The notes beneath the pieces are model-generated. The model saw only the letters and a program-made list of their open reading frames with translations. It made no database searches and was not told where the DNA came from. From contig UYJD01000010.1 in the NCBI GenBank assembly GCA_900618795.1, positions 71,495 through 135,494 on the forward strand: a DNA stretch of 64,000 nucleotides, given 5' to 3'. Source of the stretch: Cyanodermella asteris (Eukaryota; Ascomycota; Lecanoromycetes; Ostropales; Stictidaceae). Each line of letters starts with the position of its first letter. Position 1 is the stretch's first letter. Both the position numbers and the translations under genes were made by a program. Positions 1 through 64,000 of the stretch are shown here, piece after piece.

Positions 1-284
1 ACAACAATCACAGGCGCCAGAACCAAAACGGACTTCGTACCCGTGTGTTGAAAGGATCCGCGGGGTTGGCAGAACAGTCCAACAAACGAAATTGATTGTC
101 CATCACTGATACAGTAATTTCAGGCAAGAATGTATCCATGCATTTGGTAAGGAATAGTTTGCCAGAGCCCTTGGGTCGAAACCAAACTCACGTTGCACGA
201 TCGACTTGCTGCTCGCTTTGTGCATAGGAGGGGAACAGCGCACAAAATGTATTCTGGAACGAACTTTCAAAAGGTAATATACAT

Positions 285-1763
285 CTACAGCCCCAGGGTG
301 AACTCGACATTAACATCCATGTCGCGTGCTGCTGACTGTCAGTGACTGGTACCATGAACGAAAGGACGATGAGCTTACCTGATTTCACAATCTTAGAAAA
401 CTGGACACTCTTCTCCGCTGCCTCCTGAAGATCTTCCATGCTGAAAATCTTCAAACCGGACTCGTTAATGATCTTGTGCGCCTCCTCCATGTTGGTGCCC
501 TGCAGACGAGCGACGATGGGTGTTCTCAAGTTCATGTCACGAACGACTTGGACAAGACCCTTGGCAATGGCATCGCATCTTACGATACCTCCAAAGATGT
601 TGACGAAGATGGCGGAAACCTTGGGATCGGAGGTGATGAGGTCAAAAGCCTCCTTGATGGCCTGAGGAGTAGCTCCACCACCAACATCGAGGAAGTTGGC
701 GGGGCTTCCACCATTCAGCTTGATGATGTCCATGGTCGCCATGGCAAGACCAGCACCGTTGACGAGACATCCAATGTCTCCATCCAACTTGATGAAGTTC
801 AGGCCGTGTGTAGCAGCCTTGACCTCATCGGCGTCCTCCTGAGTGGTGTCTCGCCATTCGAAGACCTCCTTCTGGCGGAACTCTGCGTTGTCGTCGAAGC
901 CAAGCTTAGCATCCATGGCTAGAACTTGGTGGTCTGATGTTTCGCTGAGCGGGTTGATCTCGATCTGAGTAGCATCTTTGTCGATGAAGACCTTGTATAG
1001 TTTCTTGATAGTATCGGCTGCTGACTCGATGCACTGCTCAGAAAAACCCAGCTCTGTAGCAATGTTACGAGCAATGTCATCAGTCACACCCTTGTTTATG
1101 TCAACGCCGGTAGTGATGATCGCATCGGGAGTCTCTTTAGCGACTGTCTCGATGTCCATACCACCCTGGCTTGACGCAACGATGACCGGGGCCTGGGTAG
1201 CACGATCCATGAGGATGGCTAGGTAGAATTCGCGGCGTGCGAACTTGCGCTCGCAGATGTAGACAGCGTTGCAGAGACGACCGCCGGCGCCAGTCTGCTT
1301 GGTGATGAGCTTGTGGCCGATCATCTTGTCGGCGAACATCCGGGCTTCTGTTGGCGAGTAGATAATTCGGACACCACCTTTCAAGCCGTTCTCGAAGGTA
1401 CCCTTTCCACGGCCACCAGCGAGAACCTGGGCTTTGATGACCATATCCTCACCACCAATGCTCTTTGCGACCTTCTCTGCTTCATCGCCAGATCGCGCAA
1501 CTTCGCCCTTGGGAACGCCAATGCCGTACTGATGAAGTTAGCTCAAACTTGGTCCGCATTGCCAATTCTCGACGCACAGTCTTCAGGAGATTCGCGGAGA
1601 GGTACTCATGTATTGAAAGGAATCGCTTCTGTTGCTGGGCATTGCGAATTGGTGATTCCTGGAGCTGTCAGCTGCTTATAGTCCTAGTCCCATTGATCCG
1701 GAGACCTACCCTGGCCATTCTCAAGGCAGCCCTGAAAGGCTGTGTGCGTGCGAGTCTGTACAT
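285..1763 (-). CDS. LSC2: Succinyl-CoA ligase beta subunit, mitochondrial
   Basis: Catalyses succinyl-CoA + ADP + Pi to succinate + ATP + CoA in the TCA cycle, as a heterodimer with the alpha subunit in the mitochondrial matrix. I read four exons (minus strand): 1763-1710, 1634-1578, 1528-379 and 331-285, with introns of 75, 49 and 47 bp; the frame is kept throughout and gives 435 aa. Exon 1 encodes an Arg-rich, amphipathic mitochondrial presequence (MYRLARTQPFRAALRMAR) and exon 2 the family hallmark FLSIHEYLSANLL. An ATP-grasp domain follows (KAQVLAGGRGKG near its start), then the CoA-ligase domain with GCLVNGAGLAMATMD and FVNIFGGIVRCD. The last short exon restores the expected C-terminus (DMDVNVEFTLGL). 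Divergently arranged with the next gene, about 290 bp apart. ADP rather than GDP use is inferred from fungal relatives. Confidence 0.95.
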
Positions 1764-2053
1764 GACTGCGAATGACTCGCCGGAGAGCCCGCTCTTGTGC
1801 TAAAGAAGGAGAATTGCTGGAGTTGAGTATGAGGCTTGCGGCAGAAAGTCGGGTTTCAGGACACCAAAAGGTAGCTTCGCCGGACGGTTGCGTCGCATGA
1901 CGGTCCGGCATCACGTTCGGCCGACACGTTTTCTGGCTGCACTAATCTCTCCACACTCTAGCGGCACCTGGCATCGGCTTCCACCCCGAAAGTAAAACAC
2001 TATATTCTTGCATCTCAACCTAGGTCGGATGTATCAACAAAGGCCTCAAAAAC

Positions 2054-3178
2054 ATGACGGACGTGAATGTGACATTCAACACTTCAGCGGCACGGGCCGC
2101 TCAGAACGAGAAAGTACTCGAGCGCTGGCTGTCAGGCGTCGGAAATCGATACCCCGGTCAAGTAGCCACGGAGACTCAACTCGAACATGAAGAAAAAGGC
2201 ATTTTCACCCTAGAGCCCGAGATGTAAGCTTTTTGTTTCTCGTTTGTTTCTTTGCACACCAGACCCTATCCATCGGTATTCACTGGCCGAGCTTATAGCG
2301 CACCACGACTCTTGAGCTGTGGCTGAATCACTGAAGCCCGGCGCAATCGAATGATAAAGCGTGAGCAAGCACCCCGAGAAGAATTCCCTTGGCCTCATGT
2401 AAGGCTTCAGATCGGCGGAACTTAGTGTTCGTTTCCTTGTTGAAGCACCGGACGCCGTAGCACTACTCATCAGCTCTTTACGCAGCAGCAGTCCTCGCGC
2501 CTGTGTCGTTATCGAGTTAGCTTACAAAAGAGAGCATTGGGTGCTTCACTGACTTTGCGCAGCGCCGGCCTGGGTGTTCCGCCAAAATCTTTGACAGATG
2601 ATGAGCTTGGACTTTTAACACGTTCAGAAGACTCTTCGACGGCTTTTTTACGACAACAAATGATCGGCAAAAAGGATAAGGCCAAACGGGCTGCTCCGAC
2701 GATACGTTCCGCTATCAATTTAGCTGGCGTAGAGCCAGGCTTCCAGCCGTCAAAGGCTAAAACCTCTTTATCGCCCTCCATGACAGCTACTCAGGATAGA
2801 ACGCAACCGCCGGGAATTGCGAACGATGGTGCTGAGTCTAATGACGACGAGGACGACATTGGGCGATCTGGTCTGGGGAAGCGAAAACGAAGCACAGCTA
2901 GCCAATCTTCAAGTGACAGAAAACAGTCAACTAAAGCGGGAGCAGGAATCCCGGTTTCGGCCACATCAACACAAAAAGGTGCAGACACTCAGACCAAAGC
3001 AGCTGATGAGAACGACCAGAAGCTAGATGACGTGAAAGAATCCACATTTCCGGGAGCTGAGTCAAGTAGCAAGACGAAGTCACGATCAAAGCCTAAAGCT
3101 CGAAGCTATCTCGACGAGATTTTGGCCAAGCAGGAAGCGAAACAACAGCGGAAGAAGAACGAAATGAAGGGTGGCTGA
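2054..3178 (+). CDS. Conserved fungal protein, basic, probably nuclear (DUF3245-like?)
   Basis: Exon 1 (2054-2223) starts with ATG and encodes a helical segment with NEKVLERWLSGVGNRYPGQ; a GTAAGC donor follows in phase 2. The last exon runs to the TGA at 3178 and has an acidic patch followed by GRSGLGKRKRS, a Ser/Thr/Lys-rich linker and a basic C-terminal helix (SYLDEILAKQEAKQQRKK). The acceptor is ambiguous: both 2460 (GTAG) and 2520 (GTTAG) keep frame, so the intron is about 237 or 297 bp, longer than most here. A third frame at about 2403-2543 also looks protein-like, so an alternative internal exon is possible. The layout (N-terminal helix, acidic stretch, lysine-rich tail) reminds me of DUF3245 proteins, but this is from memory. 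Function unknown. Confidence 0.65.
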
Positions 3179-3853
3179 TTGCCACATCTCCAGTCGTGAG
3201 GATACTTCAAAACTTGATGGTTTGTGGCCTGTCTCATTATGAGCGCCATCATGTGACGATAGCTTTGCTGCGTCGCTTCCAGCAGACGGCAGAGCCTATC
3301 TAGGAAAACACTGCGTCGCTAGATTCACGGTCAGCACCAATGACACTTCTCGAGTCCATCTGGGAGTACAGACCGGTGGGCCGACTCTATCAGGAACAGG
3401 CTGTATTTCTGGGGAGTGCTGCGCGATCGGAGTCTCGCCAGCTGCATGAGGAACACTTTCAAGCCACTGCCGGTCCAGACCGGATCCGAGCAGAAATTGA
3501 GGCAATGGGGCCTGCTTAGCAACGGAGCGCTTCAATTTACAAGTAGATTAAATCAGTAGTAGGCAACTTCACTAAACTTTTGTCGACCCGAGAGCATATC
3601 CAACCTGATTCGGTTTTCAAATTAATAGTAGTTTCGAGCTAGAATACAAGTAACATGACGCCACTCCTCAAGTTTGACGATCATACACGATCGAGTGCCT
3701 TTTCTCCCGCCCCACATCAATTGATGCGCCGCAAGCCACATGATGTATCATCACTTCTCTCTCACGATTAAAAATTCACGTTGTCTATTCTTGGACCCTT
3801 GAATATTGACGCATCTTAAGGGTTTGCCTTAGAAAGGATTCGAGGCCGAGATC
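3179..3853. other. Intergenic, no gene seen
   Basis: About 675 bp between the 3' end of the unknown basic protein and THI20. Only short unsupported reading frames occur on either strand; the last 200 bp presumably hold the THI20 promoter. I see no clear repeat or RNA gene. Confidence 0.5.
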
Positions 3854-5502
3854 ATGGGCGACAAGCGGATTCTTGCCATTGCCGGCTCAGACAGCTCAGG
3901 TGGAGCGTCCGTATAAAAGGCACGTTTTCCAACTAACGGCGGTGACTGACTCTAGCAGGGGTCTTGAAGCCGATCAAAAGGTCATTGCCGCCCATGGCTG
4001 CTATGCAATGACAGCGACGACGGCTCTCACGGCGCAGAACACCGAGGGAGTGCAGGACATACACCATACGCCGCCGGAATTCGTCGCCAAACAGATTCGT
4101 GCATGCATCGATGACATTGGAGTCGATGTCATCAAGACAGGCATGCTGGCATCAGCAGACACCATCCGGATGGTGGCGAAAGTCTTCGCTGAGGTCCAAT
4201 GTCCAATTGTGGTCGACCCTGTAGGCGACACCCACCGGTGTTTACGACTAAAGCTTACGAAATAGGTCATGGCGTCGACTTCTGGGTCTCAGTTACTGCC
4301 CGCGAATGCCATTGAAGTGTTTCGGACGTCATTGCTGCCCCTGACTACGGTCCTTACACCCAATATTCCCGAGGCCAATCTGCTAGCTGGCCGCTCCAAG
4401 GACGCAAGCCCCATCACTCAGGATGACATGTTGGCGCTGGCTCGTGACCTTCATGCTCTCGGTCCCAAATATGTCCTGCTCAAGGGAGGCCATCTCACCG
4501 AGGGTCCCAACGGCGGAAAGAAACGCTCCATCGTGGACTTGCTGTATGATGGGCAGGACGTCGTTTTGATTGAGAAACCTTTCATCAACTCCCGAAACAC
4601 CCACGGTACAGGTTGTTCCCTTGCTTCTGCTCTTGCATGCAACCTGGCCCTTGGTCTCGATGTCCCGACCGCCACCCGCAAAGCCTGTCAATACGTCGAA
4701 GCTGGCATCAAGCTGTCGATCAACCGAGGAAAAGGGTCAGGACCGATCAACCATTTCCATTCCACCTATACCCTTCCTTTCGCGCCGGGCCGTTTCGTCG
4801 AATACCTTCTTGCAAGGCCCGATGTCAAGGGTGCCTGGAGGGGCTACACGGAGCATGAGTTTGTGCTCAAGATGGGGTCTGGGACGCTGGAGCTGGACAA
4901 ATTCAAGGGCTATCTGATACAAGACTATCTATTTCTGACAGAGTTCGCGCGCGCAAAGGCTTTGTCCGCTTCAAAGATCAAGTCAGTGGAGGCTATAGCC
5001 GCCGAAGCAGAGATCATTCTGCACATTCAGCGGGAGATGAAGCTCCATCTGACGTACTGTGCCACATTTGGATTAACAAAACAGCAGATCGAGTCGAGCC
5101 AGGCCGCCCAAGCTTGCATGGCATACACGAGCTATCTGCACGATATTGGTCACAGCGAAGATTGGTTTGCCCTGCAGATGGCCATGGCTCCATGCTTGCT
5201 TGGCTATGGAATGATAGCCAGAAGGCTGTTTGACAGTATAGAGACCGTGAAGGGCGCTGAAAACACTTACTGGCAGTGGATCGAAAACTATGTCGCAGAA
5301 GATTACACCGAAGCTGTGGAGAAAGGACGAGGTGAGATTTATGCACAACATGGGGTGGCCGTGGCTGACGATGTTAGCTCTCCTCGAAGAGCATGCCACC
5401 AAACAAAGCCCAAGTCGGATCGAAGCTCTGGTAAAGATATTCCTTGGGGGTGTGAGACTCGAAACTGGGTTTTGGGACATGGGCCATGCTGGCAATTATT
5501 GA
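3854..5502 (+). CDS. THI20: HMP/HMP-P kinase fused to TenA/thiaminase II domain
   Basis: Bifunctional thiamine enzyme: the N-terminal half phosphorylates hydroxymethylpyrimidine and its phosphate, the C-terminal TenA domain salvages or degrades thiamine breakdown products. Four exons: 3854-3906, 3959-4220, 4266-5331, 5378-5502; introns 52, 45 and 46 bp; 501 aa, a little shorter than the yeast protein (about 550). The kinase begins with ILAIAGSDSSGGAG (substrate/anion loop), has VIKTGMLAS and NTHGTGCSLASAL with the catalytic Cys near residue 222. The TenA part starts near residue 285; the likely nucleophile Cys lies near residue 415 in MAPCLLGYG, and the C-terminal LETGFWDMG is family-typical. 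Start chosen because MGDKRILAIAGSD fits the family N-terminus. Expected to be thiamine-repressed, but I see no TPP riboswitch in the introns. Confidence 0.95.
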
Positions 5503-5590
5503 TAGGTGCCAATTTTCAATACCATCAACATGTAGAGCAGCTTCACCTTCCTGCGTGCGCTGTGAGACATGAGCTTGGCTGGATATCCCA

Positions 5591-5890
5591 CTACTCAAGC
5601 TGAAACTGGTAGGCATTGATCTCCAACGCTGTGGCCCTGATTTTCGAGGCCTGAAGGGTTCGCAGCGATTCTATGAAACGCTGTCTGAAGAACTGGAAAT
5701 CGTAGATGATAGAGGTCTCTTCGTAGTTCATGTCGACTGCTTCAAAATTCATTGGCACGGACCGGGGCGAAAGGTCAGGTAACTCGACACTCGCGCCAGA
5801 GCGGCCTTGGTGCCAGGCCACATACAAGTGGTAGCCTGTGAATGGGACCTTTCCCTTATTGCAAAGAGAGCAACAAACAAGGACATTCAT
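5591..5890 (-). CDS. Hypothetical 99-aa protein
   Basis: An ATG-initiated open frame of 99 aa between the convergent THI20 and acyltransferase genes. The product is mixed in composition with an aromatic-rich middle (IIYDFQFFRQRF). I recognise no domain, signal peptide or membrane segment. It could be a real small gene, the tail of a decayed gene, or chance. Confidence 0.25.
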   Translation of the reverse strand: MNVLVCCSLCNKGKVPFTGYHLYVAWHQGRSGASVELPDLSPRSVPMNFEAVDMNYEETSIIYDFQFFRQRFIESLRTLQASKIRATALEINAYQFQLE

Positions 5891-6013
5891 GTGATGCAGG
5901 TTGTCGATCTATGGCGGCACGAGTTCGCGACGACCCCAGGTGCGGAAATAATGGAGCGATGAATTTCTATCCCTCCGACCCTTCATTAGCGCCAGCAGTC
6001 ATCGACGTGAGCC

Positions 6014-7731
6014 TTATTCCTGGCGCAAACTAAGGCTAGTTGGATGAAGATCAGGCTGTGCTAGCAACATACCAGAGCACTTGGCCTCTAGGTAAACGTT
6101 AACGTTGATGCCATGTTCGTACCACTGCCCATCACCGGACTCCCTCTTCCGCAAAGGTGGGCTCTCGATGATCTGAATACAGCCATCAATCATAGGCATG
6201 ATGGGATGGACGTAGCGAGGTGTTTGACCGGTTCCAAAATCGATGTCGTATGCACCAGTGTGCACCCAGCTTGTGATCAAGACGTGCCTTCGCCCCAAGA
6301 AAGCCTGCCAGACCCGCTGCGGCGTCACTTCCTGCATGAGGCCATAGATGTGAGCGGCAAGGAGACCAGGCGTCAAGGTGTCCACCGTCTTGCGTATCTG
6401 GTTGGCAACGGCCGGTAGGTGCTCGGCAGAGCAAGCTCGATGTCCTGGAATTGGGACTGCCATGTTTGCTAGTGGTGAGCCGAGAGTATTGCTGGACAGG
6501 GGCGGATCTAGTCTGTTTCGAAGGCCAAAGCTGATGTCTGCAAAGACCTCGCCGTCATCTCGGTCACCAGCATAGCCGCGAGCTCGATTGATCGCCACCC
6601 ATATCTGGGCTATTAGGACGTCCAATGTGCTGGGCATCCGGATTTCGGGATCTTGTTCGATACGTACCGCCTCACGTAATGCTTCAAGATCGGGTCTGTT
6701 GAATCGCAGTACAGTGTGCTCAACAGGAGCTTTCTGATCCCATTCACACTACGGCATCTTCTTTCCTCTAGCGAGGGGAGCTCTGGACTCAGTACGGCCC
6801 TCAAGAATATTAGGCGGTCGCATCGCAGCTGAGCTGAAAGGCGCGTCTTCGTTGTCCCATTGATCATATCGGTGCATGGGTGCCCCAAGTGCTTCTTCCA
6901 TAACTTCGCTCTCGGTGCCATTTCTGACTGCCTTGGTACCAAATCCATCAATCTGATTGGCGTCGGAAGTGTACTTTCCCAAATCCAGCAACGAACTGCT
7001 CAGGGAGCCATCACGAACGAGTAATGCATGCTGTTGTGACCATTCTCGCACGAAAAGTGTCAACGTATGTGCGTCTGCAAGTGGGTGTGATATCTTCACA
7101 CCAAGGACAGCCCCTCCACACGAGAAGATTGTCAGTTGTATCACCACGACAGGCAAGGGCCCCTCTGAACTATCGTCCGTTGGCGCGGTCATACCATATG
7201 CCAAGCTGCCCTGTAGCAAAACCTATTCAAAGTCATTAACGAGCCATCGCCAACCTGGCCCGGGGTGTCACTTACATCTTCTCTCATCAATTTGGTAGCA
7301 CTCCATTTGAGGTTATCTGCCTGAGCTTCTGTCGAAGGTACAATGTCTTCAATCTTCGATTCACAGGACGCGACATCGAACTGGACACCAGGCGCTTTAT
7401 CATCGTTATACCAGACTTCCAAACGGTTATAAAAAGCGCGGCCTGTATGGCGGGCGTCTTCGTCATCGAGGTGTACTGTTCTCAGTCGTCCTTGGAAAAG
7501 CGGAAATAGGTTCAGTACATGTTGCAAGCTTTGCGTCAAGAATTTTGGCTCGAATTCTCCGCCCGTCTCCAAGGGATTCAAGTACCACAAAGCGCCCGTT
7601 GGGGTAAAGTGAGCACATGCAGCATCGATGATCGATAGTCGGTGGCATATTCTATTTGCTGCAGCTGGTGCTTCAAGCGACTTCGCGAAGACTCGTATCG
7701 ATGAATGGATGGAGATCTCGGCGTTGTCCAT
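6014..7731 (-). pseudogene. BAHD/HXXXD-type acyltransferase with one in-frame TAG
   Basis: Family transfers acyl groups from acyl-CoA to alcohols or amines (trichothecene 3-O-acetyltransferase-like, PF02458). Two exons: 7731-7276 and 7222-6014, intron 53 bp; 555 codons. The start is ATG at 7731 (MDNAEISIHSSIRVF). Family signatures: RLSIIDAACAHFTPTGALWYL near the N-terminus (shown here as a 21-residue region at codons 32-52), the catalytic HPLAD with His near codon 198, STLDVLIAQIW and INRARG in the middle, and YDIDFGTG in place of DFGWG near the C-terminus. A TAG at 6749-6751 (codon 310) interrupts the otherwise same-frame sequence between GKKMP and CEWDQKAPVEH; relatives have Trp there, so TGG to TAG is the simplest reading. 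No GT..AG intron around it restores a family-like sequence. Either a recent pseudogene, a polymorphism, a sequence error or a read-through stop. Confidence 0.8.
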
Positions 7732-8907
7732 TTGGTAGAGGGGTAGTGCCACGAGTGTGTGTTGGATACCAGATGAGGCAGAAGCGCAGGTGAAACTCCT
7801 GGCCTTTCGAACGTTTTAATAGTCTCATATCGGCGGATAGTGTGTGCCCCCTGAGACGGATCCAAAGGGTCTATAGTAGTCAGTTCAACTCGCAAATCAG
7901 GAGGATGCCGCGCTAAAACGCGCTATCGTTCCGCGTGGACCACGGTACCACTGCAGTACGGTGGCAGAGATTGTAAGACTCATTTAGACTCATCGAAGAA
8001 CATGAAGCTCGCCTCACGCTCTTTGAACACGTCAGATCTTGCGAGAGGAGGGTCTTTGTGTGGAAGCCACGTGCTGAAGAACAAGTGTCGCAAGTGCGAA
8101 TTGAGCTGTTGTCACCTACCCCAATTTTTAGTCTTATTTAATTCGCAACCGATTGGAGGATACCTTTGCTGCGCAGTACACAGCAACTCAACCCAGCAGC
8201 GCTTTGAAAAAGTTCTCCGTTAAGTGACCATCTGAGGCCCGAACCGAATGCTTGACTGAGTACATATCGAGGTAGACTTATGAATAGACGATAGCTAATC
8301 ACCCGGCCGGATACTTGGCCGTCTGTGTCAGTCGATACTTGGCCAGGTGCTCTACGGACTGCTCAGTTAGACGTTTACAAGAGCACTCCGTCGACTACTG
8401 AGTGAGCCAACAGAGGGACCCTATCCGGAGCATGCCTTGACTCTCGCTGCGGTTCGCCCAGCAGGCGATATTGTCGCTAGTGGTTGAAACCAAGGGCACC
8501 TGGTCGCTTCGGGGTCGATGCGTGCGAATAACAGCGAGCGATCTTTACTGAGTGTATGTATGGCTAAGTCATGTAAATCTAGAGACCGAATCAAGTCAGC
8601 ATCCGTGTCGAGCTTCTTGGAAGTAAGAATGCTGCTGGACGAGGGTATTTCATGTTTCAGGCTTTGGGATGAAACTGAACAGCGGGCGGCGATCACGTGT
8701 TGCAGATCTTCAGGACAGCTTCCACGAATGCGTCTCCTTTCGCCGCAATCCAGCTTTGGCTTCAAGAGACTATTGACGATACCCACAACATTGCACCTTG
8801 AGTGAGAGTAAATCTTGCCTTCTGTCTTTCTTGTCGCTCCTTTATCGACTTCGCCCGCAAGCACAACTTATCCCATCAGCCTTCCAGTCAATCACAATAC
8901 TACCAAC
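7732..8907. other. Intergenic, with a degenerate 12-bp repeat trace
   Basis: About 1.2 kb between divergent genes (acyltransferase minus, DPM3 plus). Reading frames here are short or overlap without protein-like character. A weak copy of the 12-bp repeat found elsewhere in the window lies near 8309-8356. Nothing else seen. Confidence 0.5.
8309..8356 (+). repeat. Degenerate 12-bp repeat (third trace)
   Basis: Two copies of GATACTTGGCC are spaced exactly 24 bp apart (8310-8320 and 8334-8344), matching the GGTACTTGGCTA unit of the arrays at 48331-48450 and, inverted, 45269-45372. The intervening unit is badly diverged. Could be chance, but spacing and sequence both fit the family. Confidence 0.45.
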
Positions 8908-9291
8908 ATGACTCGAGCCCAGCAGACCATCTCCCTTGGTCTTCTCGTTTCTTCGGTACGACAATTGAATCACCCATTGGGGTCACAAGACTGACCTGTA
9001 TCTAGCTCTACCTCGCATTCTTCCTCGAGCTCATCCCCATAAGCGCTAAGATCCAAGAGGAGATCATCCCAGTTGTACGTTCATCGTTCGCGCATGTTCA
9101 TCAACGCTTGTACTGACACTTGCCAGCTGCCATTCTGGGCTCTCGTTTCCTTTGGTGCCTACATGCTCTTCAGTCTTGGCTGGGGCGTTCTCACGTTCAA
9201 TGATATCCCCGGCGCATACGACAACTTGATGAAGGAAATTGACATGGCGAAGAAGGATTTGCGGGCGAAGGGCGTCACCATTGATGACTAG
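8908..9291 (+). CDS. DPM3: Dolichol-phosphate mannosyltransferase subunit 3
   Basis: Small ER-membrane subunit that tethers the catalytic Dpm1 in dolichol-phosphate-mannose synthase, which supplies mannose for N-glycans, O-mannosylation and GPI anchors. Three exons: 8908-8955, 9006-9074, 9127-9291; introns 50 and 52 bp, both phase 0; 93 aa, like the human protein (92 aa). Two hydrophobic segments are visible (about residues 8-27 and 42-62), then the conserved cytosolic tail with FNDIPGAYDNLMKEI and AKKDLRAKGV. Start is the only ATG that gives a family-length product. Confidence 0.93.
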
Positions 9292-9851
9292 ATGAGATCA
9301 AGAGACTGAGGCCTTCCTATCCGCATGGATGTCATTCACATACAGAGCCAATAGCGCTGGGATAGGCGACCAATTTATGTTACTCCGCCTGTTTGTCATT
9401 TAGCCTGATCGATTTTGGCATGGACTCCAGATACCCACGATCTCTCCAGCTCGCGAAGCCGTCCTTGAGACCTCTCAAACCCGCAATATGCACTGTAGAA
9501 CGGGAGTTGGGTTATGGGTCGCTCACATTGTAGATGTTAGACTGGTACGGCGTACGAAACGTGCCGCTGAATGGCATCTGAGCTTGAGCAGAACTGTGCC
9601 AAGCATCGCGAAGCTCCGCAACCAGCCCGCCTTTCGTGCTGCTCTTGTCCACTCTATCGTCTAGCTCAGACTCTACCGACACCTCTCCACATCGAAAGTG
9701 ATACGTTCTGGCCCCGCTGCCTAGGAACATGTATTACAGCAAGTTCCGACCGTGACCGCAACCCGCTACGTCCCATCCGCACTGCGCCCGCTTCCTTCGT
9801 CCCTAGCCATGCCCATTTCTCCGTAATTCACGCCTCGAGTCGCTAAACAAC
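9292..9851. other. Intergenic, AP-2 alpha promoter region
   Basis: About 560 bp. The last 100 bp before the AP-2 alpha start are pyrimidine-rich, as is usual for fungal housekeeping promoters. No gene or repeat recognised. Confidence 0.45.
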
Positions 9852-12754
9852 ATGTCTACCGCCCTTGTGGAGCTGATGCGCAGGGGAGGGCCTGGGGCCG
9901 GTCAGAACTCGATGAAAGGCCTCGTCCAGTTCATCGCAGATCTTAGAAATGCACGTGCAAGAGACCTGGAAGAGAAGCGCATCAACAAGGAGCTGGCGAA
10001 CATTCGGCAGAAGTTCAGGGAAGGAAACTTGAACGGTTATCACCGCAAGAAGTATGTCTGCAAGCTGCTTTACATCTATATCCTCGGCTGGAACGTGGAC
10101 TTTGGCCACCTTGAAGCCGTCAACCTGATCTCATCGCAACGATATTCGGAAAAGCAGATTGGATACCTGGCAGTGACGCTGTTTTTGCACGAGCAACACG
10201 AGTTACTTCACTTGGTGGTGAACAGTATACGAAAAGATCTAACGGGACACAATGAGCTCTACAACTGTCTAGCCTTGCACGCGATCGCCAATGTGGGAAG
10301 CAGGGAGATGGCGGAAGCGCTGAGCGCGGATGTGCATGGGCTGCTCATCTCACCGACCTCGAAGGCATTCGTCAAGAAGAAGGCTGCCCTCACCCTGCTG
10401 AGGCTATACAGGCGATACCCGGCAATAGTTCAGGAAGAATGGGCAGAGCGGATGATCGCTTTAATGGACGACCCAGATACCGGTGTCCGACTCTCTGTAA
10501 CGTCCTTGATCATGACATTAGCCCAAGAGCGACAGGACGAGTACAAGAACAGTTACACGAAAGCAGCGCAAGGGCTCAGGCGGATTGTCATCGGCCACGA
10601 TGTGCCAGAGGACTACTTTTACTATAAAGTTCCGTGTCCTTGGTTACAAGTCAAGTTCCTGAAACTCTTACAGTACTATCCGCCGTCAGAGGACTCCCAT
10701 GTCAGAGATCTGATTCGACAATCTCTCAATCAGATTCTACAGGAAGCCATGATGACCCCCAAGAACGTCCAGCAAAATAATGCCCAAAATGCTATCCTTT
10801 TCGAAGCTATAAATCTGGTCATACACCTTGACGATGAGTTGGAGCTCATGATGCAAATTTCGCAGAAGTTGGGCAAGTTCATACAATCGCGCGAAACCAA
10901 CGTCAGGTATCTAGGTCTGGAGGCAATGACACATTTCACTGCCAGAGCAGAGACCTTGGATCCGATCAAAAGACACCAAGCAGTCATTCTGGGTTCTCTG
11001 CAGGATCGCGATATCAGCGTTCGGCGAAAAGGTCTGGATTTGTTGTACAGCATGTGCGACACGAGTAACGCACAGGCAATTGTCACCGAGCTACTACGCT
11101 ACCTTGCTCGCGCAGATTTTGCGATTCGCGAAGAACTGGTGCTGAAGATTGCCATCTTGACCGAGAAGTATGCTACCGATGTTGAGTGGTATGTCAACAT
11201 CTCATTACGTCTCATCGCCATGGCTGGAGACCACGTCAGTGATGAAGTTTGGCAACGAATTATAATGATCGTTACGAATAACGAAAGCCTGCAAGTCTAC
11301 GCGGCGTCGACTATCTTGGAATATGTCAAGGCTGAGCAGTGCCACGAAACAATTGTCAAGATCGGAGGGTACCTGCTCGGCGAGTTTGGCCATCTCATCG
11401 CGGACAATCCTGGGTGTAGTCCCATCGAACAGCTCATGGCGCTTCAGGCAAAGTTAATGAACTCGTCGGTCAGCACAAGAGCAATACTGCTTTCCTGCTT
11501 CGTCAAGTTCGTGAACCTCTTTCCCGAGATCAAGCCGCAGCTTGTGCAAATTCTTCGCGCTTACAGTCATGCTCTTGATCCAGAGCTTCAGCAGCGGGCC
11601 TGCGAGTATCTCTTCCTGGCCACAATGCCTCAGGATGACCTGCTCAGAACACTGTGTGATGAAATGCCCCCATTCCCAGAGCGTGCATCTGCTCTGCTAT
11701 CAAGACTTCACGGCAAGACGGCCGTGCCTGGCGATAAGCGGACATGGATAGTTGGTGGTAAGGCCGCCAACGAGAATGCGCAAGAGGCTCTCATTGCACA
11801 GAAGACCGGTCTTCCCAGCATCAAATCGCCAGCTACCCCGGGTGCGAATGGTAACGGCACAAATGGTCACGGACTCGAAGGCCTATCGTTCGCCGACTCG
11901 GATGAGGGCAAAGCAACAAACTTCGCAAGTGCCGCACATCTGAGTCCTGGGTGGGAAAAGGGCTTCAAACAATTGTTGTTTGTGGACGAAGGCATTCTTT
12001 ACGAGGACAGTCAGATTCAAGTCGGGCTGCGGTCTGAGTATCGAGGCCCGGTCGGCGCTGTGATTCTTTACTACACTAATAAGACGGGAATTGACATCAA
12101 CTCTTTCACGGTGACGGTGGACAACCCATCAGACATGGAGAAATTGTCGATCGTCACAAAGAACATTCCTGAAAGCACTATTGCAAGCGAAGTCCAAGTC
12201 CAGCAAACGATAATGTTTGAAGCGCGAAATGTGTTTACCGAGTCTCCGACAGTGCGAATCTCGTACCTAGCTGGCAGTCTACAAGCGGTAACGCTCAAGC
12301 TACCCGTTGTTCTCCACAAATATATGGAGGGCGCTCCGCTTTCTGGGGAGGACTTCTTCAAACGATGGAAACAGATTGGTGGTGAGCCACGCGAGGCTCA
12401 AAAAGTGTTCAACATCAACTCCACGCGCACAATGGATCACAGCTTCACACATCGCGTGGCTGAACGTTTCAAATGGGGACTGCTCCAGAACGTCGACCCA
12501 AACACGAAGAACTTGGTCGGAGCAAGTGTCTTGCACACAACACAAGGAGGCAAGTTCGGTTGCCTGATGCGACTAGAACCGAACTACGATACAAAAGTGA
12601 GTCGCACGTCACTGATTCGGTGGATAGAAAGCTCCGTTGCTGACCATTGCAGATGTACCGGCTGACAATCAGAGCTACGGATGAAGCTGTACCTCCAATA
12701 TTGCTGAAGCACATGGAGGACAAATACATTCAAGGAAAAGCCCGGAACGACTGA
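9852..12754 (+). CDS. APL3: AP-2 adaptor complex subunit alpha
   Basis: Large subunit of the plasma-membrane clathrin adaptor AP-2, which links cargo and PI(4,5)P2 to clathrin during endocytosis. Two exons: 9852-12596 and 12653-12754, intron 56 bp in phase 0; 948 aa, usual length. The N-terminal trunk (about residues 1-610) is an alpha-solenoid starting with GLVQFIADLRNARARDLEEK and KYVCKLLYIYILGWNVDFGH; the Lys-rich patch KFREGNLNGYHRKKYVCK corresponds to the PI-binding site. A Gly/Asn-rich hinge (near residue 660, NGNGTNGHG) precedes the C-terminal ear (EGILYEDSQIQVGLRSEYRG onward). The 3' exon supplies the last 34 codons (MYRLTIRATDEAVPP), needed to complete the ear platform. Confidence 0.96.
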
Positions 12755-13706
12755 TGTTCCAAATACAGGCTTCATGCATAGCTGAAAAGTTTCGCGTCTG
12801 TCTTGGCGGCATTTACGGGGCATGTGAGCGTGGTCTGGACATTGTGAAATTGCGCTGCCCAAGGTCAAGCAAGACCAGAAGCTGTGCCATGTACATACGC
12901 AAGGTTCATGATTTGATGATGTTATATTTTCCGTCCACACTGTCACTCTTCATCTCTCGGCCGAGCTTCGCAACTGTCGTTCTGCGCGTTGCGGCAGCTG
13001 CGGAACCTCGAGACTTTGCTGCCTAGACGGCATAAAAAGAGAGTTTTGAAATGTGTGATGGCGATAGCTATTGAGACAACCCGCGTACTAGTCAACTTGC
13101 ATTTATTCTCTAACGACGGTCTGCGCACGGTGGAGATCGACTCTGTGGGTAATGCATCGGCAGAAGCGGGACCTGCGGGCTTTGAGCCGCACTCCTTCGC
13201 TGTCGTCACGTTCGTCATCCTAACACCCACGGCGCTATCCAAATCGTTCCCAACATCTCCAAAGTATGCCTATCAACAAGTTCCCAAGATCAACCAGGCC
13301 CATTCCATTGACAAGTTGCTCCTCGAGCCTGAGAGCTCCGAGATCAGAATCAGAGCCAGACTTTTCTGACACTACCGCGCCGTCGGCACGCTCACGGACA
13401 GTCGGACCTTGGTAGCTTGGGGCCCGATCAAGGCCTCATTATAAATGCATCGTGACGAATCTGCTTGCTTTTCCAACGTCTCAGCCATGTTTCTTGTTTC
13501 AGTGTGTCTTTTTGTGTATCCCAGATGCTTCCTGTGCCGTCCTGAGTTGTGTGTATAAATACCAGCCGTCCTCTCATTCTTTCCTGCCCGTCTACCACCG
13601 GAGAATTCAGCATTAGCATCATCGCAACAGACGCCCCTCGAGCCTCGCGAACAAAAGTCCAGATAATTGTTACCCAGTTCGATTAACGTCTCTCCTACGT
13701 TTCAGA
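12755..13706. other. Intergenic, no gene seen
   Basis: About 950 bp. A 126-aa frame (12989-13369) lacks any recognisable motif and I do not call it. The 3' part carries the promoter of the FMN-reductase-like gene. Confidence 0.45.
13554..13561 (+). promoter_or_regulatory. TATA-box candidate
   Basis: TATAAATA, about 145 bp upstream of the ATG at 13707, followed by a pyrimidine-rich stretch. Position and sequence fit a fungal core promoter for the FMN-reductase-like gene. Confidence 0.5.
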
Positions 13707-14372
13707 ATGGCAGCGAAAAAGATCGCCCTCATAATCGGCTCCTCGCGCTCCCCACGCGCCGGCCTCCCCCTCTCGCAGCTCATCCACAAACACCTCTCCG
13801 CCGCCCTGCCCCCAACCATCACCTCCCTCGACATCGTCGACGTCGCCGCCCACCAGCTCCCCTACCTCAACGAACCCGGCGTCCCCGCCCAAGCCGACGC
13901 CTCCAACCCTGCCGCCTCCTACACGCACGCCCCGACCAAAGCCTGGTCGAGTCTGATCTCCTCCTACTCCGGCTTCGTAATCGTCACGCCACAGTACAAC
14001 TGGGGCATCCCCGGCGGTCTAAAGAACAATCTCGACTACCTGTACCACGAATGGACGGGGAAACCCGTCATGGTGGTCAGCTACGGGGGCCGTGGAGGAG
14101 GCGAAGCCGCGGAGAATCTGAAGGGGATCCTGAAGGCGTTGAGGATGGATGTCGTGGGCAAGGGGGAGGGTGCGCAGGAGGAATTGGGGGATCATGTTGA
14201 GTTGAATTTGGGGAAGATTGAGGGGGCGATGGGACCTGCGGCGGGGGAGGGGAGGTTGGTCGAGGGTGTCGAGGGTGTTTTCGAGGAGGATGGGGCGTTT
14301 AAGAAGGCGAGGAAGCTGTTCGAGGAGGTGGTGGAGAAGGTTCTGAAGACGGAAGTAAAAGCCAAAGCATGA
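13707..14372 (+). CDS. NADPH-dependent FMN reductase-like flavoprotein
   Basis: Single exon, 221 aa. Flavodoxin-like fold of the NADPH-dependent FMN reductase / azoreductase family (PF03358), which passes electrons from NAD(P)H to flavin or quinones. Visible signatures: beta1-loop IALIIGSSRSPRAG (flavin phosphate loop) at residues 6-19, VTPQYNWGIPGGLKNNLDYL (flavin ring loop) near residue 92, and PVMVVSYGGRGGG near 120. The C-terminal third is Gly/Glu-rich and looks flexible. The 5' half is markedly C-rich at third positions compared with neighbours, the 3' half G-rich. No targeting signal, so probably cytosolic. Physiological substrate unknown; quinone or metal stress defence is a guess. Confidence 0.88.
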   Translation: MAAKKIALIIGSSRSPRAGLPLSQLIHKHLSAALPPTITSLDIVDVAAHQLPYLNEPGVPAQADASNPAASYTHAPTKAWSSLISSYSGFVIVTPQYNWGIPGGLKNNLDYLYHEWTGKPVMVVSYGGRGGGEAAENLKGILKALRMDVVGKGEGAQEELGDHVELNLGKIEGAMGPAAGEGRLVEGVEGVFEEDGAFKKARKLFEEVVEKVLKTEVKAKA

Positions 14373-14603
14373 AGGGGCAGGTGTCTTCACAAACTGCACG
14401 CGACAGCTCTGGGCTGGATGCAGCCGTGGGTCATCGGCTGAAGGCGAGCTGGACAATGTTGGTCGTGGGCACACAACTGCTGCAGCTTCATTGCGAAGAC
14501 TCTCAGACACCCAAACTTGTAATCAGTTCATAGAGTACAATCATTGAAATTGTATTACCCAGAGAATAACTCTGCTCTCACAAGCTAAAGCCATTGACAT
14601 CAT

Positions 14604-16322
14604 CTACCAAAGTAGCCTGGAAGTGACCGATGCTTCAGAAATCTCAATACTTTTGGGATCGCCGCCGAGTTCCCTTCTGCTCACAGGCCACTCGCGCATG
14701 TGCCAAGTTCTTATAAAACGGCGAGCCTCAGTTTCGTTGTCGAACTTCAGGATCCAGCGATCGGAATGTGCGTCATCGATGTTTTGGTGCGGACAAAAGT
14801 GTCCCTCCTCTTCATACTTATCCTCGCTCGAGAAGTAAGCATCCCATGTCTTTGAGGTAGCTTTATCAACGCGCACGTTACGGATCCGTTCAACGGCACT
14901 CCAAGCATGGCCTAGATCTTTCCCATCTCGAATGAGCGCTTCACGGAAGTCGTTAAGGCTCGGGCGTGCACCGTCAAAGCGGACAAGTACTACCTTGCCA
15001 TCTCTCCCAAGGCGACCAGAGAAATCTCGAGCAAGCAGGTATCGAGAGTGATCTTGTTGTTCCGAGTTGCTTGGGGGTATAAAAGAAGAGACACGCTGTT
15101 CGGCCGTGGCCAGCGTATATTCGTCTTTCATGTTCTCAATATCTCTCTGGCTCAGTCCTGTCAGCCCAAGGTGCGGAGCCGGAAGGAGGTCCAAGACCTC
15201 GCTACTAGAAGCAATCATAGCCTTATGCATGATCTCTGTCTGCTCTTGAAATCTAGTCGCGTGCTGGAGGTTGCGAAATACTAAGACGTAATAATTTTGT
15301 CTCTCGAATGTGGAATCGGTCTGACCGGGCAAGACATCCAGCGGGTGGCCAATATCTGGCGAATCCTCAGCATACCTGGCCTTTGGCAAAGCTCTGAGAA
15401 AGTCTTCCCTCTCAAGAGTTCGGTCAAACGTTTCGAAGACCAACACAGCCCTGTCTTCCACGTCATCGTGGAATTCTTCCGTGTCCATTTCCTCCTTCGA
15501 CAAAAGTTCGGCTTTTAGACCTGACCGATGGCCTGCATTCCACGTTTCGGTGTACGTCAAATCATCGTCTAACCAGTGACTCGTCTTGGCTTGATCAAGT
15601 GTTGTCTCGCTCCTGCCGGTTGGCGCATCGGGTAGTGGTCTGCCAAAAGTTGCGGAGAGCACTTCGCGGATAGTTGGAGTACCATGTGGTCTGATTGATG
15701 GTTTGTGGGCGGCACTGGGTAAACGAGGATTTGGTGACAGGTAGCGACTGTGTGTTTGTACCGGTTGAATACTGACATAGTCGCCACCGTCATCGGCGAC
15801 GCTATCTTTTGGTCGTATGAAGCGTCCTTCGTACCCTCCGTTCAATCTGCGCAACCCACGCTTGTGCAGAATATCTTTATCCATGGAACCGTAATCGATG
15901 CTGGTAGTTCGCAAAGCCTCGTTTGCTAACCGCGTATTGGCTACGTCCTTCTTGACCCGGCGCACATGGTGATGTTTGTGCCTAGCATTCAGAATCTCGT
16001 GGACTTTCTTCTGCGTGGGGTGTGCCGGGCTTCCCCCTTCAACATCTTTGAAAAGCTCCTTCTTTTTGACGCCATTCTCGTCTGGCAATAGCATGAGTTT
16101 GCCGCGGTCGTTCCTGCGCGGCCATTGCCTGGGGAAGCCATCCCAAGTCCGCCTGGGCGGGTCTGGTTGTCGCGAGAAACAGCTGGCTGTGAAATGTCTG
16201 CAGATGGGTGAGGCTGCTGCAATCGGTCGGGGACAGGGTTTCGTCTGCCGAAGCAGTGCCAGCTGACTTTCAGGCCATGATGGAAGAGGGAATGCGGGAA
16301 GAGTCCAGCGCGTGCCGGGCAT
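14604..16322 (-). CDS. Hypothetical mitochondrial protein
   Basis: Single open frame of 572 aa starting at the ATG at 16322. The first 60 residues lack acids and are rich in Arg, Ser and Pro, consistent with a mitochondrial presequence. A basic, His/Lys/Arg-rich segment follows (RHKHHHVRRVKK near residue 115), then two similar-looking alpha/beta stretches: one with DRAVLVFETFDRTLEREDFLRAL, and a C-terminal one with SDRWILKFDNETEARRFIRTWH, which resemble RRM-type folds (strand, then acidic/aromatic helix). The overall look suggests an organellar RNA-binding or translation factor specific to Pezizomycotina, but I do not recognise the family. (The first quoted stretch is residues about 290-312.). 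Confidence 0.75.
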   Translation of the reverse strand: MPGTRWTLPAFPLPSWPESQLALLRQTKPCPRPIAAASPICRHFTASCFSRQPDPPRRTWDGFPRQWPRRNDRGKLMLLPDENGVKKKELFKDVEGGSPAHPTQKKVHEILNARHKHHHVRRVKKDVANTRLANEALRTTSIDYGSMDKDILHKRGLRRLNGGYEGRFIRPKDSVADDGGDYVSIQPVQTHSRYLSPNPRLPSAAHKPSIRPHGTPTIREVLSATFGRPLPDAPTGRSETTLDQAKTSHWLDDDLTYTETWNAGHRSGLKAELLSKEEMDTEEFHDDVEDRAVLVFETFDRTLEREDFLRALPKARYAEDSPDIGHPLDVLPGQTDSTFERQNYYVLVFRNLQHATRFQEQTEIMHKAMIASSSEVLDLLPAPHLGLTGLSQRDIENMKDEYTLATAEQRVSSFIPPSNSEQQDHSRYLLARDFSGRLGRDGKVVLVRFDGARPSLNDFREALIRDGKDLGHAWSAVERIRNVRVDKATSKTWDAYFSSEDKYEEEGHFCPHQNIDDAHSDRWILKFDNETEARRFIRTWHMREWPVSRRELGGDPKSIEISEASVTSRLLW

Positions 16323-16699
16323 CAAGCGCAAAGAGCTGTGCAGCGATTTCGCGATTCTAAGGGCAGGAATGGACTGGGCAGATAGAGCTCCGAGAGAGAT
16401 TCAGTCAGGACGTCTGCGCCACAAGCAGCCACTGTCGGTCCGAGCTACGTGGCCGTGCAATCCATCCAGCTCGATTTCAGGGATTTGTGCTCGGACACGA
16501 TCCACCTTGGGCATTCCCCTCACGACGATCCGCTTTACGTACACGCCGCTGTGGAACCTCCACATGCCTGATGGGGACTACTCACGCAAATTTATGCTTT
16601 GGCGAGCTTCCTGAACCTTCACCTCCTGGACTATCGCTCCTACCAGCCCTATCAGAGTTAGTTCCAACGGTCGAACCCCAGCTTCCGGGCTAGTGAGTG

Positions 16700-16722
16700 C
16701 CGGAGGCCAAGATCGTGTGGGG
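16700..16722 (+). promoter_or_regulatory. Two CreA/Mig1-like sites upstream of alpha-glucosidase
   Basis: CCGGAG (16700-16705) and GTGGGG (16717-16722) both fit the CreA consensus SYGGRG and lie about 12 bp apart, 230-250 bp before the alpha-glucosidase start. Paired sites are the usual arrangement for carbon catabolite repression. The consensus is short, so chance matches are common. Confidence 0.35.
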
Positions 16723-16778
16723 TTGATGATGTTCGACGACTGAGCTAGCGCAAGGACAGAACACTTGGAAAAGCTTCA

Positions 16779-16785
16779 TATATAA
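16779..16785 (+). promoter_or_regulatory. TATA-box candidate
   Basis: TATATAA about 170 bp upstream of the alpha-glucosidase start codon. Consistent with an inducible gene; not otherwise supported. Confidence 0.45.
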
Positions 16786-16952
16786 CTATTTCTTTGTCGA
16801 CTCCCATCTGTTGTCTAGTATGCCTCGCTGCTTTTTGCCTTTATTACTGAGTGATTGCACCTGTGAGTATAGAAGCAGACCTGCTTCGAACTCCTGTGGT
16901 GCTTTATCGTGTGGCAAGGACAACCTCTTGTGTGCAGGGCTAGACGTAGACA

Positions 16953-19900
16953 ATGTCGCCGGGCGGGTACCTGTTACAGATCGTCGTTGCCAGTCTATTA
17001 CTATGGGCTGCTGCGAGCACGGGAGCTATCTCGGCGCGCCGACAACTTTCTTCCTGCCCAGGCTATACGGCTAGCAATGTTGTAACAAGTCCTGGTTTCG
17101 TGACCGCGGATCTCAAATTGGCGGGTCCTCCGTGCAATATCTACGGCGACGACCTGGACAACTTGAAGTTACAAGTCGAGTATCAAAGCCGTAAGTATCC
17201 ATCTGGGACAAACGGAAGCCCACTGACCATCAACAGCTCAAAGACTACATGTCAAGATCTTTGATGCCGCACAGCAAGTCTACCAGATCCCGGAATCTGT
17301 GATCCCAAGACCAGAAGCTCACAAATTTTCTATCAACACTTCGGATATCATTTTCTCTCACACGGCGTCACCTTTCTCATTCAACGTCACCAGAAGAAGC
17401 ACCAATGAGACGCTCTTTGATACTTCAGGGACTCCCCTTATCTTTGAATCGCAATATCTGAACCTGAGGACGAAACTGCCGGAGAACCCCAATCTGTATG
17501 GTTTGGGGGAAACTACGGATGACATGCGCCTCGGGACCACCAACTACACTCGCACACTGTGGTCTCGAGATGCACCCAACACTCCTCAAAGCAGCAGCCT
17601 ATACGGAAATCACCCGGTGTACTACGACTACCGAGCCACCGGAACGCATGGTGTCTTTCTACTCAACAGTAATGGTATGGACATCAAAATCAACAAGGAC
17701 GCATCGGGCCAGTACCTTGAATACAATACGCTGGGCGGGGTCATTGATCTCTACTTTCTCTCGGGTCCAAAACCCAAGGACGTCGCAAAACAATATGCCG
17801 AAGTCATTGGCAAGCCAGCAATGATGTCGTACTGGCACTTCGGTTTCCACAATTGCAAGTACGGCTATCAGGACATCTACGAGGTTGCCGAGGTCATTGC
17901 GAACTACAGTAATGCCAACATCCCGCTCGAGACTCAATGGAACGACATCGATTACATGGACAGACGAAAGGTCTTCAGCACTGATCCGTATCGTTATAAC
18001 GTCAGCCTGGTGCGTGAGCTGGTAGATACACTCCACAAGAACGACCAACATTATGTTATGATGGTGGACCCAGCTGTTGCCTATCAGGACTATGCCCCTT
18101 TCAATGATGGAGTGTCTCAACATTCGTTTCTCAAATATGGCAACGGCTCCGCCTACAAGGGCATCGTTTGGCCCGGTGTTACTGCGTTCCCAGATTGGTT
18201 CGCCCCAAACACCCAACAATACTGGTCTGGAGAGTTTGGGAGGTTCTTCAATCCGGGCAGCGGGATCGATATCGATGCTCTCTGGATCGACATGAATGAA
18301 GCCTCGAACTTTGTGACTTGGGATTCCCCAACAGATTGTGGCCTGGCATGCAGTTACCCGGAACTATCCGCAAATGTCAGCGGAAACCCACCTCGACGAA
18401 TGCCTCCTCGAATTGGATCACCCAGGCCGATCAAAGGCTTCGGACCGGATTTCCAGCCTCGATGCCATTCCATTGTCAACTTTACTGTCACAGCAGATAC
18501 CAAGAACCCTCGAGAAGGAATGCTCATTCTGGGTAATTCTGTCACACTTGGCGACAGCCGCATCGACTACGCTCCACCCATGCAACACGCCGGAAACACA
18601 TTCAATGTTGTGGCAGAGATGCCTGCTAATGGTCATTTCACCTATCAGTACGTGCGGGTCATCGACGAGCATTTTTTCGGCTACGAGAAGGTTCTCCGAA
18701 ATATCTCCACTGGCGGCTGCGGCTCTGTTCAAATAATCAAAGACACGATCACAACTCCGCCGTTAAACGTCACAGGCACCGCACAAGATGGTTACGGGTC
18801 CGCGCCCAATAAAAAGCGTTCGATGCCATCAAAGAGTTCTCAGCTTGTGCAAAGGCAAAGCGGCTCGATGCTGGGACTTCCCGGCCGCGATCTTCTCAAC
18901 CCAAAATACCAAATTGCCAACACGTACGGTCCGGGGCTTTCTAACCACACACTTCAAACCGACATAATCCAGCACAATGGCGCGGCCGTTTATGATACGC
19001 ACAACTTGTACGGAACCATGATGTCCACCGCATCCCGCAACGCCATGCTCTCCCGTCGCCCCCAGTCCCGTCCACTGGTCGTAACCCGGTCCACGTTCAG
19101 CGGCGCTGGAGCCCACGTCGGACATTGGACCGGCGACAACTTTGCGAGCTGGGAGCAATATCGCTTCGCCATCCAGGAGATTCAGGAGTTTGCCGGAATG
19201 TTCCAGGTTCCAATGGTCGGGTCCGATATCTGCGGCTTCAACCCGCCGGCCACGACCACGACTCTGTGTGCGCGCTGGGTCTTTGTCGGTGCTTTCAGCC
19301 CCTTTTTCCGGGACCATGCGGCGGACAACCAGATGCCGGCGCCGTTGTATTACGATCCGTTCGTGGCTGCTGCTGCGCGTGCCGCGATCGATGTGCGGTA
19401 CCGGCTGCTGGATTATGCGTACACGGCGTTCTATAAGCAGACGGTGACCGGTGATCCGTGGATCAACCCAATGTTCTTCATGTACCCGAACGAGCCTGCC
19501 ACGGCGGATGTGCAGTGGCAGTTCTTCTACGGCGATAGCTTGCTTGTGGCGCCCGTGACACAGGAGAACAGTACCGAAGTCACCTTCTACATGCCGAACG
19601 ATTTATTTTACAACTTCTGGACCTACGAAGCGGTCAAGGGTAGCGGGGCTAACGTGACAGTCGGGGATGTCGGGTACGAGATTATGCCTCTGTACTTCAA
19701 GGCGGGCAGTATCGTGCCCATGAGGACGGAAGGCGCCATGACTACCACCGCGTTGAGGAAGAAGAACCTGAACGTCGTCATAGCACCGATCTCGAATGGA
19801 ACGGCAAAGGGCTCCTTGTACCTGGATGACGGAGATAGTGTCGTACAAGCTGCAACTAGCAACATCGATTTCGTGTACAGCGGTGGGCTATTCAACATGA

Positions 19901-20064
19901 GTGGAACCTTTGACTACGACGTTGGAAGTGTGGTTATTGCGAACCTGATCTTGCTCGGCCAGAGCGAAGCTGGACAGGGCGGAAACTTCAACGAGACCAG
20001 CAAGGCGACCACATACAAAGTCAATGCCAGCTTGAAACAGGCTTTCACAGAGCAGTTGGTCTGA
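16953..20064 (+). CDS. Secreted GH31 alpha-glucosidase with inserted CBM20-like module
   Basis: Exo-acting alpha-glucosidase releasing glucose from maltose, malto-oligosaccharides and starch ends. Two exons, 16953-17190 and 17237-20064 (intron 46 bp, phase 1); 1021 aa. An N-terminal signal peptide is clear (LLQIVVASLLLWAAASTGA). GH31 N-terminal beta-sandwich follows (NPNLYGLGE), then the barrel: WHFGFHNCKYGY, the nucleophile Asp431 in WIDMNEASNF, and the acid/base Asp713 in HWTGDNFASW. Between these two residues, about 495-583, lies a stretch that aligns with starch-binding CBM20 domains (see separate feature). Many N-glycosylation sequons. Upstream CreA-like sites suggest glucose repression. 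Convergent with RPT1, 172 bp apart. The GH31 assignment is firm; true substrate preference is inferred. Confidence 0.94.
18481..18747 (+). other. CBM20-like domain inside the GH31 catalytic region
   Basis: Residues about 495-583 follow the CBM20 pattern: FTVTADT, GMLILGNSVTLGD, then PANGHFTYQYVRV, LRNISTGGCG and a closing KDT, matching in order the strands of glucoamylase starch-binding domains. The binding-site tryptophans seem missing: LGDW is LGDS here, and the WE of the second site is YE. So it may be a structural relic or bind glucan differently. Seen by eye only. Confidence 0.7.
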
Positions 20065-20236
20065 AGAAACAGGGACCAAGCCACTGCTGCAGATCCTACC
20101 ATGTCAAACAAGAATTCTTCAAACGCTCGTAATCATTGATACATTACAATACAGACCTAGCCAGATGGGAGCCCTGTCTCCTCATCGTGAACGCCATGTC
20201 ATGCTTGCTGTCATCCATCTCTCTGTCATAACCACA

Positions 20237-21613
20237 CTAGTTGTACTGCATATATGTGGCTGTCGAGTTAAACTTCAAGTTGCCCTTGATCACCTTGTCG
20301 ACAGCAGCCAAGAAGTCCTTTTCCGTTGCCACCTTTCTCCTTGCGCGAATGGCAAACATGCCAGCTTCTGTAGCAACACTCCTGAGCTCGGCACCCGTTG
20401 CGTTGGGGCATAGTCTCGAGATCAGCTCCCAACGGATGTCTCGTTCGACAGACATGCTCTTCGCGTGAATTCGGAGGATATTTGCTCTGCCTTCAAGGTC
20501 AGGCAAGCTAAACTCGATCTTTCGGTCGATACGTCCAGGTCTCATCAAAGCCGGGTCGAGTGTGCTGGGTCTGTTGGTGGCGAACATGACCTTGATGTTT
20601 CCTCGGCTGTCGAAACCATCGAGTTGTGTGATGAGCTCCAGCATGGTCCTTTGAACTTCGTTGTCTCCTCCAGCACCGTCGTCGAATCGTGCACCTCCGA
20701 TGGCGTCGACCTCGTCAAAGAAGATGATGCAGGCCTTCTTCGTGCGTGCCATCTCGAAAAGTTCCCTGACCATCCTCGCGCCTTCACCAACGTATTTCTG
20801 GACAAGCTCCGACCCAATAACACGGATGAATGTGGCATCCGTTCTGTTCGCCACTGCTCTCGCGCAAAGTGTCTTTCCGGTACCAGGTGGGCCGTACAAT
20901 AACGCACCCTTCGGGGGGTCGATACCCAAGTTCACGAATCGTTCCGGGCTGAGTAAGGGCATCTCCACGACTTCTCTCAACTTCTCAATCTGCTCCTTGC
21001 ATCCACCAACATCGCCATACGTGACATCTGGCTTGTCTTCGACTGTCATCATCGTAACACTGGGGTCGATCTTCGGAGGTAGCGGTAGCAGGATCTCATA
21101 CTTATTTCTGTCGACACCCACCCGCATGCCTTCCTCGATATCTGTGGGTGACACGCGCTCACCGAGTTTAACGACAAACTTTGCTATTTGCTTGACGTTG
21201 ATGACGTATTTCGTCTTCTCTTCCTTCTCTTCTGTGATGATCTTGGTGCAGCGGGCGACTTGCAAGGGGTGCTCTTCTGACATGCGTTGCCGATCGGCAG
21301 CAATATCCCAAAGATGGGGCGGAGCGAGCCCGGTATCCGACTCTTTGACGCCTGGAGAAAGTGTGTGTTAGTGGACTGTAGAGCCCGAACAGGTACTTCG
21401 TGCGTGCTTACCAGTCTTCTCGTTCACGCTGGTCTGAGCATCCTTGATCTTCTTTTCCAGCTGCTTCAACTCCGCAGCATAAGGTGCAGCTCCATATGTC
21501 TTCAGAACCTGAATATCCTCATCTGTCAAGGGCGTGATCTTCTTCTCAGGCTCCTCATCGTCGGCGAAGTTCTTCTGATACTTCTCCCAGTCCTTGCCCT
21601 TGGCACTCGGCAT
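20237..21613 (-). CDS. RPT1: 26S proteasome regulatory subunit 7 (Rpt1 ATPase)
   Basis: One of six AAA ATPases of the 19S base that unfold and translocate ubiquitylated proteins into the 20S core. Two exons: 21613-21412 and 21351-20237, intron 60 bp in phase 1; 438 aa. N-terminal coiled coil ([21 protein letters not shown]), OB fold, then AAA module with Walker A GPPGTGKT, Walker [14 protein letters not shown], sensor [17 protein letters not shown] with arginine fingers. The C-terminus TATYMQYN is typical of Rpt1 and distinguishes it from Rpt2-6. The gene is convergent with the alpha-glucosidase. Confidence 0.97.
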
Positions 21614-23192
21614 GCTTGCGGCTCTGCAAAGGTTTGTTCAGATGTCTTACTTCCAAGTTGATCGAACGAGCCCGGTATTTGATAGCGGCTTTGCCCAGTC
21701 CGGAGGTGGAGGAACGGAGGAGGGGGGTTGTGTGGAGCTGAAGAGGGTGCTGGTGAAGCTCACAGAGCCGCTCGCTCGCCATGCCATTCGATGTCACCGC
21801 GCTGACGTAAGCACAGACCACCGCATCTTCAATCGGAGCTTTCGTTGACCGCCATCATTACAATTTTGCTGCCAGCACGACTACAGAGTCGGGTAAGACT
21901 ACGGGTAGAACTATTTTCCTCTACAGCTTGGGTATATGCTCGGCAGCATGCAGAGGCTATCCAGATATCCTTGCGACCCAGTGTCTCTGCAGCGACTTTC
22001 GCATCCAGCTTGCCAACGATTTTGGACTGCTGGTAATCGTTATCGTCAGGAAAACATTGACGACCTCTTCGCACGTCTCGCATCGGATGGCGAGACTGCT
22101 TCAGGATACAATGATGGCAATGATCCTCCAGTCTAGCAACGGTTAGCTCTTCCGCCTGCTCGACCTTCGTTCCTCAGCTTTTCTAAGCTCTTTAATTCTG
22201 AGACCTTGACTTGACTGTACTTGCTTGGACGAGCATTGGTGGTGCATCCCCAGCACACATGAAGAGCGAGAAGAGTCAAGCTAATTATGCGCCACGGCAC
22301 TTTGTCCTGATGCCACTTGCATCGGTTGCCTACTTCATTGTTAGTTACATGATACATCTTCTTGTTCTTGCAGATCAGGCCAGCTTTTTGGCGAATGTGC
22401 TGCCTACGGATGTCTTCCGGCTTGATCCTTTCCCTAAGCAGAAGTCTCCGCTGAGCCGCCAATAGACAATCGAGCAGAGTTATGGCTTGATGCTTCATAG
22501 ACTTGGCTCTCTCACTAGCTTGAGCTCATATTTCGCCTTTTCGAACTACAATATGTCCATGCGCAAACGGAATGTACTTGTCCGAGATGGACAGTCTGCG
22601 TCACAGGTGGAGCGTGTTTGTGACGTTCGTGGTCACCGCCAGGGGTAGTTTGGCACTCTAATAAATTCATCTCCACTCCCCAAGCTCGTTCCAAGCTTAG
22701 ATATGTCTTTAACGCGGCACCAGAACTCATGATGGTTACCTTGAGCTGTCAACAACTCTCAGCCACTCAAAGGTCTTGCATTACTCATGGCAAGACTTTT
22801 GCCCCTGCCTTGGGTCTTGCTTCCAGTTTGGTCAGCTGGGCAGGTGACTGGAGCTTTTTTGTATAGGCGGAAAAGCTCAGACCATCTTGAGTTGCCATGA
22901 AGTTCAATCTCTGTCGTGGCAGACGGTGTTTCTACTGTAGGCTGTTACCATTTCGTGGCGGTGCTTTACAACATCTTACGCGCCAGTCTTTCTCCTGTGA
23001 TTTGACGCCATCGCGCTGCCCCGCCGGATTGCAGGAGAACGCCTGCCTTCAGCCTTGCCGATAAAAGAAGCGGTCGCCAGTCATTTTTACCTTCAATTGC
23101 TCCGTGACCTGTACATAGGTCCCTGAGTGCTTCCAGGACGCAACGCAAGATCGTTTATAATCAGTTCTTTGCATGGTCGACAACACTTTATC
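21614..23192. other. Intergenic, no convincing gene
   Basis: About 1.6 kb between divergent RPT1 and the F-box gene. A 121-aa minus frame (22133-22498) and an 84-aa plus frame overlap each other and show no family signature. Presumably promoters at both ends; the middle holds nothing I can name. Confidence 0.45.
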
Positions 23193-24401
23193 ATGGATGT
23201 CGCAATAGATGCGACTGTGCAGGGGCAGGAAGCGACTACTCTGCCCGCAGAGGTCCTTTTGAAAATTCTCAGACCGCTTTCCAACCTTGAGTCATCCTGT
23301 TTCCGAGACCTGAAGAATTGTCGTTTGGTCAATCGAAACTGGGGAGAGGCGGCAACTACATTGCTGTTTTCCAGTATCACACTGGTAGATTCGGATCGCG
23401 CGACAGCCGAAAGAGTGCAGAACTTGGCAAGCGGTCCACTTGCCCCACTGATCAAGACAATCCATTTCGAAGCCACCAAATACGATAACGAGCGGGAAGG
23501 CGATGACAAGACAGACAACGGCTCCGAGTTCCAGTCAACGGTTCAGATTGTATCAGCAGCTTTGCAGAAGATATCTGATGTTCACACCGTACGCTTTCGA
23601 GAGCCACCAACAGCCTCAAACTTCGACTCTAAACACAACAGACCCGTATTCTTCCGTTGGTGGAGGAGAATCATTTGCAACGGCCTACCGCCTAATACAA
23701 CTCACATTGATCTCGACGATACAGCTGTCAGAGTTTTCGACAGCTGCCTCTGCACCGGTGGCCTGCTTTCACCCAGCCTTGCAAAATTTCAGACCAACAT
23801 GACGCACATCACGCATCTCGAGATCGAAGTGGGAGGAGATGAGCACCACACTCATCGGCGTGGCGAAAAATGGTTCAACCTGTGTGATCATCTCAAGTCA
23901 CTCGATATTTTGACGCTTTCAAACGTCAATCGTTATGATGTTGATCTGTTCTGCAAATCGGGCGGTACCAAGCACGTGAGGTGCCGAAAACTTAGCATTA
24001 GCCAAAGCTACATTGGTGCATCAAGCCTCGCAATTCTGATCGAGAAGTGTTCCAGCAATCTTAAATCTCTGTCACTTTCAGATATCGTAATGAGGCGAAA
24101 ATCATCCTACGAGGATTCGGAAGAAAGACAGAGAGCTGACGTATTCGCTTTCATAGCTCAAAAGTGTCCGACGCTAGTCGATCTAACACTCAGCAGTGTG
24201 GTCATCACGCGTCTCATGACGGAAAAGAAAAGGGCCGGCGAGAAATTACGAGCTGAGATCGGTGAAGGAGTCTCTGAGATCGAGAAGGAAGACGAGGTTA
24301 CCTTGAAGCATCTTGCCAAGTCAATGAATGTCACCAGAAAGGGAACGTGGAACATCGTGGACTTGGACGCGCAGTACATGAAGCTGTTCCTCCCAAGATA
24401 A
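23193..24401 (+). CDS. F-box protein
   Basis: Single exon, 402 aa, starting at ATG 23193 (the open frame extends upstream but without an ATG). An F-box is visible at about residues 15-60: TLPAEVLLKIL, then CRLVNRNWGEAATTLLFSSI, the Skp1-binding helix pattern. The rest has leucine-rich-like segments (LTLSNVNRYDVD, LKSLSLSDIV, LVDLTLSSVVI) that could form an irregular LRR surface for substrate. Likely an SCF ubiquitin-ligase adaptor. Fungal F-box proteins of this type form large, fast-evolving families, so the target cannot be guessed. Confidence 0.8.
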   Translation: MDVAIDATVQGQEATTLPAEVLLKILRPLSNLESSCFRDLKNCRLVNRNWGEAATTLLFSSITLVDSDRATAERVQNLASGPLAPLIKTIHFEATKYDNEREGDDKTDNGSEFQSTVQIVSAALQKISDVHTVRFREPPTASNFDSKHNRPVFFRWWRRIICNGLPPNTTHIDLDDTAVRVFDSCLCTGGLLSPSLAKFQTNMTHITHLEIEVGGDEHHTHRRGEKWFNLCDHLKSLDILTLSNVNRYDVDLFCKSGGTKHVRCRKLSISQSYIGASSLAILIEKCSSNLKSLSLSDIVMRRKSSYEDSEERQRADVFAFIAQKCPTLVDLTLSSVVITRLMTEKKRAGEKLRAEIGEGVSEIEKEDEVTLKHLAKSMNVTRKGTWNIVDLDAQYMKLFLPR

Positions 24402-24828
24402 TTTGCTAAAGTTATGTCTACCATTTCAATGACCAATGTTCTGCTTTCAGCTCATGCAGCCGTTCATTTCTCCCAAGGCATCTTGTCCTCACCTTCCCGA
24501 AACTCCCCTTTGACAGGCCGAATCATCGGCCACATCGTCTCCGGCAGGAACTTTCGCTTCAACTCTTCCATCCTCTCGCTCTGTTCCAAATGATCAAAGG
24601 ACACTTCCACCCCCGGAGCAGCCCTGAATCCAAGTTTCTCGTATACCGGTAACCCTACCTTGCTCGCGTTCAGAAAAGTTTCCCACCCTTCCCCATCCGC
24701 AACCTCAAAGCCCCACTGAAGGAGCATCTGCGTGATCCCGCGCCGTCGAAAATCCGGATGCACAAACACGAATTAAAGAACTGCAAGAACGTAGCACAAT
24801 CATTAGCTTCTCGTCGCACAAAAACACC

Positions 24829-25144
24829 NNNNNNNNNNNNNNNNNNNNNNNNNNNNNNNNNNNNNNNNNNNNNNNNNNNNNNNNNNNNNNNNNNNNNNNN
24901 NNNNNNNNNNNNNNNNNNNNNNNNNNNNNNNNNNNNNNNNNNNNNNNNNNNNNNNNNNNNNNNNNNNNNNNNNNNNNNNNNNNNNNNNNNNNNNNNNNNN
25001 NNNNNNNNNNNNNNNNNNNNNNNNNNNNNNNNNNNNNNNNNNNNNNNNNNNNNNNNNNNNNNNNNNNNNNNNNNNNNNNNNNNNNNNNNNNNNNNNNNNN
25101 NNNNNNNNNNNNNNNNNNNNNNNNNNNNNNNNNNNNNNNNNNNN
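24829..25144. other. Assembly gap (316 N)
   Basis: Run of N. The right edge is homopolymer-rich, so the gap size and flanks should be treated with care. Confidence 0.99.
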
Positions 25145-25200
25145 AAAAACCCCCCCCCCCCCCCCCAAATTTTCTTTTTCTTTTTTTTCTTCAAAATTCC
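25145..25200. repeat. Homopolymer-rich gap flank
   Basis: A5, C about 16, then A3 and T-rich runs directly next to the gap. This looks like low-quality read-end sequence rather than genomic structure. Confidence 0.7.
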
Positions 25201-25833
25201 GCGAAAGATACAGATCGTTTCTTGCAAAAACTTTGGTCTGGACCGTCGACGGCGGTCCGGATCGGAGGCTTCGGTGTTCGTTTGCCCCCTTGTTCGGTGA
25301 GGGGGGAGGGGAAGAAGATTGGGTGGATGAGGGTTTTGGGGGTCGTGCAGGGATGTGTAGGCGCGGGTGAAGATTGCGTTGAGGTTGGGGGCGGGTACTT
25401 GGTCGATGAGCGTGAAAGGCGTGTTTGGAGAGGAGTTTTGTCGAAGAGATGTCGTTGGGACCGCTATCAGTTTGCTCGAGGTGGGGCGGACATGGAATCC
25501 TTTGATCTGGTCGCGTGTATCTACGAGGCGTGCATGGTAGCTATTCAACCGTCTGTCGCCAGACATATTAAGACGTGAGCCGGGAGGAACGATTTGATGT
25601 ACCAATGTACGACTTGTGGCTGCTGGTGCTAGAAACTGGACTCAAGGTCGAACCAATGAGATGAGTCATGAGTTACCGAGCCCTCATTGACGGTCCGGGA
25701 GAGGAGACAACCCGCATCCCAGTCAGAGCATTGTGGCAACGAGAAAATGTCGAAACGATGACGTGGCCGTTCACAACGATATATTGCGCGAGTAGTCGTT
25801 AGACTACATGGCATGTTTGCAAGATGGCTCTGA

Positions 25834-27788
25834 TCACGCGACGGCGTCGACGCCCTTATGTTCTGTCGTGATCGTGACCTCCTCGGCCTGAGAGTCTTTG
25901 CTACTAGCATGCCTCGCGCCGTTGACATCGTGGTCCGCATCCCATTTCATAACCTGATCCTTGGGCACCTTGACCAAAATGTGGGTCTGTGCACCGTCGC
26001 CGAGATCCAACAGCTCCTGGCGCATTGCGTAGCCCTTACATTTGGGGAGCACGACGATCCAGATCGCGTAGTAGAGGGCGCAGAGGAGGATAACGCCAAT
26101 GCCAACAACTAAAGAAGTAGAGTCAGTAAGTGCTGCAGGGTCTGTGAATCGGTTGCACAGTTATTTCGACGTACCGATATAAGTCCCATACCAAAAGCTG
26201 ACATCGCCGCCATATGGACCAGCATCCGGCGGATACCACGAAATCACGATTAGATAGAGCTGAACAGCGATGTTGAAGACGAGAGCCACGTCCCAGGCTC
26301 GGAAGGAGGGTCGCGGAAGACCGAGCTTGGAGCGACGGTGACGCAGAATGTAAATGCCAACACTCAGGAGCAGCGAGAAAATCGAGGCCGGGTAGATCTG
26401 CAAATCGGTGGTGAAGTTGAACGCATCACCCGCTGGCGGGCCCAGAATCATGATGATGGTGAGCACATACTTGATCAAGTACGGGCCGGTTGGGGTTCCG
26501 AAGGGCTTTGTGGAGGCCCAAAATGAGGGATATGGAAGCACGCCTTGACGACCACACTCACGCATCATGCGTGATGTGCCCAAGAGGACGGAGATCAGGT
26601 TTCCAAAAGAGCTTAGGGCGATGAGAAAGTTGAGGCCACGTACGGACTGGTCATTGCCGAACACTTTGGTGAAGAGGAGACCAGCTGCTATCTCCTTGCC
26701 CGCAAGGATCTCTTCCTTGGGGATTGCAGCGAAGAAGGCAATGTTGGCGAGCATGTAAAGTGTAGCAACGATGATCACCGCCGAGAAACCGTTGTTGCGA
26801 ATGCTTTTGACTGGGTTTTTGACCTCATTGACAACGTTGAAGGCATTCTCGAAACCGGTGTCTGGAGGAGATTAGCAAACCCGCTGCAAGTACTGCTTGG
26901 GCCAGCACTTACAAGCAAATATGATTTTGTACAGGGCGTTTGTCACACCATATGTTGAAGTCGATCCTCCAAAAGCATCGTGAAAGTTTGTTTTCGGGTT
27001 CTCAACGTTGGTGTGTCCTCCGAGCACAACGAGCCCGATTATGGCGATTAGAAGAAGCGTAGCAACTTTGATAGCGCTGATGACATTCGCAAATGCATAC
27101 GAAAACCTTGTGGAAAATAGGACGGACAGAAGGGCAATAGTATAACAGCCAATGGCGAGCCCTTTCGTCTCCCAATTCGTGGCTGTATACCCACCGATAG
27201 CGAAGAGATATTTGGCCATGACAACTGCGTTTCCGCTGCTGAAGGACAGGATGACTGTCTGAACAGCGAAAGTTGTCGGGAAAAACCATTTTGGTCTAGG
27301 GTATGCTTGCTCCAGGTAGGCAACCTCTGACCCAGACCGAGAGGGAAAGCATGCAGTGTATTCCAGGTAGACCGAGAGTCCAGACAGCGTCGTCAAAATC
27401 CCGATGAATCAGAATATCAAGCTCAACCCCACAGAGCCTGTGCCTTTGAGGATGGCCGCGGCTGGTGTGAAGTTTAGTATTCAGCCGCAAGCAAGGAGAT
27501 TTTGGACGTACGCGTTGAGAAGATACCCGTTCCTATCATTTTGCCAACATTGAGGAAGACGATTGTGACTGGACCGACATTATACCCCAACGGTGATTGT
27601 GCCTCGACCGGAGCGCCGCTCGCCTCTTGATACGCAATTTGGGAGGTGTTTCCGCCATGCTGGCCGACGTATTTGAGATCGCCATCTGAAACTTGGACAA
27701 TGTCGCTCCCAGAGCTAGACTGAACGACGGAAGATGCTCGAGGGCTGCCGGTACCAACTTTGAACCGGTTCTTGAATAGCGCTGACAT
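25834..27788 (-). pseudogene. MUP1-like methionine/LAT-family amino-acid permease with one in-frame TGA
   Basis: APC-superfamily transporter of the LAT/high-affinity methionine permease group, expected in the plasma membrane with 12 helices. Four exons: 27788-27512, 27461-26913, 26861-26175, 26108-25834; introns 50, 51 and 66 bp; frame kept over 596 codons. Signatures: GKMIGTGIFSTP (helix 1 unwound substrate loop), GLSVYLEYTACFPSRSGSEV, and FAYTGFENAFNVVNEVKNP (helix 6). One TGA at 27409-27411 (codon 110) sits in LSLIF-*-FIGILTTLSG, where the family has Trp (TGG to TGA). No donor or acceptor nearby can remove it. Everything else is intact, so decay is very recent, or it is a read-through stop, a polymorphism or an error. 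Confidence 0.85.
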
Positions 27789-28815
27789 TGTCAGAACGCT
27801 ATTACTAGTGAATGGCAGCCTTGTTGAGTGCGTTGGGAATGACTGAGCAATGAGGGGGAAATGGTCTGGTCGAAACTCAGTCCCAAAGACAAAGGTCTCA
27901 TTTCATATCCAGCGCGGGTGCGACTGTATGTGGGCGACGATGGTGTATGCCACCTAGTAGCTGCAACACGAGTTGGCATTCGATCAGAGTTTCGAGATAG
28001 CACGCCATCCGCACTATCCGCCAATGATACTCCACAGTAGGCACACCTTTCCATGGCATGTCACGCGACGATTGCACGATTTTTCAGGGAAAGTCCAACA
28101 AACTCGAGGATGTACAGGCGCCGAGATAACTTATCAGAGAGTGTTCCACTGCTCACCTTTACACACAGAACCGCGGATAGTCAGTGAGCGTATAAAGGTA
28201 CCAGAGCAATTGGGACGTGGTTCACGGACAATAAAACGGACACGATCACATTTCTTGCCGTTGCGCTCGAACCAACCAGCTATGTTGAAGGCCTATATTG
28301 CGACGAGCATGTCGACAATTCGGCATGGTCGAAGCACGATCCGTAAAGCGGAATTGGTGGACCCATTCGAGGTTGCTTAGTGCAGCACCTAGCAAGTGCA
28401 GACGCGCGGTATTCGATCCAGCATGGCGTGGGCTTCGGATTGGTCGCCCGAAGCTCCAGAAGGTAACGCTGCAGGGGCCGAGAACTACAGCTCAGCGATC
28501 TATCGTATGGCGCCATCGTCATCAGGCTGGCTGGAAGCTGCTAGGGCCGAAAGTCCATGATACGACAAGTTCATGCTTATCGTGAAGAGGCCTGGGTGAT
28601 TGCGACGCCAGAGTGCGAAAGCTGCAACGGGTCGTGAAATGGCTTGAGTTTCGTAGCGCGCGTGCTTCTCAGAAGCTTTCCGGCGTGCCGCCAGCCAACC
28701 ACAACCCAGCCAATCTACCTCACCGGTTCGCCACAATGAGCTGCAATCTGCTGGCACGTACTCGGCAAGCTCAATTGAAGCCATCCATCTGCCTCCAATA
28801 TCCTCCTTGACCATC
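27789..28815. other. Intergenic between divergent permease and NTH1
   Basis: About 1 kb with several overlapping short frames and no recognisable motif. Presumed shared promoter region. Confidence 0.45.
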
Positions 28816-29988
28816 ATGCGCACCTCGAGACTTTCTCGCGATACTGCCAAAGTCGCTGACGCCCTACGATCGACCCGCCGCTCAACACGAGCTTCTGTCG
28901 CTAGCGATGCTCCACCCAGCCGTCATGCCTCGACGCCCGATATCGAAGACATAGCATCTACGTCAACTTCGTCCAAGAAACGGAAGCGAAACCCTCTTAC
29001 TCAGATCCCAGCACCAGCTGACCAGTCCGTCCGCACCTCGCCTCGGAAGTCAGGCATAAAAATCGAAGAAACAGATGCAACAACCATCGGACATGCACGC
29101 AAAGCCAAACGGCAGCCAGCGAAAGAGGTCAAGAACGAAGATGGGAGCGTCAAGATGGAGCCGCCGCCGGGCTGGGAAGAGATGTACAATATCACAGCGG
29201 AGATGCGCAAAGTAAATCTCGCGCCGGTGGACACAATGGGTTGCGAAACACTGGCGGAAGAGGGCCGAAGCGAGCGAATTCGCAGATTCCAGACTCTGAT
29301 TTCGCTCATGTTGAGTAGCCAGACGAAAGACACAGTCACGTCAGTTGCAATGAAGCGCCTACAGACAGAACTCCCGGCACCAGGTCTCACCCTTGAAGGG
29401 ATACTCAAGGTCGAACCAGACACTCTCAACCAATTGATATGGGCGGTAGGATTCCATAACAACAAGACCAAATTCATCAAGAAAACCGCCGAAGTTCTGC
29501 GAGATCAGTGGGAAGGCGATATACCAGACACGATCGAAGGCATGACGAGTCTGCCCGGCGTTGGGCCGAAGATGGCATATCTCTGCATGAGCGCGGCGTG
29601 GGGCAGGGATGAGGGTATTGGAGTCGACGTTCACGTACACAGGATAACGAATCTCTGGGGATGGCATAAGACAAAGACACCGGAGGAGACCAGGTCGGCG
29701 CTCGAATCGTGGCTGCCAAAGGAGAAATGGCATGAAATCAATCATCTGCTGGTGGGCTTTGGTCAGACGACATGCGCTCCTGTAGGACGGAAGTGTGGGG
29801 ACTGCCAGCTGAGTGAGAAGGGACTGTGTCCAAGCGCTGTGGTCGACCGAAAAATTAGAGTCAAGAAGGCGAAGACTGAAGGTGTGGTCGTTCTGAAAGA
29901 GGAGGACGTCACAGTAGATGGGAGCAAGACTGAGACCGAAGCAGTGGTCAAGCAGGAGCCTGTTTGTACCCAGAACTGCTTTCAGTGA
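28816..29988 (+). CDS. NTH1: Endonuclease III homolog, DNA glycosylase/AP lyase
   Basis: Base-excision repair enzyme removing oxidised pyrimidines and nicking AP sites. Single exon, 390 aa, start at ATG 28816. The first 125 residues are basic, Ser/Thr-rich and disordered with KKRKRN and KAKRQ as nuclear signals. The catalytic domain has the helix-hairpin-helix LPGVGPKMA with the Schiff-base Lys near residue 252, and the catalytic Asp near 271 in [13 protein letters not shown] [4Fe-4S] cluster motif C-x6-C-x2-C-x7-C is complete ([11 protein letters not shown]...LC). The 60-residue C-terminal tail is Lys/Glu/Val-rich and unusual in length; it may hold SUMO-like motifs (VKQEP). May also be sent to mitochondria as in yeast Ntg1, but no clear presequence. 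Confidence 0.95.
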
Positions 29989-31339
29989 CCGACTGTGCAC
30001 TCATATAGGTCGACTTATAGCTCGCACCGTGAAGGCCAGAACCATGTTCATGGTCGACAGCTCTTGGCCAGAAAGCGTTGAATGGTGCGGATGGTATTAC
30101 AGTGTACCGGCAATGTTGGGAGCCGTCTGAACACTGGTCAGCACATGGGTGCTCAGATTGTCATCCAGACATCACAGGGCGGATTAAGAGCAGTTGATGC
30201 ACGCGCACCGTCCAGCGTACCTTGGAAATTAATTTGACAAAGTACTGCGGCCAGCACCGGATCGAGGTAGCAGCAAGACTACACTACACTACACGCAAAG
30301 CTACCCCATAAGCTGTCTTGAGAATGTATGAGGTAGCGTTTTTGTCGGACCTCCCATGGTAGCATGATAAACAAGTCTCTGTGCAACTCCATCTGTTAGA
30401 CTGCCTCTACTGTTGAAGTAAGCACGTCGCGCCTGCCACGATTTGGCGGTGACAAAAGGGGGCGGACAACGAGGTGAAACATGCATCGTCTGATGTTGCT
30501 CCGAGCAACTGACCAAGTTGGTCTTCCCCTCGTGACAATTCGCAATCTATTCCGAGCGATGTGTCCTGATCATGATCATGTTCTCATTCGATTTGCCTCG
30601 TTCGTGCGCTGACGCTCTGGGCATTCACGGCCGCGCTTTCGGCCTTTCGATTTCTGCCTGCGAGGGATTGGTCATCTTGCTACTGCATAAAGAAACCCTG
30701 ACAGCCTTGAGCGTGCTCCACTGACCTTTGACGGCCAATGCATGCTCGTTCAAGTTCTCTCCAGCCGCCTCTGGACTACAGTGTTCACAATTCACAAGCA
30801 TCCGCTCGAGCACGCTTCCCCGCACCGGCGGCAGCTAGCCTGTGGATCTGACAGGGGAGCCTCGCAAAGCATCTCCGGACTCAAGCAACAGAGTGTGATT
30901 GTTGTGACCTCTAACCTGATCTGCTCAAAACTTCACGCCGCGTCGACAGCCTACTCCATCGACGCCCGTGGTCGCTGGCGCCCCCACTTGCTTTTAAAGT
31001 CTCCTGGCTGGCTCGCATCACATTGCGACTGTCGGACATGCAAACTTGGCTTTCGTCTACAGTGCAGGGAAAAGGTTTGCAGAGAACGGGTGGTGCCAAG
31101 CATACTCACAAGCGCACCAGGACCAGATCGGCAACCATTGACAGCGCCATCAACCCACAAATCCACTGTTCCAAACTCGGGGTCGCTATCATTTGCCGAC
31201 ATATCCATTATTAGCGTCAACAGGAGTACTCGAGCACGTTCAAGATTCCAGCCTCACAAGCAGTCTGTGCATGGTGCAGGCCAGGGCGCGGTGGCGAGAC
31301 AAGGGACGTCAGTGACACAAAACGAAAAGATAAGGATTA
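29989..31339. other. Intergenic, possible 5' exon(s) of the next gene
   Basis: About 1.35 kb. An 876-bp open frame from 30742 lacks protein-like character and overlaps the next gene out of frame, so I do not call it. The missing start of the downstream protein probably lies in the last few hundred bases as a short exon. Confidence 0.4.
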
Positions 31340-33052
31340 TTGGAAGCATCGAAGCCGTGCACATTCGTCCCATCAGGACCAAGAAAGTCGAAAGCCAAAA
31401 AGCACATCAAAGGAGCCCGCAGCTTCTGGCACGCCAGAGTGGATCCTGCATTCCCGGTAACCACAAACGACTCCCAGGCGACACGCAATCAGTCATACTC
31501 GGCAGCCAGCAGTGCTGCGTCTCTGCGGACTGCGGAGCAAGCAACGTTGTCACGTCCCACTACGCCCTCGGTAGAGCATCTACTCAAGACCAGCAGAGCT
31601 CGCAGCCCCTCGTGTAGCAGCTCAATTGGCAGCAACAAAGATCCCAGTGAAGCAACTCTAAACAGCAAGGCGCGGCGCCATACGCTGGCCGGAACGTCGC
31701 CCTATCAGAGCTTAGCAAGCTGCCTGTCATTGACGGGCACTTATAATATCACCAGCAGCCGCTTGAATCGCATTATTTTCCCCACCACCTCCGGCTCTTC
31801 TTCCACCCAAACAACTGTGCCTGCTGCACCCGTGCCAGCTCGCGCCAATTCCGAGCCTCTGGACAGCGCAGTCCAAGGGACCCTCGCGCCGCCTGTCCCT
31901 GCAATCCCGCAGCTCCCTGCAACTGCATCCGACCGAGCCGAGCTTTCACATATACTCCCGCCGAACCTCCTTCTTCACGCTCACACCGACCCTCAGATCC
32001 CTCAGATCCAACATCGGCCATCTCAGGCCATCCAAATCCCTTCAGCTCGTCCCGATCCCTTTGATTCTGTCATCCCACTCACCAGCCGCTTCCGTGAAGG
32101 ACTTGCACAGTCACACGATCCCCTCACTGAGACGCCTCGCCACCGCTCACAGCGACTGGCGTTGCTTCCATACTACGACCATAACGAACTGAAGCCGACG
32201 GACTCCAGCCTCAAGTCTCGTTCATCCTTCGCCAGCCTTGTCTCTAAGTGTAGCAGTACTGGCGACCCGCCGACGGGAGCCTTGAGTCCACTCTTGACCA
32301 GATCCAGGAAAGACGAAAACTGCTCCAGTCGAGGCCATCGTCGCTGTCCTTCGTCACCATTGAAGCGTCGACGACGTCGTTATATTGGGGAGAGTTCTCA
32401 AACACGTATAAAATCGCGCCGCCAGTCGGAAACAATTTACATGAGGCCGCCGTCGTCCACTGCCTCGTCTTTTGTATATACTCCAACGTCCCCATTGTCT
32501 CCCGGATCTCCCAGAAACTTGAACGCCACAATGCAACCTAACAGAAACCCGAATGCTCACGCCAGGAGGCCCCCGCAGGGCTTTTCGCTACCAATCCCAC
32601 GTTTCCATCCCGCAATGTACCAGTCTCCTTCCACGAGCAACCCCAGCACCGCGGCTAGCTCGCCCAGGAACATACGAAGTCCAGGTAATCTGGCACCACC
32701 CATGTCTCCCCGTGCAAAACAACGATCGGATGAGGCAAAGCAAGCGGTCATGGCCTTCCACCAGGAGATTTTGCGTACAACTGGTGCATCGGGTGCTGCT
32801 CCGGTTGACCAGAAGTTACCAGACGCTCCATCACTGGTCCCAGCTCGCAGTCCCGGAGAAGCTACGCCGTTGACACTCGAAGATGGACCAGCCGACTACC
32901 TCACTGCCGGGGCCGCCCGGCGCGGACAACACACCGGCGTCAGCAATCAGCGTGAACTTGTCGAACGCATGATTCGCGAGGAGCAAGAAAGGCGACAGGG
33001 CAACACCAGCGTGCCTTCATCGGCACCTGTCAGTCCCGCTGCTGGACCATGA
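31340..33052 (+). CDS. Disordered Ser/Pro-rich fungal protein, 5' end unresolved
   Basis: A 1.7-kb open frame without an ATG near its beginning (a TAA lies just upstream), so the start must be in an unseen upstream exon; the coordinates mark the open frame only. The product is Ser/Pro/Arg-rich and largely disordered: SRPTTPSVEHLLKTSR, SSFASLVSKCSS, SPLKRRRRR (nuclear-type signal) and YTPTSPLSPGSPR. The C-terminal 170 residues look most conserved: PPMSPRAKQRSDEAKQAVM, a helix AFHQEILRTTG, and NQRELVERMIREEQERR. Many SP/TP sites suggest phospho-regulation by CDK/MAPK. I know similar unnamed Pezizomycotina proteins but no function. Confidence 0.65.
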   Translation: MEASKPCTFVPSGPRKSKAKKHIKGARSFWHARVDPAFPVTTNDSQATRNQSYSAASSAASLRTAEQATLSRPTTPSVEHLLKTSRARSPSCSSSIGSNKDPSEATLNSKARRHTLAGTSPYQSLASCLSLTGTYNITSSRLNRIIFPTTSGSSSTQTTVPAAPVPARANSEPLDSAVQGTLAPPVPAIPQLPATASDRAELSHILPPNLLLHAHTDPQIPQIQHRPSQAIQIPSARPDPFDSVIPLTSRFREGLAQSHDPLTETPRHRSQRLALLPYYDHNELKPTDSSLKSRSSFASLVSKCSSTGDPPTGALSPLLTRSRKDENCSSRGHRRCPSSPLKRRRRRYIGESSQTRIKSRRQSETIYMRPPSSTASSFVYTPTSPLSPGSPRNLNATMQPNRNPNAHARRPPQGFSLPIPRFHPAMYQSPSTSNPSTAASSPRNIRSPGNLAPPMSPRAKQRSDEAKQAVMAFHQEILRTTGASGAAPVDQKLPDAPSLVPARSPGEATPLTLEDGPADYLTAGAARRGQHTGVSNQRELVERMIREEQERRQGNTSVPSSAPVSPAAGP

Positions 33053-33655
33053 CCAGCCAAAAGTAACAACATTTGACGCAATTTCTTTGTAACGGCCTTT
33101 TAGCATATTTGATACCCACAGCAAGCATCCGAGAAGGTATGATGGGCACTGACGACGGATACAACACTTTTGCGTTCTTTCTGGCGGGTTTCTGGAAGCG
33201 CAAGGCCTGCGAATTTGCATGGAGCATCAAAGTCGCTGATTTGGGTGGTTCATGAACGCGCGATGTTGTGCGCTTATGCTTACGGGGCTTAAGAAGCCAC
33301 CTGGGGATGAAGCCACAAATCACTGTTCCAGTATCACGGTCGGAGTTTGTGCTACAAATTTGAGACAGCGGCGGGCCGCTCTTATCATGATAGACAGCAT
33401 GCCAGCTGACTGGTTCGGAGTGTGTACGGCGCCTATTACAAATTCAAAGCAGCGCGGGAACCATTGACGGAGACGGCAGTCTCACCTCAAGGCAAAATTG
33501 TCGAGGACTGGCTAGCATACAGAGATCATACGGGAGAGCAGAATGGGCTCCGAAAGAATTGGGCTAGGAGGACAATACTGCGTAAGGTATCCAGGGTTAT
33601 TGAGCATGACATTTTGCTCCCTCTGGCTTGAAATCGAGCCACCTGAATTGTGTCT

Positions 33656-33678
33656 GCATCATCATCATCACCACCACC
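33656..33678 (+). repeat. (CAT)n/(CAC)n microsatellite
   Basis: CATCATCATCATCACCACCA, an imperfect trinucleotide run of about 23 bp in non-coding sequence. Confidence 0.8.
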
Positions 33679-34437
33679 TCCGTTCACTCCGAATAGCGCG
33701 AATGCCCGTGTTTCGCTTAGGCTGCACTTGAAATAAACAGGACTTTTGAGAGCCCTGGAAAGGACCTTTCGCTTAGTTAAAATGTCTTTTCGCACCAGAG
33801 TGTCCTGGGCCGTGCGCTCGTGTCAGTCGAATGGGGGGAGAAACAGGGAAAACAGGGTCTCGAGACAAGTGTTCTCCAAATAGACTGAATATCACAGCAC
33901 GGATGCACACTCAGAGGCGGACTCGCTCTCAAATACCGGACCCTTTTCGTCCAAGCTCTCCTCTTTCCACCGAGATGCAGATGAGGAAGACGAAGGCCGC
34001 GTTTCAGAATTCTTCCTCGCAGTCAAAGGCTCGTCCTTGCCATTGTTGAGGGGCCCAGGCGTGCGGTTCGTGATGATACGGATCACTGCAGTTCTCGTTT
34101 TTCTGCAATGACCTCATCTTATCATTTTCCGCCCTGAAGCGCGTCAGCCCTTCGTGCTTTTCTACTTTGCGTCAAGAGGCCCGTTATCGTTTGCACTGCG
34201 CGCTTTTCCTCTCTTTCCAAGGACCCGTTTAACTCGGCGCAAAAAAATTGTCCCAAGCGAAGCTACGCCGTGCTGAACGCTTTCGTTTGTTTTAAGTTTC
34301 GGGCTTTTCCTGTTAGTGTCATGCACGAGCGCATCATTGTCCACGAGTGTCGACCCCACTGTCGGGCAGGACAAATGACAAACAAGCACACCACATACTG
34401 TGCCCGCTGCACAACACTCAAAGCCAAGCAGGCTTCA

Positions 34438-34462
34438 TTCGTTCGTTCGTTCGTTCGTTCGT
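34438..34462 (+). repeat. (TTCG)n microsatellite
   Basis: About six perfect TTCG units (25 bp) in the gene-poor stretch. Likely polymorphic between strains. Confidence 0.85.
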
Positions 34463-35393
34463 CGATCTCGGTGCAAAAACCGCGCAGTGCGTTGTCTCAC
34501 TTACGAAGCCCTATTATTGATGCGGACTGATTCACTTGTCGAATAAAAGTCATGTTTCTGTTGAGAACAGTGTGCAGCACTGACGTCGGCAAATTCGCGC
34601 TCGAAAGGTCCGTTCTGACGCCACGTGCTGCATGGCGCGGGTGAGGCGTTTCCGCTGATGTAGCGCTGCTTTTGAGGACTTGTCGCTGGGTTTCGTGAGG
34701 GGCCGGGCCGGGCCCGCATTGCTCAGCTCAGGTCGAGGTCAGTGAGATCGAGATATCGCCCGGATCGATGATATGAATTGACTTCGTGCACACCTTTGAA
34801 CTGCGTGGCTTGTAAGTAGGCCAACGTGCAGTCAAGATCGACCTCTGGGTCTCTTGCAACAACGAAGCTGCCGGCGCTGATCGAGCGCACTTTTACAAGG
34901 ACAAGCCCCTGCTGTAGTGAGACGGCAAGTGATCACATTTTTTGCTGGCAATACCACACATCTTATTGCTGTGCTGTGCCTAAATGTCCAGTCTCGCACC
35001 GGTTCGAAACCTTGTTCGATTGCCGAAGAAAAGCAATCGAATAATTCGAGGCTGTGTTTGCGCATGTTCTCTTACAAAGCTCTGAAGATGCGGGCCTTGC
35101 GAACGTTTGTCAACGGTGTCAGAAAGGTTGGTGCTTTGGACTCGCGCTTACCATCTCTACGAGCATCTCGTTGATCAGCACGCGCTACCGAGTCACAAAA
35201 GAGGGGGGCTTGTCGTGAGCCACTTGAGTTATCGCCGACTGGCCGTTGGTAACCGCAGAGTAGGAGGATGCATCGGGGCAGATCCCACACGACCGAGACA
35301 GGTTACGTTCGTGCCTCGTTGACATGCCATGGCTGAAGTCTCTTTCAAACTCGCGGATCCGAAGCAAGCCAACGACGATGTGATGAGCTCTCG

Positions 35394-36225
35394 TCAGTCA
35401 GGAAGCAACCAGAGCTGCCATGCAGACTTGTGGATGTCCCTCGAGCGGTGAGGAGCATTTTCAAGCATTGCTAGATGCTTGCTGCACGACAAAGTGTCCA
35501 GTATGAATTGTCTGCGAACATATATGGAGTCAGTCTGTCCAAACTCTCGCCTTGCTGTCACGCACTCCACAGGCATTGAAGCTCGGGAGACTCATGTAGC
35601 CGTAATCCATGCTGGAGACAACGTGATTCGGAATCAATAGCCGGGTATATCGACCCAGATGCTGTAGCCTCGGTGGTTTCCATGAATCTAAAGAGGCGAA
35701 TAACTCCAAGGCACATTTCGGCGCGGCCGGACGGGATTGGTGGCGAGTCGCAAGCGGTACGTTGGATTGAACTCATTGTAGCCAGCCTGGCTCGAGAAGG
35801 GTGATGGTATTCTTGAGAGCGGTGCTCTAGTCGTCTGTTTGCATGCCGGCCTGTACGTATCTGAGGTGGACTACGTCGAAGAAGCCGAGTCAATGCTTTG
35901 GAATGGCTGTCTGACGTCCGCAATGTGAAAACTGAAATTGGACGGTGAAGAGGTGGTACCTAGAAATGTGGGATCGCTATGTCGTCGCCGCGATATTCTG
36001 CCAAGTGCAGGCGTTTAGCGAGATCCAGTAGCCAGATGCTGGTTCCGGTTGCAGAATTCGCAATGTGAGCACGGTTCGACGGTAGATCTGATAAGATGTC
36101 TGGATGCAGGTAGTAGCCTCGACAGTCTGTGACATGTCGATGTTGCGCTGCTGAACGCTCGACCTCAGGCCCATCCCGAGCAACGAAGTACTCATCCATC
36201 TTAGACGCTGTTCTCTCGGTCATGA
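35394..36225 (-). pseudogene. Decayed SAM-dependent methyltransferase
   Basis: Minus-strand remains of a fungal class I methyltransferase (LaeA/UMTA-like). From ATG 36225 an intact piece reads ERSAAQHRHVTDCRGYYLHP, the usual N-terminal pattern, then motif I as ATGTSIWLLDLAK, where relatives have TGTG. The frame ends at a TAG (35960-35962). Further fragments in other frames match the family in order: NFSFHIADVRQPF, then FFDVVHLRYVQAGMQTDD at 35832-35883, then TALKNTITLLEPG near 35790-35825, followed by a TGA where Trp is expected. A possible C-terminal piece lies at 35394-35576. At least one frameshift and several stops; many differences look like C:G to T:A changes. Function (secondary metabolism or regulation) is lost. 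Confidence 0.75.
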
Positions 36226-36894
36226 TACCGACAGGAATATGTTTTTTCTTTGCATATCGCTGTTTGGAGTTACTGTTAGCTGGGGCGGTCCAATGTAGGC
36301 GCACGGCCCATGACCGAAGCCTGCGGTCTGGAGAAGAGACCGCATTGACTCCAGACCACGTTGCTGACCTTGGAAGTGGTCAGTTTGCACACATTGATAC
36401 ATCATTATTCGCTGTCACTCATCGACCACCGAGATGTCGCCATGCGGGATTCTCGTGTTCAAGCTCATTAGAGAAGACCTGCATGCTATCGAGGACCGTG
36501 AAAAGTGGATTACAGCTTGCGAACACCTCCTGGTCAATCGACTCTTTGTCATGAAACACCAGATTTGTACCGAGCCGACTCGAAGCACCTGCTACCAGAC
36601 CTAGAATGTCATTACAACAGCTAATCTGCTTTGTCTGAAAGGGGTCATCCTTCACGATGTCACACCACCAATAAGAAGGACCAGCCCCCCTCGGACTCCC
36701 AAGGATGCCCACGATGCCAACCAGGAACTCCGACCAGCCGAGGCAAGCTCGACGACCCAGGCAGCAGTTCGCAACACCAGCCCATCCGTCTACCTACTCA
36801 GCATAAATCCATTGAAAACCATCCCCAGCACTTCAAACATCTCCATCTCCATTCGCAACAAACACCAAAGAAAAAAAAATAGAAAATTCCAAAA
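36226..36894. other. Intergenic, with a doubtful 97-aa minus frame
   Basis: About 670 bp. The minus frame 36419-36712 starts with ATG and has a varied composition (WWCDIVKDDPFQTKQISCCN) but no family I know; it may be part of another eroded gene. The last 60 bp are A-rich, ahead of the MAPEG start. Confidence 0.35.
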
Positions 36895-37452
36895 ATGCCA
36901 GCCACAGCCTTCGCCGCCGACGCCCTAGGCCAAACCCAGCTCCTCAAGCCGCTCGTCACCCTCGCCGGCTGGACCTTCGTCATGGAAATCTGGATGTACG
37001 CGACCCGCCTGCCGGCCATCAGCAAGTACAAGGTCAACCTGACCCCGGACAAGGCCGCCGCCGACTTCAGCACCAAGATCCCCATCCGGATCCGCCAGAT
37101 TGCGGACAACTACAACCACCTGCACGAGCAGCCGACGACCTTCTACGCCGTGGCGTTGGCGCTGGCGCTCCTGGGCGACGACCACCCGTATACCGTGTAC
37201 GGGGCGTGGGGATATGTGGGACTTCGCGTTTTGCATTCGCTGTTCCAGAGCTTGTATAATCACCCGATTCCGGTGAGTGTTTTTTTTTTCCATTGCATAA
37301 ATTTGCTTCCTTTTTCCCCCCTCGGATAACGAATGTCATGGGAGAATGGTTGACTGATGCGGTTTGGGTTTTAGGTGAGGTTCACCATTTTCGCTACGAG
37401 CTCGATTGTTGCTGCGGGTTTGACTGCTCGTCTTGCCCAGCTTGTGTACTAG
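36895..37452 (+). CDS. MAPEG-family membrane protein (microsomal glutathione S-transferase-like)
   Basis: Two exons, 36895-37272 and 37375-37452, intron 102 bp in phase 0; 151 aa. Four hydrophobic helices typical of MAPEG proteins (PF01124): LLKPLVTLAGWTFVMEIWMY, then after RQIADNYNHLHEQPTTFYAV (the conserved RxxDNxxE/N-x-x-E-type glutathione-site loop), ALALALLG, LRVLHSLFQSLYN, and TIFATSSIVAAGLTARLAQ. Probably ER or mitochondrial outer membrane, conjugating glutathione to lipophilic substrates or reducing lipid peroxides. Ends 309 bp from the convergent MED17. Confidence 0.88.
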
Positions 37453-37760
37453 GTATGGGGATCTTTGCTGTTGCCGCGAAAGTTACCTGTTTCATGTCGG
37501 TACCGATGTCAGTCGACGGTGTCTACGCATCGTCGCTCAGTCGATTGTGTATAATGAACGCGGTTATTGATCTACTTGCATTCTCTTGAGTGTCGGGATG
37601 GCAATGATAATGGTTTCTTTCGCAAACTCCCTCGCCCGAGGCCGGCAAATCGCGCAGAAATCATGCGCACTATGCAAAAAGAGCAAATCCGCTCATCGTG
37701 TCTACGACTGTCCGCATGAGCACAGCCGTGGCTCATTTTGGAAGGCCACTGGTTCGTCGC

Positions 37761-39656
37761 TTAATTGTCTTTGTCAATTTTCGCAAGCTGAGCTGCAATG
37801 TCGACCTTTCCTTCATCGCCAGCAATGACGGACCAGATATCCTCATTCGATTCCGGGCTACCTGGCGCAGGCTTGAGCCAAACAACATCCAGCCGACCCC
37901 GCCGAATCTGTATCCTCACCAGTTGTGTGCGCATGCCATGAGAACCCGGTTTCACCTTGGTGCGAATCTCGCCGGTCTGCAGTGAATCGAGGACCCATTG
38001 TTCCGGATCAACCTTACTGTACATGTATTCGGTCAAACGTAGCTGGATCAGGTGTAAGATGGCATCTTCAAACTCTGACTGGTCCGTCATGGTCAGATAG
38101 CGCGCAGTTTCTTTCATGTGGCTGTCGGTGGGCACGCCGTTGAGCTCGTAGCGGAATTCGGGGCCCGGCCGAAACATTATCTTAAACGTCGGCTTCAAGT
38201 CTAGTAAACGAAGGATATATGTTGAAGCCGTTGGATTGCAGAGCTTGTCCACGATACCTTCAACTATCGGGACGGCAGAGCTTTTTGACCGCTCCATGGC
38301 TTCTTGCAAGCCCATGTCGTCGCGTGGGGCATCGAGAGAGACGTTGAATCCCGATCGCTTCAGGATCGAGGATATGCCTTGCAGGAACTCGTTCATTGAG
38401 CGATGGACGCTTTGGTGCTGGGTACGAACGAGTAGAGGATATAGGATATGGTGGACATCTCGCGCAGGTTTGCGTGATCTTAGGGGCTGCGGAGGAGCGG
38501 TGCGGCGATTGTGTATTCGTCGAAACCCGTGCGAGAGAAGGATTCGAAGAACTGGTGCTAGGGAGCTCACGATCTGCTGATAGAATTGTGTCTGTGGCGA
38601 TGAATCTTGGTCGGGCGGATCGACGGCATCTCCTGGTGTCGTCAGAGATAGGACAATATCGGCATCGCTCTCGAATGGAACGATGATTCCTTGGTCAGTC
38701 CACTTCACTCCTCTGCTCCATAATGCGGCGGCTTCTCTCGATAGCTCATGAAAAAGCTCCTCGTCAAAGAGCGTGTCTCGCGCACGTTTCAGAGCTGTAT
38801 GCAAAGAGCTATCCTCCATCGCGTCCGGGTTCACGAGATCTTCCTTCGAAGCCGCAACGATCTTGCCTTTAGACCTTATCTCAACACGAAGTCGCTTCCC
38901 CTCCGCAAGATGTCCGGGCAGATTCAGGTCCACCCTTCCTCCCTCGTCCTGTCCGATCTGGACCATCCCCTGCTCTCTGTATGTCGGTGCGGATTCTAAA
39001 GCACTAATCCGTACGCCCAGCGACCTCGGGTTCCGGGGAACCCGCCCCACAATCCACCCATTCGACCTTATTTGCACGAGATCTTCCCAATGCTGTGCTT
39101 CCTTCCTCATCTCGTCCTCGAGTCGTTTCGCAGCCGCAAGTAGAGTGTCAGCGCTCGAGTTCAGCGACTGGAGCTTGATGCCCGTCGCGACCATCCGCTC
39201 CCGTTCCGCCAGCGCCTTGACTTCCTCCACCTCCTTCCGCTGGTTCATGTTCACCGGCGGCTTCACCAGAAGCATCTGTCCCAGAGAACCCAGCGGCGCG
39301 CGATCTTTCGTTTGTTGCCCCAGACTCACCGCAGCGCCGGGCCGTTTCTCGGTCAGTAGCAGCGATATGAAGTCCCTTGCCGTCGCGGCCTCGACTTGTG
39401 CCGTCCAGAGTCCCCTTAGGATTTGCTCTTTCGCCTTGAAAAGCTGTTCCCGTTTCTTTGCCACGCTATCTTCGTCTTCCTCGTCCTCATTGGTTTCGCT
39501 CATTGCGTCCTCGCCTTCACGGGTGATGTCGTCTTCCAGCTCTTGCTCCGTCAGGTCCCGGAATGAGCCGCGTTGTTCGTTCATTCGTTGAATTGAGGTT
39601 GCGACTGGTGGCCGCGGAGGCTCCGGTCCCCAGGGCGCAATGCTGATGGCCTCCAT
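37761..39656 (-). CDS. MED17: Mediator of RNA polymerase II transcription subunit 17
   Basis: Srb4/MED17, the essential scaffold of the Mediator head module that contacts Pol II, TFIIH and other head subunits. Single exon, 631 aa from ATG 39656. The frame is open further upstream to about 39815 but has no ATG there, and the chosen start gives the family opening (MEAISIAPWGPEPPRP, then RMNEQRGSFRDLTEQELEDD). An acidic stretch follows (ETNEDEEDEDS), then a coiled coil around KKREQLFKAKEQILRGLWTA and REFISLLL-like DFISLLLTEKRPG. The C-terminal half holds GWIVGRVPRNPRSLGVRI and the late ILHLIQLRLTEYMY helix. Intact. Confidence 0.93.
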   Translation of the reverse strand: MEAISIAPWGPEPPRPPVATSIQRMNEQRGSFRDLTEQELEDDITREGEDAMSETNEDEEDEDSVAKKREQLFKAKEQILRGLWTAQVEAATARDFISLLLTEKRPGAAVSLGQQTKDRAPLGSLGQMLLVKPPVNMNQRKEVEEVKALAERERMVATGIKLQSLNSSADTLLAAAKRLEDEMRKEAQHWEDLVQIRSNGWIVGRVPRNPRSLGVRISALESAPTYREQGMVQIGQDEGGRVDLNLPGHLAEGKRLRVEIRSKGKIVAASKEDLVNPDAMEDSSLHTALKRARDTLFDEELFHELSREAAALWSRGVKWTDQGIIVPFESDADIVLSLTTPGDAVDPPDQDSSPQTQFYQQIVSSLAPVLRILLSHGFRRIHNRRTAPPQPLRSRKPARDVHHILYPLLVRTQHQSVHRSMNEFLQGISSILKRSGFNVSLDAPRDDMGLQEAMERSKSSAVPIVEGIVDKLCNPTASTYILRLLDLKPTFKIMFRPGPEFRYELNGVPTDSHMKETARYLTMTDQSEFEDAILHLIQLRLTEYMYSKVDPEQWVLDSLQTGEIRTKVKPGSHGMRTQLVRIQIRRGRLDVVWLKPAPGSPESNEDIWSVIAGDEGKVDIAAQLAKIDKDN

Positions 39657-40014
39657 CCCGGCGTCAGCTGGGTCTGCGTACTGATAGCAGCCCAGCGAAG
39701 GGGCTTGACTGAAAGGAATCGAGGGATGCGAGGGTTTCTGATTGAGTGCGACGTGCAGCGGACTGCGGCTCCGGCCAACGGGACTTGCCGAGGCAGACGA
39801 GACGGAGACGTTCACGACGTTTCAACCGAGAAGTCTGCTGGCTCAATCGGAACGGAAACTGAGCTTTCAGTAAGCAGGGTCGGAAGCACTTTGCCTAAGT
39901 TCACCTGCTGACTGAAAGCAAGATGACTTGAGTAATCCGTGTACAATTTTGAGTCCAGCTCACTTCAGTCTACCTGGGCAGGTAGCTAATCTCGATCTCG
40001 TTGCTCAATCCCGT

Positions 40015-41280
40015 CTATTCCTTCGATGCCTTCCACTCATTGTACTTGCTGTAGATGCCCTTTGCAAACTCATCATGCAGGCGATCCACAACCACATCCG
40101 TAGTCATCTCCTGCTGCAGCGCCGCAAAGCCACAGATGCCATTCTCCCTGTCAACTCACCACTCCAACAGTGGCAGTCCACCCCAATGCATCGTGTGCTT
40201 CGCTTTGAAGCCCGGAATGTTACTCATGCAAAGCATACCACCCAAGCCGTAGTCAATATTGTACTTCGAAACATCGATATGCCCATCGATACCCACCGCA
40301 GCGCCCGGAATATTTGCGATTGCACTCAACGCCGCGTTCGCCTGGGGACTCAATTGAGGCGTGAACATCACCTTCGTAGTCTCCTTCTTGAGCAGGACTT
40401 CATCATCGCGTAGCAGACTTTGTAGAACCTTGAAGTAATCTCCTACCCTGGCAAAGCCGTGGCTGCCCGCGGACTCTTCCTGCATTGTCCCGAGGAAGAT
40501 CTCACGGTCTGCTAGGACGGCAAGTCCGCTATCGGGATCTCGCTTGCACATGTCCGCCAAGTCGGCCATCAGCTCAGGATGGTTCAGAGGCCAGAATGTG
40601 ATGCCGTCGATCCCCAAAGGCGTGAAGATGTTGGCCTGCATGTAGTCTTCGAGGCTCTGACCGGAGACGGTGGCAACGGCTCTGCCAGCCCAGTCGATAC
40701 CGAAACCATAGGCCCATGATGAGCCCGGCTCGAACGTCAATGGAAGGTTGTATCTTTCCGCGACGCTGGTGCCGCCTCCTAGCGGGTCACGACCATTCTC
40801 TTCGTACCATTTGGCAATGGTCGGAGAGAAGAAGTGGTACGAAGCCCCAGCGCTGTGAGTGAGGAGTTGCCTGCGCCATGAGTCAGTACTACCCCTCTGT
40901 GAGACCCTTGAGGATTGAGCTTACCTTCATGTAATTGGCTTCGTGCTCGGATGCTCTACGAACTTTCCCTCCTCATTCAAGGTGACGATGTTTTTGTTAG
41001 CCAGCTCGGGGATCACCTTGGAAATATCGCCATCGAGCTCGAGCAGACCACGTTCAACGCACTGCATAGTGGCGATGGTCCCTAGCAACTTCGTACAGCT
41101 GGCAAGTCTCACAAAAGTATGCTTGTCAAAGGGCTTCGCTTCTGCATCGGGCTTCCACGAGCGCACGCCAATGGTCTTTTCAAAGTGAAAGCTACCGTCG
41201 GCGTTCGAGGCCAACAGGATCGCGCCAGGTCCAAAAAGCTTCTTCTCGTAAGCTTGTTCCCAAACTTGTTCGAAAGACAT
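40015..41280 (-). pseudogene. Class-C beta-lactamase/transesterase-like serine hydrolase with two in-frame TGA
   Basis: Related to LovD-type acyltransferases and EstB-type esterases. Two exons, 41280-40925 and 40870-40015, intron 54 bp; 404 codons in one frame. The catalytic SxxK is present (SCTK, residues 61-64), as are RQLLTHSAG, WAYGFGIDWAG and a C-terminal HWGG. Two TGA codons interrupt it: 40927-40929 (codon 118, between STKPIT and RQLLTH) and 40156-40158 (codon 357, between PLLEW and VDRENGICGF). The second is at a family Trp (WW pair). A GTGAGT..GCAG intron of 46 bp could cover the second stop, but splicing it removes the conserved VDRENGICGF and brings a new stop at once. So the gene is probably dead or being lost. 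Confidence 0.8.
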
Positions 41281-41847
41281 GATGAGCTGGAACGATATTG
41301 AATATTGGGAGCAGTTATCACACAGACGGTCTTGCGCTTGTCGTGGTGGTGAAGTAGGAAATGTCGATAGTGCTCCGAGACATTAATGAGGGGGAGACCT
41401 ACCATCTTCTTATGCATTGAAGAAGCCATGCGACGCTCAGTCTCGAGCCTTGCCGCCACTGTTAGCCCTTGACGCTAAAGAATCCCCAAGCGTAAATGGC
41501 TGAGGGGTAACAGGGCTTAGCTTTGTCCTGTGACTTGCGATGTCGTCCGCGCCGCAATCGCCAACACGCAGATACTCGTCGACGTCTGCTTGATAGGCTG
41601 AGCCCAACGCTTCTCACAAAATCTGGGTTGCGCCTTTGCAAGCAGACAGGTGAACGAATACTGAAGAGAGCTGACCGTTATGGAAAAGCTTTGTTTGATT
41701 ATCATTACTCCGAAATGCTTACCCACCGCGTGAAAAGCAGTATCTTGAGCTCTGGATTGGGTGAAGAGACACGCAGTCAGCCTCACTGGCCGTCTATTCG
41801 CCAACGTGCCTGTACTTTGTAAGAATATTCCCGCAGTGTGCCTTACT
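41281..41847. other. Intergenic, no gene seen
   Basis: About 570 bp between two minus-strand genes (hydrolase promoter side missing; PFK1 3' side). Overlapping short frames only. Confidence 0.45.
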
Positions 41848-46340
<4,493 letters not shown>

Positions 46341-49269
46341 ATGCCAACTCACGGCCTTGTTCGCTGCCATATCAAGTGGCAGGGCTGTGATCAGGCCATT
46401 CCTGAACATGGCACTCAGTACCACGAGAGCGGCGTTCTGACATACATTGGCATTCCCCCTCATCCCACGCCGTTCTTCATACATGTGGAAACAACCGGTT
46501 TTGTAGCGACAGGTCTCCAGGCTTTCGTCTACATGGACGGCGAGTATATGTGCAATCGTGGCAAGCGTCACATTCCCTGTCCAAGCCCCTATCTCAATCC
46601 AGAAAGCTCGCGCGTGGACCTGAAACTGCGCCAAAAAGAAGTGCCAATTTCGGATGGTGCCCATTACGGCATGCCATGGCACTTTGCTCGAGTCAATGCT
46701 GCTCCCAAGGGCACGCCGGTGAGCGATAACGTCCCCTGGGGTGGTCAGCACGTTGGTGTGATTGAGGTAGTGATTCTGCGTCATGCTCTTGAATCATCGG
46801 GTTTGCCAAGAGGACTGCTGACAGCAGAACAAACTGCCGAGTGGCAGGCGCGAGCGAGAAACGTGCAATTCCACGGACCTCCTCGCTTTGGTGTCGATGG
46901 AGCCGCCGATGACGTGAAGGATGCTCCTGGTAAAACTTGGTTCGGAGAGTGGGGCTGGGGAGGCAATGGCAGCAATGGTGGTGATAAGAAAGAGAATGTC
47001 GGTCCTGGTGGTGGGTGGGGAGGTGACTCACCAGCCGGATCGACTAAGGCGAAGAGTGCCGCTCGGGATACCAAGAAGCCGTCGGTTGCGAGGAGCGACC
47101 CACCAGCTCCGGCCCCAATAACAATCAACCTCAATGCTGCTGCTGGATCTGCTGTCAACATTGGTGGAGCATTTGCGACCGCACCGCCAACGAGAAAAGC
47201 AAGCAAAGCAACCTCTCCGCCCATGAGTGCGTCAGGTTGGGGTGGTCGCAAAGCCGGGATGGGTACTGCTTCAGAGCCGTCGCCTAGAACCAAAAAAGAA
47301 ACCATGCCAGGGGCCTGGGACGCCTTCGAAGCCGATAACAACGAGAATACTGCACCGAACGATGACTGGGGCAATTCGGCCGGTGCATTCACTGAAAACA
47401 CTGACGAGGCCTTTCCCAGCAATAATGATGATGCTTTCAACGCTGGAAATGACTTTGACAACAATGCAGATACCTTCGAGTCTGGCAACGCTTTCGATGA
47501 CGACGACCCATTCACGTCAGCAAACGATAACAATGATGCTTACGCAGCTGCTTCAGAGAATGCTTATGACAAGTTCAGCAACGCCGCTCATGAACAACGA
47601 AATGGGTTCGATAACGCTAGCCAGAATCCAAAGTCTCGGAGCAATCCGGGCCACCGAAATCAAGCTTGGGCAAACACAAGCCAGAATGGTAGCAAAGACT
47701 TCAATTCCAATGCGAACAACGGCTGGGCAAACGACAACAATGCGGATAATGATCAAGCTTGGACGGGCAATGGACACAACTTGCCAGCTCAAGCTCCCTC
47801 AAATACCGGCAGCAACAATAGATTGCCCGACAACGGCCATCGCAGGTCACATGCAAACAGAGCGAGAGCACCCAGCGTCCAGAGACACCGATCCCGGCAG
47901 CAGCCATCCGGCGATGGCCCTGGCGATGAAGGAATCTATATCAGGGTCCAGCCGCAAGCAAGGTGCATCCCTATGGTTCAGGCTCAGCCGGGACTCTTTG
48001 GCTCAACTCCCGGAGAGCCGCCGAAGCCCTATTGGCAAGCATGGAAGCATGCCAAGGATCGAAATGAGGAATACACCACCCCCGTCTTCAATCCTCATGC
48101 TGGCGAGCAACCAGTCTACAGTCTGCCGGTAGAGATGCTGGAGAAGAATCTGACGACTCACCAAATCCAGCTAGGAAAGCCGGGCGTTTACAAGAAGGTC
48201 AAGTTTTCGCCCAAGTATATCGACAACATGGACCAACCTTATGCTGTCTTCACCTTCCACTATCGTGATCAATGTAAGTGAAACAAGACGTCTGCAATCA
48301 AGGCGAGTGGGTAGAAGTCTATGCCGGCGTACTACTTAAGCGCGAACTTGTCTGGGTTCTTGGCTAGGTAACTAGCTGGATACTTGCCTGAGTGCTTACC
48401 CGGGTACTTTGCTGGGTACTTGGCTAGGTATTTAGACATGCTTCTGGCTCGTACGGATGAAACACTGGCGACGACCTCTTTCCTCCCGCCTTGCAAGAAA
48501 GGAACAAAGGCTAACGTGATCGCTAGCGGCTCTGTCTACCATGCTTGGTGAGGAAATAAGGGAAAGTCGGGCATATGAGGCGAAACGTCTAAAGGCTTTG
48601 TCCACGGATGAGATCCTGAAGATCATGTACTCACGCATGAACATGGACGACGACGCTGTTCCGGCAACGACCCTCCCGCGACCGACTGACCGGGTCATCT
48701 CGCACGCATCACCGGTTCACTCTTCGAATCACGCACAGCAGGCATCTGCACACACCATGAGGGGAGCGCAGCCGGCGCCTCCGCGAGGTCGACCGACTTC
48801 TGGCGGCGGAGCTACTTTCAGCGGAGTGGATTTAGCAGACGCACTTGCGCACATGGTCAACAGCCAGAACGAACAGGAATACGATGTACGTCCGAGGGGA
48901 AATACCGCGCCGAATACGAAGCCGTCATCGACGAAGAGAAGAAGCGTCGCTCAAGATCAGTTTGGTGGATCAGGCTTTGGTGGTGGTCCGGGTTGGGGCA
49001 ACGGTGATGAGAACAGGATGCCGCCACCGTCGAAGAGGGCGAGCAATGCTCAGAGTCACAGGCCATCGGGCGGAGGGAACGGCCATTCGGGAGGAAATGG
49101 AGGTAACTCCAAGGCACGATCCAACGGAGGCAAAGCCGCTTGGGGAGGAAATGGAAGCAACACCAAACCGCTGTCCAACGCTAACAATGATGACTTTTGG
49201 CTCGGTGCTCCGGGAAGTGGTGGAGGTCCAGGCAGCGGCCCAGGCATGGGTGCAGATTTTGAATGGTAA
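46341..49269 (+). CDS. Large Asn/Asp/Gly-rich fungal protein with conserved N-terminal domain
   Basis: Two exons, 46341-48273 and 48527-49269, intron 253 bp in phase 1 (GTAAGT..CGCTAG); 891 aa. The first 190 residues look like a beta-rich folded domain (TYIGIPPHPTPFFIHVETT, QAFVYMDGEYMCNRGKRH), of a type common in Pezizomycotina proteins of unknown function. The centre is low complexity: Trp/Gly-rich near residue 200, then Asn/Asp/Phe-rich (residues about 335-500) and Asn/Arg-rich, prion-like in composition. A second folded segment follows near residue 575-645 (YWQAWKHAKDRNEEYTTPVF, KYIDNMDQPYAVFTFHYR) and continues across the junction (RESRAYEAKRLKALSTDEI). The tail is Gly/Asn-rich, ending GADFEW. 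No membrane segment or signal. Function unknown. Confidence 0.78.
48331..48450 (+). repeat. 12-bp minisatellite array inside an intron, 10 units
   Basis: In register: ACTACTTAAGCG, CGAACTTGTCTG, GGTTCTTGGCTA, GGTAACTAGCTG, GATACTTGCCTG, AGTGCTTACCCG, GGTACTTTGCTG, GGTACTTGGCTA, GGTATTTAGACA, TGCTTCTGGCTC. The consensus is about GGTACTTGGCTG/A, the inverse of the 45269-45372 array. It fills about half of the 253-bp intron and explains why that intron is several times longer than others here. Confidence 0.88.
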
Positions 49270-49487
49270 CATGGAGCTGAAATTGTGAAAATCTCCCGGT
49301 CTTCAACTTTGCGTGGCTTGTTGTTGAAAGCGTATTGAGTTATCTGTCGTGATATTGAGCTATGGTGATGCTGGCAAAACGAGGTCTTCAAACAGGATGA
49401 AAGGTCAGGTCGGATAGATCGAAGAGGCGAGTGCCGCTGGTCATTGCTCAATGCTCAAAACAGAATGTTATACACGCGATAATCGAC

Positions 49488-50688
49488 TCACAAGCTAGCC
49501 AGCATCCCTGACCTGCTGTGACAATTGATGTACTCAAAGATTTGCTGCTCTGGTTCCACCACTTGGACTTCGTGGAAGAGTCTCAAGCTGACATTGTTGT
49601 TCAGCTTCTTTGCATATTGTAAGAATCCACCGAAGATGTCAAGATGCGTCTTGTGCTTCTGTGAAAGATGGCGCAATGCCGTCAGCCATCTTGCTCTCTC
49701 ATAATCATACATGCACGCTTCGCATGACAGTTTCCTGTCCCGGGGAGTACTCGTTTTGGAAATCACGTACCTTACTCCAACCCTCAAGCGATGCTAGATC
49801 ATCAAAATAAGCCAACCCAAAAGTCTTCTCCGTCGACTCGCCCTCCGCAACGGCCGGCGAAGTCTCACTCGGCAAAACATCCATGAATCGACAACTGAAA
49901 CAACCAACCTCGTCCCCACTATCACGCAGGAAATCCATCCCCTTCGTCAACACGGGATGCATGGTCTCCAGATAAAGTTTCCGCTCCTCAGGAAGCGTCT
50001 CTGACCAATCCTGACCCGATCTAATGACAGCGAGATTCTTCTTCGGCGCCACGCGCACCCTCTTGCGCAAAGTCTCCTCGCGTTTCTTGTCTCCCGGTCT
50101 CCAAAGCTCACCTTGCAAGGCGTCCGTCTGTGCGAGCGGTAGACGGTCCCTCATGCTTCCCCAGTAAACGTGCTCCTCGATCATACCGCTCATCTTTTCT
50201 CTCATGTGCGCTGCGCCCTCGGGCACGACGCCGTCGGAAAAGACGGTCTCGAACCTATCCACGCTCGGCATGAAAACCTCGCGGAACCAGCCCAGCTCCT
50301 CTTCCTCCGCGATCAGACCCTGGAACCATTTCTCGAATCCGCTCTGTTGGATCCAATCGAAATATCCGGCTTTCGTCGGCCAGTAGGCGATCACGACGGC
50401 GTTGTATGCACCCGAGGCATCGGTCACGGATGCGAGATCAAAGTGCGAAGGCTTGCAGGTCTCTGCGGAGGAGGTGATGAAGCTTCGGATTCTGGAGATG
50501 CCGGTGCCGACTTTGGATTTCTCTCCGGAGCGGTCTTGGACGCTGAGATAGGCGACTGCGAGCTGTTTTGTGTCTTTTGGAAAACGGGCGCAGTACGCTG
50601 GAAAAGGGGGTTGGTATTTTGGAGGGAGGGCGGCGGGGATGGTGCGCTCGACGCGGAGATGGGGCGCGATTGCTGATTCGAGTTCCAT
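49488..50688 (-). CDS. Haem-containing aldoxime dehydratase-like enzyme
   Basis: Family (PF13816) dehydrates aldoximes such as phenylacetaldoxime to nitriles, using a haem that binds substrate directly. Two exons, 50688-49771 and 49658-49488; intron 112 bp, phase 0 (GTACGT..CACAG); 362 aa, usual length. N-terminus MELESAIAPHLRVERTIPAA and PPFPAYCARFPKD are typical, as are WFREVFMPSVDRFETVFSDG, HVYWGSMRDRLPLAQTDAL and DVLPSE. The 3' exon brings KTHLDIFGGF and LRLFHEVQVV, whose histidines are my candidates for the axial and distal catalytic His, and the closing EYINCHSRSGML. The frame without splicing would replace this with a non-family tail. Cytosolic. In fungi it may detoxify or use plant or bacterial aldoximes; no nitrilase lies nearby. 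Confidence 0.88.
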
Positions 50689-52575
50689 TTTCAATCACTT
50701 TCGGACAAGAGTAAAACAAGCAGAGGACACGAGTAGGAGAATGGATGAAGTGAGCAAGTTACATGTATTCAGACACTGTAACTTTTGGTCGTCGGATACG
50801 GGTCAAAGCCAGAGATAACGGATACCCCTCTGCTTCCGCATTGTGGTGGTCCGTCGCGCTCGTTTCAATGTCGAGGCAACAAGTTGATGGTCGATAAGTG
50901 AGGTTCCAGCCCTCCCCCTCATGAAATAGAGTTTATTTCCACCGTTCCGCCAGACTGACCGAGATAACTGACCTGGTTCAGTAAGATTGGGGAAGCGCAC
51001 CGTCAGAAGAGAGCGTGCTGGGTAGATGTGTTCGGGCCGTGAACAGATATTCGGAAGCGTTCGTGGTGGTTCAATAGCACATTCTGAGGATGTTCTTACC
51101 TACATATGGGCCCTTGGGAGCGCATTGCTAAATGGGCTTGCGGTGCACAAGGCACGTACGTGTCGTCTAACACCCTGGTTAGCATAAGCATTGCCGCTCA
51201 AGATCTATTGCATCTCGACTGGCTCAAATTTGTGTTTGCTCTAATTGGACTCTCTTTTCGCGCAGCGGAAATATTACTTATGCGTCTACTTTTGGGCGCA
51301 AAGAACGACTTTCGACACGATGGCTACAGGCTGCATTACAGCATGTTCAGAAGATGCATGATTGACTCAGTAGTCGACATTGCTCTTGGCTGTCGACAAG
51401 TCGAGGCTGTCGATTGAGTAAGATAATATGGTGCAGTTCTTGTCCAGCACATTGAGATTTTAGCTAGAATCTGGCTCGACCCATTCTGTGCCAGCGGTTC
51501 ACCTGACACTCCCGTCCCGACATCAGCAAGCCGATCTTGAGATCCTAACCACCAAGCGTTGTTTCAAACTGATCGAAGAAACGGCCCATTCCCCTCCTCC
51601 CGACTCGATCTCGATCGAACCCGTGGGGAGGATTACTTCAGTCGCCCTGCGTGTGCCGTCTCTGCACTGTGACGCCACAGGCGTTTCCCTCTCACCGANN
51701 NNNNNNNNNNNNNNNNNNNNNNNNNNNNNNNNNNNNNNNNNNNNNNNNNNNNNNNNNNNNNNNNNNNNNNNNNNNNNNNNNNNNNNNNNNNNNNNNNNNN
51801 NNNNNNNNNNNNNNNNNNNNNNNNNNNNNNNNNNNNNNNNNNNNNNNNNNNNNNNNNNNNNNNNNNNNNNNNNNNNNNNNNNNNNNNNNNNNNNNNNNNN
51901 NNNNNNNNNNNNNNNNNNNNNNNNNNNNNNNNNCACCTTTCGAGTTCGTACGCGGTTTCAGGGTACCTCAAAATACAGAAGTCGACAGGTTGATCTTCGA
52001 CAATCAGTGCTGAGAAGCCAATAACATGCGATGAGCCTCGTGGTAGTCTCAAGCTGCATGGACCTTCTGTTCGACAAAGTCCGTCCTGCGCCTGAAGCCC
52101 AAAGCGACCTGAGAGCGGTGATGTACATGATAGCGTGTGCTCGGCCCCCCATCATCGGCATCTTTGGCCCGTACGATTACCACTCATCAGTCGTCTAGCT
52201 GATGGCTATACTGTGTTCGAGTGCTTATTGTGAACCTCTCGCCAGCCGCTTGTGCGATGGTGCGACATCCACGATGGCTCTTGCGCGGCTTCATTGGGTG
52301 CTTACCCTCCACTTCAGCCTTGTCTCGCTTGTTCACAAACCTTAAATACGAAGTGATATACATCTTCATGACCATGTGGCTGGGCGACTATGTCAGCATC
52401 TGCATCCAGCAGAAGCATATGCAAGGAAGGCTCTGCAGTGATGATGGCAATACCATTCTTATATCAACTTCGACTGGGTACGGCTATTCTTGAATAATTC
52501 TTGATTTCTTGTCTGTTGCGACTTGCGTCTTTTCTACAAGATTTGTATTAACAACTCTGCCTTTTGACTGTCGCG
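50689..52575. other. Intergenic, no supportable gene, contains a gap
   Basis: About 1.9 kb including 235 N. A 103-aa plus frame (51106-51417) has a hydrophobic middle but no motif; frames that run through the gap are artefacts. Divergent promoters expected at both ends. Confidence 0.45.
51699..51933. other. Assembly gap (235 N)
   Basis: Run of N within the intergenic stretch. Flanks look like ordinary sequence, unlike the first gap. Confidence 0.99.
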
Positions 52576-53762
52576 ATGCCGCAAGATCCTACCATCTTTG
52601 CACTTGACATATTCTTCCTTGCGCTGTCATGGATCTTTGGCGGCTTGAGGATGTGGGCGCGCTACCTGCGAGGGCACAAGCCGCAGCTGAGCGACTACCT
52701 TTTGTTTGCAGGCCTGGTCAGTATGGTCGGCCAGACCACGAGTGCTGCACTTCGTGAGTACTCCTCGGGAAGAATAAGAGGAACACGCTCACAGTTTCGC
52801 AGAACAGGTGTACATACCGGGTCCCAACCACTCGACTCCAGTAAGTCCAAATTCACCCTGGTCCCAGAAACCACAACTGACATGGCGTGAAGCTTGAGAT
52901 TCCTACTACCCTTTTCTGGGGCATCGCTCTCTTTTTCATCAAAATGTCCATCCTTACCTTCTACACCTCGCTCTTTAAGGTGAACCGAACCTTTGGCATG
53001 GCCTGCTACGTGACCATGGTCATCATCTCGATCTACACGGTGCTTTACATCGCGTTCTCTCTCCTCAGCTGCATTCCGATCCAGAAACTCATCGACAAGA
53101 GCGTGCCCGGCGCATGCATCAACATTAGTGTCCGCATCATCTGGTTCACGGCCATCAACTTGATGACCGACGTGCTACTGGCTGTACTACCACTACCCGT
53201 CGTCTGGAATTTGCGCATGAAGACCTCAAAGCGAGTCTTGGTCTCGCTCGTCTTCTGCGCTGCTTTCGGGTAAGTCGCAACCCTCTGACATACGTTTTTT
53301 GTCGACTATTGCTGATCTCATAACAGCGTCTGTGCCATCTCGAGCGTCCGCATGGCCTACCTCAGCAACCGCGCACCCTATCTCGAACGCGCATACGGCC
53401 TCTTTACACTACTCGAGCCCGACCTCGGCAGCATAGTCGCGTGTCTGCCCCTTCTTCGTCCACTCTTCACACGGGTCGGCAGGTATGTCAACTGGGTCCG
53501 GGTCGACTCCCCTGTCGATCCCGAACAAGGCGTGGACGAGTCCAAGGGTAGTCCGAACAAGTTTGCCACCGAGCGGCCGATTCTGCAGACACAAATGGAG
53601 AATGGTAACGGTGCTACTACTGCGAGCGAAAGACTAAATGAACATTTGTATCATATTCCGGAGATGGAGAGTGGAGCTGACAGGACTTCGCGTGGGGATT
53701 TGGAGACTGCGGTCAGTCGGGCGGGTGATACTGCTACCAGGCGGTGGGATGTGGAGGGTTAG
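52576..53762 (+). CDS. Fungal rhodopsin-domain (PTH11-related) integral membrane protein
   Basis: Four exons, 52576-52753, 52803-52840, 52893-53269, 53327-53762; introns 49, 52 and 57 bp; frame consistent; 342 aa. Several hydrophobic helices: one in FALDIFFLALSWIFGGLRMW, others around LFWGIALFFIKMSILTFY, CYVTMVIISIYTVLYIAF, TAINLMTDVLLAVLPLPVVW, VLVSLVFCAAFG. The pattern WGIALFFIKMSILTFY and INLMTDVLLAVLPLPVVWNL is diagnostic of the fungal rhodopsin-like domain found in PTH11-type receptors. No CFEM cysteines at the N-terminus. The cytosolic tail (about 90 residues) is charged and Glu/Arg-rich. Role: putative surface sensor; no ligand can be inferred. Confidence 0.85.
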
Positions 53763-55196
53763 AACGATGGAGCTAAGAACGAACTTGAATACGGAAAAAA
53801 ACACAAGGCAGTCATCAAAACGGCCGACGTGTACAGATTCCTGATGTCTAGATAACGTATAACCTTTTCGCCATGGATGACATGGCTGTCCTGTTTCAAA
53901 GTCACAAAATATAGCAGGCGAATAGACCTATAGATTCATTAGAAGCGTCCATTAATTCCTGGTTAGTGAAAAATGACCGCGCCGCCAATTGTCGACACAA
54001 GAACACAGCCCATGCCACTGGAAAGCTGAAACGAGGACCTGGAGTTTAAATGCCTGTGGCCAGAGCCGGCAGGATGCTCAACGCCCAGTGGCAGTTTTGA
54101 GAGGAACAAGCTCGTGCAACCCGACCTTCCCGATCATGTCCAAGATCAGATCGCAGATGAGGTTCCACAAATGGCACGTGAGCAAATGAAGCTGACTGAC
54201 ACTCATGCATCAGCTCAATCAGAGCTATTTCCCGAACGCATGCTTATCAGTGTTGCAGTCAGACGCCTGCATACGCCGAACCTGCAGCTTGACACCGCCG
54301 TATGCATGCCACTTCAGTTACCCTCCGACAGACGGAACCAGCTGATCACACAACGAGACGGATTCTTCCTTCATCGTGCCCAATGTACTCGATCGTATTC
54401 ATGACGTCGGCGCAGACACGGATAGTAGACACACAGACGGTGCTCCACTCTGTGGCTCGTAAAAACGACGCCGCTATTAGATTCGCTACCGGCGAGGAAG
54501 CCCTTGACCGTGGTGGAAGATAATCCCGTTTGAACGCCCCGCAAAACAATGCCGGTCGGGGACACGGATAACGGTCCTCGCTGCGTCCTTGGGAAGGTTT
54601 AGACGTAGAAGTGTGTCAGGAACAAGGGCTGGACTTGGTGCATGCATGCATGGCGGGAGTGACCGGCGACGCTCTTGGGCACCCACATGCCAGCAACTGA
54701 ACCAAGTCGACTCGATGCACTCGTCCAAGACGATCAACACTGTCTTTTCCCCTCGCAATCGCATCCCGGCTTCTACCGTGCTGTGATGCCTCTCCGCCGA
54801 CTCTCCCTCTGCACGTAGATGTATAGTATTCTCTGCTCCGCCGAGGCTGCTTTTGCCATCACTGCATCCACCGCTCGCCGCCACGATACAGCCTAGCTCG
54901 ACACACCGTTCTTTGGATCCATGAGTCTATCCCACTCACATCAACCGCCTCGCAGCCTCCCATCCGCCCTGGATTATCAGCAGGAACAGTACATCTTCGC
55001 CCACCGCATCGGTCTGGGGTAAATTGAGCAGCTGGCCTGCCCAGAGACTCGTCTCAACGGAACTCATTCAGCAGCTCCGCGGCGAGTCTCATTCTCAACA
55101 ATCTACATCTCCCCGCCACCGCCCTTACACCCCTCTAAACTTCCTCCGTCACGCGACCACGCCCCGTCGGCCTCCTTGCCGGTGCCATTAGTCCCC
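53763..55196. other. Intergenic, no supportable gene
   Basis: About 1.4 kb. A 33-codon ATG frame at 54921 ends before a possible GTAAAT donor and could be an upstream ORF or short 5' exon of the next gene. Otherwise only motif-free short frames. Confidence 0.4.
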
Positions 55197-57047
55197 ATGG
55201 CCGGTGACTCACGAGACAGTACGACCAAGTCTGCAGCTGCTCCTCGACGCAGATTCGCCGTCCAGCCGGTCGAAATATCCACACGATCGAGTAAGGAAGA
55301 GCGGGAGAAGAAGGACAAGGACAAGGACAATACTGCTGAAAAGCCGCGACGGCGGTTCTTGCCCCAGCCCGTGGAGGAGTCGGCGAGGAGTTCCAAAGAT
55401 GTGCCCAACGGCCATCATGCGAATGGTACAACGTCCAAAGGCTCGACGGAAAAAAAGCCGAGGCGATTCGCAGTCGAACCGGTCGAGACGGTGAAGAGGG
55501 CGAGACGACGAAACACTGGCAATGCATTGCAACCGGGCGATCGAACGGACGACACACCGGGCGACAGACTGGACCTGCCTCGACATCTGAAGTCCGAGAT
55601 GGGTCCCGCACCCCCGGTGAACAGTCCTTACAATGAGTCCGCTCCCTCGGCGCCAGAGTCGCGCTTCTCCTATGCAGCTCTGGCTAGAAAGTCGTCCAGG
55701 CAATCCTCAATGCGACGACCGAGTCTGGATCCCATAAGTAGCGTTCCTGAGAGTGATGACTCGAACCTGTCGAAACCGTCCTCGGCCGCTACGAGCGAGT
55801 CGATGGATCATGAAACCCAGCGACCCTATCAACAGGGCCCACGACAGAAGAACCTACAGAAGGAGAGCTACGATGAAGTCTTCAGCGGCTATCTGCTTGA
55901 TATGGCCGCAAGGCAGGCACAGCAACAGCTTCAAGAGCAAGCAGCGGACGCATATCCCAATGAGAGGATACATCAACCAGTGGATCATTTTGCGGTAGAC
56001 CGGGAATCTGATTCTGATACCGAAGTGGGTGTTGGGCAGCTATCGGACACCACAGAGCAGCCGCTGGCGGAGGATAACAAGGCGATGGCAGGGTGGGATG
56101 CAACAGACTTTCAAAAGCTCCGAGCTCAGATGGAGGACAAGAACCGGATATCACCTGCCCCTTCTGCAGCACCGAAGAAGGATCCCTTTGGCGGTGCTTT
56201 CAACATGTCCGCTATCAGAGCAGATTCTGCCAACGCGTCTAAAGACGAAGAACTCAAGAGCATGCGTCAAGTTGCCCGACCACCGATGCTGGGAAATAGC
56301 TTGGTGTTTCCAAAATGTCCGTCTCCCAGAATGACTATGATTGATCCCCTGCAGAGACATGGAACGAGGAAGAATACGCAAATGACCTCCAGACCAACAT
56401 CCGGGCTTTGGTCGCCTGGATCAGGTTCACCGGTGAAACAAGAGTCGCCGAAACAGACTGTCTGTTTATGGGGCGGGAACTGTACGGCAGAGCAAGCCGA
56501 GAGGTTGAATATTCCGAACAATCCGAACCTGCAAATGGGACTCATGACCCCATCTATAGCGCCGGATGAAGACCCCTTCACCCGCTGGAGCAGCGACGAT
56601 AAGCTGCAGACTAAACTCAAGAAGCAACACCAGCTGGCTTCCCAACCTGGCTCGAGAGTGGGTAGTGTGCTAGGAATCGATCAACTACTCGCAATGGAAC
56701 AGCGAATTCAAGAGGAATACTCGGACCAGTTTGTAACTCAGATATACAACTACCTATCGCTGGGCTATCCTGCCATTGCTCGCGACTTTGACGAAGAGTT
56801 GTCAAAAATCAGCAAGATGTCGCTCGAGGCCATCCGCGGGGACGACCAGCGAAAGAATACCAAAGGCTATGTCAACGCCCCGGAAGGCTCCGGCTCAGAT
56901 GAAGACGATGTCAAAGCACAATGCGGCCGTTGGAGGGCGCTCCAACTGTACATTCACGAATGGGCTCGACAACAGCCGTTTATGCTCTTGGATGGAGCTG
57001 ATCAGGGGTGGGGGGCCCGTGCGCGCAGAGGCAGTTGGTTCTCGTAA
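55197..57047 (+). CDS. Fungal protein with three PRRRF/PVE motifs
   Basis: Single exon, 616 aa from ATG 55197. The N-terminus has three copies of a motif at residues 16, 50 and 88: PRRRFAVQPVE, PRRRFLPQPVE, PRRFAVEPVE, the first two followed by a TRSSK/ARSSK tail and a charged linker. A Ser/Pro-rich region follows, then a conserved helix (ESYDEVFSGYLLDMAARQAQ), and a C-terminal helical domain: EEYSDQFVTQIYNYLSLGYP, ARDFDEELSKISKMSLEAI and a closing RWRALQLYIHEWARQQP. The end WGARARRGSWFS looks like the true C-terminus of this Pezizomycotina family. Motif repeats suggest a multivalent peptide ligand for a partner. Function unknown to me. Confidence 0.8.
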   Translation: MAGDSRDSTTKSAAAPRRRFAVQPVEISTRSSKEEREKKDKDKDNTAEKPRRRFLPQPVEESARSSKDVPNGHHANGTTSKGSTEKKPRRFAVEPVETVKRARRRNTGNALQPGDRTDDTPGDRLDLPRHLKSEMGPAPPVNSPYNESAPSAPESRFSYAALARKSSRQSSMRRPSLDPISSVPESDDSNLSKPSSAATSESMDHETQRPYQQGPRQKNLQKESYDEVFSGYLLDMAARQAQQQLQEQAADAYPNERIHQPVDHFAVDRESDSDTEVGVGQLSDTTEQPLAEDNKAMAGWDATDFQKLRAQMEDKNRISPAPSAAPKKDPFGGAFNMSAIRADSANASKDEELKSMRQVARPPMLGNSLVFPKCPSPRMTMIDPLQRHGTRKNTQMTSRPTSGLWSPGSGSPVKQESPKQTVCLWGGNCTAEQAERLNIPNNPNLQMGLMTPSIAPDEDPFTRWSSDDKLQTKLKKQHQLASQPGSRVGSVLGIDQLLAMEQRIQEEYSDQFVTQIYNYLSLGYPAIARDFDEELSKISKMSLEAIRGDDQRKNTKGYVNAPEGSGSDEDDVKAQCGRWRALQLYIHEWARQQPFMLLDGADQGWGARARRGSWFS

Positions 57048-57491
57048 GAAAATTGTGTCCACCTTGGGTTTGCGAACGAGCATTTCCCGTTCCAAAGAAA
57101 TGGTTCGTTGACAAAATCGCACGGCACAGTAAGACGAGGAAGGCACTATTCTTATCGTTCACAGAGTTGGTCGGAGTGCAGCGTTTGAAAGATCGGAGCT
57201 CATGTCCACTACACATATTGCATGGCGTTTGGCGAAGAAGGGACTTTGAAGAGCATTGCATGAGCCGGCATGGAATTATTGTCGAACTAGACGCAAGAGC
57301 ATCGAAGGCAAGAATGATTTGAGATTTAGTCGACACGCAGGCAATCGATTCAATACGTTCAGCATCCGATTCCAGCAACCGAGAGGCTACGAACGTGACT
57401 GAACGTGCCACGATGATGTTGACTTGAAGCTAATTTGCTTCGGCCTTATCCTCCGACAGTAATTGAACTTCCGACAAAACTGTTCCTGAAC
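57048..57491. other. Intergenic between convergent genes
   Basis: About 440 bp, no gene or repeat seen; presumably both 3' untranslated regions. Confidence 0.5.
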
Positions 57492-59108
57492 TTATTGCCA
57501 GTCTACCTCCGGCCACTTCCCCCCCTCTTCCGTCATCTCCCCAATGTCCTCCCTTTCTAACCTCTCTGCTCGGTCCCTGACCCTGAAGTCCAACTTGACC
57601 CCATGCCTTGCCCAGTATTCCCTCGCCTTCCCCGCAAGCTCGCTCCCCAGATACTCACTCTTAGAAACGTACACTCTCCTCAAATCCTGCCGTTCCGAGA
57701 TCCTCAACACCTTGACCTCCTTCAATTTACTAAACCTCTTGCCCCTCTCCCGACACAGGCCTTCCAACCATTCCAGAAACCCCGTTGCGTGACGCGTCGG
57801 GACCAGCCTGTCCAGCCGCGGATAACCCCGTCCCAGTACCTCCTCCTTTTCCCGCCAGCTGAACGACTCGCCGAGGCGCAGCGTCAGAGTCTCGATGCTC
57901 GCGGGGAAGAAATGGGCCGTGTTGCGGATGCTGAGAAAGAAGGCTTGTAGGACTTCGTCCGGCTCCCAGGCGGAGGGGAAGTGTGCCAGGGCGCAAAAGG
58001 GAATGTCGAGGTGCCGCAGGGCGGGAAAATCGGAGAACGCGATCGGTTCGATGAGGGTGGGGGTCTGGGAGCGAGGGTCGAAGTGCTGGTCTTCCCAGGG
58101 ACCGTGTAGGCTGCCCAGGTATAGGCGGGACAGCGTGGAGGCGTGCTGGTGGAGCGAGGTCAGGAGGGAGCGCAGGGAGAGGCCGGCGGAGTCGAAGTCG
58201 GCGGGCGGGGTGAGCTCGATGTGTACGGAGGTCAGGGCGCGAGGCCAGCTGAGGATGGTCTCGAGCGCGGGACCTTGGGGAATGGTGTCCGTGAGGATCA
58301 GGTGAGTCACCGGGGATGTTCGGGGTGGGAACATCGGGAAGGAGAGTGTCCGGTCGGAGTTGAATTGGAAGTGGCTCAAATGGATGGATGTCAGGCCCGG
58401 TGATTGGAAGAGGAGGCGAAGGTGCGTTGGGGTGAAGGACTTTGCGACGGAGGGGATGCTGAAGTCGACGTGGACGAATGAGAGGATGTTCGAGCTCAGC
58501 TTGAGGTAGCTGAAATTTGGTCGAAGTAGACCGGTGATGTGAAGACTCTCCAAGGCCCCTGACTTTTCCAAGTCACGAACCAAAGCATCCATCTCTTCGA
58601 ATGAGTCTGCATCGCGGCGCAAGAAAGCATGGCGCACGAATTCATGAAGATGCTTATTCGTCGCGAGAAAATCGCACAAACTCCGCAAGTCACGGACGAA
58701 CGTTGGTCTGAGACCACGATACAGCATCTTCCGTCGCTCCGTGTTGCAACATTTGGCGGCCAACTCATCAGTCTCACATTGCTGCTCCAAGGGTCGAGGC
58801 GTCCCCCAAAGGTCGTTCTGATACTTTATCTCAGGTGTTGCGCCGGGTCCGAGCTTCGGTACGCAAATGTGTGCATGATAGTCAATCGTACGCAGAAGGC
58901 GACGATGCGCTTCGTATCGCCACACTCCCGGGAAATACGTCAGTGACTTCAGTGTCTTGGTGTCGAAGCCTCGGCAGATTAGGAAGAGAGTGTCGTATTC
59001 AATGGTCAGCCACTTCTTTGCCGCTGGCTGCTGGGCGTCTATGAAGCGCCGGGTACGCTCTGCGCGGACAGTGTCTCGCGATGGATGAGTCTTCTTGCAA
59101 TGAGGCAT
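57492..59108 (-). CDS. F-box/LRR-like protein
   Basis: Single exon, 538 aa. The N-terminal part after a basic start has a divergent F-box-like helix set (TIEYDTLFLICRGFDTKTLK, then YFPGVWRYEAHRRLL). The rest carries repeated Leu-rich strands: LESLHITGLLRPNFSYLKL, LTSIHLSHFQFN, VTHLILTDTIPQGPALE, LSRLYLGSLHGPW, LRHLDIPFCALAHFP, IETLTLRLGESF, an LRR-type solenoid. Likely a ubiquitin-ligase adaptor or other LRR scaffold; a classical F-box sequence is not obvious. Divergent from the FHA-BRCT gene, 1.2 kb apart. Confidence 0.68.
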   Translation of the reverse strand: MPHCKKTHPSRDTVRAERTRRFIDAQQPAAKKWLTIEYDTLFLICRGFDTKTLKSLTYFPGVWRYEAHRRLLRTIDYHAHICVPKLGPGATPEIKYQNDLWGTPRPLEQQCETDELAAKCCNTERRKMLYRGLRPTFVRDLRSLCDFLATNKHLHEFVRHAFLRRDADSFEEMDALVRDLEKSGALESLHITGLLRPNFSYLKLSSNILSFVHVDFSIPSVAKSFTPTHLRLLFQSPGLTSIHLSHFQFNSDRTLSFPMFPPRTSPVTHLILTDTIPQGPALETILSWPRALTSVHIELTPPADFDSAGLSLRSLLTSLHQHASTLSRLYLGSLHGPWEDQHFDPRSQTPTLIEPIAFSDFPALRHLDIPFCALAHFPSAWEPDEVLQAFFLSIRNTAHFFPASIETLTLRLGESFSWREKEEVLGRGYPRLDRLVPTRHATGFLEWLEGLCRERGKRFSKLKEVKVLRISERQDLRRVYVSKSEYLGSELAGKAREYWARHGVKLDFRVRDRAERLEREDIGEMTEEGGKWPEVDWQ

Positions 59109-60338
59109 GACAGGCTTCCTCTGATCGAACTTGTAATAATATGGACGATGAGGAGATGAATATCTGCTGTTCAGCAGTGAACCAGGCTAAATTTGAAAGC
59201 ACGAGAAAATGAGAACGCGAAGAAGAGTAAGAGTGCAAGTAACAAAATGAAAGGCGTGCACGGAAGCGTACAGTGCATTATATGGGTTGCATTGAAGCCG
59301 GCACCTTGCAGATTGAGTTCATTCGCAGTTGTTTGACTCATTTGCGTCGTAGCTGGCGCCAGGTGACCGCGAGGCATTCTGGATGGTCGGTGCTGCGCAA
59401 GGCTGCGCAGCAACTCAATTGACAGGCTGCAGTTGAGCGAAGACTGGGGTCTGGCCGTTTTTGGGTCAGGCCTCGTTTGCGATGATTCACAGCTCGATCT
59501 GCTCAGCACGACCGGTCTTGAAGATACCTCACGAATCCAGGTCGGCGTGTGGAGAATAGGACGACGGGTCGGCTTCGTGTGGTTGAAGTCAGCCTTGTAT
59601 TCTTAGGTAAGCATTGGAATGTCTGCGTGGGTAGCAGCCCATCCACTTATCTCTTCTGAGCTTTGTCGATGCGCTCTGTACAAAAGGAGCGGCGTCATGC
59701 GAAGATGAGCCGGATCTCATGCTTTCCTATGCTCGAATGTTTCGACAAGATGGACGTTGAAGCGCACTTAGTGGCCTCTGGACATCAACTGGTCTTGTCA
59801 ACCTGGTGCAATTGCCACCTACGAGTCTTGTCCTATGGCTTGACCGCATTGTTTTCGGCTCCAGAAAATACACCATTATAGAAACAGGTCTTTACACGCT
59901 GAAAGCTCGCTGGGAGCTTGGTCACTTCGTTCCCCTGTCATTGGCGCCGGCAAAGTTCGTTGCTCGGTTGGCTTCCCACACGCCCATTCGGTTTCGGTGA
60001 AGCACGATAAAAGAGGATCATCGGTCTCAGCTATGCAAGCAACACCATGCTACTTATGCCGTTGAAACGATGGATTATTCCCTTTCACGGCGCTAATCCG
60101 TCTTCACAGGCTGAGAGGGACGCGCCTTCCCGCTCGTCGAAAGGGGGCACAGCTTGTCAAGCAGCCTAACGCAGCAGGGCCACCATGCAAAAGTGCGCAT
60201 CCCGTCCCTCTCTTCAAATCTCCAAAGCTCCATCGTTGCCACTTTTGTTGTCACTTGCCGTGTTCATGGATTCACATCACGTTTAATAGTTCTGACTTGG
60301 TCAAGATACTGCGCCACATAGCGCTTGAAGCTTCTAGC
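59109..60338. other. Intergenic between divergent genes
   Basis: About 1.2 kb. Short frames without motifs on both strands. No repeat or RNA gene recognised. Confidence 0.45.
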
Positions 60339-62805
60339 ATGCCTCCCCCAGTGCAAACGGACAGCGTGACGAGGCTGGACTTGCATTATGACAATTCAGC
60401 GAGCTATAGAGTGCTAACACGCTACAAACAAAGCCAGCAAGGAAAGCATAATGTGTTCGAGACTGCCGCAGGGGTCGTGGTCGGTCAACTTTGGCATAGC
60501 CAGCACGACCCGGACAGCAGGGACCTTATCGCACAGTTCAGTGAGTGAAGCAGCTCCTTCCTCTAGCCTCATACCTATCAGACGACTAATGATCATGATT
60601 TCGACAGTCGTGAACTCCGACACGGTCTCTCTCCGCAATGTCAAAGCTGAAGTGCGCATCGCTACTCCTGACGGTGTCTCTTTTATCAGACTCGCCAATT
60701 CAGCTGTTATTGCAATCAGACTTGGCGATGTTATTTCGATCAACGGTACTTTGATCGCCTCGCATTATCCTCTGCCACCACCAGAGCCAATACCCATGCC
60801 AAGGATCGATTCGAGAAGGATGAAGCTGTATTGTGCCGGTATGAGTTCCGAGTCGGTTGAACGATCCGGCATGTCGGAGACTGTGGAACGTTTTCACACA
60901 TCGCAAACTGACCCGCCAGAGAAAGTTGCTACACCACGTCATAATCGGATCCAGTCTGGATCGACAGATGTAGCAAGGCCATCTCTGTTTGGTGACAAGT
61001 TGTCAGCTTCTCAGGTCGAAAAGATCACAAAGAAGGCGTCCGTCCTCTCTGAGCCACAGATCCGAGCAGTGGATGCTTTGGTACAAGAGTGCGATGTGGA
61101 GAGTCAAGAGCCGACTGCTCTCAAACCATATGGCGGGCAATCAAAGTCTGACACGCAACTTGTGGATGATGCACTGGAAGATGCTCTTGAGTATCTGGAA
61201 GAGCCGACCGAGACTACACATAGAGCGCTGACCAAATCCGACCTGCCAGCCATCAGCATGGTATCTCGACCAGAGACAGCATCGGCCAAATTGCCTCGAC
61301 CTAGAAGTGAGACTCGTTCGAACGTTGCAGACGATGCCGCAGTAACTGCGTCGCTTCAAAGCGATCATGAGGTGCGAACAAGAGCAGCGATGACAAAAGC
61401 TGGCGCCGGCTCAGGGAGCGATCACTCTTCACCAGAAATGGCAGGTGCTGTAGCCCAGCGAGACAGAAGCGATCTAGCCATGGCTTCGCGCAATATTCAA
61501 GACGGTGGCGATGCTGATGCTGGTTCAGCTAACCTTGACCATGCATCATCTGATGACCAAATCATTGAGGATCACACGGGTGACACAGATCTGGACATTC
61601 CCGCAGAAAGTGCAAGGCCTCGGTCAGACATCAACGTGAAGTCGAATGCAGATCACAGTGATTCAGATGCAGGGACCGTCGGCCACGAAATACAGGAGCC
61701 TCGGATTCAGTCCCGACAGGCTGCAGGGAGTTCTGAGCAAGGGAAGAGTCGTCAGCGCTCAAGCAAGAAGGCTGGAAAGATTGCGGCGAATAAGGCCGTC
61801 CGTGCCGACAAGGAGGTGGAAGATCTTGGCAAATTGCTAATTCGGCCACGCAAGCGGAAACGCTCTTCTGGAACAAGCTCTACACTGTCGACGATCGAGG
61901 CTCTCACTGCGGAGCAGCTGGCGATGAGGCGATCTTCTCAACCCATTGCAAAGCCAACTGAACAAAAAGCCACCACAAATGTCCGTCCTGAGCATCCCAC
62001 GCATTCAGATCAAACGTTGCCCAAGCCAGCTTCGCGTAGCTCGAAGTTAACAGCTAGCGATTTGTCGAAGTCAATGGCCGATCCGAACAAGCTGATAAAC
62101 GTGTGCTTCTCTGCTAATATAGAGGGCGTTGACAAGATTGACAACAACCTTCTCCGTAGATTGGGGGTTAACAAGGTCGAAGCCGTGTCTGAGTGCGACG
62201 TCTTTCTGATCAAAGCCGGTCAAGGCTTCAAGAGAACCTGCAGAACTCTTCATGCAATTGCACTTGGCAAGTCGATCGTCACCGATGACTGGTTGGCCAC
62301 TGCAATGGTCTCAGGATACCTGGAAGAACCCGATGACTATTTTGCTAGAGACCCGAAACAGGAGGACCAATGGGGCACGACAATCAAGAACGCAGTCGCA
62401 AGATATGCCGCAGGTTGCAAACCTTTCAAAGATATGATGATTCATTTTTCAGGCACCCTGCGAAAGGATTACGGACCTGCCAACCTGGCTGAGATGAAGG
62501 GATTATTGGTTGCCAGTGGAGCTGCTGATGTGATTATCACAGCGGTGAAGACTGCTTCAGAGCCTGGAACCCTTTTCATCGGAACAGACAACAAGCGGGA
62601 TATATCGGAAGCAACCAGTATTGGCTGTAAGCTGTACAGTAAAGATCTGATTGCTATGGGTGTCTTGCGTGGGGATGCGAACGTGGAGGACAATCAATAT
62701 TTGATCTTTCCGAAAGTGCAGCCACCAGAAGAAGATGAGGAAGCGAGGGAGAAGAAGAAGAAGCCAAAAAGGATGCGCAAGTCTGTAAAGGCAGATGGTT
62801 GCTGA
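60339..62805 (+). CDS. FHA-BRCT protein, MDC1/Mdb1-like checkpoint mediator (putative)
   Basis: Two exons, 60339-60540 and 60608-62805, intron 67 bp in phase 1; 799 aa. Residues about 1-110 look like a divergent FHA fold: strand-rich, TAAGVVVGQLWHSQHDPDSR then VNSDTVSLRNVKAEVRI (the S-x-x-H-like loop is weak). A long Ser/Asp/Glu-rich disordered middle has many SQ/TQ sites (TSQTDP, SRQ, SDTQ) and a nuclear signal RPRKRKRSS. The C-terminal 200 residues (from about 562) hold a BRCT pair: NVCFSANIEG, then ALGKSIVTDDWLATAMVSGY, typical of BRCT helix 3, then a second repeat with MIHFSGTLRKDY and SKDLIAMGVLRG. FHA plus C-terminal tandem BRCT is the MDC1/Mdb1 layout, which reads gamma-H2A at DNA breaks. 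The family call is by architecture, so tentative. Confidence 0.72.
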
Positions 62806-63544
62806 AGGCGTTTTTGATGAAATTGTTGCGGTATTTGGGCCCCATCTGCTTCATATATCACTTACCTGATAGTGCGTCGCTTCAGCGCAATTCGCATTGT
62901 GCGCTAGATTACAGAAAGTATGAGGTTCGAGGACAGCGATGTTACCGCCTGATCGTTTCAGAACAAGCTGCAGATGGTCTGTCCTCCACCTCAGTTTTCC
63001 AAATTTATCTATTCGCTGAACATTTTAACTTCAAACATCTGGGATCAGCATCATCCGCGAGATGCACTGAGCGATAACATCTTTGAGCAGCTCCATACCA
63101 GGAAGACGGCCGACAATAAGCGACTGCAGTGTGATTTAGCGTCCGAAGCGAGCACGCTCGCAGCTACATGTGCCAGAACACTAACTTGTTTTCAGCTGGT
63201 GGCCGATTTGTGGGTCTGGTAAGCTCGTCGCAATGTGCTGTCTGCGGATCGTGAGCCCGCATTCCCGTCATCGCCCACGAACTGCAAGTTTATCTCCTCG
63301 ATTCCCTTCTTCAAGGATGTCACCGGTGTCTGCCAAGAGGTCGTCAGCGGCTATCTCGCCTTTGCTGTTGGTAAAGTCTTCGATCGGGTGGTACCATGGC
63401 ATGCAAGGACCTCCAACAGAGCTTCGGGCAAAGCCGCCATCGGTATTGGAGGAAATGACTCTATGATCTGATGAACCTGTACTCGACAATGATGAAAAGC
63501 ATACAGCTAATACAGAGTCGAACGATGCTGGCGTCCATGAATAA
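62806..63544. other. Intergenic, unresolved
   Basis: About 740 bp. Frames at 63233-63471 overlap in all phases and lack motifs. Might contain the eroded 5' end of the transporter remnant that follows. Confidence 0.4.
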
Positions 63545-64000
63545 GACAACGTAGTCGATTTCATGGATAGGTATTCAGAAAACCCGTTGAACTGGCTATA
63601 CTGGCGAAATCTGAGTCTACAAATGCTCGTGGCACTAATTTCGGAACCATAATCATCGTCCCAGCGGTACCTTAATTGCTGAAAAGACTCAACACCAACA
63701 ACGAACTCTACTCTACCATATAGGTGTCGATAAGGGAGCTGGGCGAGAACTTTGGACCACTCCTGATCGGGCCTCTTTCGGAGAAACACGGTAGGCTCCA
63801 AGTCTACGTGACCGGCAATCTACTGTTCATCATCTTCTCCGTGACTTCAGCGGTCACCACGAACATCTCCATGCTCGTCGCTTCGCGGTTCTTGAACGGG
63901 TTCGCGGCAACCAGCTTAGCACTTGGGCCCAGCATCGTAGGTGATTGTTCCCCGTGAAAAGATCGCGGCAGGTCAATGGCGGTGCTTATCGCAATACCGA
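63545..64000 (+). pseudogene. Decayed MFS transporter, 5' part, runs off the window
   Basis: Plus-strand remains of a drug:H+ antiporter-type MFS gene. One frame has SENPLNWLYWRNLSLQMLVA (cytosolic NPxNW motif plus helix 1 start); the next piece, in another frame, reads GTIIIVPAVP, a TAA (63673-63675) where Gln is expected, then LLKRLNTNNELYSTI and, after a TAG, ELGENFGPLLIGPLSEKHGR, which is MFS motif A. The following helices are intact to GPSIVGDCSP, then a TGA at 63955-63957 where relatives have Arg (CGA to TGA). One frameshift and at least three stops in about 410 bp, so a true pseudogene. The TAG before VSIRE also looks like a splice acceptor, so an intron there cannot be ruled out. Confidence 0.75.

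Follow-up and report, generated by a model that had tools for sequence, protein, structure and literature searches.

Fungal genes are said to undergo pseudogenization very commonly (PMC3898260). Pseudogenes of accessory families have been reported from Cladosporium fulvum and Dothistroma septosporum (PMC3510045) and from six fungi (PMC3898260), and the mixing of sequence errors with true lesions in fungal assemblies has also been documented (PMC3898260). A premature stop codon may moreover be corrected in the messenger by A-to-I editing; in Fusarium graminearum another 70 genes besides PUK1 need such correction (PMC11156358). Editing of this type is reported to be a common feature of Sordariomycetes and to occur also in Pyronema, and it is reported not to have been found in Leotiomycetes (PMC11087585).

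The window (the whole stretch of 64,000 nucleotides that was analysed) belongs to a fungal, intron-bearing genome of 28.5 Mb. Its interrupted genes resemble the pseudogenes of accessory families in being dispensable metabolic genes with disruptive lesions, and differ from them in belonging to another organism and in being known from one assembly alone (PMC3510045, PMC3898260). With the stop correction of Fusarium and Neurospora (PMC11156358) they share, in the acyltransferase, a UAG within an otherwise open frame, whereas most of the stops found here are UGA or UAA and are known from the DNA. The likeness to repeat-induced point mutation (RIP) is that the stops could arise by C:G to T:A change; in contrast to that process, the window is without the dinucleotide signature and the acyltransferase piece that was searched has no close second copy. 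Very probably the interrupted genes are dispensable genes of a filamentous fungus that have become ordinary pseudogenes or null alleles.

All the splice models were made by hand, and stops were counted only after the removal of canonical introns, which account for several neighbouring stops in the same stretches. A home-made coding score, too weak for gene finding, was used solely to choose ORFs for inspection. No tRNA was found in the window, nor any Rfam family at the gathering threshold.

Genes of the window interrupted by stop codons

The amino-acid permease (PF13520; 25834 to 27788, minus strand) was delineated by its Pfam match, a splice model with introns at 27462-27511, 26862-26912 and 26109-26174, and PDB alignments. 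A single in-frame TGA, at 27409-27411, remained after splicing. Tryptophan lies directly beneath it in two of the four PDB alignments shown and adjacent to it in the other two, in agreement with the TGG to TGA change proposed by the first-pass annotation. The permease is the only gene in which the probable ancestral residue, Trp, firmly supports a C:G to T:A change. Introns spanning the TGA were considered and rejected, the frame-keeping candidates being such as would remove conserved sequence.

The LovD-like serine hydrolase or transesterase (PF00144; 40013 to 41280, minus strand) was recognised by Pfam, by a splice model with one intron (40871-40924) and by a PDB match to the Pc15g00720 protein (E 1.1e-79). 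Two in-frame TGA codons, at 40927-40929 and 40156-40158, persisted after splicing, as had been claimed for this gene; one of them is aligned with Leu in all five alignments shown. Frame-keeping introns over the stop at 40156 would delete conserved sequence and were discarded. This stop overlaps a GTGAGT hexamer.

The BAHD-type acyltransferase (PF02458; 6014 to 7731, minus strand) was modelled with exons 7276-7731 and 6014-7222 separated by an intron at 7223-7275. Its in-frame TAG (6749-6751) survives this splicing in a frame that is open throughout the rest of its length, and Pfam matches flank the stop on both sides; there is also a weak N-terminal match. We take fungal relatives to have Trp at this site. 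The PDB alignments were uninformative there, and the three other PF02458 genes that were found appeared, by eye, too distant to indicate which residue was ancestral. A single lesion, as in the acyltransferase and in the permease, is also expected from polymorphism or sequence error, and in the acyltransferase also from an unrecognised intron or RNA editing.

The 5' part of an MFS transporter gene (PF07690; 63646 to 64000, plus strand) was identified by Pfam and by a tblastn search in which other MFS proteins encoded by this genome were the queries, and the gene extends about 840 bases beyond the window edge. Inside the window it contains TAA at 63673-63675, TAG at 63721-63723 and TGA at 63955-63957; beyond the edge follow frame changes and one further stop. 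In the tblastn comparison with a paralogue one frame was aligned across the three stops and another frame continued downstream. The alignment bears out the broken remnant described earlier and points clearly to a decayed pseudogene. The GNAT fragment (PF13673; 24467 to 24780, minus strand) was matched by Pfam, its upstream exon being missing from the assembly; its apparent stop, a TAA (24773-24775), follows a probable acceptor by 5 nt and is separated by roughly 50 nt from a gap of 316 N (24829-25144). The broken methyltransferase listed by the first-pass annotation was found neither by a motif scan nor among the 30 frames given to Pfam.

Origin of the stops

On this reading the genes are dispensable, selection on them has become relaxed, and stop codons arose in them by random mutation. 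The acyltransferase, permease and hydrolase, whose frame, splice sites and domains are otherwise intact, would then be young cases, and the MFS gene, with several stops and frame changes, an older one. Among the explanations offered earlier relaxed selection fared best, in line with continuous genes carrying a stop and with the decayed MFS gene; the transition bias that was coupled to it was not shown. A lesion that cannot be removed by splicing is found in the permease, at the hydrolase stop 40156 and in the MFS gene, and the case is weaker at two stops for which poor splice alternatives can be drawn, that of the acyltransferase and that at 40927 in the hydrolase. The assembly itself shows the stops, the frames that are otherwise continuous and the frame changes of the MFS gene; we infer the absence of a full protein, the relaxation of selection and, at most sites, the ancestral codon.

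Those splice alternatives are the basis of a different and unlikely reading, in which introns were missed at the acyltransferase TAG, and perhaps also at the hydrolase stop 40927, so that the acyltransferase would be intact. Six GT..AG candidates that keep the frame span or touch the TAG; two of them, of 57 and 66 nt, remove it and end before the Pfam-matched part, so that the earlier claim of a stop in this gene holds for the spliced model and is qualified by a weak extra intron that could take the codon out. Over the stop at 40927 there is one frame-keeping alternative, of 93 nt. The donors are weak, however, with one of four consensus bases in the 57- and 66-nt candidates and two of four in the hydrolase, compared with two to four in each of the eight hand-modelled introns used as the yardstick; the hydrolase alternative would also delete 13 codons that its relatives keep, and missed introns explain neither the permease nor the MFS gene, nor the hydrolase stop at 40156. 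Erroneous bases in the assembly are likewise an unlikely source of the stops, although such errors are documented among true lesions in fungal assemblies (PMC3898260) and, if rare, would produce genes with a single lesion: the hydrolase has two stops and the MFS gene is broken many times. The lack of stops in all 30 AAA and chaperonin matches of the genome points in the same direction, though not significantly. It is tempting to speculate that editing in the sexual stage turns the acyltransferase UAG into UGG (Trp), the gene being functional and conditionally expressed; true pseudogenes would then conceal one living, conditional gene. Editing favours UAG among the stop contexts (PMC11156358), the frame is open apart from it, and the predicted fold places the adenosine concerned in a hairpin loop of 7 nt, at its first position; the fold energy, however, is within the range of shuffled sequences (z -0.67; 52 of 200 shuffles give an equal or better fold), and the reported distribution of editing, Sordariomycetes and Pyronema with none found in Leotiomycetes (PMC11087585), may also argue against this reading, which we consider very improbable. 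The UAG context is present at the acyltransferase and at one of the three MFS stops. The permease, hydrolase and GNAT lack it and fit editing poorly or not at all, because in UGA the A is preceded by G and not by the favoured U, and an edited UAA becomes UGA, which is still a stop (PMC11156358).

The pattern of mutation gives no ground for a directed process, although the first-pass annotation had stressed C:G to T:A nonsense changes. Five kinds of single transition convert a sense codon to a stop, and all are C:G to T:A; any stop therefore fits one such transition, nonsense changes will seem biased towards transitions whichever of them are collected, and the observation is nearly empty. Mild RIP-like change, also suggested earlier, could explain some of the stops by its C:G to T:A direction. 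It is contradicted by a composite RIP index below zero in all 64 one-kb bins (-0.73 overall; product 0.56, substrate 1.29) and by a search with the C-terminal piece of the acyltransferase, whose sole match was itself; a RIP or RIP-like C-to-T origin is thus exceedingly improbable. Recoding of UGA as Trp, or regulated read-through of the stops, might be proposed because UGA accounts for three of the four stops of the acyltransferase, permease and hydrolase, once at a conserved Trp. This too is highly improbable: TAG and TAA lesions are present as well, one hydrolase UGA is aligned with Leu, and TGA terminates 27 of the 44 ORFs that reach 350 aa or more, which contradicts a general reassignment of UGA to sense. 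The preferred reading remains that of ordinary pseudogenes or null alleles.

Intact genes and stops elsewhere in the genome

The search for stops without room for an intron, which provides a rough tally of broken genes for some families of the genome, gave 7 of 102 P450 matches, 6 of 139 kinase, 1 of 21 permease (the window's own) and 0 of 23 beta-lactamase matches, in total 14 of 285. The lesioned matches contain 11 TGA, 6 TAG and 4 TAA. The candidates scored were 92 of 164 for P450, 124 of 177 for kinase, 20 of 57 for permease, 20 of 84 for AAA, 9 of 304 for MFS, 9 of 189 for Sugar_tr and 18 of 176 for adh_short_C2; scoring was complete for beta-lactamase (23 of 23) and chaperonin (12 of 12) alone. 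The room-for-intron rule is rough: there are 7 to 9 extra codons in three of the 14 matches and, in one, 14 codons fewer than profile positions, and the rule overlooks the hydrolase of the window. One of 21 PF13561 matches, kept outside the tally, contains a stop with scant space for an intron around it. In two of the broken P450s, judging by P450 motifs, the stop stands at what is probably an Arg in one (L045) and probably a Trp in the other (L046). Passages of PMC5869400 and PMC4350166 yielded no published rate of pseudogenes among fungal P450s.

Stops were absent from the essential families (AAA 0 of 20, chaperonin 0 of 10 matches). A tendency for breakage to fall on accessory genes and to pass over core genes is plausible. 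The genome-wide control is not large enough to demonstrate it, and the contrast is not significant (14/285 versus 0/30, Fisher p 0.38; P450 alone, p 0.35). Within the window the division between intact core and broken accessory genes, as drawn by the first-pass annotation, holds in part. Pfam bears out MED17 and an NTH1-like HhH-GPD gene, both in open frames; the names LSC2, AP-2 alpha, DPM3, THI20 and PFK1, like that of RPT1, are taken from that annotation, and junctions were inspected in THI20, RPT1 and PFK1. RPT1 (20237 to 21637, minus strand), an AAA ATPase used for comparison, shows an apparent stop near 21370 that falls, by eye, within an intron, and its AAA match (G000:C9:92001-92396) is without stops. 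On the other hand, other genes of the window are open over their matched domains too: the GH31 glycosidase (17227 to 20064, plus strand; PF01055, E 1.2e-101) and the haem-containing dehydratase (49705 to 50688, minus strand; PF13816, E 9.6e-80) are counter-examples, as are the FMN reductase, MAPEG and F-box genes. A Fung_rhodopsin gene is located at 52.5-53.8 kb.

Stops remaining after splicing

Splice models were made by hand, and the introns were found to be short and canonical, ranging from 50 to 66 nt in the genes for the permease, the hydrolase and the acyltransferase. The amino-acid permease gene (PF13520, 25834..27788, minus strand) contained three introns of 50, 51 and 66 nt, after whose removal a single TGA at 27409-27411 persisted in a frame otherwise continuous over about 600 residues. 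The LovD-like serine hydrolase (PF00144, 40013..41280, minus strand), with one 54-nt intron, retained TGA codons at 40927-40929 and 40156-40158, and the BAHD-type acyltransferase (PF02458, 6014..7731, minus strand), with one 53-nt intron, retained TAG at 6749-6751. At the junctions inspected by eye in THI20 and RPT1, the apparent stop fell within a likely intron; introns therefore explain part of the raw stop signal for both core and accessory genes. The in-frame stops of the first-pass annotation thus stood for the three accessory genes, but part of the signal was intronic. Among solved structures, the nearest to the hydrolase were the Pc15g00720 and LovD transesterases (E 1.1e-79), with beta-lactamases far removed.

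The MFS gene (PF07690, 63646..64000, plus strand, stops at 63673, 63721 and 63955) runs past the window edge. Nine MFS frames from this genome served as tblastn queries against the window and the neighbouring 10 kb, and three of them gave matches. Frame L042 matched 63646-64212 in frame 1 (102 bits, three stops), continuing at 64522-64626 in frame 1 and then at 64686-64844 in frame 3, and L038 matched 64227-64418 in frame 3 with one additional stop. The gene is a pseudogene with multiple lesions, as the earlier reading of a remnant had it. For the GNAT fragment (24467..24780, minus strand), the reported TAA is present at 24773-24775, but it lies 5 nt 3' of a likely acceptor and adjoins a 316-N run, so that the upstream exon is missing from the assembly, the absent part may be an assembly effect and the TAA is at most a candidate lesion. 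The window holds two N runs, 24829-25144 (316 bases) and 51699-51933 (235 bases), the first adjoined by a C-rich homopolymer. The methyltransferase remnant also proposed was not found by motif scan of the window or by Pfam on a subset of its frames.

Alternative introns, editing and recoding

Candidate introns (GT..AG, 40-129 nt, frame-keeping, no new stop nearby) were enumerated for three stops, the donors of eight hand-modelled introns having 2-4 of 4 consensus bases. Two candidates over the permease TGA (108 and 123 nt, donors 2 of 4) were rejected, as both would remove conserved membrane sequence. Seven were obtained for hydrolase stop 40156, the best donor being a perfect GTGAGT; the six inspected would remove sequence retained by PDB relatives, and an extra intron is unlikely there. 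A perfect GTGAGT donor-like hexamer at 40154-40159 overlaps this stop and is followed by conserved coding sequence. At stop 40927, a frame-keeping 93-nt intron could start from a single upstream donor, GTTCGT, at a cost of 13 codons. Six candidates were found for the acyltransferase TAG, of which those of 57 and 66 nt end ahead of the Pfam-matched part; that either removes the stop is a poor explanation, their donors having 1 of 4 consensus bases against 2-4 in the modelled introns.

A-to-I editing in fungi prefers U 5' of the edited A and converts UAG to UGG and UAA to UGA (PMC11156358), and it has been described as a common feature of Sordariomycetes, found in Pyronema too (PMC11087585). Correction of the acyltransferase UAG in this way is highly improbable: its TAG, like one MFS stop and no other, is the right codon, but the predicted loop there was no stabler than shuffled sequence (z -0.67). 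General recoding of UGA was ruled out, since TGA terminates 27 of the 44 ORFs with 350 aa or more (TAA 12, TAG 5).

Origin of the stop codons

Only five single-base transitions convert a sense codon to a stop, all of them C:G to T:A; every one of the three stop codons can arise in this way, and being explicable by one transition therefore tests nothing. Calculated from the codon usage of the 44 long ORFs, the share of such changes among random nonsense mutations runs from 25 to 73% for transition weights between 1 and 6. An independent test is the residue found in relatives at the stop position. Trp lay exactly under the permease TGA in two of the four alignments shown and beside it, with a one-residue gap, in the other two, which supports an origin by a single C:G to T:A transition. 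Hydrolase stop 40927 faced Leu in 5/5 alignments shown, which speaks against one; at 40156 the relatives had Phe (3/5) or Gln (2/5). The first two MFS stops lay over Thr and Ala of L042, where the alignment is loose, and at the third, three paralogues had Pro, Thr and Leu, residues that likewise argue against a single transition. The C:G to T:A origin originally proposed was thus favoured for the permease, but not for hydrolase stop 40927 or the MFS gene. The accompanying suggestion of mild RIP was ruled out by a composite index below 0 in 64/64 one-kb bins of the window.

Broken genes in the window and in the genome

The division into broken accessory and intact core genes held in part: some accessory genes carry stops, but five others in the window (GH31, FMN reductase, MAPEG, haem dehydratase and F-box) are open across their matched domains, and it is therefore no rule. 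Genome-wide, codons were compared with profile positions in each match with stops, 12 or fewer extra codons being taken as no room for an intron. Broken matches amounted to 7/102 for P450 (92 of 164 candidates scored), 6/139 for kinase (124 of 177), 1/21 for permease (20 of 57), the window's own, and 0/23 for beta-lactamase (all scored), against 0/20 for AAA (20 of 84) and 0/10 for chaperonin (all) as controls, a difference that was not significant (p 0.35-0.38). This criterion is coarse: of the 14 broken matches, three have 7-9 extra codons and one has 14 fewer. It also missed the window's hydrolase because that match contains the intron. The stops in the 14 were 11 TGA, 6 TAG and 4 TAA. Among the best candidates only, no stop was seen for MFS (9 of 304) or Sugar_tr (9 of 189), and one of 21 matches had a stop for adh_short_C2 (18 of 176). 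Two of the six broken kinase matches lie within 1 kb (C19:930,392-931,310) and look like one decayed gene; this protein kinase remnant (L047) has several stops and frame changes.

Two of the broken P450 genes, L045 and L046, have one in-frame stop each in an otherwise continuous frame: a TGA at the Arg of what we take to be the WxxxR motif, and a TAG at the aromatic residue following what is presumably the PxR motif. The haem-binding loop of L046 appeared unusual by eye. From these genes and the family counts, broken genes occur outside the window as well, making up a few percent of the matches in some families. With four or five in 64 kb, the window may be richer in them, but it was chosen for its stops, hence no probability is attached to this density. 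Studies of six fungi have been taken to suggest that pseudogenization is very common in fungi (PMC3898260), and it is reported for carbohydrate-active and secondary-metabolism genes (PMC3510045); the broken accessory genes are therefore an ordinary finding, of a kind of event already known in fungi.

The genome comprises 28,543,958 bases in 25 contigs (window, G000:C9:71495-135494), and GC per 2 kb across the window was 43-57%. The gene content, with many P450s genome-wide, a fungal rhodopsin domain and a LovD-like transesterase, suggests that the organism is not a yeast but a filamentous fungus. The rhodopsin-domain gene (52552-53759) has a putative splice junction near 52.8 kb.
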